Below, one piece after another: positions 1-51,245 of a DNA stretch of 51,245 bases. Numbering within the stretch: the stretch's first letter is position 1; each line of letters starts with the position of its first letter. The position numbers were made by a program, and so were the translations under genes. Under the pieces are notes generated by a model, which was not told the origin of the DNA, made no database searches, and saw only the letters and a program-made list of their open reading frames with translations. Origin of the DNA: Synergistaceae bacterium (GTDB lineage: Bacteria; Synergistota; Synergistia; Synergistales; Aminobacteriaceae); the NCBI GenBank assembly GCA_009776565.1, contig WRNQ01000001.1, forward strand, positions 1-51,245, in the 5' to 3' direction.

Positions 1-167
1 TTATATGTCCTCTTTATGATCTTCTTATATAATGAATGTTTAACGCTCATTTCGATCGCCACAACTATAGTCTTATCCATTCTGTCGCCTATGACCTTGC
101 CAATTCTTGTCTTTCTCAACGCGCGCCCTTTTTCATTTTCATTTTCATTTGGGATTCCGAGCTCCAT
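1..167 (-). CDS. rpsQ: 30S ribosomal protein S17, 3' end cut by the window edge
   Basis: Translating the minus strand from an ATG at 167 gives a protein with the S17 signature: [19 protein letters not shown] followed by a [12 protein letters not shown] segment. S17 is a primary 16S rRNA binder of the small subunit. An AAAGGAGG Shine-Dalgarno sits 9 bases before the ATG, which fixes the start. The first 16 residues include a short Asn-Glu repeat (NENENEK) not usual for S17, probably from GAAAAT slippage. It follows rpmC directly, as in the standard S10 operon. The C-terminus lies outside the window. Confidence 0.93.
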
Positions 168-190
168 TTAGTACAACCTCCTTTGCTCCA

Positions 191-400
191 TTATCTTAAC
201 TCAGTTTTGCCAAGTTCTCTTTCGCGAATAATTGTTTTGACTCTTGCAATCGCTCTTTTGACATCCTTAAGTCTCATGGGGTTATCAAGCTCGTTTGTCG
301 CGAGCTGAAACCTCAATTTAAACAATTCAGATTTGAGCTGGCTCAACTCCGTCTCCAACTCATGCTCTGTCATTTCTCTGATTTCACTGGCTTTCATCAT
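191..400 (-). CDS. rpmC: 50S ribosomal protein L29
   Basis: The 69-residue product has the normal L29 length and its pattern: an N-terminal KASEIREMTEHEL helix, a central KLRFQLATNELDNP segment and a C-terminal IARVKTIIRERE helix. L29 is a small alpha-helical protein of the large subunit near the exit tunnel. Two ATG codons stand in tandem (400 and 397), and either could start. It lies between rplP and rpsQ, the conserved operon order. Nothing unusual is seen. Confidence 0.96.
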   Translation of the reverse strand: MMKASEIREMTEHELETELSQLKSELFKLRFQLATNELDNPMRLKDVKRAIARVKTIIRERELGKTELR

Positions 401-463
401 TTACTTCACCTTCCATTTCATCCTAGTCGGTAACAACATCAGTTTTTCCTAATCAGAGTCGGT

Positions 464-1402
464 TTATGCTTCCTCTTTAGCGTCGGAGATGGCTTTCGTC
501 GTCTCTTCATCTCTCTTACCAGTAACGCCTTTTGTTGTCTCTTTAGGGGTGGCAACACTTTCTTTCTCCTTTGGAACGGCGGCAGCTTCAACCTTCTCCC
601 CAACCGGCGGAACAACAGCTTCAACCTTCTCCTCAACCGGTGGCACAACAGTTTCAACCTTCTCCCCAACTGGCGGCACAACAGCTTCAACCTTCTCTTT
701 TACTACCGGAACGGCAACCGCGCTCGCCTTTTCTTTCGGCGCCACAACAGCTTCGACCTTCTTCTCAACCGGCGCCGCAACAGCTTGCGCCTTCTTCTCA
801 ACCGGCGTCGCAACAGCTTCGACCTTCTCCACTATTGGCTTTGCAGCAGCTTCGACCTTCTCCTCCGCCGGAGCTGCAATCGCTTCCGTCGCCTCTACAT
901 CCTGATCAAATACAACTACCTCCGGCTCACTCTCCTGATCGGAGACAGCTCCCGCAACCCATTCCCTCAATTCGGCGTCTATTATTTTTTCCTCATCTTC
1001 ACGACCAATGATCTTGCACTTAATAGGGAGTTTGTGCATCGCGCGCTTCAGGGCTTCCTTTGCAGTCTCTTCCGAAACCCCGGCTATCTCAAACATAACC
1101 CTGCCCGGTTTCACTACGGCTACCCAGTACTCAGGCGATCCTTTCCCGCTGCCCATGCGCGTTTCCGCAGGCTTCTCGGTTACTGGCTTATGAGGGAAAA
1201 TCTTGATCCAGACCTTTCCGCCCCTCCTAATATAGCGGGTCATTGCAACACGGGCCGCCTCGATTTGATTTGACGTGATCCACGCGGGCTGCAACGCCAC
1301 AAGGCCAAAGTCGCCATAAGCTACTTTGTTGCCCCTTGACGCAATGCCTTTCATCTTGCCTCTTTGGACCTTCCTGCGCTTTACCCTCCTAGGCATTAAC
1401 AT
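464..1402 (-). CDS. rplP: 50S ribosomal protein L16 with a ~170-residue repetitive C-terminal tail
   Basis: Residues 1-140 are a normal L16 ([13 protein letters not shown] start, [54 protein letters not shown]). L16 helps form the aminoacyl-tRNA site region of the large subunit and usually ends near residue 140. Here the frame stays open for about 170 more residues made of degenerate units such as [19 protein letters not shown], rich in Ala, Val, Pro, Lys and Glu, ending in an Asp/Glu/Lys tail. The start at 1402 overlaps the end of rpsC by 14 bases, and an AAGGAGAG site lies in rpsC. An ATG at 1396 is an alternative. The tail is likely disordered or helical and exposed; its role is unknown. 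Confidence 0.95.
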
Positions 1403-2069
1403 TGCTACTCTCTCCTTCCGTCCTCGGTTGTTTTTTAACGGCAGGGAGCACCTCGCCTTTATATATCCAAACCTTCACTCCGAGTTTCCCATAAGTTGTG
1501 TTTGCTTCACAAAAGCCATAATCAATATCAGCCCTAAGCGTCTGCAACGGTATGGTACCCTCGTGATAATGCTCCGTTCTGGCTATTTCCGCTCCCCCCA
1601 GTCTCCCTGAAACAGAGGTTTTTATCCCTTTGGCATTTCTCTTCATAGACCTTGACATCGCCTGTTTCAACGCCCGCCTGAAAGAAATCCTTTTTTCAAG
1701 CTGCTGTGCGATGTTTTCTGCTACTATCTGCGCATCAAGATCGGGTTCTTTGATCTCCGTGATGTTAACAAGCACCGACTTGCCGGTAAGGGCGCCAACT
1801 TCCTTCTGAAGCAGATCTATCCCTGAACCGCCCTTGCCTATTACAAGCCCCGGCTTAGCTGTACTGACATTGATCTTGATCCTGTTTGCAGCCCGCTCTA
1901 TTTCAATCCGTGAAATACCGGCTATATACAGTTTCTTTTTGATAAACTCCCTTATTTTGATATCCTCAATCAAAAGGTCGCTGAACCCTTTCTTGTCGGA
2001 ATACCATTTCGTATCCCAGTCTTTGATAATGCCAACTCTCAATCCATGCGGATTAACCTTCTGCCCCAT
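1389..2069 (-). CDS. rpsC: 30S ribosomal protein S3
   Basis: The 226-residue protein begins [22 protein letters not shown] and carries the KH-domain loop [16 protein letters not shown] and the C-terminal [19 protein letters not shown] and [13 protein letters not shown] segments of S3. S3 sits at the mRNA entry site of the small subunit. Length and order (after rplV, before rplP) are standard. The end overlaps the rplP start, so the two genes are probably translationally coupled. Confidence 0.97.
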
Positions 2070-2090
2070 TCAATCAAACCTCCTTATTTA

Positions 2091-2573
2091 TTAATACTCA
2101 TCTCTCTCTTTGACAACTACCGTTATGTGGCTTGATCGTTTCAAAATCCTGTCAGCGCTCCCCCTGGCTCTGGGCATGAATCGCTTCATCGTCGTTCCTT
2201 GCGATGCGAATGCCTCCGCCACATAAAGGGCGTCAGAATCAAGCCCGTTGTTGTTGACAGCGTTTGCCTCGGCGGATTTCAGCAACTTAAAAAGCGTTGA
2301 GCTTGCCGCTTTCGGGGTGTTTTTCACAATGGCGAACGCCTCCTGTATGCTCTTGCCCTTAATCAGGTCACATAAGAGCTTGACCTTACCTGATGATACC
2401 CTCACATTTTTGAGCGACGCCCTGCCTTCATCCTGTCCGATCCCCAAGACTTTTCTTTCTTTCTTGGTGAGTATTATTGGTTTTTTATTCTTTCTGTGTT
2501 CTTTGGAATATGTTTCCATCAAACTTTCTTTGTTTTTTAAGAGTTCGTCTTTTGACATTACTTTTCTTTCCAA
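2091..2573 (-). CDS. rplV: 50S ribosomal protein L22 with N-terminal extension
   Basis: Residues 51-160 are a complete L22 ([20 protein letters not shown], the long hairpin region, then [23 protein letters not shown]). L22 lines the exit tunnel and is usually about 110 residues. Here about 50 extra residues, Lys/Glu-rich and predicted helical ([20 protein letters not shown]), precede it. The frame starts with TTG at 2573, nine bases after GGGAGGG; an ATG at 2558 is possible. The extension cannot easily be read as a separate gene because it is in frame without a stop. Confidence 0.95.
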
Positions 2574-2616
2574 AAGCGTGATCCCTCCCTTATCTGTATA
2601 ACTTACAACACCCTAA

Positions 2617-2872
2617 TCTATCTAACCTGCGATCAAACCGGCCACCTGACCTGCGACCAGACCGGCTACCTGACCTGTGACCAAACCGGCTATCTTACTG
2701 CGATCAAACCGGCTACCTGACCTGTGACCAAACCGGCTACCTGACCTGTGACCAAACCGGCTATCTTACTGCGATCAAACCGACCACCTGACCTGTGACC
2801 AAACCGGCTTTCTTACTGCGACCTAACCGGCTACCTGACCTGCGACCAAACCGGCTACCTGACCTGCGACGA
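2617..2872. repeat. 24-bp tandem repeat between rpsS and rplV
   Basis: About eleven copies of a 23-24 bp unit of the form CTACCTGACCTGTGACCAAA plus CCGG, with variants CTATCTTACTGCGATCAAA. The array fills the rpsS-rplV gap and its right end supplies the last codons and the stop of rpsS (the TCGCAGGTCAGGTAG end). A minisatellite inside a core ribosomal operon is unusual, because transcripts of all downstream genes must pass it. Confidence 0.9.
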
Positions 2873-3136
2873 TTTCTCGGTGCGTCCGTGCCCTCTGTAT
2901 GTCCTTGTAGGAGAAAATTCTCCAAGTTTATGACCGACCATCTCCTCCGTTATATAAACCGGCACATGCTTCCTGCCGTCATGCACCGCAATAGTATGGC
3001 CAACCATTTGCGGGAATATTGTTGAAGCCCTGGACCAGGTTTTCAAAACAGATTTCTTATTACTCGCGTTCATCTCCAGTACTCGTTTCATCAGGCTCTC
3101 TTCGACAAATGGTCCTTTTTTCAATGATCTGCTCAT
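2855..3136 (-). CDS. rpsS: 30S ribosomal protein S19
   Basis: The 93-residue product starts [19 protein letters not shown] and contains [20 protein letters not shown] and [16 protein letters not shown], all diagnostic of S19. S19 binds the 16S rRNA head with S13. Length is normal. The last residues (EKSSQVR) are encoded by the edge of the 24-bp tandem repeat, so the C-terminus has been shaped by the array. The start at 3136 matches the family N-terminus. Confidence 0.96.
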
Positions 3137-3159
3137 GGTATGTGCGGCTTCCCCCTTTA

Positions 3160-3254
3160 TTTATTTCTTAATCTCTTTACACTTTTTCCTGAATTTCTTT
3201 ACACTTTTATTCTTGATCTCTTTACACTTTTATTCTTTATTTCTTTATTTCTTT
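3160..3254. repeat. Degenerate CTTTACACTTTTATTCTT repeats between rplB and rpsS
   Basis: About four units of 22-25 bp based on CTCTTTACACTTTTATTCTT fill the rplB-rpsS gap; the last copies shrink to TATTTCTTTATTTCTTTAC next to the rplB stop. It shares no sequence with the 24-bp array 250 bp away, so the two arose separately. Confidence 0.8.
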
Positions 3255-4086
3255 ACTTCTGATTGCGCTTTTTCACTATGAACTTATCAGTCGGGTTCTT
3301 CTTCTTCCTCGTTTTGTAACCCAGCGTAGGCCTTCCCCACGGAGTAACTGGTCCCGGACGGCCAATCGGGGATTTCCCTTCGCCGCCGCCATGAGGGTGG
3401 TCAACCGGATTCATAACGACGCCGCGTACTTTAGGCCTTCGGCCCATCCAACGCATGCGGCCCGCTTTGCCGATCTTCAAGTTCTCATTTTCGATATTGC
3501 TGACCTGTCCAATCGAGGCCTTACATGTTACCAACACCAGCCTGACTTCTCCGGATGGAAGCCTAATTGACGCGTATTTGCCTTCTTTTGCCATAAGTTG
3601 TGCAGAGCTTCCCGCAGATCTCACAATCTGTGCGCCGGCGCCGGGTTTGAGCTCTATATTGTGTATAACGGTTCCAACAGGAATATTCTCAATTGCCAAA
3701 CAGTTACCGGGTTTAATGTCCGAGTTCGGTCCCGAAACGACGAAATCACCGACCTTCAAACCTACGGGAGCAATGATATAGCTCTTGGCGCCGTCTACAT
3801 AATAAAGTAACGCAATGTAAGCCGATCTGTTCGGATCATATTCAATCGCCGCCACCCTTGCCTTGACGCCGTCTTTATTCCTCTTGAAGTCGATAATCCT
3901 GTATTTTCTCTGTGCTCCGCCGCCCCTGTGCCTGACGGTGATCCTGCCGTATGAATTTCTGCCGCCTTTTCTTTTCATAGGCTCAAGCAGGGCCTTCTCC
4001 GGTTTTTTCTTTGTCAGATCGCTGAAATCGGCAGTCGTCATATGCCTTCTGGAAGGCGTCATAGGCCGATAAGTTTTTACAGCCAT
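3253..4086 (-). CDS. rplB: 50S ribosomal protein L2
   Basis: The 277-residue protein has the full L2 sequence, starting [21 protein letters not shown] and containing [40 protein letters not shown] and the conserved [19 protein letters not shown] loop that carries the peptidyl-transferase-associated His. L2 is needed for subunit joining and peptidyl transfer. Length is standard, and it sits between rplW and rpsS as expected. Confidence 0.98.
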
Positions 4087-4194
4087 TTTTTCTTCACTCC
4101 TTTTTCTTCAATACACCGTACGTTACGGTTCCCGGACATCACGCCGCTTGAACTGGAATCGGCGCCATGGCGTGAATAGTAACCACCGTGCTGC

Positions 4195-4548
4195 TTACTG
4201 CACGAATCCAAATTCCTCAATACCGGTTTTGTACTTTTTGTTCGTGCTTACAGTTTTTCCATCTTTAATGAGATATGTCTCCGCTTTAGGGTCCGTATCT
4301 ATCTTGACAATTGCCTTTTTCCAGTCCGCTCTGGGTCCAATGCTATACCCCTGCCTTTTTACCTTGCCTTCATAGTTTATAGTATTGACTTTCAGGACCT
4401 TAACATTAAAAAGTTTTTCCACGGCAATCCTCACCTGAGTCTTTGTCGCTTTCTTATAAACCACAAAGGTATACTTTCCGCTCAAAACCTCTTCACTGCT
4501 CTTCTCCGTTATTAACGGGCGAATGATTATATCTTCGGGGCTCATCAC
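4195..4548 (-). CDS. rplW: 50S ribosomal protein L23
   Basis: The 117-residue product has the L23 pattern: IIIRPLITEKSSE near the N-terminus, YTFVVYKKATKTQVRIAVEK and VKVLKVNTINYEGK. L23 sits at the tunnel exit and docks trigger factor and SRP. It is slightly longer than usual at the C-terminus (about 20 residues, ending IEEFGFVQ). A GTG at 4548 overlaps the rplD stop by one base (TAGTG) with an ATG one codon later, so coupling to rplD is likely. Confidence 0.95.
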   Translation of the reverse strand: MMSPEDIIIRPLITEKSSEEVLSGKYTFVVYKKATKTQVRIAVEKLFNVKVLKVNTINYEGKVKRQGYSIGPRADWKKAIVKIDTDPKAETYLIKDGKTVSTNKKYKTGIEEFGFVQ

Positions 4549-5174
4549 TATACGTACACCTCCTCTATACTGTCCACCGCTTCCTTTGTGACAATGAACT
4601 TGTCATGCCTTAGTATGTCATATACATTGAGCGTGTTCACCAGCGTCGTTTTGACCCCGGGTATGTTTCTCGCGGACTTCTGAATATTTTCATCCCTGCC
4701 GCTCAGTACAACCAGAACGGAGTCTTCGCTCACATTGAGATTCTTTAATATTCCGATCATTTTCTTAGTTTTGATTTCATCCAGCGCAAGCTTATCTAAA
4801 ACCATTATATTGTTATCCGCCGCCTTTGTTGAAAGGGCGGATTTCATCGCAAGCCTTCTCACTTTCTTGGGAACAGTGTACCTATAGGACCTCGGTTTTG
4901 GTCCCAATACGATTCCGCCCTTTATCCACTGAGCGGATCGTTTACTTCCGTGTCTGGCGCGTCCTGTGCCTTTCTGCCTGTAAGGTTTTTTCCCTCCGCC
5001 GCTCACTTCACTTTTGGTTTTCGTGGATTGTGTTCCCTGCCTTTTGTTTGCCAGCTGGTTATGAACAACTATATGCAGCACCGACTCATTGATCTCGACT
5101 CCAAAAATGCTGTCGTCAAGCTCGATTTCTCCGACAACTGTTCCTTCCATATCGTATAAGTCTAACTTTGGCAT
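4548..5174 (-). CDS. rplD: 50S ribosomal protein L4
   Basis: The 208-residue protein has the L4 loop GGGKKPYRQKGTGRARHG followed by WIKGGIVLGPKPRSY, and the C-terminal globular part with a VVLSGRDENIQKSARNIPGV segment. L4 is an early assembly protein and, in enterobacteria, also a repressor of this operon; no such control can be claimed here. Length and position between rplC and rplW are standard. Confidence 0.97.
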   Translation of the reverse strand: MPKLDLYDMEGTVVGEIELDDSIFGVEINESVLHIVVHNQLANKRQGTQSTKTKSEVSGGGKKPYRQKGTGRARHGSKRSAQWIKGGIVLGPKPRSYRYTVPKKVRRLAMKSALSTKAADNNIMVLDKLALDEIKTKKMIGILKNLNVSEDSVLVVLSGRDENIQKSARNIPGVKTTLVNTLNVYDILRHDKFIVTKEAVDSIEEVYV

Positions 5175-5200
5175 TATCGTCTGCTCCTCCTCTCGTTCGG

Positions 5201-5836
5201 TTATGCGTTCTTCACCGTGTCTTTGATGGTTAAAATCGTACCCTTAGGTCCCGGGACAGCGCCTCTGATGAGCATCAGATCCCTCTCCGGGTCGACTCTG
5301 ACAACAGAGAGGTTCTGGATAGTGACCCTCTCTCCCCCCATATGCCCAGGCATTTTCTTTCCTTTAAATATGCGCCCGGGATAAGAATTGGCGCCCATCG
5401 AGCCGATGCCCCTGTGAAACTTGGATCCGTGCGAGACTCTGCCTATGGATTGGCCATGCCTCTTGATCGCCCCCTGGAAGCCTTTCCCTTTTGAAATGCC
5501 GCTGACATCAACCATATCACCATCAGAAAACATTTTGCTGACATTGATAACCTGGCCAACTTCGAATCCTCCTGTATCTTCTGTCCGGAACTCCCTTATA
5601 AACTTGAGGGGAGATACGCCAACCTTTTTAAACTCACCCATTTTGGGTTTGCTAACCTTTTTTTCCGGGATTTCCGAAAACCCCAGTTTTAGCGCAGAGT
5701 ATCCGTCGTCTTCCTCCGTCTTTTTTTGGATAACTGTGCACGGGCCTGCTTTCAGCACCGTAACCGGAATGGCGAGCCCCGTTTCGTCAAATATCTGCGT
5801 CATCCCTATTTTCTCAGCCAGAATAAACTTCTTCAA
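5201..5836 (-). CDS. rplC: 50S ribosomal protein L3
   Basis: The 211-residue protein starts MKKFILAEKIGMTQIFDETG and contains the conserved GKGFQGAIKRHGQSIGRVSH and PGRIFKGKKMPGHMGGERVT segments of L3. L3 nucleates 50S assembly near the peptidyl-transferase centre. Length is normal. It is separated from rpsJ by an unusually long 330-bp gap. Confidence 0.97.
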   Translation of the reverse strand: MKKFILAEKIGMTQIFDETGLAIPVTVLKAGPCTVIQKKTEEDDGYSALKLGFSEIPEKKVSKPKMGEFKKVGVSPLKFIREFRTEDTGGFEVGQVINVSKMFSDGDMVDVSGISKGKGFQGAIKRHGQSIGRVSHGSKFHRGIGSMGANSYPGRIFKGKKMPGHMGGERVTIQNLSVVRVDPERDLMLIRGAVPGPKGTILTIKDTVKNA

Positions 5837-6168
5837 GTTAGTAAGTCCTCCTTATTGTGGTTATTGGTCCTCCCGGCGAATTTAGGTCCCGGCGCTTTGG
5901 TTTGGCTTCTCTCTCACTCCAAAACACGCTGTTTCCCGTCCTCCGAAAGTACATGACCTATACATCTTCCTTAAATCCTGCTCATACCGCCGCGCTCAAG
6001 CATAATACTCCTTATTCGAGCTCTGTGCTCTACGCCGCTTGCCCACTATACTCCCCATTCGAGTTCTGCTCTCCTTGCCCGAACAATTTACTCAACAATT
6101 GAGAATCGTGACGGGCATAATGAGGGCTGTAAGCGTCAATATACTATTGCCAGAGCTTTTTGTTCAAG
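5837..6168. other. Long rpsJ-rplC gap, no gene seen
   Basis: No coding frame with a ribosome-binding site was found. The gap includes a weak direct repeat: an ATTCGAGCTCTGTGCTCT...GCTTGCCC segment near 6016 and an ATTCGAGTTCTGCTCT...CTTGCCC segment near 6058. In most relatives these two genes are separated by a few tens of bases. It may hold an internal promoter or RNA structure, but I could not identify one. Confidence 0.5.
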
Positions 6169-6480
6169 TTACAGGTTTATCTTTACGTCCACTCCTGCCG
6201 GCAAGTCGAGTCTCATAAGCGCATCCACGGTCTTTGGCGTGGGAAGAAGGATATCGATTATCCTTTTATGCGTTCTCATCTCAAACTGCTCCCTTGAATC
6301 CTTGTACTTGTGCGGCGCCCTCAAAATCGTAATGATCTCTTTTTCCGTCGGCATCGGAATTGGCCCCGACACTTTAGCGCCCGTTCTCTTTGCAGTGTCG
6401 ACGATTTTCTCCGCCGATTGATCTAATATCTGATGATCAAACGCTTTCAGGCGGATTCTAATTCTTTGCTTTTCTGTCAT
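6169..6480 (-). CDS. rpsJ: 30S ribosomal protein S10
   Basis: From the ATG at 6480 the 103-residue product is a complete S10: [48 protein letters not shown] and a C-terminal [19 protein letters not shown]10 is part of the small subunit and, as NusE, of the antitermination complex. The GGGAGG site 8 bases upstream fixes this start. The frame is open further upstream, but that extension (to 6594) has no S10 counterpart and is leader RNA. Confidence 0.97.
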
Positions 6481-6861
6481 TACACAACCTCCCAGTTTTA
6501 AACGTTGTTGTTTCAAGGGATTCCGGGTTTTTTTATACACTATGCCGGGTGTGCCATGTCTCCGATTAATAAAACCCAGGGATAAAACGGCCAAAAAAAC
6601 CGACTTTTATTCTGGGCTGTACCTGCATTACCAAATATAGAATATATTAAATACAACTATAATAGCAATAGCACAGAGTGACCTGCCGCCCGGTTTCTTG
6701 AATCGGACATTCTCCATCAGAGTTCCCCGCATCTGGCGCCACACAAACTCCATCCAACCCGAATCTGTGTTACGCTGACCCGTTTCACTCGGGCCCCGGC
6801 TCAACCTTAACGGCATCCGCTCTGCGGCAACATCCAACTTCATCGTCTGTCACGTCACAAC
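6481..6861 (-). other. ~380-nt S10-operon leader
   Basis: If transcription starts about 7 bases after the -10 at 6869, the mRNA has a leader of roughly 380 bases before rpsJ. The leader contains an open frame of 71 codons (6628-6843) with a hydrophobic C-terminus and no family I recognise, plus a direct repeat of CCCGG flanking an A-run near 6530-6555. A leader this long often carries feedback control in ribosomal operons, but no known element can be assigned here. Confidence 0.5.
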
Positions 6862-6868
6862 AGGAAAT

Positions 6869-6897
6869 ATTATATTTTATTCCGTGCCACATTGCAA
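6869..6897 (-). promoter_or_regulatory. Promoter of the S10 operon
   Basis: On the minus strand TTGCAA (6897-6892) and TATAAT (6874-6869) are separated by exactly 17 bases, a near-consensus vegetative promoter. It lies upstream of the first gene of the operon, and no other strong candidate was seen in the gap. Confidence 0.75.
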
Positions 6898-6914
6898 GAG
6901 TTTTTTTATTTTTT

Positions 6915-7015
6915 TCCCTATATGTTTATTATGGTTAATTATGGTATATTATGGTTTATTTTGGTTAATTATGGTATATTATGGATTTTTATGGTTTTTA
7001 TGGTTTTTGTTTTTT
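6915..7015. repeat. AT-rich ATGGTTAATTATGGTATATT repeat
   Basis: Tandem 10-bp-phased units (ATGGTTAATT, ATGGTATATT, ATGGTTTATT, ATGGTTTTT) occupy about 100 bp immediately upstream of the S10 promoter. The composition resembles an upstream A/T element, but the regular unit marks it as another slippage repeat. Confidence 0.75.
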
Positions 7016-7063
7016 CCTCTATGCCTTGATGATATCTTCAGATACATTATTTCGGCATGATCT

Positions 7064-7112
7064 GCGCGGCCAGTCCTCATGGCTGTGTTGCCACCATGAG
7101 GACTGGCCGCGC
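7064..7112. terminator. Perfect 19-bp inverted repeat downstream of the glycoside hydrolase
   Basis: GCGCGGCCAGTCCTCATGG (7064-7082) is the exact reverse complement of 7094-7112, with an 11-base loop. It lies 78 bases past the hydrolase stop and before the S10 promoter region. No U-run follows on either strand, so this is either a bidirectional intrinsic terminator of atypical form or a transcript-end stabiliser. Confidence 0.65.
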
Positions 7113-7189
7113 GTAATACTGTTTATTGCCTGTTGCTTATAACTGTAATGCTTATAGCCAGGTCATTGCTATAGATTGCTATAGATTTG

Positions 7190-10100
7190 CTATAGATCGT
7201 ATGAATCACAGTAGTTTGCGATTACTTCGATCATGTCGGCAAGGTCGACCCTGCCGTTGCGAGCCACGTCACAGTCTTTAGCCGAGGCGATGTCAAATTT
7301 CACATCTTCCCAATCCGTTTCCAGGTCATTTGCAAGATAGTAGTAAACCACTATAGCAAGATCGAGTTCATCTATCTTACCGTCATGGTTCAGATCGTAC
7401 TTGGAATACACAGGCGCTTTTGGCACAATGGAAGTCACCGCTTCAGTCGTCCTGATAAAGGCCGGCATGGCGCCGGAGAATCCGTTCACATCACCCGTGA
7501 CCGCGAAGTCGGTGAGCGTGACCGTTGTGTCGCCCAACAAATCGAGCGCCACTCCGCTTATCTTCAAGACGTCCAACGGGCCTTCGACATTGGTAAAGCC
7601 GGGACAATACAATTTCACGGTTCCTTTCCACAGTTGACTCCCCACGTACTCCCATGAAAGTGGTTCCAATATCGAGAAGCCATTTAGCGGGGTAGCGCCG
7701 GTAAGATCCAGATACCTGCTGTCAGCTGTGACACTCAGTGTTACAACGCCCACGCCATTAGCGTTGCTCAGAGAGACAGTGTAAGACGCCGGGGAATTAA
7801 CAGGCGCCGTTGCTTCGTCCGCGCGAATGTCTGCAAAGACTGTGTTAAACGGTATACTCTGCTCCACGTAGGGGACAATTACGGCTTGACTGGGCCCGTA
7901 GGGACGAATGACCCTTTCATAGCCCCACCAACTGCTCGTTGCCCCTGAAGTGTTCATAACATTGACTAAACTTGAGCTGTAGTCGATAACGATTGTGTTC
8001 TCACCATCCGCCAGATACGCGCCAATATCGACGATGGGCTTGGTAAAGCTGACGCCGCCCGAATAGATGTCTTTATTCACGACAGGCTGACCGTCGATTG
8101 TGCCGCTGACTGTCCTATTGGCTTTGGTCGGATTTTGGCTGATATCCCCGCCTACCTTTACACCGTTGATCCAAACCTTCATGGTATCAAACAGTGTGTC
8201 TCCGAAATTCAGGTAAGCTCCATCGGCGCTGCTAGCATCCCAATTAAATGTTGCTTCATAATAACCAGTGCCGGATACTCTGGATCCAACTGTAGCGGAA
8301 TAGCCATTTTCAGCCGTTATATTATTCCAAGTTGTTAGTTTGGGCAGATGTACATTGATTGGAGTCTTTACTGTGGGAGTTTTGCTTTCAGTCGTCGACG
8401 TGCCCAGTAGAACCTCAGTTCGCGTCAGAGCCCCTAACGCGCCTGCCGTCCATGACGTGACGGTTACATCCCAATCGGTAATATCATAGGGAGCGGGCGC
8501 CGTTACTGATTTTTTCAGAGACGCGCCGTTGTTCAGGGTAGTGATAATGTCCCCGCTTGATGTGGCGCGAGCGACCAAACCATCCTGTGTGGCGTATGCT
8601 GACTCAGCGTTCGTGGATACAATATGGAGGCGTTCGTTATCCGCGATCTCAAAAGCAAACAGGGCAATGTTATCGTAGTCGAGGTCGATCGGGAATATTG
8701 TCCGGCCATTCTCATAGCGGTAGTTGGCCAGTTGGGTCGACTTGCCGGACCAAGCGTCGATGGAATAGGGAATGAACTCGCCGTCTATACTGATTTCGGT
8801 TTTGATATTTGTGCCGTGGTCCAAGGTTACGATTTCGTCTCTGTGGCTTTTAAAGTGATAGTTGTTAGGGCAGTAGTTCCAGGCATACAGATATCTATTG
8901 CCGTTCTCGTCGACGCGGCTCTGTGTGAGCAGCTGCCTGTTGGGCTCCACGAATCCCGTGTAGGGATACACGCCCAGCTCTTGCAGCTTCTCCATGACCT
9001 CGTCTTCATACGCGCCGGCTTCCGGCTTGAAATAATCGAATCCCGGGGAGTCTTTGATAGCCGCCGTTCTGACGTTGGGTAGCGTTTTCATTTCAGCCAT
9101 AATCGCCGCCAGGTCGGCTGTCTTGTCGTCGCTAAACGTAGTGTCTTGGGCAGCGCCGTCCACGATTACTACAGGCAGCCCCTTCTTGGCTAGCTCAAGG
9201 ATATTTTTGGCCGCTGCCAGATCGAGCCATCTCTGGTAAAGTACAAGAGCTTTGTATCCGGCTTGCTCGATGGTCTTTGTGGCTTCGTCAAAATACACGC
9301 CGTCAGCCGTCAGGAATTTTGGGCTGAAGTAGTCGTATGTATAGCCGTTGTCCTGTAACTCGGTTGAGCGGTAATAGATGCCCTGATGCGCGAACTGCCA
9401 GTTCATTCCCTGAATATTGCCCGGAACACTGTTTCCAGACCTTTCTCCGCCGAACCGTATACCCTGGAACCAACTGTTATGGACAAAGCCGACGTCTGTG
9501 CGGGATCTGCCCGTTTGCATCAGTTGCTGGACGCGTCCAAGGTGCGCGTTGAATTCGTCATAGTCCCTGGCGTTCGGATTACGGTTGCTCATCCTGTTGA
9601 AGCCGCTGCCGCCATGGGTAGCTCCCGGCCATGGGGTGACATTTCCGTAACCATATTCCGCGCCCCAGATGTGCCAGATCGTGCGCTGTCCGCCGGCGGC
9701 ATAGTAGGAATAGGCGTCTCGTAATTGCAACTGGATCGGTTGCTGATTGTACCCTATTTGAGTGCCGCCCTCTTGGGAAAGGACTTTGTTCTGCAGCTTT
9801 GCGCCTCCCGACCAAAGCCGGTAAATATCAACCTGGTGGTATTGGTTATAGCTTTCGGCCTCGGGATAGTCAACTCCCATGATCGGCTCGGAAATCTCAA
9901 ATGGCCTTCCATAGGTGATCTGAGCGCGGGTCTTGATGCCGACGGAGTTCAACCACTCTTTTAGGGGAATCAGCATTTCCGATATATATTTATCAGTCAG
10001 GAAACTCTGGTAATCGTTGACTATTTTTTCTGTTAGAGCGAGGTTATCAGTTAATTCATGGAAGCCTCTCTGCTCATAATAGGGAGTTCTTACCAAGTTA

Positions 10101-11236
10101 AAGCTATTGATCAAGCCCGCCGTCAAGAAAAGATAAGGCCGGATATCATAGCCCTTACTCTCAATAAAATCTTCTGTGAAATCCTCTGCCCAAAAGGTGA
10201 TGCCGCCTCCGGATAGCGATCCCGCGCTCATCTCAAGGGAATCCATAAAGAGCTGCACGTCGCCGGCGAGGATCTTTGCGTTAAGAACCGGATCGTCAAG
10301 GTAATGCTCCTCCCAGAATTCCCTCAGCGCCGCTATACCCTTCTTGTCAAAATAGTTTGTGGCGTAGGAGTCGTTGTTCATAGATGGGCTGGAGGCTTGA
10401 GCGGTGCCCTGGGACCAGTAGGCAAATATCCGCCAAGTTCCCGCTTCAGGCGGCGTCCAGGTTAAATTCTGCGTCCAAACCGTTGAACCTTGGGTTACCA
10501 GTGACGTCAGGTCGATCACCGAGTCGTGATCAATGACATATGACGTATTTGTACTACCATTGTCTGAATTGTAATAGAAGAATGTGGTTTGCTGGGACTG
10601 CTTAAAAGCGTACGCCCCGATGAATCTCGCCGTGTTCCTGCGGGAACTCGGTTGCGGAAGCGCCGTCAATGACTCGCCGAAGTTGACCGCGCTGGTCCCC
10701 ATGGCAACGTGCTGCATGGCTTCCTGGCTGTCCGGATCCAAACCGGGAACGTTGGACGTGGCCCAGTGGGTGCCGGAAGTCAGATACACGCCCATGCCCA
10801 GGTCCAGAAGTTCGTTCATCATAAACTTCCATTTATACGCCCACTGATCGGATCCGTAAGCGTAAATATTGTTGGGCGCAGCGGTCCCACTGCCGTTGGC
10901 GTTTTGCATACAGAGCTCAACACCCCTGTAACCGCCGTCATACAAAGCTTGAATTTCCTCGCGCAATGTGTCGGTAGTGTGCGACGCCGTACCCAGCCAC
11001 CAGCGACAGTCTGTGCTGTACACCCTGTCAGGATCGATGTATTTGTCATCTAATGACTGCTGAAAGGGCGAGATCGCGGTCGCGAAGAGAGGCTCGGCGG
11101 CCTGCGGCGCCGCGAAGGATACGCCGGAACCCATCGCAAGGATCAAACTAAGGGTCAACAATAAGGATATTACTTTCTTTGCTATTTTGACTTCTTTCAC
11201 TTCCTTCACATCCTTCACTTTTTTTACTTTTTTCAC
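7190..11236 (-). CDS. Large secreted glycoside hydrolase, GH106-like, with cohesin-like domain and dockerin
   Basis: The ~1,348-residue protein starts with a basic n-region made of VKK/VKE repeats, then a signal peptide (VISLLLTLSLILAMGSGVSFA). Next comes a large hydrolase region (to about residue 850) with YDGGYRGVELCMQN, WAEDFTEDFIESKGYDIRPY and QEGGTQIGYNQQPIQLQLRD, which resembles GH106 alpha-L-rhamnosidase-like enzymes. A carbohydrate-binding-like beta domain (about 870-1130) and a cohesin-like module (about 1140-1270) follow. It ends with a dockerin having two calcium loops (DLNHDGKIDELD and DVARNGRVDLAD). It probably acts outside the cell on plant polysaccharide. GTG at 11236 is chosen because GGAAGG lies 8 bases before it; GTG 11245 overlaps that site. 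The family assignment is from memory of motifs only. Confidence 0.7.
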   Translation of the reverse strand: MKKVKKVKDVKEVKEVKIAKKVISLLLTLSLILAMGSGVSFAAPQAAEPLFATAISPFQQSLDDKYIDPDRVYSTDCRWWLGTASHTTDTLREEIQALYDGGYRGVELCMQNANGSGTAAPNNIYAYGSDQWAYKWKFMMNELLDLGMGVYLTSGTHWATSNVPGLDPDSQEAMQHVAMGTSAVNFGESLTALPQPSSRRNTARFIGAYAFKQSQQTTFFYYNSDNGSTNTSYVIDHDSVIDLTSLVTQGSTVWTQNLTWTPPEAGTWRIFAYWSQGTAQASSPSMNNDSYATNYFDKKGIAALREFWEEHYLDDPVLNAKILAGDVQLFMDSLEMSAGSLSGGGITFWAEDFTEDFIESKGYDIRPYLFLTAGLINSFNLVRTPYYEQRGFHELTDNLALTEKIVNDYQSFLTDKYISEMLIPLKEWLNSVGIKTRAQITYGRPFEISEPIMGVDYPEAESYNQYHQVDIYRLWSGGAKLQNKVLSQEGGTQIGYNQQPIQLQLRDAYSYYAAGGQRTIWHIWGAEYGYGNVTPWPGATHGGSGFNRMSNRNPNARDYDEFNAHLGRVQQLMQTGRSRTDVGFVHNSWFQGIRFGGERSGNSVPGNIQGMNWQFAHQGIYYRSTELQDNGYTYDYFSPKFLTADGVYFDEATKTIEQAGYKALVLYQRWLDLAAAKNILELAKKGLPVVIVDGAAQDTTFSDDKTADLAAIMAEMKTLPNVRTAAIKDSPGFDYFKPEAGAYEDEVMEKLQELGVYPYTGFVEPNRQLLTQSRVDENGNRYLYAWNYCPNNYHFKSHRDEIVTLDHGTNIKTEISIDGEFIPYSIDAWSGKSTQLANYRYENGRTIFPIDLDYDNIALFAFEIADNERLHIVSTNAESAYATQDGLVARATSSGDIITTLNNGASLKKSVTAPAPYDITDWDVTVTSWTAGALGALTRTEVLLGTSTTESKTPTVKTPINVHLPKLTTWNNITAENGYSATVGSRVSGTGYYEATFNWDASSADGAYLNFGDTLFDTMKVWINGVKVGGDISQNPTKANRTVSGTIDGQPVVNKDIYSGGVSFTKPIVDIGAYLADGENTIVIDYSSSLVNVMNTSGATSSWWGYERVIRPYGPSQAVIVPYVEQSIPFNTVFADIRADEATAPVNSPASYTVSLSNANGVGVVTLSVTADSRYLDLTGATPLNGFSILEPLSWEYVGSQLWKGTVKLYCPGFTNVEGPLDVLKISGVALDLLGDTTVTLTDFAVTGDVNGFSGAMPAFIRTTEAVTSIVPKAPVYSKYDLNHDGKIDELDLAIVVYYYLANDLETDWEDVKFDIASAKDCDVARNGRVDLADMIEVIANYCDSYDL

Positions 11237-11263
11237 ATTTTTCACCTTCCATTTCTAGATTTT

Positions 11264-11291
11264 TTTATATCATATATTAACGTGGAGTCAA
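11264..11291 (-). promoter_or_regulatory. Promoter of the glycoside hydrolase
   Basis: TTGACT (11291-11286) and TATAAA (11269-11264) with a 16-base spacer lie 28 bases before the GTG start. The direct-repeat operator candidate abuts the -35. Confidence 0.7.
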
Positions 11292-11297
11292 CGGACT

Positions 11298-11332
11298 ATC
11301 ACTATTGAATCAAAAAACATCACTATTCAATC
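11298..11332 (-). promoter_or_regulatory. Direct-repeat operator, probable AraC-type regulator site
   Basis: GATTGAATAGTGAT (11332-11319) and GATTCAATAGTGAT (11311-11298) differ at one of 14 bases and are offset by exactly 21 bp, two helical turns. The proximal copy ends 6 bases before the -35. This is the classic geometry for AraC-family activators, and the gene just upstream encodes one. Confidence 0.65.
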
Positions 11333-11402
11333 AAAGTTTGTTCCTCTTTGGTAACTTAGCTTTCAGGAACTGCAATAAAAAGCGAGTTGTTTAAGCCGGA
11401 AG

Positions 11403-11510
11403 TTGCTGAACGCCGCGCGAATAGCGCGGCGCGCGGACATCGTCCACGTGAGGCGAGGGGAACCGCGCTTCGCCGAGCCGAGTTGGGTTGCGGGCTTTAG
11501 CCCACATTGG
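11403..11510 (+). repeat. ~107-bp dispersed GC-rich palindromic element, copy A
   Basis: About 107 bp with strong hairpins (CGCCGCGC/GCGCGGCG and GGGC/GCCC arms) that recurs in reverse orientation at 19937-20041 with close to 90% identity by eye. It stands in the gap between the response regulator and the hydrolase. It has no open frame and looks like a REP- or MITE-like intergenic element. Confidence 0.75.
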
Positions 11511-11561
11511 GAATGCGTATTGCAGAATGCAGCATAGATGTTTTATGTTAGTGGAGATACA

Positions 11562-12293
11562 TTACTTTGTCGCTATTCGATACTGGTGTGGGGATTTTCC
11601 TGTTTTTTCGCGAAATATCTTGGTAAAATAGGCGGGATAATTGTAGCCCACCTTTGCGCATATCTCCGTGATAGAATCATCGGAGTTGGTCAACAGGCGC
11701 ATTGCTTGCTTGATACGGCAATCTGTGATGTATTCTGTGATAGGCATACCAATTTCCCGGCTGAAAATACGGGAGAGGCTACTCTCGCTGACATGCAGTT
11801 CACGGCTTATGATTTCACGGGTTATGGGGTTTGAAAGGTTTTGGCGGATATAAGAAACCGCCATTCTCACGAGTCTAGACCATCCGGTTTTTTCATACAC
11901 GACGTCGCTCTCCCCCTTGTGGTCCAGCAACCCAACGCACTCGGACAGGAATTCTTCCAGCTCCGCCTCATCGATCGGTTTGAGCAAATATCCGAAGGCG
12001 CCAAGTTTAATAGCGCGCTGGGCGTATTCAAACCGCGCGTGACAAGTCAGAAAGCCGCGTAGCGTCTGAGGATGATTTCGTTTTGTCCATTCCATAAGAT
12101 CTAAGCCGCTGTGTCCCCGCATTTCGATATCGCTGATTATGATATGTATCGGAGTGTGAGTAAAAATTTGCCGCGCCTGATCATAACTATAGGTGATGTA
12201 TGGCGCGTTGAGCGAAACGCGTTCCCAATCCAAAATATATTGCAAACTATCCGCAATCAGAATATCGTCGTCTACAAAAAGCAAATTGTACAT
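11562..12293 (-). CDS. YesN-like response regulator, receiver plus AraC-type HTH
   Basis: From ATG 12293 the 243-residue protein has a receiver domain (LFVDDD near residue 6, phosphoacceptor D55 in IISDIEM, LLKPID with the conserved Lys) and a C-terminal AraC-type pair of helix-turn-helices (ISRELHVSESSLSRIFSREI and ICAKVGYNYPAYFTKIFREK). GGAGGAT lies just before the ATG. The frame is open for 95 more codons upstream, but these translate a tandem repeat and are not coding. It is the probable partner of the kinase upstream and activator of the hydrolase downstream. Confidence 0.9.
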   Translation of the reverse strand: MYNLLFVDDDILIADSLQYILDWERVSLNAPYITYSYDQARQIFTHTPIHIIISDIEMRGHSGLDLMEWTKRNHPQTLRGFLTCHARFEYAQRAIKLGAFGYLLKPIDEAELEEFLSECVGLLDHKGESDVVYEKTGWSRLVRMAVSYIRQNLSNPITREIISRELHVSESSLSRIFSREIGMPITEYITDCRIKQAMRLLTNSDDSITEICAKVGYNYPAYFTKIFREKTGKSPHQYRIATK

Positions 12294-12295
12294 CA

Positions 12296-12556
12296 AATCA
12301 TCCTCCGTCCCGTGTTCCGTGTCCCGTGTCTCGTGTCGCGTGTTCCGTATTCCTGTATCCCGTGGCTCGTGGCTCGTGTCACATATCCCGTGTTCCTGTA
12401 TCCCATGGCCCATGTTCCATGTCGCGTACCCGTGTCCCCTGTCCCCTGTCCCCTGTCCCATGTCGCGTGTTCCGTATTCCTGCGCCCGTGTTCCAAGTCC
12501 CTGTCCCCGTGTCCCTGTCCCCGTGTCCCTGTTCCCAAGTCCTGTGTCCCATGTCC
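12296..12556. repeat. GTGTCCC-type minisatellite between kinase and regulator
   Basis: About 260 bp of degenerate short units (CCCGTGTCCC, CCTGTCCC, TGTTCCGTATTCCTG and similar) fill the gap between the kinase stop and the regulator start. All three frames on one strand are open for long stretches because the units lack stops, which produces spurious reading frames. The unit is unrelated to the other arrays in the window. Confidence 0.85.
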
Positions 12557-14334
12557 TAAGTTGGCAGCCACATATCAATCAGCGCGCCGCCGTCTTCGCT
12601 ATTTCTAAACTCGATGGTCGCCTGACCATTATAGATAACGGCAAGCCTGCTGACTACATTGCGAATGCCAATACTGTCGCTCTTGCTAAAGTCAAGCTGT
12701 ACCGCTTCTTCGGACAACGATCGCAATATCTCTTCATTAAAACCAGCGCCGTTGTCTGCGATTTGAAAATGGATACCAGCCAAATCGTTCCGAGTTTTAT
12801 AATCCGCTTGCAAACGCACCCAATTCGGGTGATTAGGAAGCATGGCGTGCTCGATGGAATTCTCTATAAACGTTTGCAGGATCAGCGGGGGGATATTAGC
12901 GCCATACAGATCAAACGGAACGTCTTCAATGTATTGAAACATGTTCGGAAAACGGAGTTCCTGGATATACGCGTAATTGCGCGCGTGGGACAATTCCTCC
13001 TCGAGCCTTACCAACTCGTTGATTTCTTTGTCAAAAAAGCGCAGATAATGTGATAGCCTCATGGTCAGCTCTTTGATCAATTCTGTGTTCTTTACGCGGG
13101 CCATGGCGTGGATAATGCTAAGACAGTTTAGATAAAAGTGCGTCTTGATCCGTATTTTCAAATATTGACAGGTTACATTGCGTTCACGCAATTGAGTATC
13201 AAACACTCTGATTTTCAGATCCTCGATCACATCCAGCAGATGGTTAATAGAGTACTCCAAAGCGAAAACTTCCCTCAAACGGGATTTCGTTTCGAGGCGA
13301 AGGTCAAAATTGCCCTCGCTGATCTCGTACAATTTCTGGATCAGCCGGGAAAATGGCCGATACATTAGGTACTGATAAACGATTACTACAGCCAGGATGA
13401 AAACAATCATTCCCGCCGTCAGCAACGCCATGTTAAACCCAAAATGCGTTCCCCTCAAAATCTCCGCTTTGGACAGCACGGCGGATATGGCCAGATCAGC
13501 TCTTGCGGAATAAGAGGATATGCCAATCAGATCGTCTGAGAGAAACGCCCACTCCCGGCCTTCCGGAACCAACTGGAATTTAGCGTCGTCGCCGGTCAAT
13601 GGCTGTTCAGCCCCGACTCCGGTCGACGACTGCTTGGCGCCGCCGCCGCCTGTTAACAGCTGCCCGGCGAGAGTGCTGAGAATTACGGCGCCTCCGTTGT
13701 CCCGTGAAAAAACATCGCTGAATTTCGTATACAGGCTGGAAACTCTTACCCATGCGCCATAATATACATCCTCGCCTGGAACCATCAACAGCAAATAATC
13801 AGCGATCTCCGTTGAAATAAGTGACCACCGGTCGTTGACCATCACAGGCGCCGCAGTATTTTTCTCAATGATTCCAATAATTATCTCCCGTAAGCGGGTC
13901 AGTTCCACGTTGCTGATGCCGGCATACGCGTTTCTTGCTAAAAAGTCCGCTCGATCATCCCCTGGAGAGTAGATCCACGCGCATTCCGCCAAACCGTTGA
14001 GATGAATAATCTGGTCCAGTGTGCCAAGAATCCTCTGTTTACCACGAAAACGGCTCACTTCATCCACGTTACGGTGCAAGATTTCAATATCTCTGTTGTT
14101 AAAAATAAAATTATGCATGTACATCTCAAGGTTGCGGAGCATATTGTCCATGTCGCCGGTGTACGCGTTCAGCGCGTCAAGATTCGTTTTAGCCGCCTGG
14201 CTGATCATGGTATAGCTTTGATTCCGCTGCATGATATAAAGACCCGCGCACCCGAAAGCGGTAAGTAAGCAACACATCATGATCAATACCATAGCCAGCG
14301 AGCGCGTCTTACGCTGTTGTTTCTGTTTAGTCAT
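12556..14334 (-). CDS. YesM-like sensor histidine kinase
   Basis: The ~592-residue protein has an N-terminal membrane helix (about residues 13-35), a long extracytoplasmic sensor region, a second helix (about 290-312) with a following HAMP-like segment, a HisKA_7TM/YesM-type histidine box (IKTHFYLNCLSIIHAM) and an ATPase domain with QTFIENSIEHAM, DNGAGF and SDSIGIRNV. It would sense a carbohydrate-related signal and phosphorylate the AraC-type regulator. ATG 14334 overlaps the lipoprotein stop (TGATG), giving translational coupling; eight more in-frame codons upstream lack a better site. Confidence 0.9.
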   Translation of the reverse strand: MTKQKQQRKTRSLAMVLIMMCCLLTAFGCAGLYIMQRNQSYTMISQAAKTNLDALNAYTGDMDNMLRNLEMYMHNFIFNNRDIEILHRNVDEVSRFRGKQRILGTLDQIIHLNGLAECAWIYSPGDDRADFLARNAYAGISNVELTRLREIIIGIIEKNTAAPVMVNDRWSLISTEIADYLLLMVPGEDVYYGAWVRVSSLYTKFSDVFSRDNGGAVILSTLAGQLLTGGGGAKQSSTGVGAEQPLTGDDAKFQLVPEGREWAFLSDDLIGISSYSARADLAISAVLSKAEILRGTHFGFNMALLTAGMIVFILAVVIVYQYLMYRPFSRLIQKLYEISEGNFDLRLETKSRLREVFALEYSINHLLDVIEDLKIRVFDTQLRERNVTCQYLKIRIKTHFYLNCLSIIHAMARVKNTELIKELTMRLSHYLRFFDKEINELVRLEEELSHARNYAYIQELRFPNMFQYIEDVPFDLYGANIPPLILQTFIENSIEHAMLPNHPNWVRLQADYKTRNDLAGIHFQIADNGAGFNEEILRSLSEEAVQLDFSKSDSIGIRNVVSRLAVIYNGQATIEFRNSEDGGALIDMWLPT

Positions 14335-15800
14335 CACATACTCCCGGCTGAGAGCCAATCATCCAGCTGTCTCTGTTTTTCAGCGATCACTTGATCGATT
14401 CCCGCTTCATTGAGCGCGGAGTTAAATTCATTCAACAGAGAATCCACGTCCCCAACGCCTTTTTCCAGAAGAGACGCGTATTCCGACACAACCTCGCTAC
14501 AGTCAAATACTTGCTCTTCGACAGGCGTGGGATCATAAGTAAACCCATAGGCGGAGGAACGAGGCGCCTCTTTGTCGAAGGACAAAATGCGCTCCCAGAG
14601 ATCCTCCGGCCATCCGTTCCATGTGTATCCGATAAACTGATTTCCCCACTGATAGCCGCGGAACTGCGCGTAACCGCTTGACGCCGCCGTTATGCCCGCA
14701 GGAAAATCGATGACCCCCTTATCTTCATCAATCACTTCATAATGCGCGCCCTCTATACCAAAGATGAGCAAGTTCACAACATAGGGGTCGGAGTACATCA
14801 GATTGAGGAGTTTCATGCTTTCAACCGGATGTTTGGACCGGGCGGATATCCCCCAACATCCCCGTTTGTCGACGTCGGTGTGGATGAATGGCTCGCCCAG
14901 TATCACACATTCAATAGGTTCGCCCGCGTCGGTAGAATCCACAGGCGAAAGGCCCGGGTGATAATTACAAACCTTACCGAAAAAATCAGGGGATCTTACG
15001 AAATTGTTGACCGAGTTCAGACTATAATCCTCATTAAGCAGGAGTTCGTTTTCGCGCCATCGGCTGATTGTGAGGCACATGTCCCGATATTCCTCCGTAT
15101 TATACAGATTCACCACCTGTGTACCCCTCCCGTAATCCATGAGCACCCCCATACTATCGAGGAGCGGATCCCATGAACTGATTCTATAGGAACTAATGGG
15201 TACAATGCCGTCGCTCTTTTGTTTCAATTGCGTCAAAACAGCCGTGAGATCGTCTATTGTTTTCACAGAAGTCATATCCAGCCCGTTGGCGTCGGCGATG
15301 TTTTTTCTGTACTCGAAGCACAGGCATGAAGCCCGGTCCATCAGGCTGGCAATCGTATAGATATTTCCGTTGTAGGCGCTCACGGCGAGGAGTTCCTCGC
15401 CCACCGCCGATACAATCGCGCCGCCATGTTCCCAAAGCAACGCGTCCAGCGGCAGCAGCTTTCCGCCCTCCAATAGCATATCTCCCTGATAAGAGCGCCA
15501 TATAGAAATAATATCCGGCAAACTGTCTGTGGCTAAAGACTTATTGATTTCCTGATTGTAGCGTTCAGCTTCAATGTATTCCAGAGAAACACGCGCTCCT
15601 ATTTGCGGCGCCACATACGCGTCGAGTGTTTGGGAAATACGTTCTCCGTCAAAGTTTCCCGTATCGAATTTTCTTACAACGATGGTTATGGCGGGTAGGA
15701 TTTCTGGCGTAGGCAGGACAGGGTCATCACGCCCATTGCAACCGGCCGGCGTCAGGCAAAACAGCAAAACCACGAATGTTGCCAGCATTCTTCTGAACAT
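14334..15800 (-). CDS. Extracellular solute-binding lipoprotein, sugar-binding type
   Basis: From ATG 15800 (GGGAGGGG site upstream) the ~488-residue protein begins with a lipoprotein signal peptide ending in the lipobox LTPAGC. The rest matches family 1 sugar-binding proteins: an ITIVVRKFDTGNFDGE opening, LPDIISIWRSYQGDMLLEGG, and later SKHPVESMKLLNLMYSDPYV and GIEGAHYEVID. It would be anchored outside the membrane. No permease genes follow; instead its stop overlaps the kinase start. It may therefore feed the sensor or serve permeases encoded elsewhere. Confidence 0.88.
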   Translation of the reverse strand: MFRRMLATFVVLLFCLTPAGCNGRDDPVLPTPEILPAITIVVRKFDTGNFDGERISQTLDAYVAPQIGARVSLEYIEAERYNQEINKSLATDSLPDIISIWRSYQGDMLLEGGKLLPLDALLWEHGGAIVSAVGEELLAVSAYNGNIYTIASLMDRASCLCFEYRKNIADANGLDMTSVKTIDDLTAVLTQLKQKSDGIVPISSYRISSWDPLLDSMGVLMDYGRGTQVVNLYNTEEYRDMCLTISRWRENELLLNEDYSLNSVNNFVRSPDFFGKVCNYHPGLSPVDSTDAGEPIECVILGEPFIHTDVDKRGCWGISARSKHPVESMKLLNLMYSDPYVVNLLIFGIEGAHYEVIDEDKGVIDFPAGITAASSGYAQFRGYQWGNQFIGYTWNGWPEDLWERILSFDKEAPRSSAYGFTYDPTPVEEQVFDCSEVVSEYASLLEKGVGDVDSLLNEFNSALNEAGIDQVIAEKQRQLDDWLSAGSM

Positions 15801-15867
15801 AAAACAGCCCCTCCCCCGCTCCTCATCATACCACAATCGTCACATCCCGGTCTACTCAGCGCGCGCA

Positions 15868-15918
15868 AAATGTACAAATGTACAAATGTAGAAGTGTAGA
15901 AATGTAGAAATGTACAAA
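15868..15918. repeat. ATGTACAA / ATGTAGAA 9-bp repeat
   Basis: Six copies of AATGTACAA/AATGTAGAA type units lie in tandem upstream of the lipoprotein gene, next to the terminator hairpin. No gene is present in 15801-16103. Confidence 0.7.
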
Positions 15919-15919
15919 A

Positions 15920-15957
15920 CGCGCGTCAAACTGATACCCTAATAGTATTGACGCGCG
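15920..15957. terminator. Terminator hairpin between the MBL gene and the lipoprotein gene
   Basis: CGCGCGTCAA (15920-15929) pairs with TTGACGCGCG (15948-15957), a 10-bp stem. On the minus strand it is followed by TTTTGTACATTT and on the plus strand by GCTTTTGTTT, so it could act in both directions. It separates the carbohydrate unit from the genes to the right. Confidence 0.7.
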
Positions 15958-16103
15958 GCTTTTGTTTGATAAAAGGAATGATAAGTATCGCCACATTGGC
16001 AATTCGAGATGCAGTAGAAAGCGGGGGTTTTACGAATGGTTGCGAATAGATCCCAAAGTTATGAAGAAGAAATGAAAGGAATACGCTGAGGATGTTGATG
16101 AGA

Positions 16104-16730
16104 TCAGCGGTTGTTCAGCATTCCGGTGTGCCCTGTTAATATCAGAGATGACTTCGCGATAATGCCTTCGTCCCGAAGGCGCCTGAGAGACTTTTTATCG
16201 TCTGAATGGCTCATATTTTGAAAGAAAAGAAACGGGGTTATTCGACCCCCTTTTGATGTGCGGAGCAAATCTCCGGAAATTAGAATACTATCGTTAATCA
16301 GATAACACGCCGAACCAATAGTGTGCCCGGGAGCTTCAATAATTTGTATTGACGCATCATCTATATTTACTATTTGCCTGTCATCGAGAGCGGTATAGCC
16401 TTTTATTTTCATGTTGTATTTTATTAACATCCGGGCTTTTTGACCTGTAACCATGGGCTCTTCCATCTTCGATATGAATACGGCGGCGTTTTTGAAGAGC
16501 TTAAGCCCGCCAACATGGTCGTAATCTGAATGAGTCAAAAACACATGACTCACCCGCTCCGGCGCGAGGCCCAGCTTCTTCATGCCGGCGTCCGACAAAA
16601 GTTGATTCATTCCTGTATCAAAGGCAATGAGGTTATTGCCGGTATCATAAATGTAAAAATTGCTGATTGCGGTCTTGACCGCATATATACAATCTGATAT
16701 TTGCGTAGTTTTGAGTGTCCTGAATATCAT
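16104..16730 (-). CDS. Metallo-beta-lactamase-fold hydrolase
   Basis: The 208-residue protein has the MBL metal motif in the form THSDYDHVGG (residues about 69-78), then EAPGHTIGSACYL, ISGDLLRTSKGG and a final LTGHTG. The first motif has Ser where His is usual (THxHxDH), so one metal site may be altered. Members hydrolyse thioesters, lactones or phosphoesters; the substrate is unknown. ATG 16730 is chosen because GGAGGT lies 6 bases before it. It ends the natA-natB gene run and may be co-transcribed with it. Confidence 0.85.
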   Translation of the reverse strand: MIFRTLKTTQISDCIYAVKTAISNFYIYDTGNNLIAFDTGMNQLLSDAGMKKLGLAPERVSHVFLTHSDYDHVGGLKLFKNAAVFISKMEEPMVTGQKARMLIKYNMKIKGYTALDDRQIVNIDDASIQIIEAPGHTIGSACYLINDSILISGDLLRTSKGGRITPFLFFQNMSHSDDKKSLRRLRDEGIIAKSSLILTGHTGMLNNR

Positions 16731-16745
16731 AAATACCTCCATTAT

Positions 16746-16840
16746 GTGTTTAAGATTGCCATTCTTCACGCAGTATTAAGCGTGTTAATTTTTTCATTCT
16801 TCTCGACGTATTAAGCGCTTAAGATTGCCATTCTTCACGC
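16746..16840. repeat. Duplicated TTAAGATTGCCATTCTTCACG segment
   Basis: TTAAGATTGCCATTCTTCA occurs at about 16750 and again at about 16819, and GTATTAAGCG at 16773 and 16808. This is a local ~70-bp duplication in the gap before the MBL gene, with no separate gene. Confidence 0.7.
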
Positions 16841-16844
16841 CTCG

Positions 16845-18059
16845 CTATATTTTTTCAAAAACGATCTTCTCACTGTTAAACATTTTCGCAAGCACACCCG
16901 CGCATATCAATGAGAATACTACATTTGCCAAGACAGTCATACCGATATTTAAAGCGGAAAAATCCTGTTTGAATACTGCTGTAAGGCTTTGCGCGCTGTT
17001 GAATATGGGTATTAAGTAGTAATAGAATCCCTTTATCACACCGCCCGTAAACATACTCGACAGACCGCAAGTTATACTGACAAACATGAGTGGAGCGGCA
17101 TAAGAATTAGCCTCTTTTATAGATTTCGAATATGCGGATAGTAACGACAGAATTGACACCATAACCAAAACTGTTGAGATTATAACAATAAATATCATTA
17201 GGTATTCGAATGCGGAATATCTAATAGCAACGGCGCTTGCGCCACTGACCGCACTCATCAGATTTGGGAGTGAAAGCATCAAGCCTATAAAGCTCACAAT
17301 TACTCCCAGAACCCCGAATATAGTTATGCTCACTATTTTAGCCAAGGCTATGTGAGTTCGTTTTGCGGGTGTAACAAGGATTGTCCCCAAAGTCCCGCGC
17401 TCTTTTTCCCCAGCAATGGATTCAGGAGCGATAACCGTGCAACCTTGATAGATAACAATGAGGAGTAGCATCGGAATCAACGACATCATAAATGTAGTAC
17501 TCCATTCGGGGCCTTTTACGTTCAAATCATAACTAAAACCATCCGAATCTGCGGCATTGACATCAAATTTTTTAGTCAAGCTGCGTTCATAGCCTCTGAG
17601 AATTTCACTCACATTTGCGAATACCTGTATGGATCTGATAATTGACGAATCATACCATATTTCAACATTGGGCGCAGGTCCATTCGACGACGCAAGATCA
17701 TACTCCGCCACAGTAGAGTCAAAGCCTACTGGAAATATGACGAGTAGATCCGCCTCTTCCGCAGTAATCCGCTCCTTTACCGCCTGAATATCAGATTCGG
17801 ATATATCCGTGATATCAACAGGCATACCGCTTTCCGTTATTGCCTCTGAAATGGATTGCGGCATATTAACTACGGACACCCTGCTTTTATAATCCTCGTC
17901 TACATTAATTAAACTGCCCATAAAGAAACCCATCAGCGTGTACATAACATAGACAAGCAGGCCTTGTAGAATAATCCCTGAAAAAACCAACTTTCTGTCC
18001 CCAAAAAGCCGGGATAATTCTTTTTTTAATATTGTAAGCGTATTATTATTATTCACCAT
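16845..18059 (-). CDS. ABC-2 type transporter permease, NatB-like
   Basis: The 404-residue protein has one N-terminal membrane helix (about 23-50), a large extracytoplasmic loop, and five to six C-terminal helices (from about 180), with the family signature PESIAGEKERGTLGTILVTP. This is the architecture of NatB and related ABC-2 exporters. It follows its ATPase on the same strand. Its substrate could be ions or an antimicrobial peptide, the latter because a RiPP cluster lies upstream. Its 5' end has been duplicated in the gap. Confidence 0.88.
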   Translation of the reverse strand: MVNNNNTLTILKKELSRLFGDRKLVFSGIILQGLLVYVMYTLMGFFMGSLINVDEDYKSRVSVVNMPQSISEAITESGMPVDITDISESDIQAVKERITAEEADLLVIFPVGFDSTVAEYDLASSNGPAPNVEIWYDSSIIRSIQVFANVSEILRGYERSLTKKFDVNAADSDGFSYDLNVKGPEWSTTFMMSLIPMLLLIVIYQGCTVIAPESIAGEKERGTLGTILVTPAKRTHIALAKIVSITIFGVLGVIVSFIGLMLSLPNLMSAVSGASAVAIRYSAFEYLMIFIVIISTVLVMVSILSLLSAYSKSIKEANSYAAPLMFVSITCGLSSMFTGGVIKGFYYYLIPIFNSAQSLTAVFKQDFSALNIGMTVLANVVFSLICAGVLAKMFNSEKIVFEKI

Positions 18060-18135
18060 TATACAAGCTCCTATCTAATGAAACGGGACATATGGTCTTG
18101 GGTAATATTGTAAGCGTATTATTTTTATTCACCAT
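18049..18135 (-). CDS. 28-codon decoy frame made by duplication of the permease start
   Basis: The ATG at 18135 overlaps the ATPase stop (TGATG) and begins MVNKNNTLTIL, almost the same as the true permease start MVNNNNTLTIL at 18059. After 11 codons it diverges (PKTICPVSLDRSLYNGE) and stops at 18049, ten bases inside the permease gene. About 45 bp including the AGGAGCTTGT site are duplicated. It may be a nonfunctional leftover or a translated coupling frame. Confidence 0.5.
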   Translation of the reverse strand: MVNKNNTLTILPKTICPVSLDRSLYNGE

Positions 18136-18917
18136 CACACAAGCTCCCCCGTAGCGTCGCGGTATATATCAAAGAACGCCTGTTCAAGCGTTCCTCCCGC
18201 CGTAGCCGCAATCTTGTTTACACGATCACATGCAACCATTTTACCGTCTATGATAATGCCGACGCGGTCACACAAATTCTCAGCCAAACCGAATATATGG
18301 GTGGAGAGTATGATGCTCTTACCCTGTTGCTTTAGCTCACCTAAAAAATCTGATACGATCTTTGCGGTTATAACATCAAGTCCATTTGTCGGCTCGTCAA
18401 ATATAATTATGTCAGGGTCATGTACTATAGAAGTCGCAAGCATGACTTTTTGCTTTGTGCCTTGCGATAAATTAGCAATTTTTACATCGGCGAATTTGTC
18501 GATCCCGAATTTTGCAAACAGCATTTGCTTACGGGATTTGGCTTTTTCCTTATTAATGCCGTGCATTTTTGCAAAGAAATCAAAGGTATAATTCGGAGTA
18601 AAAAAATCATCTAATTTCAAGTCATTCGTTAGAAACCCAATGCTCCGCCTAACTTCCTGCGGTTGTTTCACAACGCTGAATCCTCCGACGGTCGCGTCGC
18701 CGGAAACTGGATCAATCAATGTCGCAAGCATGCGCATTACCGTTGTTTTTCCGGCGCCGTTCGGACCCAAAAGTCCGAACACTTCTCCTTTATATGATGT
18801 GAAACTCACATTGTCAGCGGCTATGATTTCCGCCTTGTTGAGCTTCCTTAGCTTTTGCTGCTTCTTTGACAGCTTAAATGTCTTTGTAAGACCCTTTACC
18901 GTTAAAACTTCCTCCAT
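18135..18917 (-). CDS. ABC transporter ATPase, NatA-like
   Basis: The 260-residue protein has Walker A GLLGPNGAGKTTVMRML, Q-loop region IGFLTNDLKL, signature NLSQGTKQKVMLA, Walker B IIIFDEPTNGLDV and the switch LSTHIF. The Q-loop Gln and the second signature Ser/Gly variants fit the NatA/CcmA subgroup. It powers the downstream permease. AAGGGA precedes the ATG at 18917. Confidence 0.92.
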   Translation of the reverse strand: MEEVLTVKGLTKTFKLSKKQQKLRKLNKAEIIAADNVSFTSYKGEVFGLLGPNGAGKTTVMRMLATLIDPVSGDATVGGFSVVKQPQEVRRSIGFLTNDLKLDDFFTPNYTFDFFAKMHGINKEKAKSRKQMLFAKFGIDKFADVKIANLSQGTKQKVMLATSIVHDPDIIIFDEPTNGLDVITAKIVSDFLGELKQQGKSIILSTHIFGLAENLCDRVGIIIDGKMVACDRVNKIAATAGGTLEQAFFDIYRDATGELV

Positions 18918-18975
18918 TGTTTTTCCCTTAATTCCATTTTTTTATAATAATAACATGAATTATGCAAGAATTCCA

Positions 18976-19004
18976 ATTATACCCATGAGCGAAATGAATT
19001 GCAG
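18976..19004 (-). promoter_or_regulatory. Candidate promoter of the NatA/NatB unit
   Basis: A perfect TATAAT (18981-18976) is preceded at 17 bases by a poor -35 (CTGCAA). It lies 58 bases upstream of the ATPase start and after the hairpin at 19079-19116. Confidence 0.4.
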
Positions 19005-19078
19005 CGAATGGGTGCGCAGACGCCGGTCGTGAAGCGACAAACATCAGATACGGCGGCTTGTGCATAGAGTTATACTTG

Positions 19079-19116
19079 CGAGCGAAAAATACAATTTGTG
19101 CATATGTTTTCGCTCG
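19079..19116. terminator. Terminator hairpin closing the RiPP/export operon
   Basis: CGAGCGAAAA (19079-19088) pairs exactly with TTTTCGCTCG (19107-19116). The palindrome continues outward, interrupted by two bases, with TATACT/AGTATA. It lies 33 bases after the MacB-type ATPase stop. No clear U-run follows on the minus strand, so it may slow rather than end transcription. Confidence 0.65.
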
Positions 19117-19148
19117 TTAGTATAATCCATATGCGTATGCGGCGCGCC

Positions 19149-19850
19149 CTACTGGATCATCTTTTGAAATCTGATGGTTATATCCTTATGGAGGCTGCCG
19201 TCCATCAAACATACAACTCTTTTGGTATATCTTATATGACTGAGTTCGTGTGTTATCATTACGATGGTCATGCCCTCGCGGTTCAGTCTTTGAAAAATAC
19301 TCAAGATTTCTTTAGTGGCTCTGGTGTCCAGGTTCCCTGTGGGCTCATCCGCCAATAATATCAAAGGATTATTTACAAACGCGCGCGCAATCGCAACCCT
19401 TTGCGCCTCTCCTCCTGAAAGCTCATGGGGCATATGGTTGGCTCTCTTCGATAGCATGACTTTATCCAAAGCTTCCAGTGCTTTTTGGCGCCTAATTTTT
19501 TTTGGCGTATTACAATAAATCATCGGAACTTCGACATTTTGAACTGCGGTTAGATTTGGCAATAAATTAAATGTTTGAAATACGAATCCAATTGCTTTGT
19601 TCCTTATTTCAGATAGTTCATCGGCCGTAAAATCAGACACTTTCTTACCATTAAGTATATATGTCCCCTCGGAGGGCTTATCCAGGCAGCCTAAAATGTT
19701 CATCAGCGTCGATTTACCTGAGCCGGATACCCCAACAATAGAAAGGAATTCGCTCTTTTCCACACTCAAGCTTACTCCTTTTAGCGCCTCCACACTAACT
19801 TTTCCGGAATATATTTTTTTTACGTCATTGATTTCCAATATCCTTTTCAT
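19149..19850 (-). CDS. ABC transporter ATPase, MacB/LolD type
   Basis: The 233-residue protein has Walker A VGVSGSGKSTLMNILGCLDK, Q-loop FVFQTFNLLPNLTAVQNVE, signature HELSGGEAQRVAIARAF, Walker B LLADEPTGNLD and the H-loop MITHE, the exact MacB/LolD pattern. It pairs with the FtsX-like permease and HlyD protein upstream. Together they form an export system likely for the peptide products. ATG 19850 (GGAGAAAAAT before it) matches the family N-terminus; earlier in-frame codons do not. Confidence 0.92.
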   Translation of the reverse strand: MKRILEINDVKKIYSGKVSVEALKGVSLSVEKSEFLSIVGVSGSGKSTLMNILGCLDKPSEGTYILNGKKVSDFTADELSEIRNKAIGFVFQTFNLLPNLTAVQNVEVPMIYCNTPKKIRRQKALEALDKVMLSKRANHMPHELSGGEAQRVAIARAFVNNPLILLADEPTGNLDTRATKEILSIFQRLNREGMTIVMITHELSHIRYTKRVVCLMDGSLHKDITIRFQKMIQ

Positions 19851-19936
19851 ATTTTTCTCCACATGCAAGATGTCTCGACCAGGTAGCAAACAGAAACGAT
19901 TTCATTAGCGGAAGCCTACCTATGCGTACCTTTCTA

Positions 19937-20041
19937 ATGCGGGCTAACGCCCGCAACCCAACTCGGCTCGGCGAAGCGCGGTTCCCCTCGCCTCACGCGG
20001 ACGATGTCCGCGCACTGCGCTCTCGCGCGGCGATTAGCAAC
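19937..20041 (-). repeat. ~107-bp dispersed GC-rich palindromic element, copy B
   Basis: Reverse complement of the element at 11403-11510. It keeps a perfect CGCGGAC-GAT-GTCCGCG hairpin and a GCGGGC-TAAC-GCCCGC hairpin. It fills the 241-bp gap between the exporter ATPase and permease genes, splitting an otherwise tight gene pair. Confidence 0.75.
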
Positions 20042-20091
20042 TTAATTCTTCAACAACTTGTTTTTCATTAGCGTTCCTGGAGATTAAGTTG

Positions 20092-21282
20092 CTAATTGGA
20101 GGTTAATGCCTTAATAGGATCCAGCTTTGCCGCGACTGTCGCCGGGTAAACCCCAAAAATAACGCCGATCAGTATTGAAATAAGCAGGGCGATCGCCGCA
20201 TAGAGAATTGAAATATGAGTTTCTATGTCCATCATTATGCCTATGAAATCCGAAAGCAAAACGCCTAGCGCCAAGCCTACGATACTTCCTAATGAAATCA
20301 CGATAATAGTCTCGAACAGAAATTGGAGGCAGATATCTTTGTATTTGGCGCCGAGGGATTTTCTGATACCTATCTCCCTTGTTCTCTCATTTACTGAAAT
20401 CAGCATAATATTCATTATGCCAATACCTCCGACAATAAGTGAGATGAACGCTACGAAAATCACAAATTTTGAAACATTGCCTATAACATCGTCGACTAGT
20501 TCTACCTCCGTAATCGGATTATATATGCTGTATCCGTCCTTCGTATTTCGCGAAATATCTATAATGCGCAGGATATCGTCGCTCGTCTCGTCAATCTGTT
20601 TTACGTCTTCAACTTTCACTTCAAGATAATCATATGTTAAAAGCGAGTTTGACTTTGCAAAAATATGGGCGCCGGTATAAACGTTAGGCGGGATCTGGAG
20701 GGTTTCATTATACCTGGCGCCCTCGATAACGCCAACAATCACAAAAGTCCGATGAACGTTCCCTACAGAAAAACCAATATTCTTGCCAATTACTTTAGTC
20801 CCGCCAAACATCAGGTTTGATAGATTGCTGTCAATAACGATAGAATTGCTTTCATTTGCTATATCGTTGTAATTAATAAATCTCCCCTCGAGCAGGTTGT
20901 AGTGAGTGGTAAATTTACTATCTTCCGTGCCTGCCACAATCCTTATGACTTTATTCTCGTTGCTCTTTTGGATAGAAACACTGCTGTACCCTGTGATGAA
21001 TCCGGTCACGTAGGAAATATTTGGATGATTTTTTAAAAGGTCTATATCGCCGCTGTTTAGCACAAACTTTGATTCCGAGAAATTGTTTTGCTGTAAAATG
21101 AGGTTACCAATGCCAAGTTCGCTGAAGCTGTCATTTATTACTGCTCTGAATCCCTCGCCCAAACCGGTGACTATTATAACTGAGGAAATGCCAATCAGAA
21201 CGCCGAGAACCGTTAAAAAAAGGCGGACTTTTTTTGAGACGACATTTATATATGCTGTTTCCAGGCAAGAAAAAATACTAAT
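20092..21282 (-). CDS. MacB/FtsX-type ABC transporter permease, non-ATG start
   Basis: The frame from 21282 encodes about 396 residues: an N-terminal membrane helix (LFLTVLGVLIGISSVIIV), a periplasm-type MacB domain, then three C-terminal helices with GGIGIMNIMLISVNERTREIGIRKSLGA, the FtsX signature written here only in part as GIGIMNIMLISVNERTRE. Starting at TTG 21162 would delete the first helix, so translation must start upstream. A stop lies just above; the only site with a GGAGGT at the right distance (7 bases) is ATT at 21282. Either ATT initiates or the start codon has mutated. Confidence 0.85.
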   Translation of the reverse strand: MSIFSCLETAYINVVSKKVRLFLTVLGVLIGISSVIIVTGLGEGFRAVINDSFSELGIGNLILQQNNFSESKFVLNSGDIDLLKNHPNISYVTGFITGYSSVSIQKSNENKVIRIVAGTEDSKFTTHYNLLEGRFINYNDIANESNSIVIDSNLSNLMFGGTKVIGKNIGFSVGNVHRTFVIVGVIEGARYNETLQIPPNVYTGAHIFAKSNSLLTYDYLEVKVEDVKQIDETSDDILRIIDISRNTKDGYSIYNPITEVELVDDVIGNVSKFVIFVAFISLIVGGIGIMNIMLISVNERTREIGIRKSLGAKYKDICLQFLFETIIVISLGSIVGLALGVLLSDFIGIMMDIETHISILYAAIALLISILIGVIFGVYPATVAAKLDPIKALTSN

Positions 21283-21346
21283 CTGTCACACCTCCAAAAA
21301 CCGGGTCGTTGGCGAGGCCCGCTCTGGCAACTCGCGCTCTCGTGGT

Positions 21347-22786
21347 CTAGTTTTTCAACTCCTCGACGATATCGCCTTCTTTTAGCGTTTTGTTCGGGTT
21401 CATAACATAACGTTCGCCGACTTCAACGCCGTCGATCACAATATCCAGATTGTTGAATTCCCCTGTCTTAACCAATCTTTTACTTATTCTATAGTTTTCA
21501 TCTACGATAAAAACAAAATCATCGCCATTTTCATCGGCAAGAATAGCCAATATCGGCGCCATTTTCACATCTCGAAGGTTCGCGACTGATAAATGAACAT
21601 CCACACTGTATCCGATCCTGATGTCTCTGACAGAATCCGGGAGCGGAGCTTTCACTTTAACGACGTCCTCATTGTTGCCCCTGTCGTCCATTCTTGTCTC
21701 TACGATGGTCGATATTGAGCTGATGTTTGCAGTGAACTCTTCGTTATGCAGAGTATCGCCGGCAATTGTAACGGCTTGGCCTATACTGATTTTATTCGCT
21801 TGGTTCTCCGGGATATAAAACTCTATGTTAAAATTGTCGTTTCTCATATTGATAACTTCGATCAGTTTCTGCCCTTTGGTTACATAATCGCCATTCTCCA
21901 CAAAGACTTCTTTTATCACACCCTTATGAGCGGAGACCTCTTCTAGCCTATAGCTATCTATAAATAGCCTGAGTTCGCTTATCTCGAGGTCTATTCTCTC
22001 CTTCTCATATAGCAATCGTTCGCGTGTAATTTCATTGAGTTGAAGTTCCTTTTGCGAGTCCGCGGCTTTCTGGTCGAGGGCGCTCTTTGCTATCTCGAGA
22101 GATTTCCTCTGATATCTGACGTCGCTTTCAACGCTCTCTATGTCATTAACTACGTCCCCGATTCTTCTATCGATTTCCTTTAGCACCGTGATCGAGTCTT
22201 CAAACTCGTTTCTCGATATGGCGTCCGCTTCATATAAAAACCTTTTACTTTCATATCTATCATATTCATCTTTGTAATCACTTTGGAGATAGGATAGGTT
22301 TTCGTAAAGGCTCCGGAGATTGCTGTTAAGGCTTTCGATGTTGTTTTCAAAATTCAGGATTGAATTCTGTTCGGCAAAAAGCGATACCTCCGTATAGGAA
22401 GCTTCAAGCCTTTCAATATCCGCATTTTTCGCCTGCAAATCAATAGTGAGTTTGTCCAGAGACATTTTTTTGTCGTTAATTAATTTATCGTCATATGTCA
22501 GCAACCTGTCGCTTTCATCAATAAAGTCGTTGTTTTTATAGCTGAAATCCTTTATTACGCCTTCATTCGAAGCGTATATAAACAAGGACTCTTTTGGGAT
22601 TATCTTACCAATTAATTGCTTATCAATATTTACGTCGCTTGTTTTCACAACGCCAATCCTAACCGGAAAAGCCACGCTTCTTACTTTCAAGCCTTCGCTA
22701 TTCATAGCCGTATAAAGTGCTAATCCCAAGATGATAAGCACTACGATCACGACAAAAACTCTTTCCTTTCTAAATGTAGATTTCAA
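21347..22786 (-). CDS. HlyD-family membrane fusion protein
   Basis: About 479 residues: one N-terminal membrane helix (VFVVIVVLIILGLALYTA), a lipoyl-like half (IGKIIPKESLFIYASNEGVI), a long coiled coil of roughly 200 residues (from DKLTIDLQAKNADIERLEAS), the second lipoyl half (GVIKEVFVENGDYVTKGQKL) and a beta-barrel/C-terminal domain (VDGVEVGERYVMNPNKTLKE). It links MacB-type transporters to the cell surface. TTG 22786 is preferred because GGAGGG lies 8 bases upstream; another TTG at 22816 is in frame but has no site. Confidence 0.9.
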   Translation of the reverse strand: MKSTFRKERVFVVIVVLIILGLALYTAMNSEGLKVRSVAFPVRIGVVKTSDVNIDKQLIGKIIPKESLFIYASNEGVIKDFSYKNNDFIDESDRLLTYDDKLINDKKMSLDKLTIDLQAKNADIERLEASYTEVSLFAEQNSILNFENNIESLNSNLRSLYENLSYLQSDYKDEYDRYESKRFLYEADAISRNEFEDSITVLKEIDRRIGDVVNDIESVESDVRYQRKSLEIAKSALDQKAADSQKELQLNEITRERLLYEKERIDLEISELRLFIDSYRLEEVSAHKGVIKEVFVENGDYVTKGQKLIEVINMRNDNFNIEFYIPENQANKISIGQAVTIAGDTLHNEEFTANISSISTIVETRMDDRGNNEDVVKVKAPLPDSVRDIRIGYSVDVHLSVANLRDVKMAPILAILADENGDDFVFIVDENYRISKRLVKTGEFNNLDIVIDGVEVGERYVMNPNKTLKEGDIVEELKN

Positions 22787-22835
22787 AATATGTCCCTCCC
22801 ACTTGTACCTAAGCAATGTTTTAAACGCGTTGATA

Positions 22836-23687
22836 TTATCTAAATAGATTTGATATCGTCCCCATGGAAAACGACGTCATTGAAGCCATTGAGATCGAAT
22901 ATATCAATAAAAACACTCCGCTGAACGCAATTGATTTGGAAGCCGAAAACTCGTTGATCTTTTTTATTCCGAAATAGATAATGACGGTGATCCAGAGACT
23001 GAAGATATTTATCGTCGTTGTAATCCAGTATAAAAAATTAAAATATTCGGGTTTCTCATAGAGAAAATATGACAACGCTAAAAATCCGTTCGTGTTTCCC
23101 GTGAATATGATTAAGGTATTATTGAACAGTACTCCAAAGATCAAAACGATGAACATATGGCTAATCAGAGAAAAATGTTGTCGATATTCACCTTTTCCCT
23201 TAAAAAGTTTTACAAAGATATGAAACAACAAGGCTATGAATGCGCTCGAAACAAATACTACTATTATCATTACACAATATATGACAAAAGCGGAATCCAG
23301 GCTGCTGTTCACGGCGCTGTTAAACTGTTCGATCAGTTGGTTCGCTAACTGATTGTCGATCGCGGCAAATCTATTGGCGATTTCCGCGCTTATCTCGTGA
23401 TTTCTTATACCGGATACTATTTGGTTTTGAAAAATGCTTGGCAATAGTAGTATTGCGATCAGCAAGTACGCCGACCTAAAACTCGGAAAGGCCTTAATAT
23501 TTTCTGCTAACTTTTGGGGCGCCAAAAACAAGCGCGTCAAACGATCGACCATATTCAGGCTCTTATCGCCTTTCGAGCTTTCCAAGATATCTTCGGTTTC
23601 ATTACCGGCTTCATTACCGGTTTCATTACCGGTTCTAATTATGTTTTCATTATTGCTATCCATTTCATTTCTGCATGAATAATTCAT
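22836..23687 (-). CDS. Yip1-family integral membrane protein
   Basis: The 283-residue protein has an acidic N-terminus containing a slippage-made GNETGNEAGNET repeat, then a SLNMVDRLTRLFLAPQKLAENI segment and five membrane helices (about 70-92, 130-155, 175-195, 215-235, 250-272), as in Yip1-domain proteins. Such proteins often stand beside MacAB-like exporters in Firmicutes. Its role here may be export or self-protection; this is inferred from position alone. Confidence 0.75.
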   Translation of the reverse strand: MNYSCRNEMDSNNENIIRTGNETGNEAGNETEDILESSKGDKSLNMVDRLTRLFLAPQKLAENIKAFPSFRSAYLLIAILLLPSIFQNQIVSGIRNHEISAEIANRFAAIDNQLANQLIEQFNSAVNSSLDSAFVIYCVMIIVVFVSSAFIALLFHIFVKLFKGKGEYRQHFSLISHMFIVLIFGVLFNNTLIIFTGNTNGFLALSYFLYEKPEYFNFLYWITTTINIFSLWITVIIYFGIKKINEFSASKSIAFSGVFLLIYSISMASMTSFSMGTISNLFR

Positions 23688-23730
23688 ACTTCCCTTTCTT
23701 TGATTTTTGTATCTCAGAGTACATACATAT

Positions 23731-24867
23731 TCATGAATGTCTTAAATTGGATAAAACTATTTTGTATTCGCCTGAGCGAAATATACTATGATATTTGAGG
23801 CAGAAATTGATATTCGAAATCAACAAAAAGGTAATTAAAACAATAGGAACAATGAGGGCTGGAATGATCCCATAATTCCCCAAATACCAATATGAACCAA
23901 AGACTACATAACCCCAAAAAACAGGGTTGAATATAAAGCAGACGAAGCCATAAAGTGAAGTCAGTGTTTTTTCTATTTTGCTCATTTTTAGTTTGCCAAA
24001 CTCAGGAAATCTAAAAATAAAGCATAAGAATACCACAATACTTTTGTCATATAGATTGTCGATCCCCAATACCGCACCGAGCAGCCAATACCCGTCATAC
24101 TTTGTGAATGGTATGAGATTGAAAAAATTGACCGCAAAGCTCAAAATAAAGCAATACAGCCAAATGTCAGACTTAAAAGCGACATACAAGACCGCATATA
24201 CAGCGCTCACTATACTGCTGCACATAAACCCGGATATAGCCACAACCGCCTTGTTGAGTTTGTTTTGTATAAGATACATATGATTTGTGTTGACATATAA
24301 CATCGGCATCAAATAAAACAATTTCAAGCCTACGCTTCCCGTCTTTCCGGTATATTTATAACAGGATGCGCTATGAGCAAATTCATGCGCTAACCCGCCT
24401 AACCTATTGAAAACAATTATACAAAAAAAACTTGTAAAGCTAATGTTAACAGCAGCAACGCTGTTTAAAACCAAGCTTCTATAATAAATCAGAAACCAAA
24501 CCGAACCGATTACAGACAAGAAAAACAGGATAACCCCAAGTGGCGAAATAAACGTCTTCAGAAAACGAAACAACCATTCAGCCTCTCCTTCTTTGCAAAA
24601 AACGAACAGCTTAATATCCCTCAAGTCGTATTTTTTACTGGTTTTGCCGGCGTTAAGAAATCCTGTTTGATTCAATTTATCTCGCAGGATTTCTTTATTT
24701 TCTACACTTATCCGATCAAACGTCGATGCATCGTTGCCGTCCAAAAGATGACAAAAAAAATCGAATTCTGTCAATCCCAACTTAAGGCACTTGCCATCAA
24801 GCTTATTTCTTATGATGTAGTAAGCATTATCAAAAAGCCTGGTTTCAAAATTATCTAATGTCTCCAT
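23731..24867 (-). CDS. M50-type intramembrane metallopeptidase (first of two)
   Basis: The 378-residue membrane protein has the zinc motif HEFAH (RLGGLAHEFAHSASCYKY) and a second site NLIPFTKYDGYWLL, matching the HExxH and (N)xPxxxxDG motifs of M50 peptidases. Six or more hydrophobic helices surround them. The N-terminal ~100 residues are soluble with a PqqD/RRE-like look (LDGKCLKLGLTEFDFFCHL). Daptide clusters include such a peptidase, thought to remove the leader. It lies directly after the first precursor gene, which supports leader cleavage as its job. Confidence 0.8.
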   Translation of the reverse strand: METLDNFETRLFDNAYYIIRNKLDGKCLKLGLTEFDFFCHLLDGNDASTFDRISVENKEILRDKLNQTGFLNAGKTSKKYDLRDIKLFVFCKEGEAEWLFRFLKTFISPLGVILFFLSVIGSVWFLIYYRSLVLNSVAAVNISFTSFFCIIVFNRLGGLAHEFAHSASCYKYTGKTGSVGLKLFYLMPMLYVNTNHMYLIQNKLNKAVVAISGFMCSSIVSAVYAVLYVAFKSDIWLYCFILSFAVNFFNLIPFTKYDGYWLLGAVLGIDNLYDKSIVVFLCFIFRFPEFGKLKMSKIEKTLTSLYGFVCFIFNPVFWGYVVFGSYWYLGNYGIIPALIVPIVLITFLLISNINFCLKYHSIFRSGEYKIVLSNLRHS

Positions 24868-25275
24868 ACAAAACTCCCAAAACTAATAAAAATCAAATTT
24901 TCTCTTATTTCGAGTCAGTGCTGTACTCCTCATGAACTTAAAAAACCGTTGGTAAGATTTCAAATGGAATGAACAGTTGATAATAATATGGTATTTTGCT
25001 GGTCAACTAGATATGATAATTGATGATCCTCAATTATCCTTGATGATCCTTGATGATCCTCAATTATCCTCGATGATCCTCGATATAAGCAAGATTTCTT
25101 ATGCTCTTCTCAATAATCATTTATAATAGAAATTATTTGTAGAAAAAATCATAGTTTCTCCTGTGGACTAATTAGTGAAGCAGAAAATAATACTCCATAA
25201 CTGGTCTTTTTTACAACACCATTGAGAATTATTTTTTATGTTTCACCGGTGTAAGCGTAATTCATAAGAGCAATT
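24868..25275. other. Gap with GATGATCCTCAATTATCCT repeats
   Basis: No gene was found. At 25013-25084 there are about seven 10-bp units alternating TGATGATCCT and CAATTATCCT. On the minus strand CAGGAGAAACTATG near 25151 could start an 11-codon frame (MIFSTNNFYYK), too short to call. Confidence 0.6.
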
Positions 25276-25419
25276 TTAAGTAAAAGTAATAATTGCCAGA
25301 GCTGTAAGGACGAGAGCTGTGCCAACACCAACGCCGACGCCGAAACCTTCGATAAAATCTCTCGCGTTGCCCAATTCTTCCATGGACTCTAATTCTTCGA
25401 ATATAAGCTCGTTTCTCAT
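25276..25419 (-). CDS. RiPP precursor peptide 1, C-terminus Thr-Phe-Thr
   Basis: Found by translating the gap. The 47-residue product has an acidic leader-like half (MRNELIFEELESMEELGNAR) and a hydrophobic Gly/Val-rich half (DFIEGFGVGVGVG, then an Ala/Leu/Ile/Thr stretch) ending in Thr-Phe-Thr. GGGGGTG lies five bases before the ATG. A short acidic leader and hydrophobic helical core ending in Thr is what daptide precursors look like, and the tailoring genes around it fit. The motif F-[IV]-x-G-F-x-x-G-x-G-V is shared with the second precursor. It has no Cys and few Ser, so azole or lanthionine formation is unlikely. Confidence 0.75.
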   Translation of the reverse strand: MRNELIFEELESMEELGNARDFIEGFGVGVGVGTALVLTALAIITFT

Positions 25420-25431
25420 TCATTCACCCCC

Positions 25432-25459
25432 TTTATAGACCCTATGCCATGATTGTCAA
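25432..25459 (-). promoter_or_regulatory. Consensus promoter abutting the precursor 1 ribosome site
   Basis: TTGACA (25459-25454) and TATAAA (25437-25432) are 16 bases apart. The -10 touches the GGGGGTG site, so a start at the usual distance would fall inside that site and leave almost no leader. It may give leaderless mRNA, or be a chance match. Confidence 0.4.
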
Positions 25460-25518
25460 CTGTTCTTCCATCTGAATGATAATTCTACAAATAATAATCT
25501 AACCCTGGTAAAAAAGAA

Positions 25519-25695
25519 CTATTTTTGCCGTTTTGAATAATTGATAAAATTAATCAAATAGAAAGCGTAACTTGCAATGACAAAGAGATGCAATGGGTTT
25601 AAGGTTTTGTAAACAATTGCGTCATATAGTAAAAACCCCAGATTAACAACATTCACCAATGTAAAAATCAACAAAACAGCCTTTCTGAACTTCAA
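25519..25695 (-). CDS. Small two-helix membrane protein in the RiPP cluster
   Basis: A 58-residue frame starting with TTG 25695, six bases after GAGGGGGT. It has a basic start (MKFRKA), one hydrophobic helix (VLLIFTLVNVVNLGFLLY), a short loop (KTLNP) and a second helix (LHLFVIASYAFYLINFI), ending in SKRQK. It lies between YcaO and precursor 1. Small two-helix proteins in such clusters are often immunity proteins, but nothing identifies this one. Confidence 0.6.
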   Translation of the reverse strand: MKFRKAVLLIFTLVNVVNLGFLLYDAIVYKTLNPLHLFVIASYAFYLINFINYSKRQK

Positions 25696-25744
25696 ACTAA
25701 TACCCCCTCATAGAATCTGCATTTTTTGTCCGACGTCTCCACTT

Positions 25745-27559
25745 TCATTGAACATACTTCATATACTTTTCAACTGCTTTTTTATACTTGAATAAGTCTT
25801 CCGCATACTCGTTGATTGAAAAATCTGGCGCCCCTGTATCAATACACGGGTACTGCTTTTCAAATATTTTTGACTCGTCATTAAAAATCTCGTCAATTCT
25901 GCCACATACAGAAAAATCAAAAAACTTCTGCAGGTAGCATATTAACTCGTCGTGCTCAAGCCCGTTAATTTTTCCAGTAAAATATTGATATAGCGCGTCA
26001 TAGAAAGGATTGCTCGTGTCAAGTTCATTTTTTAAAAATATGATTATACTCATTATAGAATTTGACGCTGAGCTATAGTCCTTTAAAAAAGCATGGCACA
26101 TAGCCGTCATGTACATATTGTCGACTCCGTGCTCCTTTCCTTCATACGCATATGAAGACAAAAACCCGGACATGCCTCCAAGAGTATTCTCATTTAGATA
26201 ATTCCTGAAATGTATAAGAGTTCCCAGAAGATACTTGCAATTGTTCCTATCTATTATCGAGGGGTGGTTCAACAAACTTCTGATATGAAACCTTGTGTTC
26301 TGCGCCTCGTATTCCGCATCAGAAAAGCACCGCATCTCTGAAAAGCCCGGAATCAGAATGTGATAGCTACTGAATCCTGTATACGACACATCATGAGCCA
26401 ATACACACAAGTCACTTTCCTCAAATTTTTTAAGCGCAAGTTTCATCAGGTATTTATTGTCAACAACACTTTCATTTCCCATTGGTACAAAATCATAAGA
26501 CGGTTTTTCGAGCATGATTTCGTACGGATAATCACTTTTTGAACAGACGAAAGAGTTGACCTGATTAAAATCTGTGCTAGTCATTGAGTTGCTGAAATCG
26601 AGATTCGAGTTCTTTGAAAAATCATGCAAATCCGCTCCCTGCATGGCTTCTGTAAATATGCGTTCCAGAGCGATTCTCGGATTAACATGAGAGCCAAGTT
26701 TAAATCCATATTTCCCCGTGTTCTTTTCTATTACTAGCAACCCTACGACGGGGTATTTCCCCCCGATAGAGCAATCCTTGATGATAAACGTGTAATTTTT
26801 CATTTGCTGTGCTTTTAGGTAAAGTTCATATATGTTTTCAAACGACGCCAGATATGAAATCGGAATATCAGGCAAAGAGAGTTTTTTTTCAATGATCTCT
26901 TTTAGAGCAGCCCGCTCAAAAATTTCACTAAGGCCTTGTACAAGCGCCTCTTCCCTTGAATTTCCCGCGCACATGCCGTTGCTGCCATAAGCGAAGTTAT
27001 ATAAAAAGTATGGCGCGTGTTCCACACTGCCTTTCGTGATATTATCAAATGGTACGCACAAAAATCTATTCTTAATCCTGAAGAAATTGTAATCCATCTT
27101 TTGGAGTTTATTCAGCACGTCGATTTTCTTCTGTCGATCGCCTTGCGCCAACTCTCTCTCGGAAAACAAAAATTTGACAAATTCTCCATTTTCTTCAACC
27201 AGTTCTTCAGCCGTTAAAAAAACTTCATCAGGGAAAAAATTGTATCTAAAGTCGCCGGAAGACAGCAATGTCGCATAGGCATGGACACTGATGAGCTTCA
27301 TATTTTGAAGCCTTTCCAGAAATTCGGCGTACGCGCTTGCCCGCGCGTAGACTTCCGACAAGCCTTTCCCATTGGTTCCTATACTTGAACCTTTTATCGT
27401 CAATCTGAGAGAATACGTGCCTATGCTGCTCTTCGTCAGCATCTTTTCCTCAACTTCAATGCCAATCTTGTGTAAAATTTCCTTTACTATACTGACAGTT
27501 TCCGCCGGACTTCTTTCTTTGCAATGCTCTAGCATATACTCCGGGGTGTTGGCGATCAC
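25745..27559 (-). CDS. YcaO-domain ATP-dependent cyclodehydratase-like enzyme
   Basis: The 604-residue protein carries the YcaO nucleotide motifs: SAYAEFLER (S-x3-E-x2-ER), QGLSEIFER (Q-x3-E-x2-ER) and a later ERIFTEAMQ. YcaO enzymes activate a backbone amide with ATP to make azolines, thioamides or amidines. The C-terminus (KYMKYVQ) lacks the PxPxP end of azoline-forming members, hinting at other chemistry. The N-terminal ~50 residues and the C-terminal ~180 are less typical. The start is GTG 27559 after GGAGGATGTGA. It lies next to an E1-like gene, the usual YcaO partner type. Confidence 0.88.
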   Translation of the reverse strand: MIANTPEYMLEHCKERSPAETVSIVKEILHKIGIEVEEKMLTKSSIGTYSLRLTIKGSSIGTNGKGLSEVYARASAYAEFLERLQNMKLISVHAYATLLSSGDFRYNFFPDEVFLTAEELVEENGEFVKFLFSERELAQGDRQKKIDVLNKLQKMDYNFFRIKNRFLCVPFDNITKGSVEHAPYFLYNFAYGSNGMCAGNSREEALVQGLSEIFERAALKEIIEKKLSLPDIPISYLASFENIYELYLKAQQMKNYTFIIKDCSIGGKYPVVGLLVIEKNTGKYGFKLGSHVNPRIALERIFTEAMQGADLHDFSKNSNLDFSNSMTSTDFNQVNSFVCSKSDYPYEIMLEKPSYDFVPMGNESVVDNKYLMKLALKKFEESDLCVLAHDVSYTGFSSYHILIPGFSEMRCFSDAEYEAQNTRFHIRSLLNHPSIIDRNNCKYLLGTLIHFRNYLNENTLGGMSGFLSSYAYEGKEHGVDNMYMTAMCHAFLKDYSSASNSIMSIIIFLKNELDTSNPFYDALYQYFTGKINGLEHDELICYLQKFFDFSVCGRIDEIFNDESKIFEKQYPCIDTGAPDFSINEYAEDLFKYKKAVEKYMKYVQ

Positions 27560-27635
27560 TTCACATCCTCCTCTCTAAAATCTATGATATGGTTATCTGA
27601 TTGTCTCGGTGTGATAATTAATGGGTTATCTATAT

Positions 27636-27703
27636 TTATATACATTCATATGTATTAACATGTATTCACATGTATTCACATGTATTCACATGCATTCACA
27701 TGC
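27636..27703. repeat. ACATGTATTC repeat
   Basis: About six units of TTCACATGTA/TTCACATGCA lie in tandem before the E1-like gene's stop, in the E1-YcaO gap. No gene is seen in 27560-27704. Confidence 0.7.
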
Positions 27704-27704
27704 A

Positions 27705-29048
27705 TTAGGCCTTTTTAACGTCCAGATAAATTAGTAAAGCTTGAAAAAGCACGGCGGCAAGGAAAATAAAACTCAACAGCAGCACTACAGCGTACACCGA
27801 ACCCAAAACATCGTTCAAACCCTGAATGCTTGCAAAAGCAGTATCTCTTAGCAGTATCACACTCATGGCAAATAGATACAGTAACAAGTTTATAAATCCT
27901 ATTTTATATACATTGTCATTTTCATCCGTTATAAAAATTGGCGCGATAACGGTATAAACGAAAGCCAGAATTCTTGTCGTCATTTGCGCTTCATGAAATA
28001 TTACGCCCAAAAGAAGAATACAAATCGCTATTAGATTATGTATGTTGAGAACCGAATAATGGTTGGCGCCGTCAAGTAAATACTTTTTTTTGGGTCTAAG
28101 TGAAAATGCTCTATTACTGATAAAATTCTCTAAATAAATATTATCTATATATTTTAAGCCGCCCAAGCCAAGTAACACCTTGAACGCCTCCTCGGACACG
28201 CTTGCGGCTATCTGATACATCACAAAACTGACTGAAGGAGCTATTCCGGAAATTCTAATAGAATTCGTGCTATAATCGTTGAAATCACACGCGTTGGAAC
28301 TCTTACCGGGTATAAATGTCGGCCCGATATACTGGCCAATAGACGTTAACGTTGAGGAAATATATTTGATATGATTTTTCACGCAAACGCTGTCCAGCCA
28401 CAATGAAAAATAAATCGGCGAATCAAGTGATTTAATTATGAGGTCATACTTATTCTTGAGACAAATATCTGACAATTGCTCTTCGTTTTCGATTTTGAGG
28501 TTAATGGCGTTGATTATTATTTCGCTATTGATCGCCTCCAATTTCGCTTTCAGTACATCCACCTTGAAAAGCCCAATGTCATTGCGATCATAAAGTATCT
28601 GCCTGTTTAGATTGTGTTCCTCAACCACGTCGAAATCCAGTAAATCTATGCGTCCGACGCCAAGCGTTGTTAAGTTCCACGAGACATGAGTACCGATGCC
28701 GCCACACCCCAGGATAAGAACGCTCTTATCTTTTAAGGCATTTGCTTGTTGGAGCATCCCACTGTGATAATAAAATGACCTGGTCCTAGAGTAATAACCT
28801 GTGTAATCCAGTTGTCGAGGTAGAATATACCCATTTTTTAGCCAGTCGGCAATACTGTTATAGCCAAAAATGTCTGACAATTCTTTTCTCCCGTATCCCC
28901 GCCCATTTATCATCTCCAGAAATACTTCTTCCTGAGCGCCGGTGAAATCATAAGTGTTTTTTTGCTCAAGTCCGATTGCATCGGCAAAAATATACTTATT
29001 CTTGTCTTTAACAATTGTTATGTATTGATTGATATAGAAAAGATTCAT
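27705..29048 (-). CDS. E1/ThiF-like adenylating enzyme with C-terminal membrane domain
   Basis: The 447-residue protein has a winged-helix-like N-terminal part (1-105, GRKELSDIFGYNSIADWL), then a ThiF/E1 adenylation domain: VLILGCGGIGTHVSWNL, LLDFDVVEEHNLNRQILY and DLIIKSLDSP. The last ~110 residues form four hydrophobic helices (from about 335), which E1-like RiPP enzymes normally lack. E1-like proteins present peptide to YcaO or adenylate a C-terminal carboxylate, as MccB does. GAGGGG precedes the ATG. No CxxC zinc pair is visible. Confidence 0.85.
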   Translation of the reverse strand: MNLFYINQYITIVKDKNKYIFADAIGLEQKNTYDFTGAQEEVFLEMINGRGYGRKELSDIFGYNSIADWLKNGYILPRQLDYTGYYSRTRSFYYHSGMLQQANALKDKSVLILGCGGIGTHVSWNLTTLGVGRIDLLDFDVVEEHNLNRQILYDRNDIGLFKVDVLKAKLEAINSEIIINAINLKIENEEQLSDICLKNKYDLIIKSLDSPIYFSLWLDSVCVKNHIKYISSTLTSIGQYIGPTFIPGKSSNACDFNDYSTNSIRISGIAPSVSFVMYQIAASVSEEAFKVLLGLGGLKYIDNIYLENFISNRAFSLRPKKKYLLDGANHYSVLNIHNLIAICILLLGVIFHEAQMTTRILAFVYTVIAPIFITDENDNVYKIGFINLLLYLFAMSVILLRDTAFASIQGLNDVLGSVYAVVLLLSFIFLAAVLFQALLIYLDVKKA

Positions 29049-29071
29049 ATGAAACCCCTCTTATACTCTCT

Positions 29072-30166
29072 TTAACCCTGTATCAGTTGCAGATATGACA
29101 GAATATTTGTCGCCGCTATTAGTATTAGGAACGGGATATATAAAACGCTCAAAGCCCCGAAGCAGATATAGAATATGTCATTTATTCCACTCATGCGCTT
29201 CATCTCGATGACGTTATACTTTGTTTTAGTCCTAAATCCGAATCTTCTAAGCACGCCTAAAATAACAAACCAGAATATACCAATTGACTTTTCCCGCAAA
29301 TAGTCCTCGTTGATGATCTCCTGAAAGATATAATAGCCATCTAATTTTAGGAATATCACAACATTGGCAATTATGACGCCAAAGTTGGAAATGACGGAAA
29401 GTAAGAATATGACGCTAATATCTGTATCCTTAAAAAACAGCCCCCAAAGTATCAGCAGTATACCAATTAGCAATACATTTGCGAAAGCCCCTCCCAAAAG
29501 TATCAATATCTTATGCGCTTTATTTTTGATCGTCCTAAGCAGGCTTACATTCGTATATGCTAACGGAGTAAAAAAATACAACATAATTCCAACCTCCGGA
29601 ACATTTACTTTGTAATACCTGGCGATAACAAGATGTCCCAACTCATGCAATGTAATGAACAGCAACGTAATAAGAAAAAGAATGATATAGTTTTGATAAT
29701 TATTGACCAAATTCTCAAGGTCAGCGACATATGTACTATTCAGGATAAGGAATACACATCCGGCTAAAAACACCGGCAATGAGAAATATAGCAACAAAAC
29801 TGCCAGTATTTTTGTCACAGGGTGATCCGATGGCAGCAGTTTATCTCCTTCAAATAATCCTATCCTGAGTTTAAAAATATCTTTAGCGCTAATTTTATTT
29901 ACTGTATTTATAACGCCCAAGGACTCAAACTTTATGAGCAGTAATTCGATTAAATCGACGTTAAATTTCCCGCTTAACGCGCTCAGCTCCTCAAGCGTCT
30001 TCGTGCCGTCACAATTTGAGATCACCTTATATTCATCCTTGCCAATAATGAATATCTTTTTCCTCACTTTGCAAAACACATAATACTGCGAATCATTTAT
30101 AGCGACGATCTTTATGCTTTTGCTAAGACATGGCTTATCAATCGTAAAAATAATTAAACACCCCAA
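29072..30166 (-). CDS. M50-type metallopeptidase with PqqD-like N-terminal domain (second of two)
   Basis: The 364-residue protein has a PqqD/RRE-like N-terminal domain (residues 20-85, CDGTKTLEELSALSGKF), then about six helices with HELGH (LFITLHELGHLVIARYYKV) and the second metal site VIFLKLDGYYIF. It is the better match of the two to leader-binding maturation peptidases. The TTG at 30166 has no ribosome site. GGGGTG ends 7 bases before an ATT at 30151, which may be the real start. Confidence 0.8.
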   Translation of the reverse strand: MGCLIIFTIDKPCLSKSIKIVAINDSQYYVFCKVRKKIFIIGKDEYKVISNCDGTKTLEELSALSGKFNVDLIELLLIKFESLGVINTVNKISAKDIFKLRIGLFEGDKLLPSDHPVTKILAVLLLYFSLPVFLAGCVFLILNSTYVADLENLVNNYQNYIILFLITLLFITLHELGHLVIARYYKVNVPEVGIMLYFFTPLAYTNVSLLRTIKNKAHKILILLGGAFANVLLIGILLILWGLFFKDTDISVIFLLSVISNFGVIIANVVIFLKLDGYYIFQEIINEDYLREKSIGIFWFVILGVLRRFGFRTKTKYNVIEMKRMSGINDIFYICFGALSVLYIPFLILIAATNILSYLQLIQG

Positions 30167-30335
30167 ACGTTAAAATAGAATAATCACAGGCAAAACCGCA
30201 AGAACTAATAACTCAGTCGGAATGTATAGCAAAGTAAAAATAAAAGAAGCATTTTCTTTTTAATAAACTAAAAATACATTGCCGAACGCCATAAAAGGCG
30301 ACAAAAATGTTACACAGAGCTCAATATCAGTAAAA

Positions 30336-30473
30336 CTAGCAGCAGGCGATAGCTACGATTGCAACGACGCCAAGGCCGGTAACAAAGCCAGCGACAAAAT
30401 ATCCGTCCCCTGTTGCTTCGATATTCTCAACTTCCGTTATATCAAAAGCATTAACGTTAAATGCATGATCCAT
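30336..30473 (-). CDS. RiPP precursor peptide 2, C-terminus Ala-Cys-Cys
   Basis: A 45-residue frame found by hand. Its leader-like half is acidic (MDHAFNVNAFDITEVENIEA) and is followed by TGDGYFVAGFVTGLGVV and a short hydrophobic end, AIVAIACC, giving a double Cys at the very C-terminus. GGGGGATGAATT precedes the ATG. It shares the F-[IV]-x-G-F-x-x-G-x-G-V motif with precursor 1, so the two are related. It lies between the aminotransferase and the second M50 peptidase. The terminal Cys pair is a plausible target for YcaO/E1 or for oxidative decarboxylation. Confidence 0.75.
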   Translation of the reverse strand: MDHAFNVNAFDITEVENIEATGDGYFVAGFVTGLGVVAIVAIACC

Positions 30474-30569
30474 AATTCATCCCCCAATTCATATTATTAT
30501 TTTTCACTTCATTTCCGACTAATTTATTACATAGGCAGTTGCCTGTGATTATTCACATTCGCCCTTCAC

Positions 30570-31892
30570 TTAACAAATCTCGTATTCATATAAAGCGTTT
30601 TTGATGATCCTTGATATCATTCTGGATTCCCGCGGCGGAGTGCAGTAAATAGGCATTAGGATTATTGAGGATGTCAGTCCGCTGATAAACCCGAAACCAA
30701 CTACACAGCCAAGATCATATATCTTGGAAACTATTCTAAATAGCGTATTTTCATCAATCGGAGCGCCCTTTACGTCCACAATGTCAACCGCGAACATAAG
30801 CCCTGCCGTCCTAATTTCATACACACATTCAAAAATTGAAAGCTCATTCCGCAAACTTAAGTCAAAAGAATCACTTAAGTCCTTAACCCTTTGAGCCATA
30901 TCGTCTTTTAACAACTCGTTAATTGTCGCTATGGAAGCGGCGGCGCACACAGGGTTGCAGTTTTGAGTCGAGAGGTGATAAAATATCTCATTTTTCTGAT
31001 TAAACAACTCACATATATCTCGGGAAACACACACCGCTCCGAAAGGGAGATAGCCATTGGTAACGCCCTTTGATAAAGCGATAATTTGGGGCTTTATACC
31101 ATATTTTTGAAATGAGAAGAGGGCGCCGGTCCTATAAAAACCGGTGGCGACTTCATCGCATATAAAAAGAACGCCATTTTCGGCGCATAACTTGTATAAG
31201 GTTTTGATATACTCTTCGAAAACGGGTATAACCCCCGCTGATGACAAAACAGTTTCCACAATGACTGCTGACAGGCTCTCTTTTACCTCAGAAAACTCAC
31301 TATTCAAGGTATCCAGCATCCTCTCCCTGCAGTCTTTTTTTATATTGTTCGTTTCACAGCAACGGCAATAAGGCATGGAAAATTTTATAAAACCATCTAC
31401 AAATGGCGCATAATCTCTTTTATGAGCCTCGTCATAGCTTGTGGCGCTCATTGAACCATAGTAGTTTCCGTGATAAGAATTGCTGATAACGCCAATCAGG
31501 GATCCTGCCCGCCCGGAAATTGCGGCGTACTTACGCGCAAGTTTAATCGCTACCTCAATCGACTCGGAGCCGGAACAGGTGTAAATTATTTTTTCAATTT
31601 CATCATGAGTTATATCATGGAGCAAACTTGATAAGTTTTGAATCATTTCAGTGGTAAACCTGATCGGGTTAACATATGGAAGAGTATTTAGCTGCGAATT
31701 AACGGCGTCGATAATACACTTTTTGCCATAACCCAGATTCACATTCCAAAGCCCGCTGTATGCGTCGATGCGTTTAATTCCCTTTTCGTCATATATGTAA
31801 CAGCCCTCAGCTTTTTCAGCCCACAGATCGCCTGTGAAATCAGGTCTTTTTAATGGACTCCAACAGCGTTTTGCCTGAGGCAAAGCAACCAC
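30570..31892 (-). CDS. Class III PLP-dependent aminotransferase
   Basis: The 440-residue protein has the class III pattern: SLIGVISNSYHGNYYGSMSA, IVETVLSSAGVIPVFEEYI, the aspartate in LFICDEVATGFYRTGALF and the PLP lysine in IALSKGVTNGYLPFGAV. These enzymes transfer amino groups to terminal aldehydes or ketones. In daptide clusters one aminates the ketone left after the C-terminal residue loses CO2; I infer the same kind of role here. The listed GTG at 31892 overlaps its own GAGGGG site; TTG 31883 may be the start. Confidence 0.88.
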   Translation of the reverse strand: MVALPQAKRCWSPLKRPDFTGDLWAEKAEGCYIYDEKGIKRIDAYSGLWNVNLGYGKKCIIDAVNSQLNTLPYVNPIRFTTEMIQNLSSLLHDITHDEIEKIIYTCSGSESIEVAIKLARKYAAISGRAGSLIGVISNSYHGNYYGSMSATSYDEAHKRDYAPFVDGFIKFSMPYCRCCETNNIKKDCRERMLDTLNSEFSEVKESLSAVIVETVLSSAGVIPVFEEYIKTLYKLCAENGVLFICDEVATGFYRTGALFSFQKYGIKPQIIALSKGVTNGYLPFGAVCVSRDICELFNQKNEIFYHLSTQNCNPVCAAASIATINELLKDDMAQRVKDLSDSFDLSLRNELSIFECVYEIRTAGLMFAVDIVDVKGAPIDENTLFRIVSKIYDLGCVVGFGFISGLTSSIILMPIYCTPPRESRMISRIIKNALYEYEIC

Positions 31893-31903
31893 CCCTCATT
31901 ATT

Positions 31904-31937
31904 TATTCATTCATTCATTCATTCATTTATTTATTGT
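31904..31937. repeat. TTCATTCATT 4-bp repeat
   Basis: About seven copies of ATTC/ATTT in tandem between the methyltransferase and aminotransferase genes. Confidence 0.6.
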
Positions 31938-31965
31938 GTCAGGTATTTTTCCAATGTATAATCAG

Positions 31966-32763
31966 TTATTTTTCTAATATATAGAATAAAAAATTCTCAT
32001 AATTGGCTTTGAGTTCCTGCACTGTGCATTTGCTGAATTTACTCTCTGAAATCAATTGGTCTATAAAGCGCCTGGTCAGTTTTTTTTTGTTTGTGTATGA
32101 TATATATCGCCTTACAGCTTCGCCTTCAAGCACAACCTCAAAATACAGGTTACAGATAACGCGCCCGGGGACATAATCGATAAAGTCTCCCATTAAGAGA
32201 GTCCCTTCAACGCCATTTATGACAATTGATTCCGAAAACGCCGGGCCTTTACTTTTTTGCTGATCTTCTTTATAAAGAATACAGTCAAATATAAACTTCC
32301 CCTCCGTCTCAAGCACGTCATACACTTCATTTATCAACTTCAGCAGGAGATTCCTGTTTTCCGATAATATGCAAATTGTTGTGGCTGGCAATATAACGCT
32401 GTTATACTTACCACAAAATTCCATTTTGAATATATCGCCCCTTGTAAAACTAATCCTCTTTTGAACACCGGTCACCATGGATTTTATTTTTCGGGAAAAA
32501 ATAGCAAGCATGTCCAAAGACGCGTCAACGCCGTGAACACGCAGACCTTTCTGTGCTAACGGGATTGCGATCCTTCCAGTTCCACAACATAATTCCAACA
32601 CGTCCCTGCCGGCGCTCATACACTCGGACGAATATATTTCCAGCTCTCCCTCATTCACGGCATAACAATCATAAATATCTGCAAAGATCCCTTCATATGG
32701 GGCAACTTCAATAATATCTTTATGTAGAACTCTTTTTTGTTCAAAAATATCAAAGTAAAACAT
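31966..32763 (-). CDS. Class I SAM-dependent methyltransferase
   Basis: The 265-residue protein has motif I DVLELCCGTGRIAIPLAQKG, followed by VHGVDASLDMLAIF (motif II) and FTRGDIFKMEF (motif III). The fold is the small-molecule N-/O-methyltransferase type. In the daptide pathway a methyltransferase dimethylates the new terminal amine; co-location with the aminotransferase suggests the same order here. Confidence 0.88.
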   Translation of the reverse strand: MFYFDIFEQKRVLHKDIIEVAPYEGIFADIYDCYAVNEGELEIYSSECMSAGRDVLELCCGTGRIAIPLAQKGLRVHGVDASLDMLAIFSRKIKSMVTGVQKRISFTRGDIFKMEFCGKYNSVILPATTICILSENRNLLLKLINEVYDVLETEGKFIFDCILYKEDQQKSKGPAFSESIVINGVEGTLLMGDFIDYVPGRVICNLYFEVVLEGEAVRRYISYTNKKKLTRRFIDQLISESKFSKCTVQELKANYENFLFYILEK

Positions 32764-32781
32764 ACACTAATCACATCTTTC

Positions 32782-34500
32782 CTATATCGCTGTTTCAAAC
32801 TGTTTTTTGACTATATCAACATGACCGCGCGCAGTCGCTTTGGATATAGCGAACGCATCGCAGTAGGCGCCTATAATTTCTTCATCTGAAAACCCTCTGT
32901 TTACAGCTTCAACTATGAATACCAGTTTTTTGTCAACCCTCAGTAATTTGGACATATTAAAACTAAAAGCATAGTAATCATCAATTAGTTTGAACATAAA
33001 AACGTTCAGCCTAAATCCATAATCGCCACTCTCCTTCACAAAGGGGCAGGCAAGCGGATGGCGGAAATGACTGATTTCCAAGTCATTGATGGACATTTTA
33101 TTCCACAATTTAAATTTTGGCAGCAACTCGTTGAAAACTGAAAGCGCTAACATATATTCAGGCAGTGCTTCATACTCCTTAACTATACGACAATACTCGG
33201 CAGTATCTATACCATCAGGAAGGAGCGCGCATCTGGCGCAACGCTTATCCGCCACACAATCCGAACATCCGCGCTTGATTCTTTCCGCTTTCATCAGGGT
33301 CGAGCAGTTTTTTAAACTAGGAAACATGTCATCGCTGATAATCCCTATACTCTTTGAGCAATTAAAGCACGGTCTTATTTCGCCGGAACTCATAAGAACG
33401 AATCTTGTAAGCTTTAACAAAGTACACTTTGATTTGAGCCACATGCAGGTATTCACGAGCCTGTTCATGTACGAGAATTTCCCCTCGTTGGAAAAGCGCG
33501 CCAAACCTTCTTCAAAAACCATTAAATCGTCGTTATTCGTTATCTCAAAAAATGTATTTTTTTTGAAGGCCCCTGCAGCATATTCTTGTGAAGAAAGCTT
33601 TATTTTCTGAAATTCCTCTTTATAGCCGGAAGCAAAACCGTCATAGCGCACCAGACCGCCATCGCTTATCAAATGTATGTGGTTGAAGTATGAACGTTTT
33701 GGTTCCTGGGCGTTCATACTTTCGGGTGGGGCCCTATGGTCCCCCCCGACCTCAAAAATAGCGCTATTAACGCTCATTGCATCTTTCAGAAATTCAGTTT
33801 TTTCCGGAGAAACAAAAGTGTCAATTAACACGTGCTTCGCACCCTCAAACATCTTTTCTGAAAAGTAAACTCCGGTCATAAAACTGTTAAGTCCGTTACT
33901 CATTGCCTTCGAGTAATTTTCACTGTAAGTCTCTTTCTTATATTTAAGCAATTCCACTATGTCAATTCGTCTCAAGGCCTCTGATCCGATGCATTGTGAG
34001 GCAGTTTCTGATTTAGCGCCAATCAGGGTGGTTTCTGAGCAGGCGCTGCCTGAAAGGATGGTTCTGAGGAGCGATAAGTCGTTTATAATAATGCGATCGG
34101 AATCGTTGATTCTTATAAAGCAGTTTTCACATATTTCTGTACAATATATAACGGCATCTTTAAAACCTTTGAATTCCGGCTTTGAAAGTATTGACATAAC
34201 CAGCTCGATCGTATCGCTGTACATAAAAATGACTAATACATCCGGATTGATGAATAACAAATCAGAAACTATATCATCAATGGTACTCATCTCAATAATA
34301 TTCGTTTCTATTTCTATCTCGATTTCCTTATCGGCCTCCTGAATGCCGGACAGTGGATTTTCGTCATGTTCAAGCGGGTTCTTTTCACATTCAAGCGGAC
34401 GCTCCTCGCGGTCAAGCGGACGCTCCTCACGTTCAAAAGGTCTAAAATAGTACAACCCATCGGTTTTAACAATATTACAAAAGAAAACTCTCTTTTTCAT
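32782..34500 (-). CDS. SPASM-like iron-sulfur protein without a clear radical SAM core
   Basis: The 572-residue protein begins with a slippage-made EREERPLDREERPL repeat and an EIEIEIE run. Residues ~85-150 look like a Rossmann-like domain. The C-terminal part resembles a SPASM domain: SSGEIRPCFNCSKSIG, then GCSDCVADKRCARCALL and AEYC. A CTEICENC (CX3CX2C) near residue 141 lies at a beta-strand end, but the SAM-binding GGEP and later motifs are absent, so radical SAM activity is doubtful. A 43-bp dispersed palindrome lies in frame within it. AAGGAG precedes the ATG. Confidence 0.65.
   Translation of the reverse strand: MKKRVFFCNIVKTDGLYYFRPFEREERPLDREERPLECEKNPLEHDENPLSGIQEADKEIEIEIETNIIEMSTIDDIVSDLLFINPDVLVIFMYSDTIELVMSILSKPEFKGFKDAVIYCTEICENCFIRINDSDRIIINDLSLLRTILSGSACSETTLIGAKSETASQCIGSEALRRIDIVELLKYKKETYSENYSKAMSNGLNSFMTGVYFSEKMFEGAKHVLIDTFVSPEKTEFLKDAMSVNSAIFEVGGDHRAPPESMNAQEPKRSYFNHIHLISDGGLVRYDGFASGYKEEFQKIKLSSQEYAAGAFKKNTFFEITNNDDLMVFEEGLARFSNEGKFSYMNRLVNTCMWLKSKCTLLKLTRFVLMSSGEIRPCFNCSKSIGIISDDMFPSLKNCSTLMKAERIKRGCSDCVADKRCARCALLPDGIDTAEYCRIVKEYEALPEYMLALSVFNELLPKFKLWNKMSINDLEISHFRHPLACPFVKESGDYGFRLNVFMFKLIDDYYAFSFNMSKLLRVDKKLVFIVEAVNRGFSDEEIIGAYCDAFAISKATARGHVDIVKKQFETAI
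33711..33753 (+). repeat. 43-bp dispersed palindromic element inside the SPASM-like gene
   Basis: CGTTCATACTTTCGGGTGGG followed by a GGGGCC-CTAT-GGTCCC hairpin and CCCGACCTC. The same 43 bp, with about four mismatches, occurs intergenically at 51068-51110. In frame it encodes EVGGDHRAPPESMNA, so it did not break the gene. Confidence 0.75.
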
Positions 34501-34595
34501 GTTTACAGCACTCCTTCTTAGAGCCTATCTAAACATCAATCGAAACAATAGCACAGAAAGATATCAGTTAGATTCCAAGTGTTTTTGTTTTATAT

Positions 34596-35327
34596 TTATT
34601 TTGCCGTCCAACCTCCATCAACTACGAGATTATGCCCGGTGATCATTTCGTTTTCACCTGACAATAAAAAATTTACCGCGCGAACAATATCTGCATGGTC
34701 GCAATACCTTTTCAGCGGGATATTATTAAGGTATTCCTTCCTTTTGCTCGTGTTAAGCAGAATATCTTGGTTACTTTTTGACAAAATAAACGTTGGCGAT
34801 ACACAGTTGACTTTTATACCATAACAAGCCCATTCCAGAGCTAGGGCTTTGCAGAGATTAATAAGCCCGGCCTTACTCGCGCAATACGCCGCCCTGTCTA
34901 CGTTGGCGACAACGCCATGCTGTGAGGCAATACATACTATACGCCCACCAATTTCATTCGCGACCATGTTCGCGCACGCTTCTTTCATCACAAAAAACGC
35001 GCCTTTCAGGTTCACACCCATAATGAGATCCCAGAGTTCCTCCGAGGTGTCGAACGCGTCAGACAAAAAGTTAATCCCCGCTAAATACGCCAATTCAGAT
35101 ATTACCAGGCGTTTTTCGCGCATTTCTTTAAACGCTGTTTTAATTTCTTCGTTGTTATTGACATTGATTTTATAGATAAATGTGTTGGAAAATTCGTTTT
35201 CGGTGACAAAGTTCACCAGTTCATCATATTTTTCGTCATTTTCCGTGAGTATATAATCGCGTTTGCGACCTTTCATTAGCAGATTTTCACCAATTCCGCT
35301 GCAGGCGCCAACTATTAAGGTAAACAT
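34596..35327 (-). CDS. Short-chain dehydrogenase/reductase
   Basis: The 243-residue protein has the SDR nucleotide site TLIVGACSGIGENL, the NAG-like LAGIN, catalytic Ser in VCIASQHGVV, YxxxK in AAYCASKAG, and the C-terminal HNLVVDGGW end. It would oxidise or reduce a carbonyl/alcohol with NAD(P). A C-terminal Thr hydroxyl in a peptide is a plausible substrate: oxidation gives a beta-keto acid that loses CO2, and the resulting ketone could go to the aminotransferase. GGGGAG lies before the ATG. Confidence 0.88.
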   Translation of the reverse strand: MFTLIVGACSGIGENLLMKGRKRDYILTENDEKYDELVNFVTENEFSNTFIYKINVNNNEEIKTAFKEMREKRLVISELAYLAGINFLSDAFDTSEELWDLIMGVNLKGAFFVMKEACANMVANEIGGRIVCIASQHGVVANVDRAAYCASKAGLINLCKALALEWACYGIKVNCVSPTFILSKSNQDILLNTSKRKEYLNNIPLKRYCDHADIVRAVNFLLSGENEMITGHNLVVDGGWTAK

Positions 35328-35349
35328 ATTTACTCCCCAAAATAATTAT

Positions 35350-35440
35350 TATTAAAATAAGATGTGGGTAAAACTAACTTCCTTATTATGGCGGGTATAA
35401 CTAACTTTATTATCAAGGCAGGTATAACTAACTTCCAAAT
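35350..35440. repeat. Three direct repeats of GGTATAACTAACTT between loaP and the SDR gene
   Basis: GGGTAAAACTAACTT, GGGTATAACTAACTT and AGGTATAACTAACTT occur at about 30-35-bp intervals in the loaP-SDR gap. They could be regulator or RNA-binding sites within the operon or another tandem repeat. Confidence 0.6.
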
Positions 35441-35453
35441 TAAAAATGCTGAA

Positions 35454-35990
35454 TTAGTCTTGAGACACTTTATTGATAATCTCTAAAGCAAGCGTGATAT
35501 CCCTCGTATCACCCATTATTGGAATCGATATCACAGCAGTTTGTCTACGTTTGTTGATTTTCTTTATTCTACTTTCTAAACCAAACAATGCTCCGGCAAT
35601 TATTTTGACTCGATCCCCCTCAATAAAACCGCGCGAGATATCCATACAAAACTCTGAGTTCATTAATCGTTGTAATAGTATTTGTTCCGCTTCTTTCAAA
35701 GCCATGTTATATCTATCGCTGCCATAACTTAAAAAGAACCAGGCGTCTTTGGTAAAGGAAATAATTGGAATTACTTCCTTAAGTACCTCATCTGCGCTTT
35801 TTTCAGTTCGTATAAAAACATATCCGGGGAAGCAGGCTTTTACTACATGAATGGTCTCGTTGCTTTTGATATGCGACCATATTTTTGTCGGGATAATTGG
35901 TGTGTAAATACTTCTGTCAAGATGTTTGTTGAGAATGCGAATCACTTCTTCTTCTCTGCCAGTTCGCACGTACAATACGTACCAGTTCGT
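35454..35990 (-). CDS. loaP: LoaP/NusG-like processive antitermination factor, likely non-ATG start
   Basis: The frame encodes an NusG-type N-terminal domain: NWYVLYVRTGREEEVIRIL then HVVKACFPGYVFIRT, followed by a KOW-like C-terminus (FIEGDRVKIIAGALFGLESR). About 178 residues is the size of LoaP and other specialised NusG paralogues that help RNA polymerase cross long biosynthetic operons. Starting at TTG 35975 would cut off the conserved N-W-Y-V strand, so translation must begin upstream. GGGGAGG stands 7 bases before an ACG at 35990, where an ATG is expected. It is the first gene of the cluster. Confidence 0.85.
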   Translation of the reverse strand, partial: TNWYVLYVRTGREEEVIRILNKHLDRSIYTPIIPTKIWSHIKSNETIHVVKACFPGYVFIRTEKSADEVLKEVIPIISFTKDAWFFLSYGSDRYNMALKEAEQILLQRLMNSEFCMDISRGFIEGDRVKIIAGALFGLESRIKKINKRRQTAVISIPIMGDTRDITLALEIINKVSQD

Positions 35991-36006
35991 GTAAATTCCT
36001 CCCCGC

Positions 36007-36054
36007 AGCTCTTATGGATAGAGCTCCGCTACGGAGACTAAGCAAATAAGAGCT
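36007..36054 (-). promoter_or_regulatory. Two-tier RNA hairpin in the loaP leader
   Basis: AGCTCTTAT (36007-36015) pairs with ATAAGAGCT (36046-36054), enclosing an inner CTCCG-CTA-CGGAG hairpin (36024-36036). It lies within 20 bases of the loaP start. LoaP proteins recruit through RNA hairpins in operon leaders, so this is a candidate site; it has no U-run and so is not a plain terminator. Confidence 0.55.
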
Positions 36055-36125
36055 TAACCAATGTGTCCTTATGTTCTCTCCAGTGAACCGAACTGAGGCA
36101 TAACCAAATATCCGCGCCGAAGATG

Positions 36126-36245
36126 TTTGACTACTTGACTGCTTGACTGCTTGATTTCTTGACTGCTTGACTGCTTGACTGCTTGATTTCTTGACTGCTT
36201 GATTTCTTTAGTTATTGATTTCTAGTTTCCTAGTTTCCTTGTTTT
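36126..36245. repeat. CTTGACTG/CTTGATTT repeats upstream of loaP
   Basis: About twelve ~9-bp units, TTGACTGC and TTGATTTC, in mixed order. They lie within the ~480-bp non-coding stretch before loaP. No gene is seen in 36055-36832. Confidence 0.75.
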
Positions 36246-36404
36246 CTTGATTTCTTGCTTGTTATAACTGTCAGTATAATAAAAAATGTTATATAAAATT
36301 TCTAAACAGCGTTACAATAACATATCTTTGATATATATGCAAGTAAAATTTTGTTGGTTTACACGTAAATAATTGGTCGTGTTCCATGCAGTTTTGGTTA
36401 ATGT

Positions 36405-36427
36405 CTACAATTAACATCCTATTGTAG
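36405..36427. promoter_or_regulatory. CTACAAT-N9-ATTGTAG inverted repeat, operator candidate
   Basis: Perfect 7-bp arms around a 9-base spacer, in the AT-rich region upstream of loaP. Its size and symmetry suit a dimeric repressor. No promoter elements can be placed with confidence next to it. Confidence 0.35.
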
Positions 36428-36487
36428 ATTATTAACTTCCCTGGGTTAAACAGAGTCGATATTATCACACAAAGAATACGAAGAAAG

Positions 36488-36600
36488 CGGGAACATGAAA
36501 GAGATAGAGATGGAGATAGAGATGGAGATAGAGATGGAGATAGATATAGAGATAGATATAGAGATAGATATAGAGATAGATATAGAGATAGCTTACGTGG
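36488..36600. repeat. GAGATA/GATATA hexamer repeat
   Basis: Roughly 110 bp of GATAGAGATGGA and GATAGATATAGA units. It keeps a minus-strand frame open (LYIYLYIY, LHLYLHLY), which is an artefact of the repeat. Confidence 0.85.
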
Positions 36601-36705
36601 CGTTTTAGTTGCAGATACAATTTAAGCAAATGAATAAGGAGAGGAGCACATAACACACCCCTCTCCATGAACCTATTTTTACCTTAAAAAGTCAGGTTAT
36701 TTTCT

Positions 36706-36832
36706 TGTCACTTTCCTTGTCACTTCGCTGTTACTCTTTGTCACTTCGCTGTCACTCTCATTGTCACTTCGCTGCCACTTTCCTTGTCACTTCGCTGTTA
36801 TTCTCGTTATCACTTTCGTACTACTTTCCTTG
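36706..36832. repeat. TTGTCACTTCGCTGTTACTC repeat after the secreted protein gene
   Basis: Five to six ~24-bp units of CTTGTCACTTCGCTGTTACT type lie immediately 3' of the stop codon of the secreted protein gene. Confidence 0.75.
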
Positions 36833-38149
36833 TCACTTCTTTACAACCTCTTTTACAATTACCACTAAGGGGTTAACGATATCCGGAACGACATACTCTC
36901 TCGGGCCTACGACTTCAATATCATCTACGTAATCCCTACTGAAATTAATTACAGTGTCCTGGCCTGCAACGATAACCACAAGCTCCGCCGCCTCCTCGCG
37001 AACTGTACCGTCATCGTTGTAAACAGTGAATATCACCTTGTATGTATCCGGTGGCAAATTGGTAAAATTGTATATGGGCGGACAGGTTGAGCAATCGCAA
37101 TCCAAGTCGTCGCAAAGGTAAACGGCTACTGACACATATAGCGGATCCGGTCCAATGGTAGAATCTTCAAATCTTTCATCAACTTTGTATTCTTTAGTTT
37201 CTTCCCATTCGCATATCCCTTCCTCATATCCCAGATCTAATACGAGGGAGTCGAAGTGGACGTACAGATAGATAAAGCCGTCCGCGTCAGCGGGGGGCAA
37301 ATCAAGAACCGCGACATTGTTGTGGCTGAAAACCTTCTCGGAATGGATATTGCCGTTCTTGGGCTCCAGCAGCTTGGTAAACGCAACAGCGCCGAATTTG
37401 TATGAGTACAGATCGTCAAATTCCAGCTCAAGCTTGCCGGATGCGTTAATAAATGCTTTTCCTGTTCCGATTTCATCAATCTTGTTTCCAACTACCAGAG
37501 TCAAATCAACGCCGCCAGCCGCAAGATCCGCAACTGGAAGTTTCGCGAAAGTAAAGTGATTGGCGTTCTTGACTACAAGGTCGTTAAATTTTGCGTGCTT
37601 TTCGTCAAGGTTGCCATTCTTTGGATTGATAAACAGGTCTTTTAGCGCCAGCTGACCAGGCGTTGTTGCGGTCACAGAGCTGTAACCGGAGGAAATGTAT
37701 TGATAGTCCAAGCGATAAGGTGTGATTTCCCTCTGCCATATCTCGATTTTTGTCGATATGTTGGTTGTCAAATAGGCTTCGGCGTTTATTATCAGATAAT
37801 AATCTGACGAAGTATTGTGCGTAGTGCATTGTAATTGAACCATACTGCCATTGGGTATGTCAGTCATGTTACTGAAAGAAGCCCATTCATTACCACCGCA
37901 TATCGGGCAATAGTACTTATCACTTACCAGTGCCCATACGCCACCGCCGAGATACTCGATCTCTTCATATGGGGCATTGTTGCCAGGACCAAACCACGGA
38001 GTGCCTCCGGGAGCGTCTAATGGATAAACCCTGCCGCCAGAGCAACCATGAAAAGCTATTCTTTTAATAACTGGATCAGCGGCAAATACAGGAGCAGCAA
38101 CTGCAAACAGCAAAGCAAAAACAAGCAAAACCGATAATATCCTTTTCAT
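36833..38149 (-). CDS. Secreted protein of unknown function with Cys-rich N-terminal region
   Basis: The ~438-residue product has a signal peptide (MKRILSVLLVFALLFAVAAP, cleavage after VFA) and a Cys-containing region (AFHGCSGG, KYYCPICGG, LQCTTHN), where CPIC plus the other cysteines may bind metal. The remaining parts are beta-rich, one repeated-looking (LKDLFINPKNGNLDEKH and FTKLLEPKNGNIHSEKV), with CDDLDCDCSTC late. No family is recognised. ATG 38149 is set by GGAGGT seven bases before it. It shares its 69-bp leader repeats with the next secreted gene, so they may be co-regulated. Confidence 0.75.
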   Translation of the reverse strand: MKRILSVLLVFALLFAVAAPVFAADPVIKRIAFHGCSGGRVYPLDAPGGTPWFGPGNNAPYEEIEYLGGGVWALVSDKYYCPICGGNEWASFSNMTDIPNGSMVQLQCTTHNTSSDYYLIINAEAYLTTNISTKIEIWQREITPYRLDYQYISSGYSSVTATTPGQLALKDLFINPKNGNLDEKHAKFNDLVVKNANHFTFAKLPVADLAAGGVDLTLVVGNKIDEIGTGKAFINASGKLELEFDDLYSYKFGAVAFTKLLEPKNGNIHSEKVFSHNNVAVLDLPPADADGFIYLYVHFDSLVLDLGYEEGICEWEETKEYKVDERFEDSTIGPDPLYVSVAVYLCDDLDCDCSTCPPIYNFTNLPPDTYKVIFTVYNDDGTVREEAAELVVIVAGQDTVINFSRDYVDDIEVVGPREYVVPDIVNPLVVIVKEVVKK

Positions 38150-38184
38150 AACTACTACCTCCAAAATTTATTTTCCCGCGCTTA

Positions 38185-38354
38185 TTTTGGAGTCGGGGTT
38201 CTCCGTTTTCAGCCGCGCTGATTACGTTCAACGTGGTCAAACGGCCTCTTTTATTTTGGAGTCGGGGTTCTCCGTTTTCAGCCTCGTTGATTACGCTCAA
38301 CGTGGTCAAACGGCTTCTTTTATTCTGGGGTTGAGGTTCCCCGTTTTCAGCCCG
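38185..38354 (-). repeat. 69-bp leader repeats forming hairpins, locus 1
   Basis: Two full copies plus a partial one of a 69-bp unit. Each full copy has an outer CCGTTT/AAACGG stem (38203-38244 and 38272-38313) and an inner stem: CGTTGA/TCAACG in one copy, and its transcript-strand variant CGUUGA/UCAGCG (with G-U) in the other. They lie in the untranslated leader of the secreted protein gene. A related set occurs at 41550-41815. Confidence 0.8.
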
Positions 38355-38498
38355 CAATTAAAGTAATAAGAGTTGGCGGCTCTTGCTTTAGAGTGAGCGT
38401 TTCCGTAAACTATCACAAATACGGGTCTGTTCTCACGAACGGGTAACGCCAGGCTATATTTTATAGTTTTCGTCACCATCTCCCCTCTCTTTGTATTT

Positions 38499-38525
38499 AC
38501 TATAACATGGAGCCTACTTTGTTAA
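38499..38525 (-). promoter_or_regulatory. Candidate promoter of the secreted protein gene
   Basis: TTAACA (38525-38520), 15-base spacer, TATAGT (38504-38499) with an upstream TG one base away (extended -10). Transcription from here gives a ~340-base leader containing all the 69-bp repeats. Confidence 0.45.
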
Positions 38526-38689
38526 ATCTCACAATCAATGGTTTCTTAATTCAAATTACGAATGGAAAAACACTATCTACCTGTTGGCGGCTATGGAGGA
38601 GACGCCATTCGGCAACTCCCCCATATTCCGCTTATAATTGTCCTGAGATCACTACCACTGTCTTGTGCCTGCCTGCACTTACAAGTACA

Positions 38690-38788
38690 TCATTTTTTCC
38701 TGCTATGAATCACACCACTTTTTCCTGCTATGAATTTGTCACTTTTCTCTGTCATGAGGCAAATCACTTTCTCCTGCAATGAAGATTT
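38690..38788. repeat. CACTTTTTCCTGCTATGAAT repeat
   Basis: Three to four diverged 25-30-bp units (TTTTTCCTGCTATGAATCAC, TTTCTCCTGCAATGAAG) directly after the stop of the large repeat protein. The remaining gap 38526-38689 shows nothing recognisable. Confidence 0.6.
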
Positions 38789-38789
38789 C

Positions 38790-41522
38790 CTATTCGTCAA
38801 AACGTATCCAGACCATGTTGATGTTGTGGAACTTATCTTTGCTGTCTGCCCATTTGGGAACGGCAATTCTGTAAGCTCCGGGAACTGTGATCTCAGCCTT
38901 AAGGTATTGGATGCTGGCGCTAGATTTGATTACTATGATCAAGCTTTCATGCGCATCAAAGAACGATGCGTCGATAATCAAAAGCCCATCGTCAAATTGA
39001 AGTCCCATTGCTCCTTCAACGCCCCACCAGAATTCAACGCCGTCTCCGGGATAGAAGTGTTGAGCGCTGGAGGCAATCTTTTCGCCATATGCGTCGTCTT
39101 TAGTGGCAGGCTTCCACTCCGGCTCCGGTATCGCTGTTATTGGTCTTTCTTCGTAATAATCACATCCGTCGCGCTGGCAGTCACTTCTCTCTAGTCCTTC
39201 AACACCGATTGAAGGCGGAGTAACAACATACCACGGGCCCATATCGTGACCAAGGGCTTCAACGTCCCTATATTCGATGTGACTGGGATCTCTCTCACAC
39301 TCACGGGCTTCCAGGCCTTTATCCTCACATGTAGGAGCAATCACTTCGTACCATTCGCCCCAGGCATGGCCCAGCGCCGCTACTTGAGCGTCAACATAGT
39401 CGTGGTCGCTATCATTACCGCAGAAATGCTCTGTATAACCTCCGGTTAAACAGGTCGGTGCAACAACGTTTACTGTCCAGTCATGACCAAATGCAGATAC
39501 TATTGCGTCGTTATAGTTGTGGGCGCTGTCATTGCCGCACAGATGCTCTGTATAGCCATCCTCCTCACAGGTTGGCGCGACAGTGTTTACTGTCCAGGCG
39601 TGACCCAGTGAGGATACTATTGCGTCATTATAGTTGTGCGCGCTGTCATTGCCGCATATATGCTCTGTGTAACCATCGTCCTCACAAGTCGGAGCGACGA
39701 TATTTACTGTCCAGGCGTGACCTAGTGCGGCTACTTCGGCGTCAGTATAGTTGTGGGCACTATCATTGCCACATATATGCTCTGTGTAGCCGCCGGCTTC
39801 ACAGGTCGGGGCGATGACGTTTACTGTCCAGGCGTGACCTAATGGCGGCACATCGGCGTCAATATAGTTATGGGAGCTGTCATTGCCGCATATATGCTCT
39901 TGGTAGCCGCCGGCTTCACAGGTCGGGGCAACTCCATTTATGGTCCAAGCGTGACCTAGCGCGGCTACTTCGGCGTCAATATAATCGTGATCACTGTCAT
40001 TTCCGCAAAAATGCTCCGTATAACCGCCTTCGGTACAGGTCGGGGCGATGACGTTTACTGTCCAGTCATGACCCAACGCAGCTACCTCAGCGTCTGTATA
40101 ATCATGGGCACTGTCATTGCCGCACAGATGCTCTGTGTAGCCGCCTTCGGTACAGGTCGGGGCCACGACGTTTACTGTCCAGTCATGACCTAACGCAGCT
40201 ACTTCGGCGTCTATATAGTCGTGGGCGCTGTCATTTCCGCACAGGTGCTCTGTGTAGCCTCCAGCTTCACAGGTCGGGGGGACTACGGTTACTGTCCAGT
40301 CATGTCCCAATGCAGCTACTTCGGAATCTTCATAGTTGTGGGCACTGTCATTCCCGCAAATATGTTCTGTGTAACCGCCTTCGGTACAGGTCGGGGGGAC
40401 TACAGTTACTGTCCAGTCATGTCCCAACGCAGCTACTTCGGCGTCTGTATAGTCATGGGCACTGTCATTTCCGCACAGATGCTCTGTATAACCGCCTTCG
40501 GTACAGGTCGGGGCGATGACGTTTACTGTCCAGTCATGTCCCAACGCAGCTATTTCGGCGTCTGTATAGTCATGGGCACTGTCATTTCCGCATAGATGCT
40601 CTGTGTATCCGCCTTCGGTACAGGTCGGGGGGACTACGGTTACTGTCCAGTCATGACCAAGTGCGGGTACTTCGGTGTCAGTATAGTCGTGGGCGCTGTC
40701 ATTTCCGCACAGATGCTCTGTGTATCCGCCTTCGGTACAGGTCGGGGCGACTACGGTTACTGTCCAGTCATGACCAAGCGCGGGTACTTCGGTGTCAGTA
40801 TAGTCGTGGGCGCTGTCATTTCCGCACAGATGCTCTGTGTATCCGCCTTCGGTACAGGTCGGGGCGACTACATTAGTAGTCCAGTCATGGCCTATCGCAT
40901 CAATCGAGCGGGTTTCAATGTGACTTGCGTCTCTGGCGCAAATGCGGGTCTCTACTCCGTCGCCTTCACATGTTGCAGGCACTGTTTCGTCCCAATCGCC
41001 CCAGTCGTGTCCCAGCGCCGGAATTACATCGGTGCGCCTTTCACTGCCGCCGTGATTATCACATATGTAAGATATGTAACCCTCCTCTATACAAGTCGGG
41101 TCTTTACGATCTATTTCCTTCCAGTCGTGTCCTAAGCCAAATCCGTCAACGATCTCCGGATCGCCAGCTTTCCCAAAGGCATTTCCCTGCAGAGGTAAAT
41201 ATACTACATAATTACCTATAGAAACATACGCGCTGAAGGTACCGCTTCCAAACGCTGAACCGGGGACCATAACACTCTGTGTCTGTTCCTCGTCAACATA
41301 CATGCTGAGATAGAACACAATATTATTTCCAGTTCCTGAACTTTCGATGTAAATCTGGACTAAATGTTCAGTAATAACCCCAAACTCATCCTCATCCTTA
41401 AACGTATCACTTAACGTCCAATTCGTACCCCCGTCAGGATCACCAACACCTGCAAAAGATGGTATCGCCAACGCAAAAATCATAGCCGCCGCTAAAACAA
41501 ATAACAACACTTTCCTAAACAT
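38790..41522 (-). CDS. Secreted protein with 17 GHDW...PTC repeats
   Basis: About 910 residues: a signal peptide (MFRKVLLFVLAAAMIFALAI, cleavage after SFA), a ~115-residue N-terminal beta domain, then 17 consecutive ~39-residue repeats of the form GH[DA]W-x5-7-P-T-C-x3-GY-x-E-H-x-CGND-x-H-x-Y-x-D-x-VAAL, and a unique ~90-residue C-terminal domain. Each unit carries a Cys pair and His residues, so it may bind metal or form a disulfide. Similar GH-W-C repeats occur in secreted proteins of gut Firmicutes, with unknown role. Central copies are nearly identical in DNA, so copy number may vary. GGAGGATACTAAT precedes ATG 41522. Confidence 0.85.
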   Translation of the reverse strand: MFRKVLLFVLAAAMIFALAIPSFAGVGDPDGGTNWTLSDTFKDEDEFGVITEHLVQIYIESSGTGNNIVFYLSMYVDEEQTQSVMVPGSAFGSGTFSAYVSIGNYVVYLPLQGNAFGKAGDPEIVDGFGLGHDWKEIDRKDPTCIEEGYISYICDNHGGSERRTDVIPALGHDWGDWDETVPATCEGDGVETRICARDASHIETRSIDAIGHDWTTNVVAPTCTEGGYTEHLCGNDSAHDYTDTEVPALGHDWTVTVVAPTCTEGGYTEHLCGNDSAHDYTDTEVPALGHDWTVTVVPPTCTEGGYTEHLCGNDSAHDYTDAEIAALGHDWTVNVIAPTCTEGGYTEHLCGNDSAHDYTDAEVAALGHDWTVTVVPPTCTEGGYTEHICGNDSAHNYEDSEVAALGHDWTVTVVPPTCEAGGYTEHLCGNDSAHDYIDAEVAALGHDWTVNVVAPTCTEGGYTEHLCGNDSAHDYTDAEVAALGHDWTVNVIAPTCTEGGYTEHFCGNDSDHDYIDAEVAALGHAWTINGVAPTCEAGGYQEHICGNDSSHNYIDADVPPLGHAWTVNVIAPTCEAGGYTEHICGNDSAHNYTDAEVAALGHAWTVNIVAPTCEDDGYTEHICGNDSAHNYNDAIVSSLGHAWTVNTVAPTCEEDGYTEHLCGNDSAHNYNDAIVSAFGHDWTVNVVAPTCLTGGYTEHFCGNDSDHDYVDAQVAALGHAWGEWYEVIAPTCEDKGLEARECERDPSHIEYRDVEALGHDMGPWYVVTPPSIGVEGLERSDCQRDGCDYYEERPITAIPEPEWKPATKDDAYGEKIASSAQHFYPGDGVEFWWGVEGAMGLQFDDGLLIIDASFFDAHESLIIVIKSSASIQYLKAEITVPGAYRIAVPKWADSKDKFHNINMVWIRFDE

Positions 41523-41549
41523 ATTAGTATCCTCCAAAAGTTTATTCGC

Positions 41550-41815
41550 ACTTTTTATGGAGTCGCGTATCTCCGTTTTCAGCCTCATTGCTGACGTGCA
41601 ATGTGGTTAAACGGCCTCTTTTATTCTGGAGTTGTGGTCCTCTGTTTTCAGCCTCGTTGCTGACGTGCAACGTGGTTAAACGGCCTCTTTTGTTGTGGGG
41701 TTGCGGTTCCCTGTTTTCAGCCTCACTGTTTCGCACAGTGTGGTCAAGCGGCCTCTTTTTTATCGGAGTTGTGGTTCTCCATTTCAGACGCGCTGTTGAT
41801 CACCAGCGCCGCTTA
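41550..41815 (-). repeat. 69-bp leader repeats forming hairpins, locus 2
   Basis: Three copies at 69-bp spacing (hairpins 41573-41614, 41642-41683, 41711-41751) plus a diverged fourth (near 41788-41811). The inner stems are CATTGC/GCAATG, CGTTGC/GCAACG, CACTGT/ACAGTG and GCGCTG/CAGCGC: different sequences, all fully paired. They stand in the leader of the large repeat protein gene. The minus-strand frame 41736-41542 through them stays open, with units like ENRGPQLQNKRGRLTTL. Confidence 0.85.
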
Positions 41816-42175
41816 GAAGTTCACATAGAATATGTGAACGCACTTCCGGAATACTAAATAATCAAATCCTCCCGCATATCACCTCCAGTTGTTTCATAAT
41901 TCGTGCCAAACCCTAAGTTGATGAAATTACTCTTTACTTCCTTATTTACTGCCCTTAACTTCTTTCTAGTCCCATTCCCCTAAATAAATCAATATTACAT
42001 CCCGATTTATAACTGTATCTCATTCATTTAACGCGTCTAACATCTGCTCCAGTCTACTGTTCCCTAAGCTACATTTCACTTAAGATTCCCACAACGATGC
42101 TTGTTTGTTCATCCCGCTTCAGCTCTAGCTTCCATATTCTACTGCAATTCATCTATATAATCTGTGTTTCCACAG
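41816..42175. other. Non-coding gap between the large repeat protein and the receiver-fusion gene
   Basis: About 360 bases without a credible gene, a clear promoter or a terminator. AT-rich, with no tandem repeat. Confidence 0.5.
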
Positions 42176-43537
42176 CTAAACAACTACCAGGTCAAACTCT
42201 ACTTTCTCACTGTCTATGGCGTCAAGGCTTCGCATTTCATAGGCGTGAATCGATAAAGCCGCTTTGTAGTTACCCTTTCCGATGGTTCTGGACGGAGTAA
42301 AGCTCTCAATGCACATGCCCGGCTCTACCAACCCTGACTTGTATAACATCTCGCCTGTGCTTTCCAATACCAACTCAAAAACGAAATAGCACTGGTTTCC
42401 CTCAGGGTTGACAAGTGTCAATTCCACCTCCTCGGCGTCTGCAGGCAAGGTGACGTTATCATAACTTGGGGCAAGATAACCCGCTCCCTCCGTCACTATC
42501 ACTGTATCACCGGTAAAAAGCGTGGCGCTCTCATCCGGTAACAGAGGCGCGTCGGAAAGCAGCGTTTCCTGATCCGGCGTCTTTAAAAAGTGAACCGTTT
42601 GATCCGACATATCGCCAGGATAAGCCTGCTGTAAAGAATATGCCTGTTGATCAGGATATGTCCGCTGATTAGGCGCTACAACAACATCTCCTGATGAATG
42701 ACGGGGATCCAAAGGGTCTGATACTGCGTTATCTTTAGGGGCGCTGTTGAGATAAGAAAAAATCGCAATCCCCAGAAGCAGCAGACATACTACTGCAATA
42801 TCCGCAACAAATGAACGCCTTTTCACTTGTTTCTTCTCCGCGTCTGCTTTTTCTTGACTAAATTCAGCAACCTGTTTGTTTATATGCTGATACACTTTGA
42901 TTTCTTCCAGATAATTTAACTTGATTTCTTCCTGATGATCAGTACGGATTTTTTCTTGATGATCAGTTGTGATTTTGTTTTGCTGACTGGTTTTGATTTC
43001 GTTTTCCTGACTGGTTACGATTTCGTTTTCCTGACTGGTTACGATTTCGTTTTCCTGACTGGTTACGATTTCGTTTTCCTGACTGGTTACGATTTCTTCA
43101 TGTTGGCTGATCGTGATTTCTTCTTTTGGATCCAAAATAACGATATTTGAAACATCCTCGCTTTTCGGAACAGATAAATATGTTTTTACGTTTAGCATGA
43201 TTTTCAAACGGGCTTTGAGAACATCATAATCGAACGGTTTTTTCAAAAAGTCATCTGCGCCCACCTGCAACGCTGTCAATTCATCATCTTTACAACCGGA
43301 CAAAAACATGACCGGCACATCGCTTGTCTCACGTAACTCACGGCAGAACTCAATCCCGTTTCCGTCCGATAGTTCGTTTTCCAATATAACGCCGTCCGGT
43401 ATATAATCCATAAGCTGCTTCCGCGCCTCTGCAATATCAACTGCACTGCGCACAGAGTAACCGGAACGTTCAAGTATCTTTTTTGTTTTTTCCATCAGCG
43501 CTTGGCTATCGCCAATTGTCAAAAGCGTCCTATACAT
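42176..43537 (-). CDS. Membrane-anchored pseudo-receiver protein
   Basis: The 453-residue protein has an N-terminal receiver domain (1-118) with D10, S80 and K100 in place but Glu at the phosphoacceptor position (E53 in GVILENELSDGNG). A linker (140-210) holds EIVTSQEN x4 and similar repeats, then a coiled stretch, one membrane helix (about 245-263) and an exported C-terminal region ending in a domain (CYFVFELVLESTGEMLYKSG, GKGNYKAALSIHAYEMR) seen in other Clostridial surface proteins. The receiver resembles that of the neighbouring response regulator (LERSGY, AEARK). It may sense or transmit across the membrane without phosphorylation. Confidence 0.8.
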   Translation of the reverse strand: MYRTLLTIGDSQALMEKTKKILERSGYSVRSAVDIAEARKQLMDYIPDGVILENELSDGNGIEFCRELRETSDVPVMFLSGCKDDELTALQVGADDFLKKPFDYDVLKARLKIMLNVKTYLSVPKSEDVSNIVILDPKEEITISQHEEIVTSQENEIVTSQENEIVTSQENEIVTSQENEIKTSQQNKITTDHQEKIRTDHQEEIKLNYLEEIKVYQHINKQVAEFSQEKADAEKKQVKRRSFVADIAVVCLLLLGIAIFSYLNSAPKDNAVSDPLDPRHSSGDVVVAPNQRTYPDQQAYSLQQAYPGDMSDQTVHFLKTPDQETLLSDAPLLPDESATLFTGDTVIVTEGAGYLAPSYDNVTLPADAEEVELTLVNPEGNQCYFVFELVLESTGEMLYKSGLVEPGMCIESFTPSRTIGKGNYKAALSIHAYEMRSLDAIDSEKVEFDLVVV

Positions 43538-43590
43538 TATTTCCTACCCCCTTTGATGAAGAAAACACTTTGACTGTTTATTGTGGAATA

Positions 43591-43599
43591 AGTATAACA
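43591..43599 (-). promoter_or_regulatory. Extended -10 promoter of the pseudo-receiver gene
   Basis: TGTTATACT (43599-43591) is an extended -10 without a good -35, about 60 bases before the ATG at 43537. The rest of the 43600-43812 gap has only a loose direct repeat (TTGAATGCTGAT at about 43706 and 43751). Confidence 0.45.
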
Positions 43600-43812
43600 T
43601 GATTAAACCTTCATATCAGATTGTGAAGAAAATGTCACATTTTGAGTATTGAATGTTTATTTAATGTTGTTAAAAATTGAATAAATTATCCTTAAGAGTG
43701 TAGGTTGAATGCTGATTTAAAATAGGAATATTACTTTTAAAGTGTAAATTGAATGCTGATCAAAATTGGAAAAGTTAACATTTATGAATAGCGCCCCATG
43801 AGGCAGTAATAG

Positions 43813-44523
43813 TCAAAAATCGTTTTCATTTTGAAAAGTATATCCGCCGCCGTATCTGGTGTGGATTGAAAAATCATCTATTTCGTCGGCGTCAAGTTTC
43901 TTCTTTATCTGTGAAATCGCCTTGCGCACCAAACCGGTATCAATAATCATTTCAGACTTCCAAACGTTTTTATAGATAAACTCACCCGAAAGCTCTTTTC
44001 CTTCATTTTGCGCAAGCAGCAGAAGCACGGCAAATTCCTTTTGGGTCAGATCCGCGTCACGCCCGTCTATATATGCTCTGCCTTCAAGTATTTGCAACGT
44101 TAGCGGACCCTTTTCAATCTCGGCAACCTCGGCCACCATCTTTCGCTCGCGGTCAGCCCTGCGCAACAGGCATTGAATGACGGCTAAAAACTCATTCCTG
44201 TCGTATGGCTTTGTCATATAGTAATCGCCGCCGGTTTCAAGGCCTGTTATTCTATCATTGATCTGCGTTTTTCCCGTTAGAAACATAAACTGTGCTTCAG
44301 TGTTTTTACGAAACTCTTTGCATAATGATAAACCGTCCCCATCCGGGAGAATTATATCCAGCACATATACATCCGGCTCGTTATTGAGGTTTTTCGACCG
44401 CGCCTCAGCAGCCGTATACGCTACAAGAACATCGTATCCCTTACGCTCGAGAAACCGCGCGTTTAAATTCGCCATTTCTACATCATCTTCAACAATCAAA
44501 ATCAAAGGCTTCTTCTCACTCAT
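43813..44523 (-). CDS. OmpR/PhoB-type response regulator
   Basis: The 236-residue protein has a full receiver (ILIVEDD, D56 in VLDIILPDGDG, FLTGK, MTKPYD) and a winged-helix output domain (LTQKEFAVLLLLAQNEGKEL then VRKAISQIKKKLDADEIDDFSIHTRYGGGYTF, written in parts). ATG 44523 has GGGAGGGG upstream and overlaps the kinase stop by 8 bases (ATGAGTGA), so the pair is translationally coupled. Its target genes are unknown; the adjacent secreted genes are candidates. Confidence 0.94.
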   Translation of the reverse strand: MSEKKPLILIVEDDVEMANLNARFLERKGYDVLVAYTAAEARSKNLNNEPDVYVLDIILPDGDGLSLCKEFRKNTEAQFMFLTGKTQINDRITGLETGGDYYMTKPYDRNEFLAVIQCLLRRADRERKMVAEVAEIEKGPLTLQILEGRAYIDGRDADLTQKEFAVLLLLAQNEGKELSGEFIYKNVWKSEMIIDTGLVRKAISQIKKKLDADEIDDFSIHTRYGGGYTFQNENDF

Positions 44524-46141
44524 AATCAGGCCCCTCCCTGAGAGTAAATGTAATCGTAGTTCCGCGCCCCTTTTCGCTGTCAGCCCAGATGTCCCCGCCA
44601 TGCGCCACGATTATGCGACGGCAAATATACATACCAATACCATGACGCCAAAAATCTTCTTTGTTCGAAACATACTGCCTAAAGACAATTCGCGTCATCT
44701 CCGCGTCCATGCCTTCGCCGTTGTCCGACACTCTGACAACTTGGCGGTTATTCGACTGTCCCTGTTGCCCCAGTTGTTCCGGTTGTCGCAGCTGGTACCG
44801 TTGTTCCCGTTGATCCGGTTGTCGCGGTCGATCCGGTTGTCGCGGTCGATCCGGTTGTCGCGGTCGATCCGGTTGTCCCGATTCTCCAGGCAGTTCCGAT
44901 TGCTCCTGCTGTTCCAGTTGTTCCAGTTTTATAGAAATAATTCCGTTTGTTGTGTGTCGAATCGCGTTGGACAGTAGATTCAGCATTACCTGTTCGATAC
45001 GAGGCGGATCCACCCAAATTTTGGGTAAGTTTGGCTGTAGTTCACAGACAATTTTATTGTTGTTCACATCCAACTTTTTAAATTGAGAATCGCACATATT
45101 CCTAATCAATTCAGCCAGATCCGTTGGCTGGCGGCTCAATGAAAGCCTCCCCTTCTCGATAGCGACTGTGTCCATTAAGTCAAGAAGTATACTGTCTATC
45201 AGCTTGACCCTTCTTACGATTACTTTCTGGTTCTCTTCTATCTCGGTTATATTCAGCGGGGATTCTTCCAACAAATCGAGGGTATCGTTGCTGCTGGCCG
45301 ATATCACAGCCAACGGAGTATTGATCTCATGAGCGACAGTTGCAAGAAAATCACTTTTCATTGTGTCATACTGCTCCAGTATCTCATTGCGAACCGTGCA
45401 CTCGAGGTGAAGTTCACGTATCTCTTCTTGTTTGTATCGAGCCATCCGATCGCGGAGTTGCCCAATAAATAGAAGCAATATGCTTGGGAAAAAAAATCCA
45501 AGAATTACATCAAGCACATAGTCGAACTCTGTCGGAAGAATCGCCGCAACCCCTGGATTGTAATAATCATACAGGCAACACCCGATGTATAGGGCAAATT
45601 CGATTACTATCATGACAATTCTGTCTATTTTTTCGAGCAGGATCGATGTAAATATAATCGAAAGAATGAAAAAACCTGGCATACCGCCTCTATACCCACC
45701 GCAGTTAAAAAATGATACGGGGGTTACAATAATGGATACGGCAATCACAGATATTAAACTACTTATACGGTAACACTTTTTTCTTTCGGTGACCCTTAGT
45801 AGAATAAAAAGAAGCGTTGCGCACGCTAACTGAATAATAGATGAGTTGTAGCTTCTCCTCGTCGCGGCGTTTATAACAGAAAAAACCGCTAACCCCAAAA
45901 TGCCTACAAACATAAGCATATTAAATGATTGAATCCTGATGTCAAGCGATTGACTAAAGTATGTTTCCAGAAAATCCTTTATTATCGCGCGGTTCCTTTT
46001 GCCACTTAAGATATTGCCTGATTTTTCGTTCAATTTAAATCTTGCGTTATCGCCTGCGTCACCATTCGATTTGCAATTTGCAATCTTGATAGCGTCACCA
46101 CTCAATTTGCTGTTTACCACATCAGCAACGCTACAGCTCAC
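44516..46141 (-). CDS. Multipass sensor histidine kinase with low-complexity insert
   Basis: About 541 residues: a low-complexity N-terminus ([20 protein letters not shown]), six membrane helices (about 72-230), an H-box [20 protein letters not shown] and an ATPase domain with N-box [12 protein letters not shown]1 VSDNGEGMD and G2 [16 protein letters not shown]. Between the N- and G1-boxes lies an insert of about 60 residues with QPDRPR repeated, which comes from 18-bp slippage. The GTG at 46141 has no good ribosome site; AAGGAG lies 27 bases upstream with no usual start codon at a suitable distance, so the start is uncertain. Confidence 0.9.
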
Positions 46142-46223
46142 GCTGTCGCTTGCCTTGCCCCTTGCTTTCTCCTTACCTATTGAACTGCACTCCCCTACGG
46201 ATTGTTGGTTTTGAATAAAACTG

Positions 46224-46252
46224 ATTATAACATGCTCACGTCCTTACGACAA
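46224..46252 (-). promoter_or_regulatory. Promoter of the kinase/regulator operon
   Basis: TTGTCG (46252-46247), 17-base spacer, perfect TATAAT (46229-46224), 83 bases before the kinase GTG. It stands alone in the 46142-46340 gap. Confidence 0.7.
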
Positions 46253-46340
46253 CAGTTTTATTACTCTAAGGTTCGGTTTTTATTATTTATTGTTTTATTG
46301 TTTCTTATTTTATAACCTCGCGCACCGTTGGTTTCCTCTG

Positions 46341-49300
46341 TTATTTTGCAGGATTTGTTTCAGAAACCCCAAGCAATTCCACGGTTTCGGCGGTTCCAAA
46401 CTGAATACCAGGAGCCTTATGCGATTCCTCTTCATCAATGAATACCAAGCTAAACTCATCACAAAACTTTAAACATTCTTCAATACTAGCTAAACTGCTA
46501 TCATCGTTAATTGTTATAAGCTGCTGGTACAATGTGCGGATAGGCTTAAAATGTTTGTAGAGTCCCACGCCTTGAGTCCTAAAGGACTTGTGACAGAGTC
46601 GCAAATATTCTATATTGCGATCAATTACATATACGGGTAGGCTCCGCATTTCGCTGTAGTTTTCCTTATCTTCTTGTGTTTTCGGCGGGTATGTGAACCA
46701 CCGTAGTCCGCTAAAAAACAATGACGAACCCTCATCATTACTTATCCAATCGGGTGTATCATCTTCCCATAATTCTATAAACTCATCCCAAATGGTCTTA
46801 TCCGGCTCCTCAGCACATTCGTATAACCCGTTTTCCCCGGAACTGCCCGCCTTAAAAAGTCGTAGAACTGAAATAATGCGCTCCAAAGTAACATCGTGTT
46901 TCATCAGCCTATAGCGTTCTTCCTGATCAAAGGCCATATCGCGCTCATAGATATACCGCACATATTCCTCCGCTGTCATGCCCAAAGCTATCATCATGAA
47001 CATGTCGGCATAACTTTCGCGGGTCAATTTACGTATAGCTCGTACACAATTTTCTATATCGTGAAGATGATCATACGCTTTTTTCGAAATCCACCTGTCA
47101 TATTCAATCTTATTGCGCAAAAATGACACAAGTAAATAGTCGTCTGAATGGTCGGCGCTGTGATTGAGGTTATCTCTTGCGGTTCGTGTAAAGATGTCCA
47201 CTCTATATGATCCCGTATTCAAATCGCTCTTTTCATTATGTCTATCTGCTAAGTAGGGCAAAAAAAGTTCAAGAAAATCTTTCAGTATTACATTAAGCCA
47301 ATCCCCCGTGTATTCTGACGCATAGATTACGTTCTCTGTATCTGCTATTTTTATAGGTATCTTATTAACCTCATGCAGTTTATCGATTGTTGCCTCTTTC
47401 TGCTTTCCTGTGTGTCTCTTTAGCCAACCTTTGAATGGCTCGTCATAAATCATACGCATTAACGAACTCAATTCGGGCGCGTCTTCCTTTGTAGCTTTTG
47501 ACAGTATTCTCTTCACAGGTAAGTAGTCCATTTTGTATTTTGTATCATCACTCTCCGGCAAAAATAATAAACCAACGACAACGGCAAGCGCCATTTGCAC
47601 CTCAAATGTAAATCGATATTTGCGCTTCCGTATGTCAATTCCAACCCTATGAGCCAGCTCGTGTGCGAGTTCCACAACCATATCACGAGGAGTAAAAAAC
47701 ATTGGTACAGGTATATTCACCCGAGACAATGGATTTTCACGATATATCATTTTGTCACTGCAATCCTTCATAAACCGATCATATGCATTAGCCTCAAAGA
47801 AAAAAAGCGTATCTATGCTCATCAAGTCTGATAATGACGGGCGTAGAAAAAATTTGTTAACGCATTTGTCGTTTGCTTCGTCCAATTCTATTAGTAATCC
47901 TGTTAATTTCCATGTGAAAGCAGTTGAAAAATGCAGAAGCTTTCCGGGAGTGTCAAAAAGATTTGTATTAAAACCTGGCGATTGAAAAAAAATCCTTTCC
48001 GATTGCAAGGCGCCGTTAACAATACTCATGAGTGTTGATAGCCAGTTATCAATAGAAGAAATAATATCTTTGGTAAACCTGCCATTTTTCATTTCAAGAG
48101 AGCGCTTCAGTTTATCCAGAAAAAGGTTGAATGTGTTGTCTACACAATCAAGCACTTCCGGGGCAAAGTTTCGCATTAAAAGTTGATCCAATGAACATAA
48201 CGCCGCGCGCAACGCTCGTATAAGTTGCCTTGCCTCACGAGGGTATTTGTTGTTGTCATAGCAATCATCATATGGACGGAAGAGCTGTTCAGCCTTATCG
48301 TAATAGCCCTTTTGGCTCATAAGATAACGTCGCTTTGGATATGGCTCCAATTTGACGGGGCGGGCGCAATCCTCTAATATAATGGGTCGGGCGCAATTTT
48401 CCAACTCACCCGTTATCTTTGTCTCAGATTCCCTTTCACTAATATCAATGTGTATACGCGGCCTGACCAAGCCATTTCTGTAATCTGGGTTTTCAACAGA
48501 TAGCACTCCATTATTTCCTTGCATTTCGGAAACTAGCTTCTGAAAAAAAACATCATGCATATTGATAACCCGGTCTTCACTTCCCAGACGTTCAAATATA
48601 TGTATTTCACTATTACTGGTGCAATCTTTCATCCGCATTTCAAATGCTGTATTCCAGTTTTTATAGGGCGCTCTCTCTCCGAGAATATAACACATGGCTA
48701 GCTTTTTTACTTTGTCATTCTTGATTTTTGAAATAACGTTATTACGGATTTTAATATCTTCAGGCCAATAAATACCGCAAAGAGAGTAACTATACTGTAA
48801 AGAAGGCGTTTGCTCCAACAGGCAAATGATTCCATGTCCAACCTTGTAAGAATTGGTTTTGAGAAACATCAGCGCGTCACATGAACTAAGGGAATGGTAA
48901 AAAATGTAGTCTTCTTCCTTAATTGATGATTTAAGAGATTCGGTCAGCTTTTTTATGCCATTTTCTATCTCTCTTTGGTGCGCTACTCTATTTCCGCCTC
49001 TGGTAAAATTAAGCATATAGCAAAACAGCAACGGCGTATTCTCCAATTGCGAAGCTTTCCAAAACTTTGTGGAAGCAACAACTGATATTGCGGAATCACT
49101 ATTAAGAAAAGCAAATACGTTATGCGCTGACTCAACACAATGCAAGCCATTGACAGATATTTCTGTAAAAAGCTTACCTGACGCTTTTCTCATTTCATTG
49201 AGAGAATCGCTCAAGGTAGGTTTTCCAGCTGAAGAGATTGCCATAAACTCAAAATCGCCAATAGTTCTGAAAACCAACGTACCACTACTAAATAGTCCGC

Positions 49301-49364
49301 TCCCCCGGTCGCCACGCCAAAGCCCAAGCGTTAGCCAATTCCATGTATTTATTTTTTCGTTCAC
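46341..49364 (-). CDS. Large protein with HELAH metallopeptidase motif, unknown family
   Basis: The 1,007-residue protein is soluble by composition. The N-terminal ~200 residues form an alpha/beta region (DYIFYHSLSSCDALMFLKT). The middle carries VELAHELAHRVGID (near residue 570), an HExxH zinc-peptidase motif, followed by a hydrophobic stretch (ALAVVVGLLFLP). The C-terminal ~250 residues are helical and acidic. No family was recognised and the third zinc ligand was not identified. GTG 49364 starts five bases after the upstream gene's stop, and its AGGAAGG site lies in that gene's end, so the two form one unit. Confidence 0.7.
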   Translation of the reverse strand: MNEKINTWNWLTLGLWRGDRGSGLFSSGTLVFRTIGDFEFMAISSAGKPTLSDSLNEMRKASGKLFTEISVNGLHCVESAHNVFAFLNSDSAISVVASTKFWKASQLENTPLLFCYMLNFTRGGNRVAHQREIENGIKKLTESLKSSIKEEDYIFYHSLSSCDALMFLKTNSYKVGHGIICLLEQTPSLQYSYSLCGIYWPEDIKIRNNVISKIKNDKVKKLAMCYILGERAPYKNWNTAFEMRMKDCTSNSEIHIFERLGSEDRVINMHDVFFQKLVSEMQGNNGVLSVENPDYRNGLVRPRIHIDISERESETKITGELENCARPIILEDCARPVKLEPYPKRRYLMSQKGYYDKAEQLFRPYDDCYDNNKYPREARQLIRALRAALCSLDQLLMRNFAPEVLDCVDNTFNLFLDKLKRSLEMKNGRFTKDIISSIDNWLSTLMSIVNGALQSERIFFQSPGFNTNLFDTPGKLLHFSTAFTWKLTGLLIELDEANDKCVNKFFLRPSLSDLMSIDTLFFFEANAYDRFMKDCSDKMIYRENPLSRVNIPVPMFFTPRDMVVELAHELAHRVGIDIRKRKYRFTFEVQMALAVVVGLLFLPESDDTKYKMDYLPVKRILSKATKEDAPELSSLMRMIYDEPFKGWLKRHTGKQKEATIDKLHEVNKIPIKIADTENVIYASEYTGDWLNVILKDFLELFLPYLADRHNEKSDLNTGSYRVDIFTRTARDNLNHSADHSDDYLLVSFLRNKIEYDRWISKKAYDHLHDIENCVRAIRKLTRESYADMFMMIALGMTAEEYVRYIYERDMAFDQEERYRLMKHDVTLERIISVLRLFKAGSSGENGLYECAEEPDKTIWDEFIELWEDDTPDWISNDEGSSLFFSGLRWFTYPPKTQEDKENYSEMRSLPVYVIDRNIEYLRLCHKSFRTQGVGLYKHFKPIRTLYQQLITINDDSSLASIEECLKFCDEFSLVFIDEEESHKAPGIQFGTAETVELLGVSETNPAK

Positions 49365-49369
49365 ATTTG

Positions 49370-50959
49370 TTACCTTCCTGTATATATTTCCTCTTGGATA
49401 AGTTCAAAAAAACTGGTTAGTGTCGGGCAATCCGAGAACGGATGATAAACATCGGATTTTATTATTTCCAGCAATCTGTAAAAAAAATGCATAGTATCTT
49501 GCTCTCTGCCGACCGGGCGTTGGCGTTGAGACAACCATTCCGCAAAAAGAATAAGCCCATTTTCGTCCTCTTCTTCAAGAGGCGTAAAGTCGTGCCTTTG
49601 GATAAGAAAGCGGTAGTAAGAAAGAAGCTCCGCGGGAAACTGCAGTGAAGGTGAAGGTGAATAGTAAATAAGCCGAATACGCCATTCCAGTAATAATATG
49701 ATCAATGCATTATAGACTGCCTCACTCCGACTACGACGTCTCTGATTGTCCGCATTATATTGATGATGATTTTGTAAGTCCTGCCACTCCATATTGGCGT
49801 CCCTTTGTTTCAGTTCGTTGATCAGGAATTCAAAATCCTCCGCCGAGACAGCGCACCCAAGTAAAGATATAAGTAGTACACCTATTAGAAGGGTTATGTA
49901 GCGAAGGATATCATTTGTTTCAAAGTCATTATTATTCTCTTTTATCCATTTTTCATCGGATACCGTTTCTAGATACCAGGCTTTAAGTTCATCGGATGTG
50001 TCATCAGAACAAGAATTCGATGTGCCAGCAGAACAAGGATTCAATGTAGCGGATTTATCTGGCATGATAGCGAAATATGAGTGCAACGCGATGAGCCCAT
50101 CCAGTGCGTTTACATAATAGGATATTTTGTGCTTAGGCAAGCATTCTACATTACTTTGCATATCACTTGCAAAGCCTTCCGCCAGGGAAAGAAAACGCTT
50201 GGAAAACTCCATTGAATGGCAGGATAAGTATCTATGCTTATTTGTAATCAATAGACTTGAGTAGTAAGCCAATATAAGATTAATAACGTTTCTTTTTTCG
50301 TTTGCCCTCAATACAAGATTTACCGCTTTTCCGTCGGCTGATTGATCGCTCCAAAGTACGAGAATCGCTGCATGAACGTCTTGCAGCCAAGACAGATTAT
50401 GGCCAACCTCTTTTTCATTTTTGCTGAGAGCCAGTTTTTTTCTCTTTTCCCTTAGCATTTTATTAATTCTTTCTCGGAGCTTCTTATCACGCAACCCTGA
50501 AAACACCTTGAAATCAAATGCGATAAGCGTGATTTCCGCTAAAAGCATAAAATAAAAGCAAATTGGCTTCATGTAAACGTAGCACAAATTCGAAATGAGA
50601 AAACAGTAAAAGAACATGCCGCCCCTATAGTCGCTGAATCCAATTCTTTTCGCGAACTCGGCAGGCAAAAGATTTTTTTGAAACTGGCGTTCGGTTCTTT
50701 CTAGTAATATCCTATGTACCGCAAATACTGCACCTAGCACATTTCCTAAAGACCGTAGCATTTTCTCCATCGCATCATGGTAGTCAAAAACGTAGTACCA
50801 CTTTTGAATGAATGGATGTAAATGCGCCTCCAGGTTGATATCCCGCGCCAGATCATCTGCAAATATGAATACTATCAAAGAGGAAACAACAAAAATAAGG
50901 CTCCACCAAAAGCGGCGCCATCCTCCTTCCGATATTTTCCTTTTGGCGGCACGGCTCAT
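49370..50959 (-). CDS. Membrane protein partnered with the HELAH protein, unknown family
   Basis: The 529-residue protein has hydrophobic segments at about 18-36 (WWSLIFVVSSLIVFIF), two at about 112-150 (MFFYCFLISNLCYVYM and FYFMLLAEITLIAF) and one at about 362-382 (YITLLIGVLLISLLGCAV). A Lys/Arg-rich helix follows the third (LREKRKKLALSKNEK), with long soluble helical parts between. A CSAGTSNSCSDDTSD stretch looks like a small in-frame duplication. No family was recognised. It precedes the HELAH gene with a five-base gap, suggesting a membrane anchor or partner for it. Confidence 0.7.
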   Translation of the reverse strand: MSRAAKRKISEGGWRRFWWSLIFVVSSLIVFIFADDLARDINLEAHLHPFIQKWYYVFDYHDAMEKMLRSLGNVLGAVFAVHRILLERTERQFQKNLLPAEFAKRIGFSDYRGGMFFYCFLISNLCYVYMKPICFYFMLLAEITLIAFDFKVFSGLRDKKLRERINKMLREKRKKLALSKNEKEVGHNLSWLQDVHAAILVLWSDQSADGKAVNLVLRANEKRNVINLILAYYSSLLITNKHRYLSCHSMEFSKRFLSLAEGFASDMQSNVECLPKHKISYYVNALDGLIALHSYFAIMPDKSATLNPCSAGTSNSCSDDTSDELKAWYLETVSDEKWIKENNNDFETNDILRYITLLIGVLLISLLGCAVSAEDFEFLINELKQRDANMEWQDLQNHHQYNADNQRRRSRSEAVYNALIILLLEWRIRLIYYSPSPSLQFPAELLSYYRFLIQRHDFTPLEEEDENGLILFAEWLSQRQRPVGREQDTMHFFYRLLEIIKSDVYHPFSDCPTLTSFFELIQEEIYTGR

Positions 50960-51245
50960 ACCGCACCCACACTAATTCGGTAAAAGGATTCTTCCTGCCT
51001 CATTCAACTGTTTCTCTCACACTTCCATCTGTAATATGCGGCAAAGAGCCGCTACATATGAACAAGCCGTTCATACTTTCGGGTGGGACCCTTTGGTCCC
51101 TCCCGACCTCCCCCTCCTTCAAAGAGGATACGGGGGATTGCCCCCATATGCACTAACTTAACGAAGCATTAGCTAGCTGCATCCTACATCGTTTCCCCTT
51201 GCGCGATTCGACTCTGAGCCTATAAGAAACAGTATCGAAATCATC
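50960..51245. other. Right-edge non-coding stretch
   Basis: No gene recognised. It contains a GCGGC-AAAGA-GCCGC hairpin near 51037-51051 and the dispersed 43-bp palindrome. The upstream gene of this minus-strand unit lies outside the window. Confidence 0.5.
51068..51110 (+). repeat. 43-bp dispersed palindromic element, intergenic copy
   Basis: CGTTCATACTTTCGGGTGGG, then the GGGACC-CTTT-GGTCCC hairpin and CTCCCGACCTC. It matches the copy at 33711-33753 inside the SPASM-like gene. Confidence 0.75.

Follow-up and report, generated by a model that had tools for sequence, protein, structure and literature searches.

The window (the whole stretch of DNA that was analysed, 51,245 nucleotides) contains a gene cluster of the RiPP type, about 17 kb long, with a LoaP gene in first position and every listed gene on the minus strand (Table 1). 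The intergenic gaps, taken from the starts in the ORF list, are 18–169 nt in 12 of the 15 neighbouring pairs and 184, 202 and 408 nt in the remaining three. A terminator-like hairpin (36666–36638) lies ahead of the LoaP gene, and the hairpin scan also listed weaker ones within coding sequence. The first-pass annotation had described a one-strand cluster headed by LoaP with an SDR, a class III aminotransferase, a methyltransferase, M50 peptidases, a YcaO and an E1/ThiF enzyme, and the strand, the LoaP score and the family matches confirm this inventory. Small hydrophobic ORFs, as with the 58-aa protein of the window, are also present in two of the related clusters described below (L104 and L001).

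Table 1. Features of the gene cluster, in order from the first gene, with the matches on which their annotation is based.
Feature	Position	Strand	Basis
LoaP antiterminator, first gene	35454..35975	-	NF033641 133.5 bits (cut-off 125)
SDR oxidoreductase, predicted Bacillota-type DapC	34596..35327	-	PF13561 149 bits
DapB-like protein, 572 aa	32782..34500	-	Counterparts beside aminotransferase and methyltransferase in eight related clusters; CxxC(x5)CxxC
SAM methyltransferase, predicted DapM	31966..32763	-	NF041820 best, 100.5 bits (cut-off 175)
Class III aminotransferase, predicted DapD	30570..31892	-	PF00202 263 bits; NF041821 best, 332 bits (cut-off 450)
Precursor 1, 45 aa, Cys-Cys end	30336..30473	-	Cys-/Asp-ended counterparts in L001, L104
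M50 peptidase M50a, E1/YcaO-linked type	29072..30166	-	NF041824 111 bits (cut-off 300); clade support 0.998
MccB-like E1 (adenylating) enzyme, predicted N-terminal RRE-like domain and four C-terminal helices	27705..29048	-	PF00899 132.5 bits
YcaO without PxPxP end	25745..27559	-	PF02624 148 bits; alignment
Hydrophobic small protein, 58 aa, possibly immunity (putative role)	25519..25695	-	No family match
Precursor 2, 47 aa, Thr end, daptide type	25276..25419	-	NF041808 32.4 bits (cut-off 25)
M50 peptidase M50b, daptide-linked type	23731..24867	-	NF041824 139 bits (cut-off 300); outside M50a clade
Yip1/YknW-like membrane protein	22836..23687	-	PF04893 36.1 bits; NF052650 43 bits (cut-off 110)
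HlyD/MacA-like adaptor	21347..22816	-	PF13437; TIGR01730 93.4 bits (cut-off 94.9)
MacB-type FtsX permease	20092..21162	-	PF02687, PF12704
ABC ATPase	19149..19889	-	PF00005 113.5 bits

The daptide models are the best NCBIfam matches of the aminotransferase (daptide_amino, the best of 69 models), the methyltransferase (daptide_MTase) and both M50 peptidases (daptide_HExxH), yet every one of these matches is under its curated cut-off, and the same holds for the methyltransferase and the M50 peptidases of L001. The SDR stands in place of an Fe-ADH, which fits a daptide cluster of the Bacillota type, and is 39–54% identical to the SDRs of L001, L102, L104, L158, L160 and L161. Its predicted role as DapC, the oxidation and decarboxylation of a C-terminal Thr, follows the description of the Bacillota-type clusters (PMC10036551), and a passage of that paper also relates the SDR of micrococcin/thiocillin to the Bacillota DapC. 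The actinobacterial dehydrogenase MpaC needed a C-terminal Thr when tested, but is not of the SDR type. The 572-aa protein, which gives a very weak match to the SPASM region (16 bits), had been placed outside the daptide set as a SPASM-like protein. That placement was not upheld; judged from its sequence and neighbours, it is most likely the DapB of the daptide pathway itself. In each of the eight related clusters compared (L001, L104, L102, L158, L160, L161, L108 and L109), a counterpart adjoins the genes for aminotransferase and methyltransferase, a count in which DapB was partly a selection criterion because aminotransferase matches without the DapB/methyltransferase set had been dropped, and the Cys motif is kept in 8 of 9 DapB-like proteins, the window's included. 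Residues 501–570 are modelled as three strands followed by three helices, resembling an RRE (10-residue pLDDT means 52–90), in a model that is poor elsewhere. A homologue search with the DapB-like alignment returned the window's own protein as the sole match, and Pfam gave no PqqD/RRE match in any of four putative RRE stretches. A radical SAM enzyme was considered for this gene and rejected, as Pfam found no radical SAM match and the CxxxCxxC at residue 120 is without counterpart in L001, L104 and L102. The DapB relative in L109 has a radical SAM domain and that in L108 a CxxxCxxC motif.

The E1 enzyme is closest to MccB of microcin C in sequence and fold, among the best 60 of 77 matches. The glycine loop and the NLNRQ pattern of the adenylation site are intact in 22 of 22 sequences and the D-G-K in 21 of 22. 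The trait of the MccB family, an N-terminal RRE-like domain fused to the adenylation domain, is predicted for the window's enzyme, whose N-terminal part matches MccB at a high overall rmsd (5.3–6.6), and the protein is probably anchored in the membrane. The azoline (TOMM) cyclodehydratase pair consists of a PxPxP YcaO and a degenerate E1-like partner. Neither trait is found here: PxPxP is carried by none of 34 aligned YcaO sequences, the window's included, and the E1 motifs are intact. With these motifs and MccB as the nearest relative, the reading of the E1 as a degenerate azoline partner was rejected. TruD and LynD are not among the best 60 of 77 matches, an absence that proves nothing.

The same combined gene set occurs, in other gene orders, in Shuttleworthella satelles (L001) and in the clostridial genome G567 (L104), so that the joining of the daptide set with a YcaO and an E1, which the first reading had singled out as unusual, recurs. 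The proteins of the window are 28–44% identical to those of the two clusters, and the DapB-like protein 20–24%. These three clusters are all the E1-bearing ones with DNA context. The genome searches gave few E1 matches. The family to which S. satelles belongs had them in 2 of 397 genomes, its own and G288; for Clostridium gasigenes, G567 was the sole match both among 206 genomes of the family and among 4 of the genus. A search of 391 genomes at class level and one of 98 relatives each returned S. satelles alone. Thus, this E1 type is rare among the genomes examined. The relative in G288 is a 348-aa protein; its contig (L106, 7.3 kb) also carries AAA and U32-peptidase genes, and no RiPP set was seen there. 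Among the 80 YcaO loci listed, L001 alone has a strong E1 match together with daptide genes by BLAST; L013 has a weak E1 match (47 bits). Of the contigs listed for E1 homologues (119 rows) and for YcaO homologues (118 rows), ten of equal length are common to both. A plasmid collection searched with E1 and YcaO gave no match at the set limits, and none of 48 stretches from viral contigs searched with the E1 alignment was confirmed. For the daptide-type clusters, all seven matches of one search were looked at, and two larger searches had matches in 53 of 200 genomes and in 16 of 249, from which those above 346 bits were taken in. Further daptide clusters may hide among the matches of 320–346 bits, which make up most of the list. 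Aminotransferase matches L107, L110 and L162 (without DapB/methyltransferase set), L159 (contig end, no precursor visible) and L163 (its DapB shares 94% and its radical SAM protein 97% identity with the L109 counterparts) were dropped before counting.

A precursor filter (ribosome-binding site, acidic leader and uncharged hydrophobic end), written after both ORFs had been seen, retains exactly the two precursor ORFs on both strands of the 51 kb; on 40 dinucleotide shuffles it gives a mean of 0.3 ORFs, and 1 of the 40 reaches two. The two short hydrophobic precursors of the first-pass annotation thus stand as ORFs, and one of them, precursor 2 (ending in ...IITFT), passes the daptide_123 model (NF041808), with 34.2 bits for NF041806, below its cut-off of 40. 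Precursor 1 ends in ...IACC and stays below the NF041808 cut-off with 19.6 bits. No precursor-like ORF ending in Asn is present in the window. The last residues are Cys and Thr in the window, Cys, Thr and Thr in L001, and Asp and Thr in L104, that is, exactly one non-Thr precursor in each E1-bearing cluster, whereas 18 of 18 precursor ORFs (15 distinct sequences) picked in six E1-less daptide-type clusters end in Thr (L102 2, L108 2, L160 3, L161 5, L109 1 and L158 5). By cluster, a non-Thr precursor is present in 3/3 with E1 versus 0/6 without (Fisher p = 1/84, post hoc, the pattern having been seen before the test). L108 and L109 were kept in this count although no clear SDR and no M50 were found in the stretch seen, and without them the comparison is 3/3 versus 0/4 (p = 1/35). 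The picking was partly manual: the filter missed both L102 precursors, and a second filter missed those of L158 and L109, for which the full ORF list was then inspected by eye, as well as the Thr-ended one of L104, which the first filter had retained. Two ORFs that passed a filter were judged not to be precursors: L001:1612-1806, which ends in Phe and lies over 4 kb upstream of the cluster, and L108:1460-1687, which ends in Gly and is an internal start within a 157-aa ORF.

The peptidases divide in a similar manner. The M50a gene adjoins the E1 gene in all three E1-bearing clusters, and the M50a types of the window, L001 and L104 form a clade with the M50 of a Butyrivibrio cluster (L002), outside which fall four M50s from E1-less daptide-type clusters (L102, L158, L160 and L161). 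The sole M50 in the 35 kb seen of L104 is of the M50a type, an exception to the protease split.

Considering these patterns together, we propose, with a probability of about one half, that the operon makes two peptides: a Thr-ended daptide with a C-terminal amine, and a peptide ending in Cys on which E1 and YcaO act. By homology to tested pathways, oxidation and decarboxylation of the terminal Thr would fall to the SDR and the DapB-like protein; the aminotransferase would put in the amine, the methyltransferase would then methylate it, and M50b would cut off the leader. In the second branch, the Cys-ended precursor would be bound by its leader to the predicted N-terminal RRE of the E1, the ATP site of the E1 would activate a carboxylate, most likely that of the C-terminus by analogy with MccB, the YcaO would activate a backbone amide, and M50a would remove the leader. 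The MacAB-type genes may serve product export or self-protection. This assignment of enzymes to precursors, and the reactions, are predictions from sequence and analogy. The non-Thr residue varies (Cys, Cys, Asp), a variation that none of the known E1 or YcaO reactions explains by itself, and MccB acts on Asn. The acidic leaders of both precursor kinds are alike, so the RREs could cross-bind. The first-pass annotation would have fallen had the two enzyme sets always occurred separately with their own precursors, and this holds by half: the sets co-occur in three clusters, but each apparently has its own precursor, and a relative of the YcaO occurs without the daptide set in L002.

Rather unlikely in our estimation, yet the best surviving alternative, is that all tailoring falls on the Thr-ended precursor, the YcaO cyclising the Thr-derived amine to an imidazoline with the E1 as leader-binding partner, and the Cys-ended peptide being a helper or unmodified. 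The YcaO had been thought foreign to the daptide gene set, which the literature contradicts: published daptide clusters contain a YcaO, DapY, which forms a C-terminal imidazoline on the peptides of Thermobifida fusca and Streptomyces azureus (PMC12338566). Since the DapY enzymes tested so far modify the amine derived from Thr, the YcaO of the window could serve the daptide branch, and L161 joins the daptide set and a PxPxP YcaO with a ThiF fragment and Thr-only precursors. However, the YcaO of the window is without the PxPxP end of DapY, as are those of L001, L104 and L002, its nearest solved structure is that of E. coli YcaO, and the E1 keeps its MccB-like adenylation motifs. Moreover, L002 has the related YcaO and an M50a-type peptidase together with non-Thr precursors of its own, whereas the 15.5 kb seen gave no match to an E1, an aminotransferase, a methyltransferase or other daptide genes, which on the other hand means that YcaO and E1 need not form one branch. 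The first-pass annotation suggested that one peptide could carry both an internal YcaO/E1 backbone change and the daptide amine end. Although all enzymes lie in one operon and the leaders are similar, we find this improbable, because in all three clusters a separate non-Thr precursor and an M50 of its own clade accompany the E1/YcaO set, and the Thr-ended precursor of the window contains no Cys. That the Cys-/Asp-ended ORFs are decayed or non-functional daptide precursors beside an unrelated E1/YcaO pathway would agree with the varying terminal residue and the low NF041808 score of precursor 1, but is very unlikely given that a non-Thr ORF with acidic leader and ribosome-binding site recurs in 3/3 clusters and that these intersperse E1, M50a and YcaO with the daptide genes, each cluster in its own order.

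Extending the two-peptide reading, we tentatively suggest, while holding it doubtful, that a portable module (MccB-like membrane E1, non-PxPxP YcaO, dedicated M50 and Cys-/Asp-ended precursor) joined daptide operons in no fewer than three lineages, giving paired peptides of opposite C-terminal chemistry, amine versus carboxylate adenylation. If true, this would be a new class of C-terminal modification and, to our knowledge, the first case in which an E1 and a YcaO jointly modify a C-terminal Cys or Asp. The cluster offers a testable case of a single operon that may serve two C-terminal peptide chemistries, with a readable sequence rule, terminal Thr versus terminal Cys/Asp, for which enzymes act. 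It also brings to notice a family of MccB-like E1 enzymes in Clostridia on which the main texts of two daptide papers are silent by the terms searched. New C-terminal modifying enzymes are wanted for peptide drugs and bioconjugation.

Among known systems, micrococcin/thiocillin has a YcaO and an E1-like protein in common with the window, but differs in its azoline-type YcaO, its thiopeptide core and the lack of an aminotransferase. PaaA of pantocin A acts on an internal Glu pair and is less similar to the window's E1 than MccB is. Compared with MccB of microcin C7, whose substrate ends in Asn, the E1 has the four additional C-terminal helices, its gene neighbours a YcaO, and the candidate substrate of its type ends in Cys or Asp. 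The DapY imidazoline pathway shares the daptide core and a YcaO, though of the PxPxP kind, and has the C-terminal Thr as the single conserved core residue; neither 'ThiF' nor 'E1-like' occurs in the main text describing it (PMC12338566). With the daptides of the mpa cluster and the Bacillota type with SDR (PMC10036551), the window has in common the SDR, the DapB-like protein, the class III aminotransferase, the methyltransferase, an M50 and the Thr-ended precursor, though its enzymes score under the curated model cut-offs, and to these it adds an MccB-like E1, a non-PxPxP YcaO, a second M50 type and a Cys-ended precursor.

The first-pass annotation had proposed a one-strand cluster joining daptide-type genes to YcaO and E1 genes, and this combination is real and recurs in Shuttleworthella satelles DSM 14600 (L001) and in the clostridial genome G567 (L104), which belongs to the same family as Clostridium gasigenes. 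In the window, genes for LoaP, an SDR, a 572-aa DapB-like protein, a methyltransferase, an aminotransferase and a 45-aa precursor run along the minus strand from ~36.0 to 19.1 kb, followed by those for an M50 peptidase (M50a), the MccB-like E1, YcaO, a 58-aa hydrophobic protein, a 47-aa precursor and a second M50 peptidase (M50b); an export set of the YknW/MacA/MacB type also belongs to the operon. The top NCBIfam match of the aminotransferase, the methyltransferase and both M50 proteins is a daptide model, each below its curated cut-off. L001, one of the best 80 of 591 YcaO relatives taken in a species-genome scan with the YcaO alignment, has the methyltransferase, three precursors, M50a, E1, YcaO, M50b, the DapB-like protein, the aminotransferase, SDR and ABC genes, with 28–44% identity to the window proteins (20% for the DapB-like pair). 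L104 has two precursors, M50a, E1, ABC, a B12-type radical SAM protein, YcaO, SDR, DapB-like protein, aminotransferase and methyltransferase, while M50b was not found in the 35 kb examined. The gene order differs among all three clusters. B12-binding radical SAM proteins occur in several related clusters and are absent from the window's operon. Immediately downstream of the operon, on the same strand, lies a second ABC ATPase with an ABC-2 permease, possibly serving immunity. Short tandem repeats occur in several gaps inside the operon and immediately ahead of it on the upstream side, with a unit that differs per gap (4 to 32 bases).

Coordinates of the features discussed
Feature	Location	Basis
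MccB-like E1	window 27705-29048	
YcaO	window 25745-27559	
ABC ATPase/ABC-2 permease pair	window 16845-18917	
Tandem-repeat gap	window 25013-25084	
Tandem-repeat gap	window 27644-27706	
Tandem-repeat gap	window 31896-31935	
Tandem-repeat gap	window 35366-35436	
Tandem-repeat gap	window 36127-36223	
Tandem-repeat gap	window 36500-36591	
Tandem-repeat gap	window 36701-36839	
B12-binding radical SAM	L104:11068-12429	Pfam
B12-binding radical SAM	L102:7707-9011	Pfam
B12-binding radical SAM	L160:15324-16628	BLAST
YcaO + M50 + ABC	L002:9393-14749	
Daptide-type cluster with PxPxP YcaO, ThiF fragment and Thr-ended precursor ORFs	L161:296-3065 and 8183-9050	
DapB-like protein	L108:7160-9292	
DapB-like protein	L109:11167-13527	

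A physical precursor filter, composed only after both window ORFs were known, returned exactly these two over the 51 kb, while shuffled controls (n=40) gave a mean of 0.3 and reached two ORFs in 1/40. The precursors end in IACC and IITFT in the window, in YLAC, VTFT and MAAT in L001, and in IAAD and VAFT in L104. In the daptide-type clusters without MccB-like E1, Thr is the last residue of all 18 precursor ORFs (15 distinct sequences; two in L102, two in L108, one in L109, five in L158, three in L160 and five in L161, three of the last being identical copies). Among these, L102, L158, L160 and L161 each carry SDR, DapB-like protein, methyltransferase, aminotransferase and M50; L108 and L109 have aminotransferase, methyltransferase and DapB-like protein, with SDR or M50 not clearly found in the stretch examined. 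A non-Thr precursor thus occurs in 3/3 clusters with E1 versus 0/6 without (p = 1/84), or 3/3 versus 0/4 when L108 and L109 are left out (p = 1/35). Since this pattern was spotted and then tested on one data set, with part of the precursors chosen by eye, it is a lead and not proof.

The M50a gene adjoins E1 in all three E1 clusters, and the M50a proteins of the window and L001 form one clade with those of L104 and a Butyrivibrio sp. MC2013 cluster (L002) (support 0.998); M50b of the window and L001 and the peptidases of L102, L158, L160 and L161 fall outside, with weak support among them. Besides a YcaO 38% identical to that of the window, L002 holds an M50a-type peptidase, an ABC exporter and three Ala-rich precursors not ending in Thr. 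Because matches to E1, aminotransferase and methyltransferase were looked for in its 15.5 kb and none was found, a free-standing YcaO/M50a module appears to exist. The final dozen residues of these Ala/Gly-rich precursors contain no Cys, Ser or Thr, so a terminal azoline in the L002 peptides seems unlikely. Among the best 120 of 173 E1 matches and the best 120 of 1389 YcaO matches in the protein database, ten contigs of equal length are common to E1 (119 rows) and YcaO homologues (118 rows). In the E1 tree (118 sequences, the four most distant of those listed left out), a 42-member clade (support 0.999) takes in the window, L001, L104 and nine of the ten contig-sharing homologues, in separate subclades. 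In the alignment of 34 YcaO members, the residues which we take to be ATP-binding are invariant, PxPxP occurs in none, and the window protein ends some 10–25 residues before most relatives; the nearest solved structure is E. coli YcaO (243 bits). In place of the MccB-like E1, L161 encodes a YcaO bearing PxPxP together with a ThiF fragment of 204 aa that lacks the glycine loop.

The 572-aa protein aligns at 20–30% identity with its positional counterparts in the pathways of L001, L104 and L102, and the Cys motif CxxC(x5)CxxC is present in 8/9 DapB-like proteins. It gave no match to Pfam RRE models, and fair model confidence is limited to its last 70 residues (three strands and three helices). 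In the Lachnospirales clusters L108 and L109 the DapB-like proteins contain CxxxCxxC, and in that of L109 Pfam also recognises a radical SAM domain, which suggests that DapB of this group derives from a radical SAM-SPASM enzyme.

By homology, the putative daptide branch is well supported, and the predicted second branch rests on three clusters, the protease clade and likeness to MccB. 'ThiF' is absent from the main texts of PMC12338566 and PMC10036551, and 'E1-like' from that of PMC12338566; the consulted passages of PMC10352776 do not describe ThiF/MccB-like E1 and YcaO in a daptide combination. Among the papers listed in literature searches, no description of such an E1 with YcaO and aminotransferase in a daptide context was found, and published supplementary lists may include S. 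satelles. As far as the consulted parts of these papers go, daptide clusters often contain YcaO proteins, and DapY, with a PxPxP end, converts the secondary amine from the terminal Thr to an imidazoline (PMC12338566). In Bacillota clusters an SDR (PF13561) replaces the iron-type dehydrogenase; the DUF-RRE protein DapB is required for the first step; and the one dehydrogenase assayed, from an actinobacterial cluster, accepted Thr only, refusing Ser, Cys, Asp and other ends (PMC10036551). The window cluster is best classed as a daptide operon extended by a module of MccB-like E1 and YcaO, a variant on the known daptide theme.
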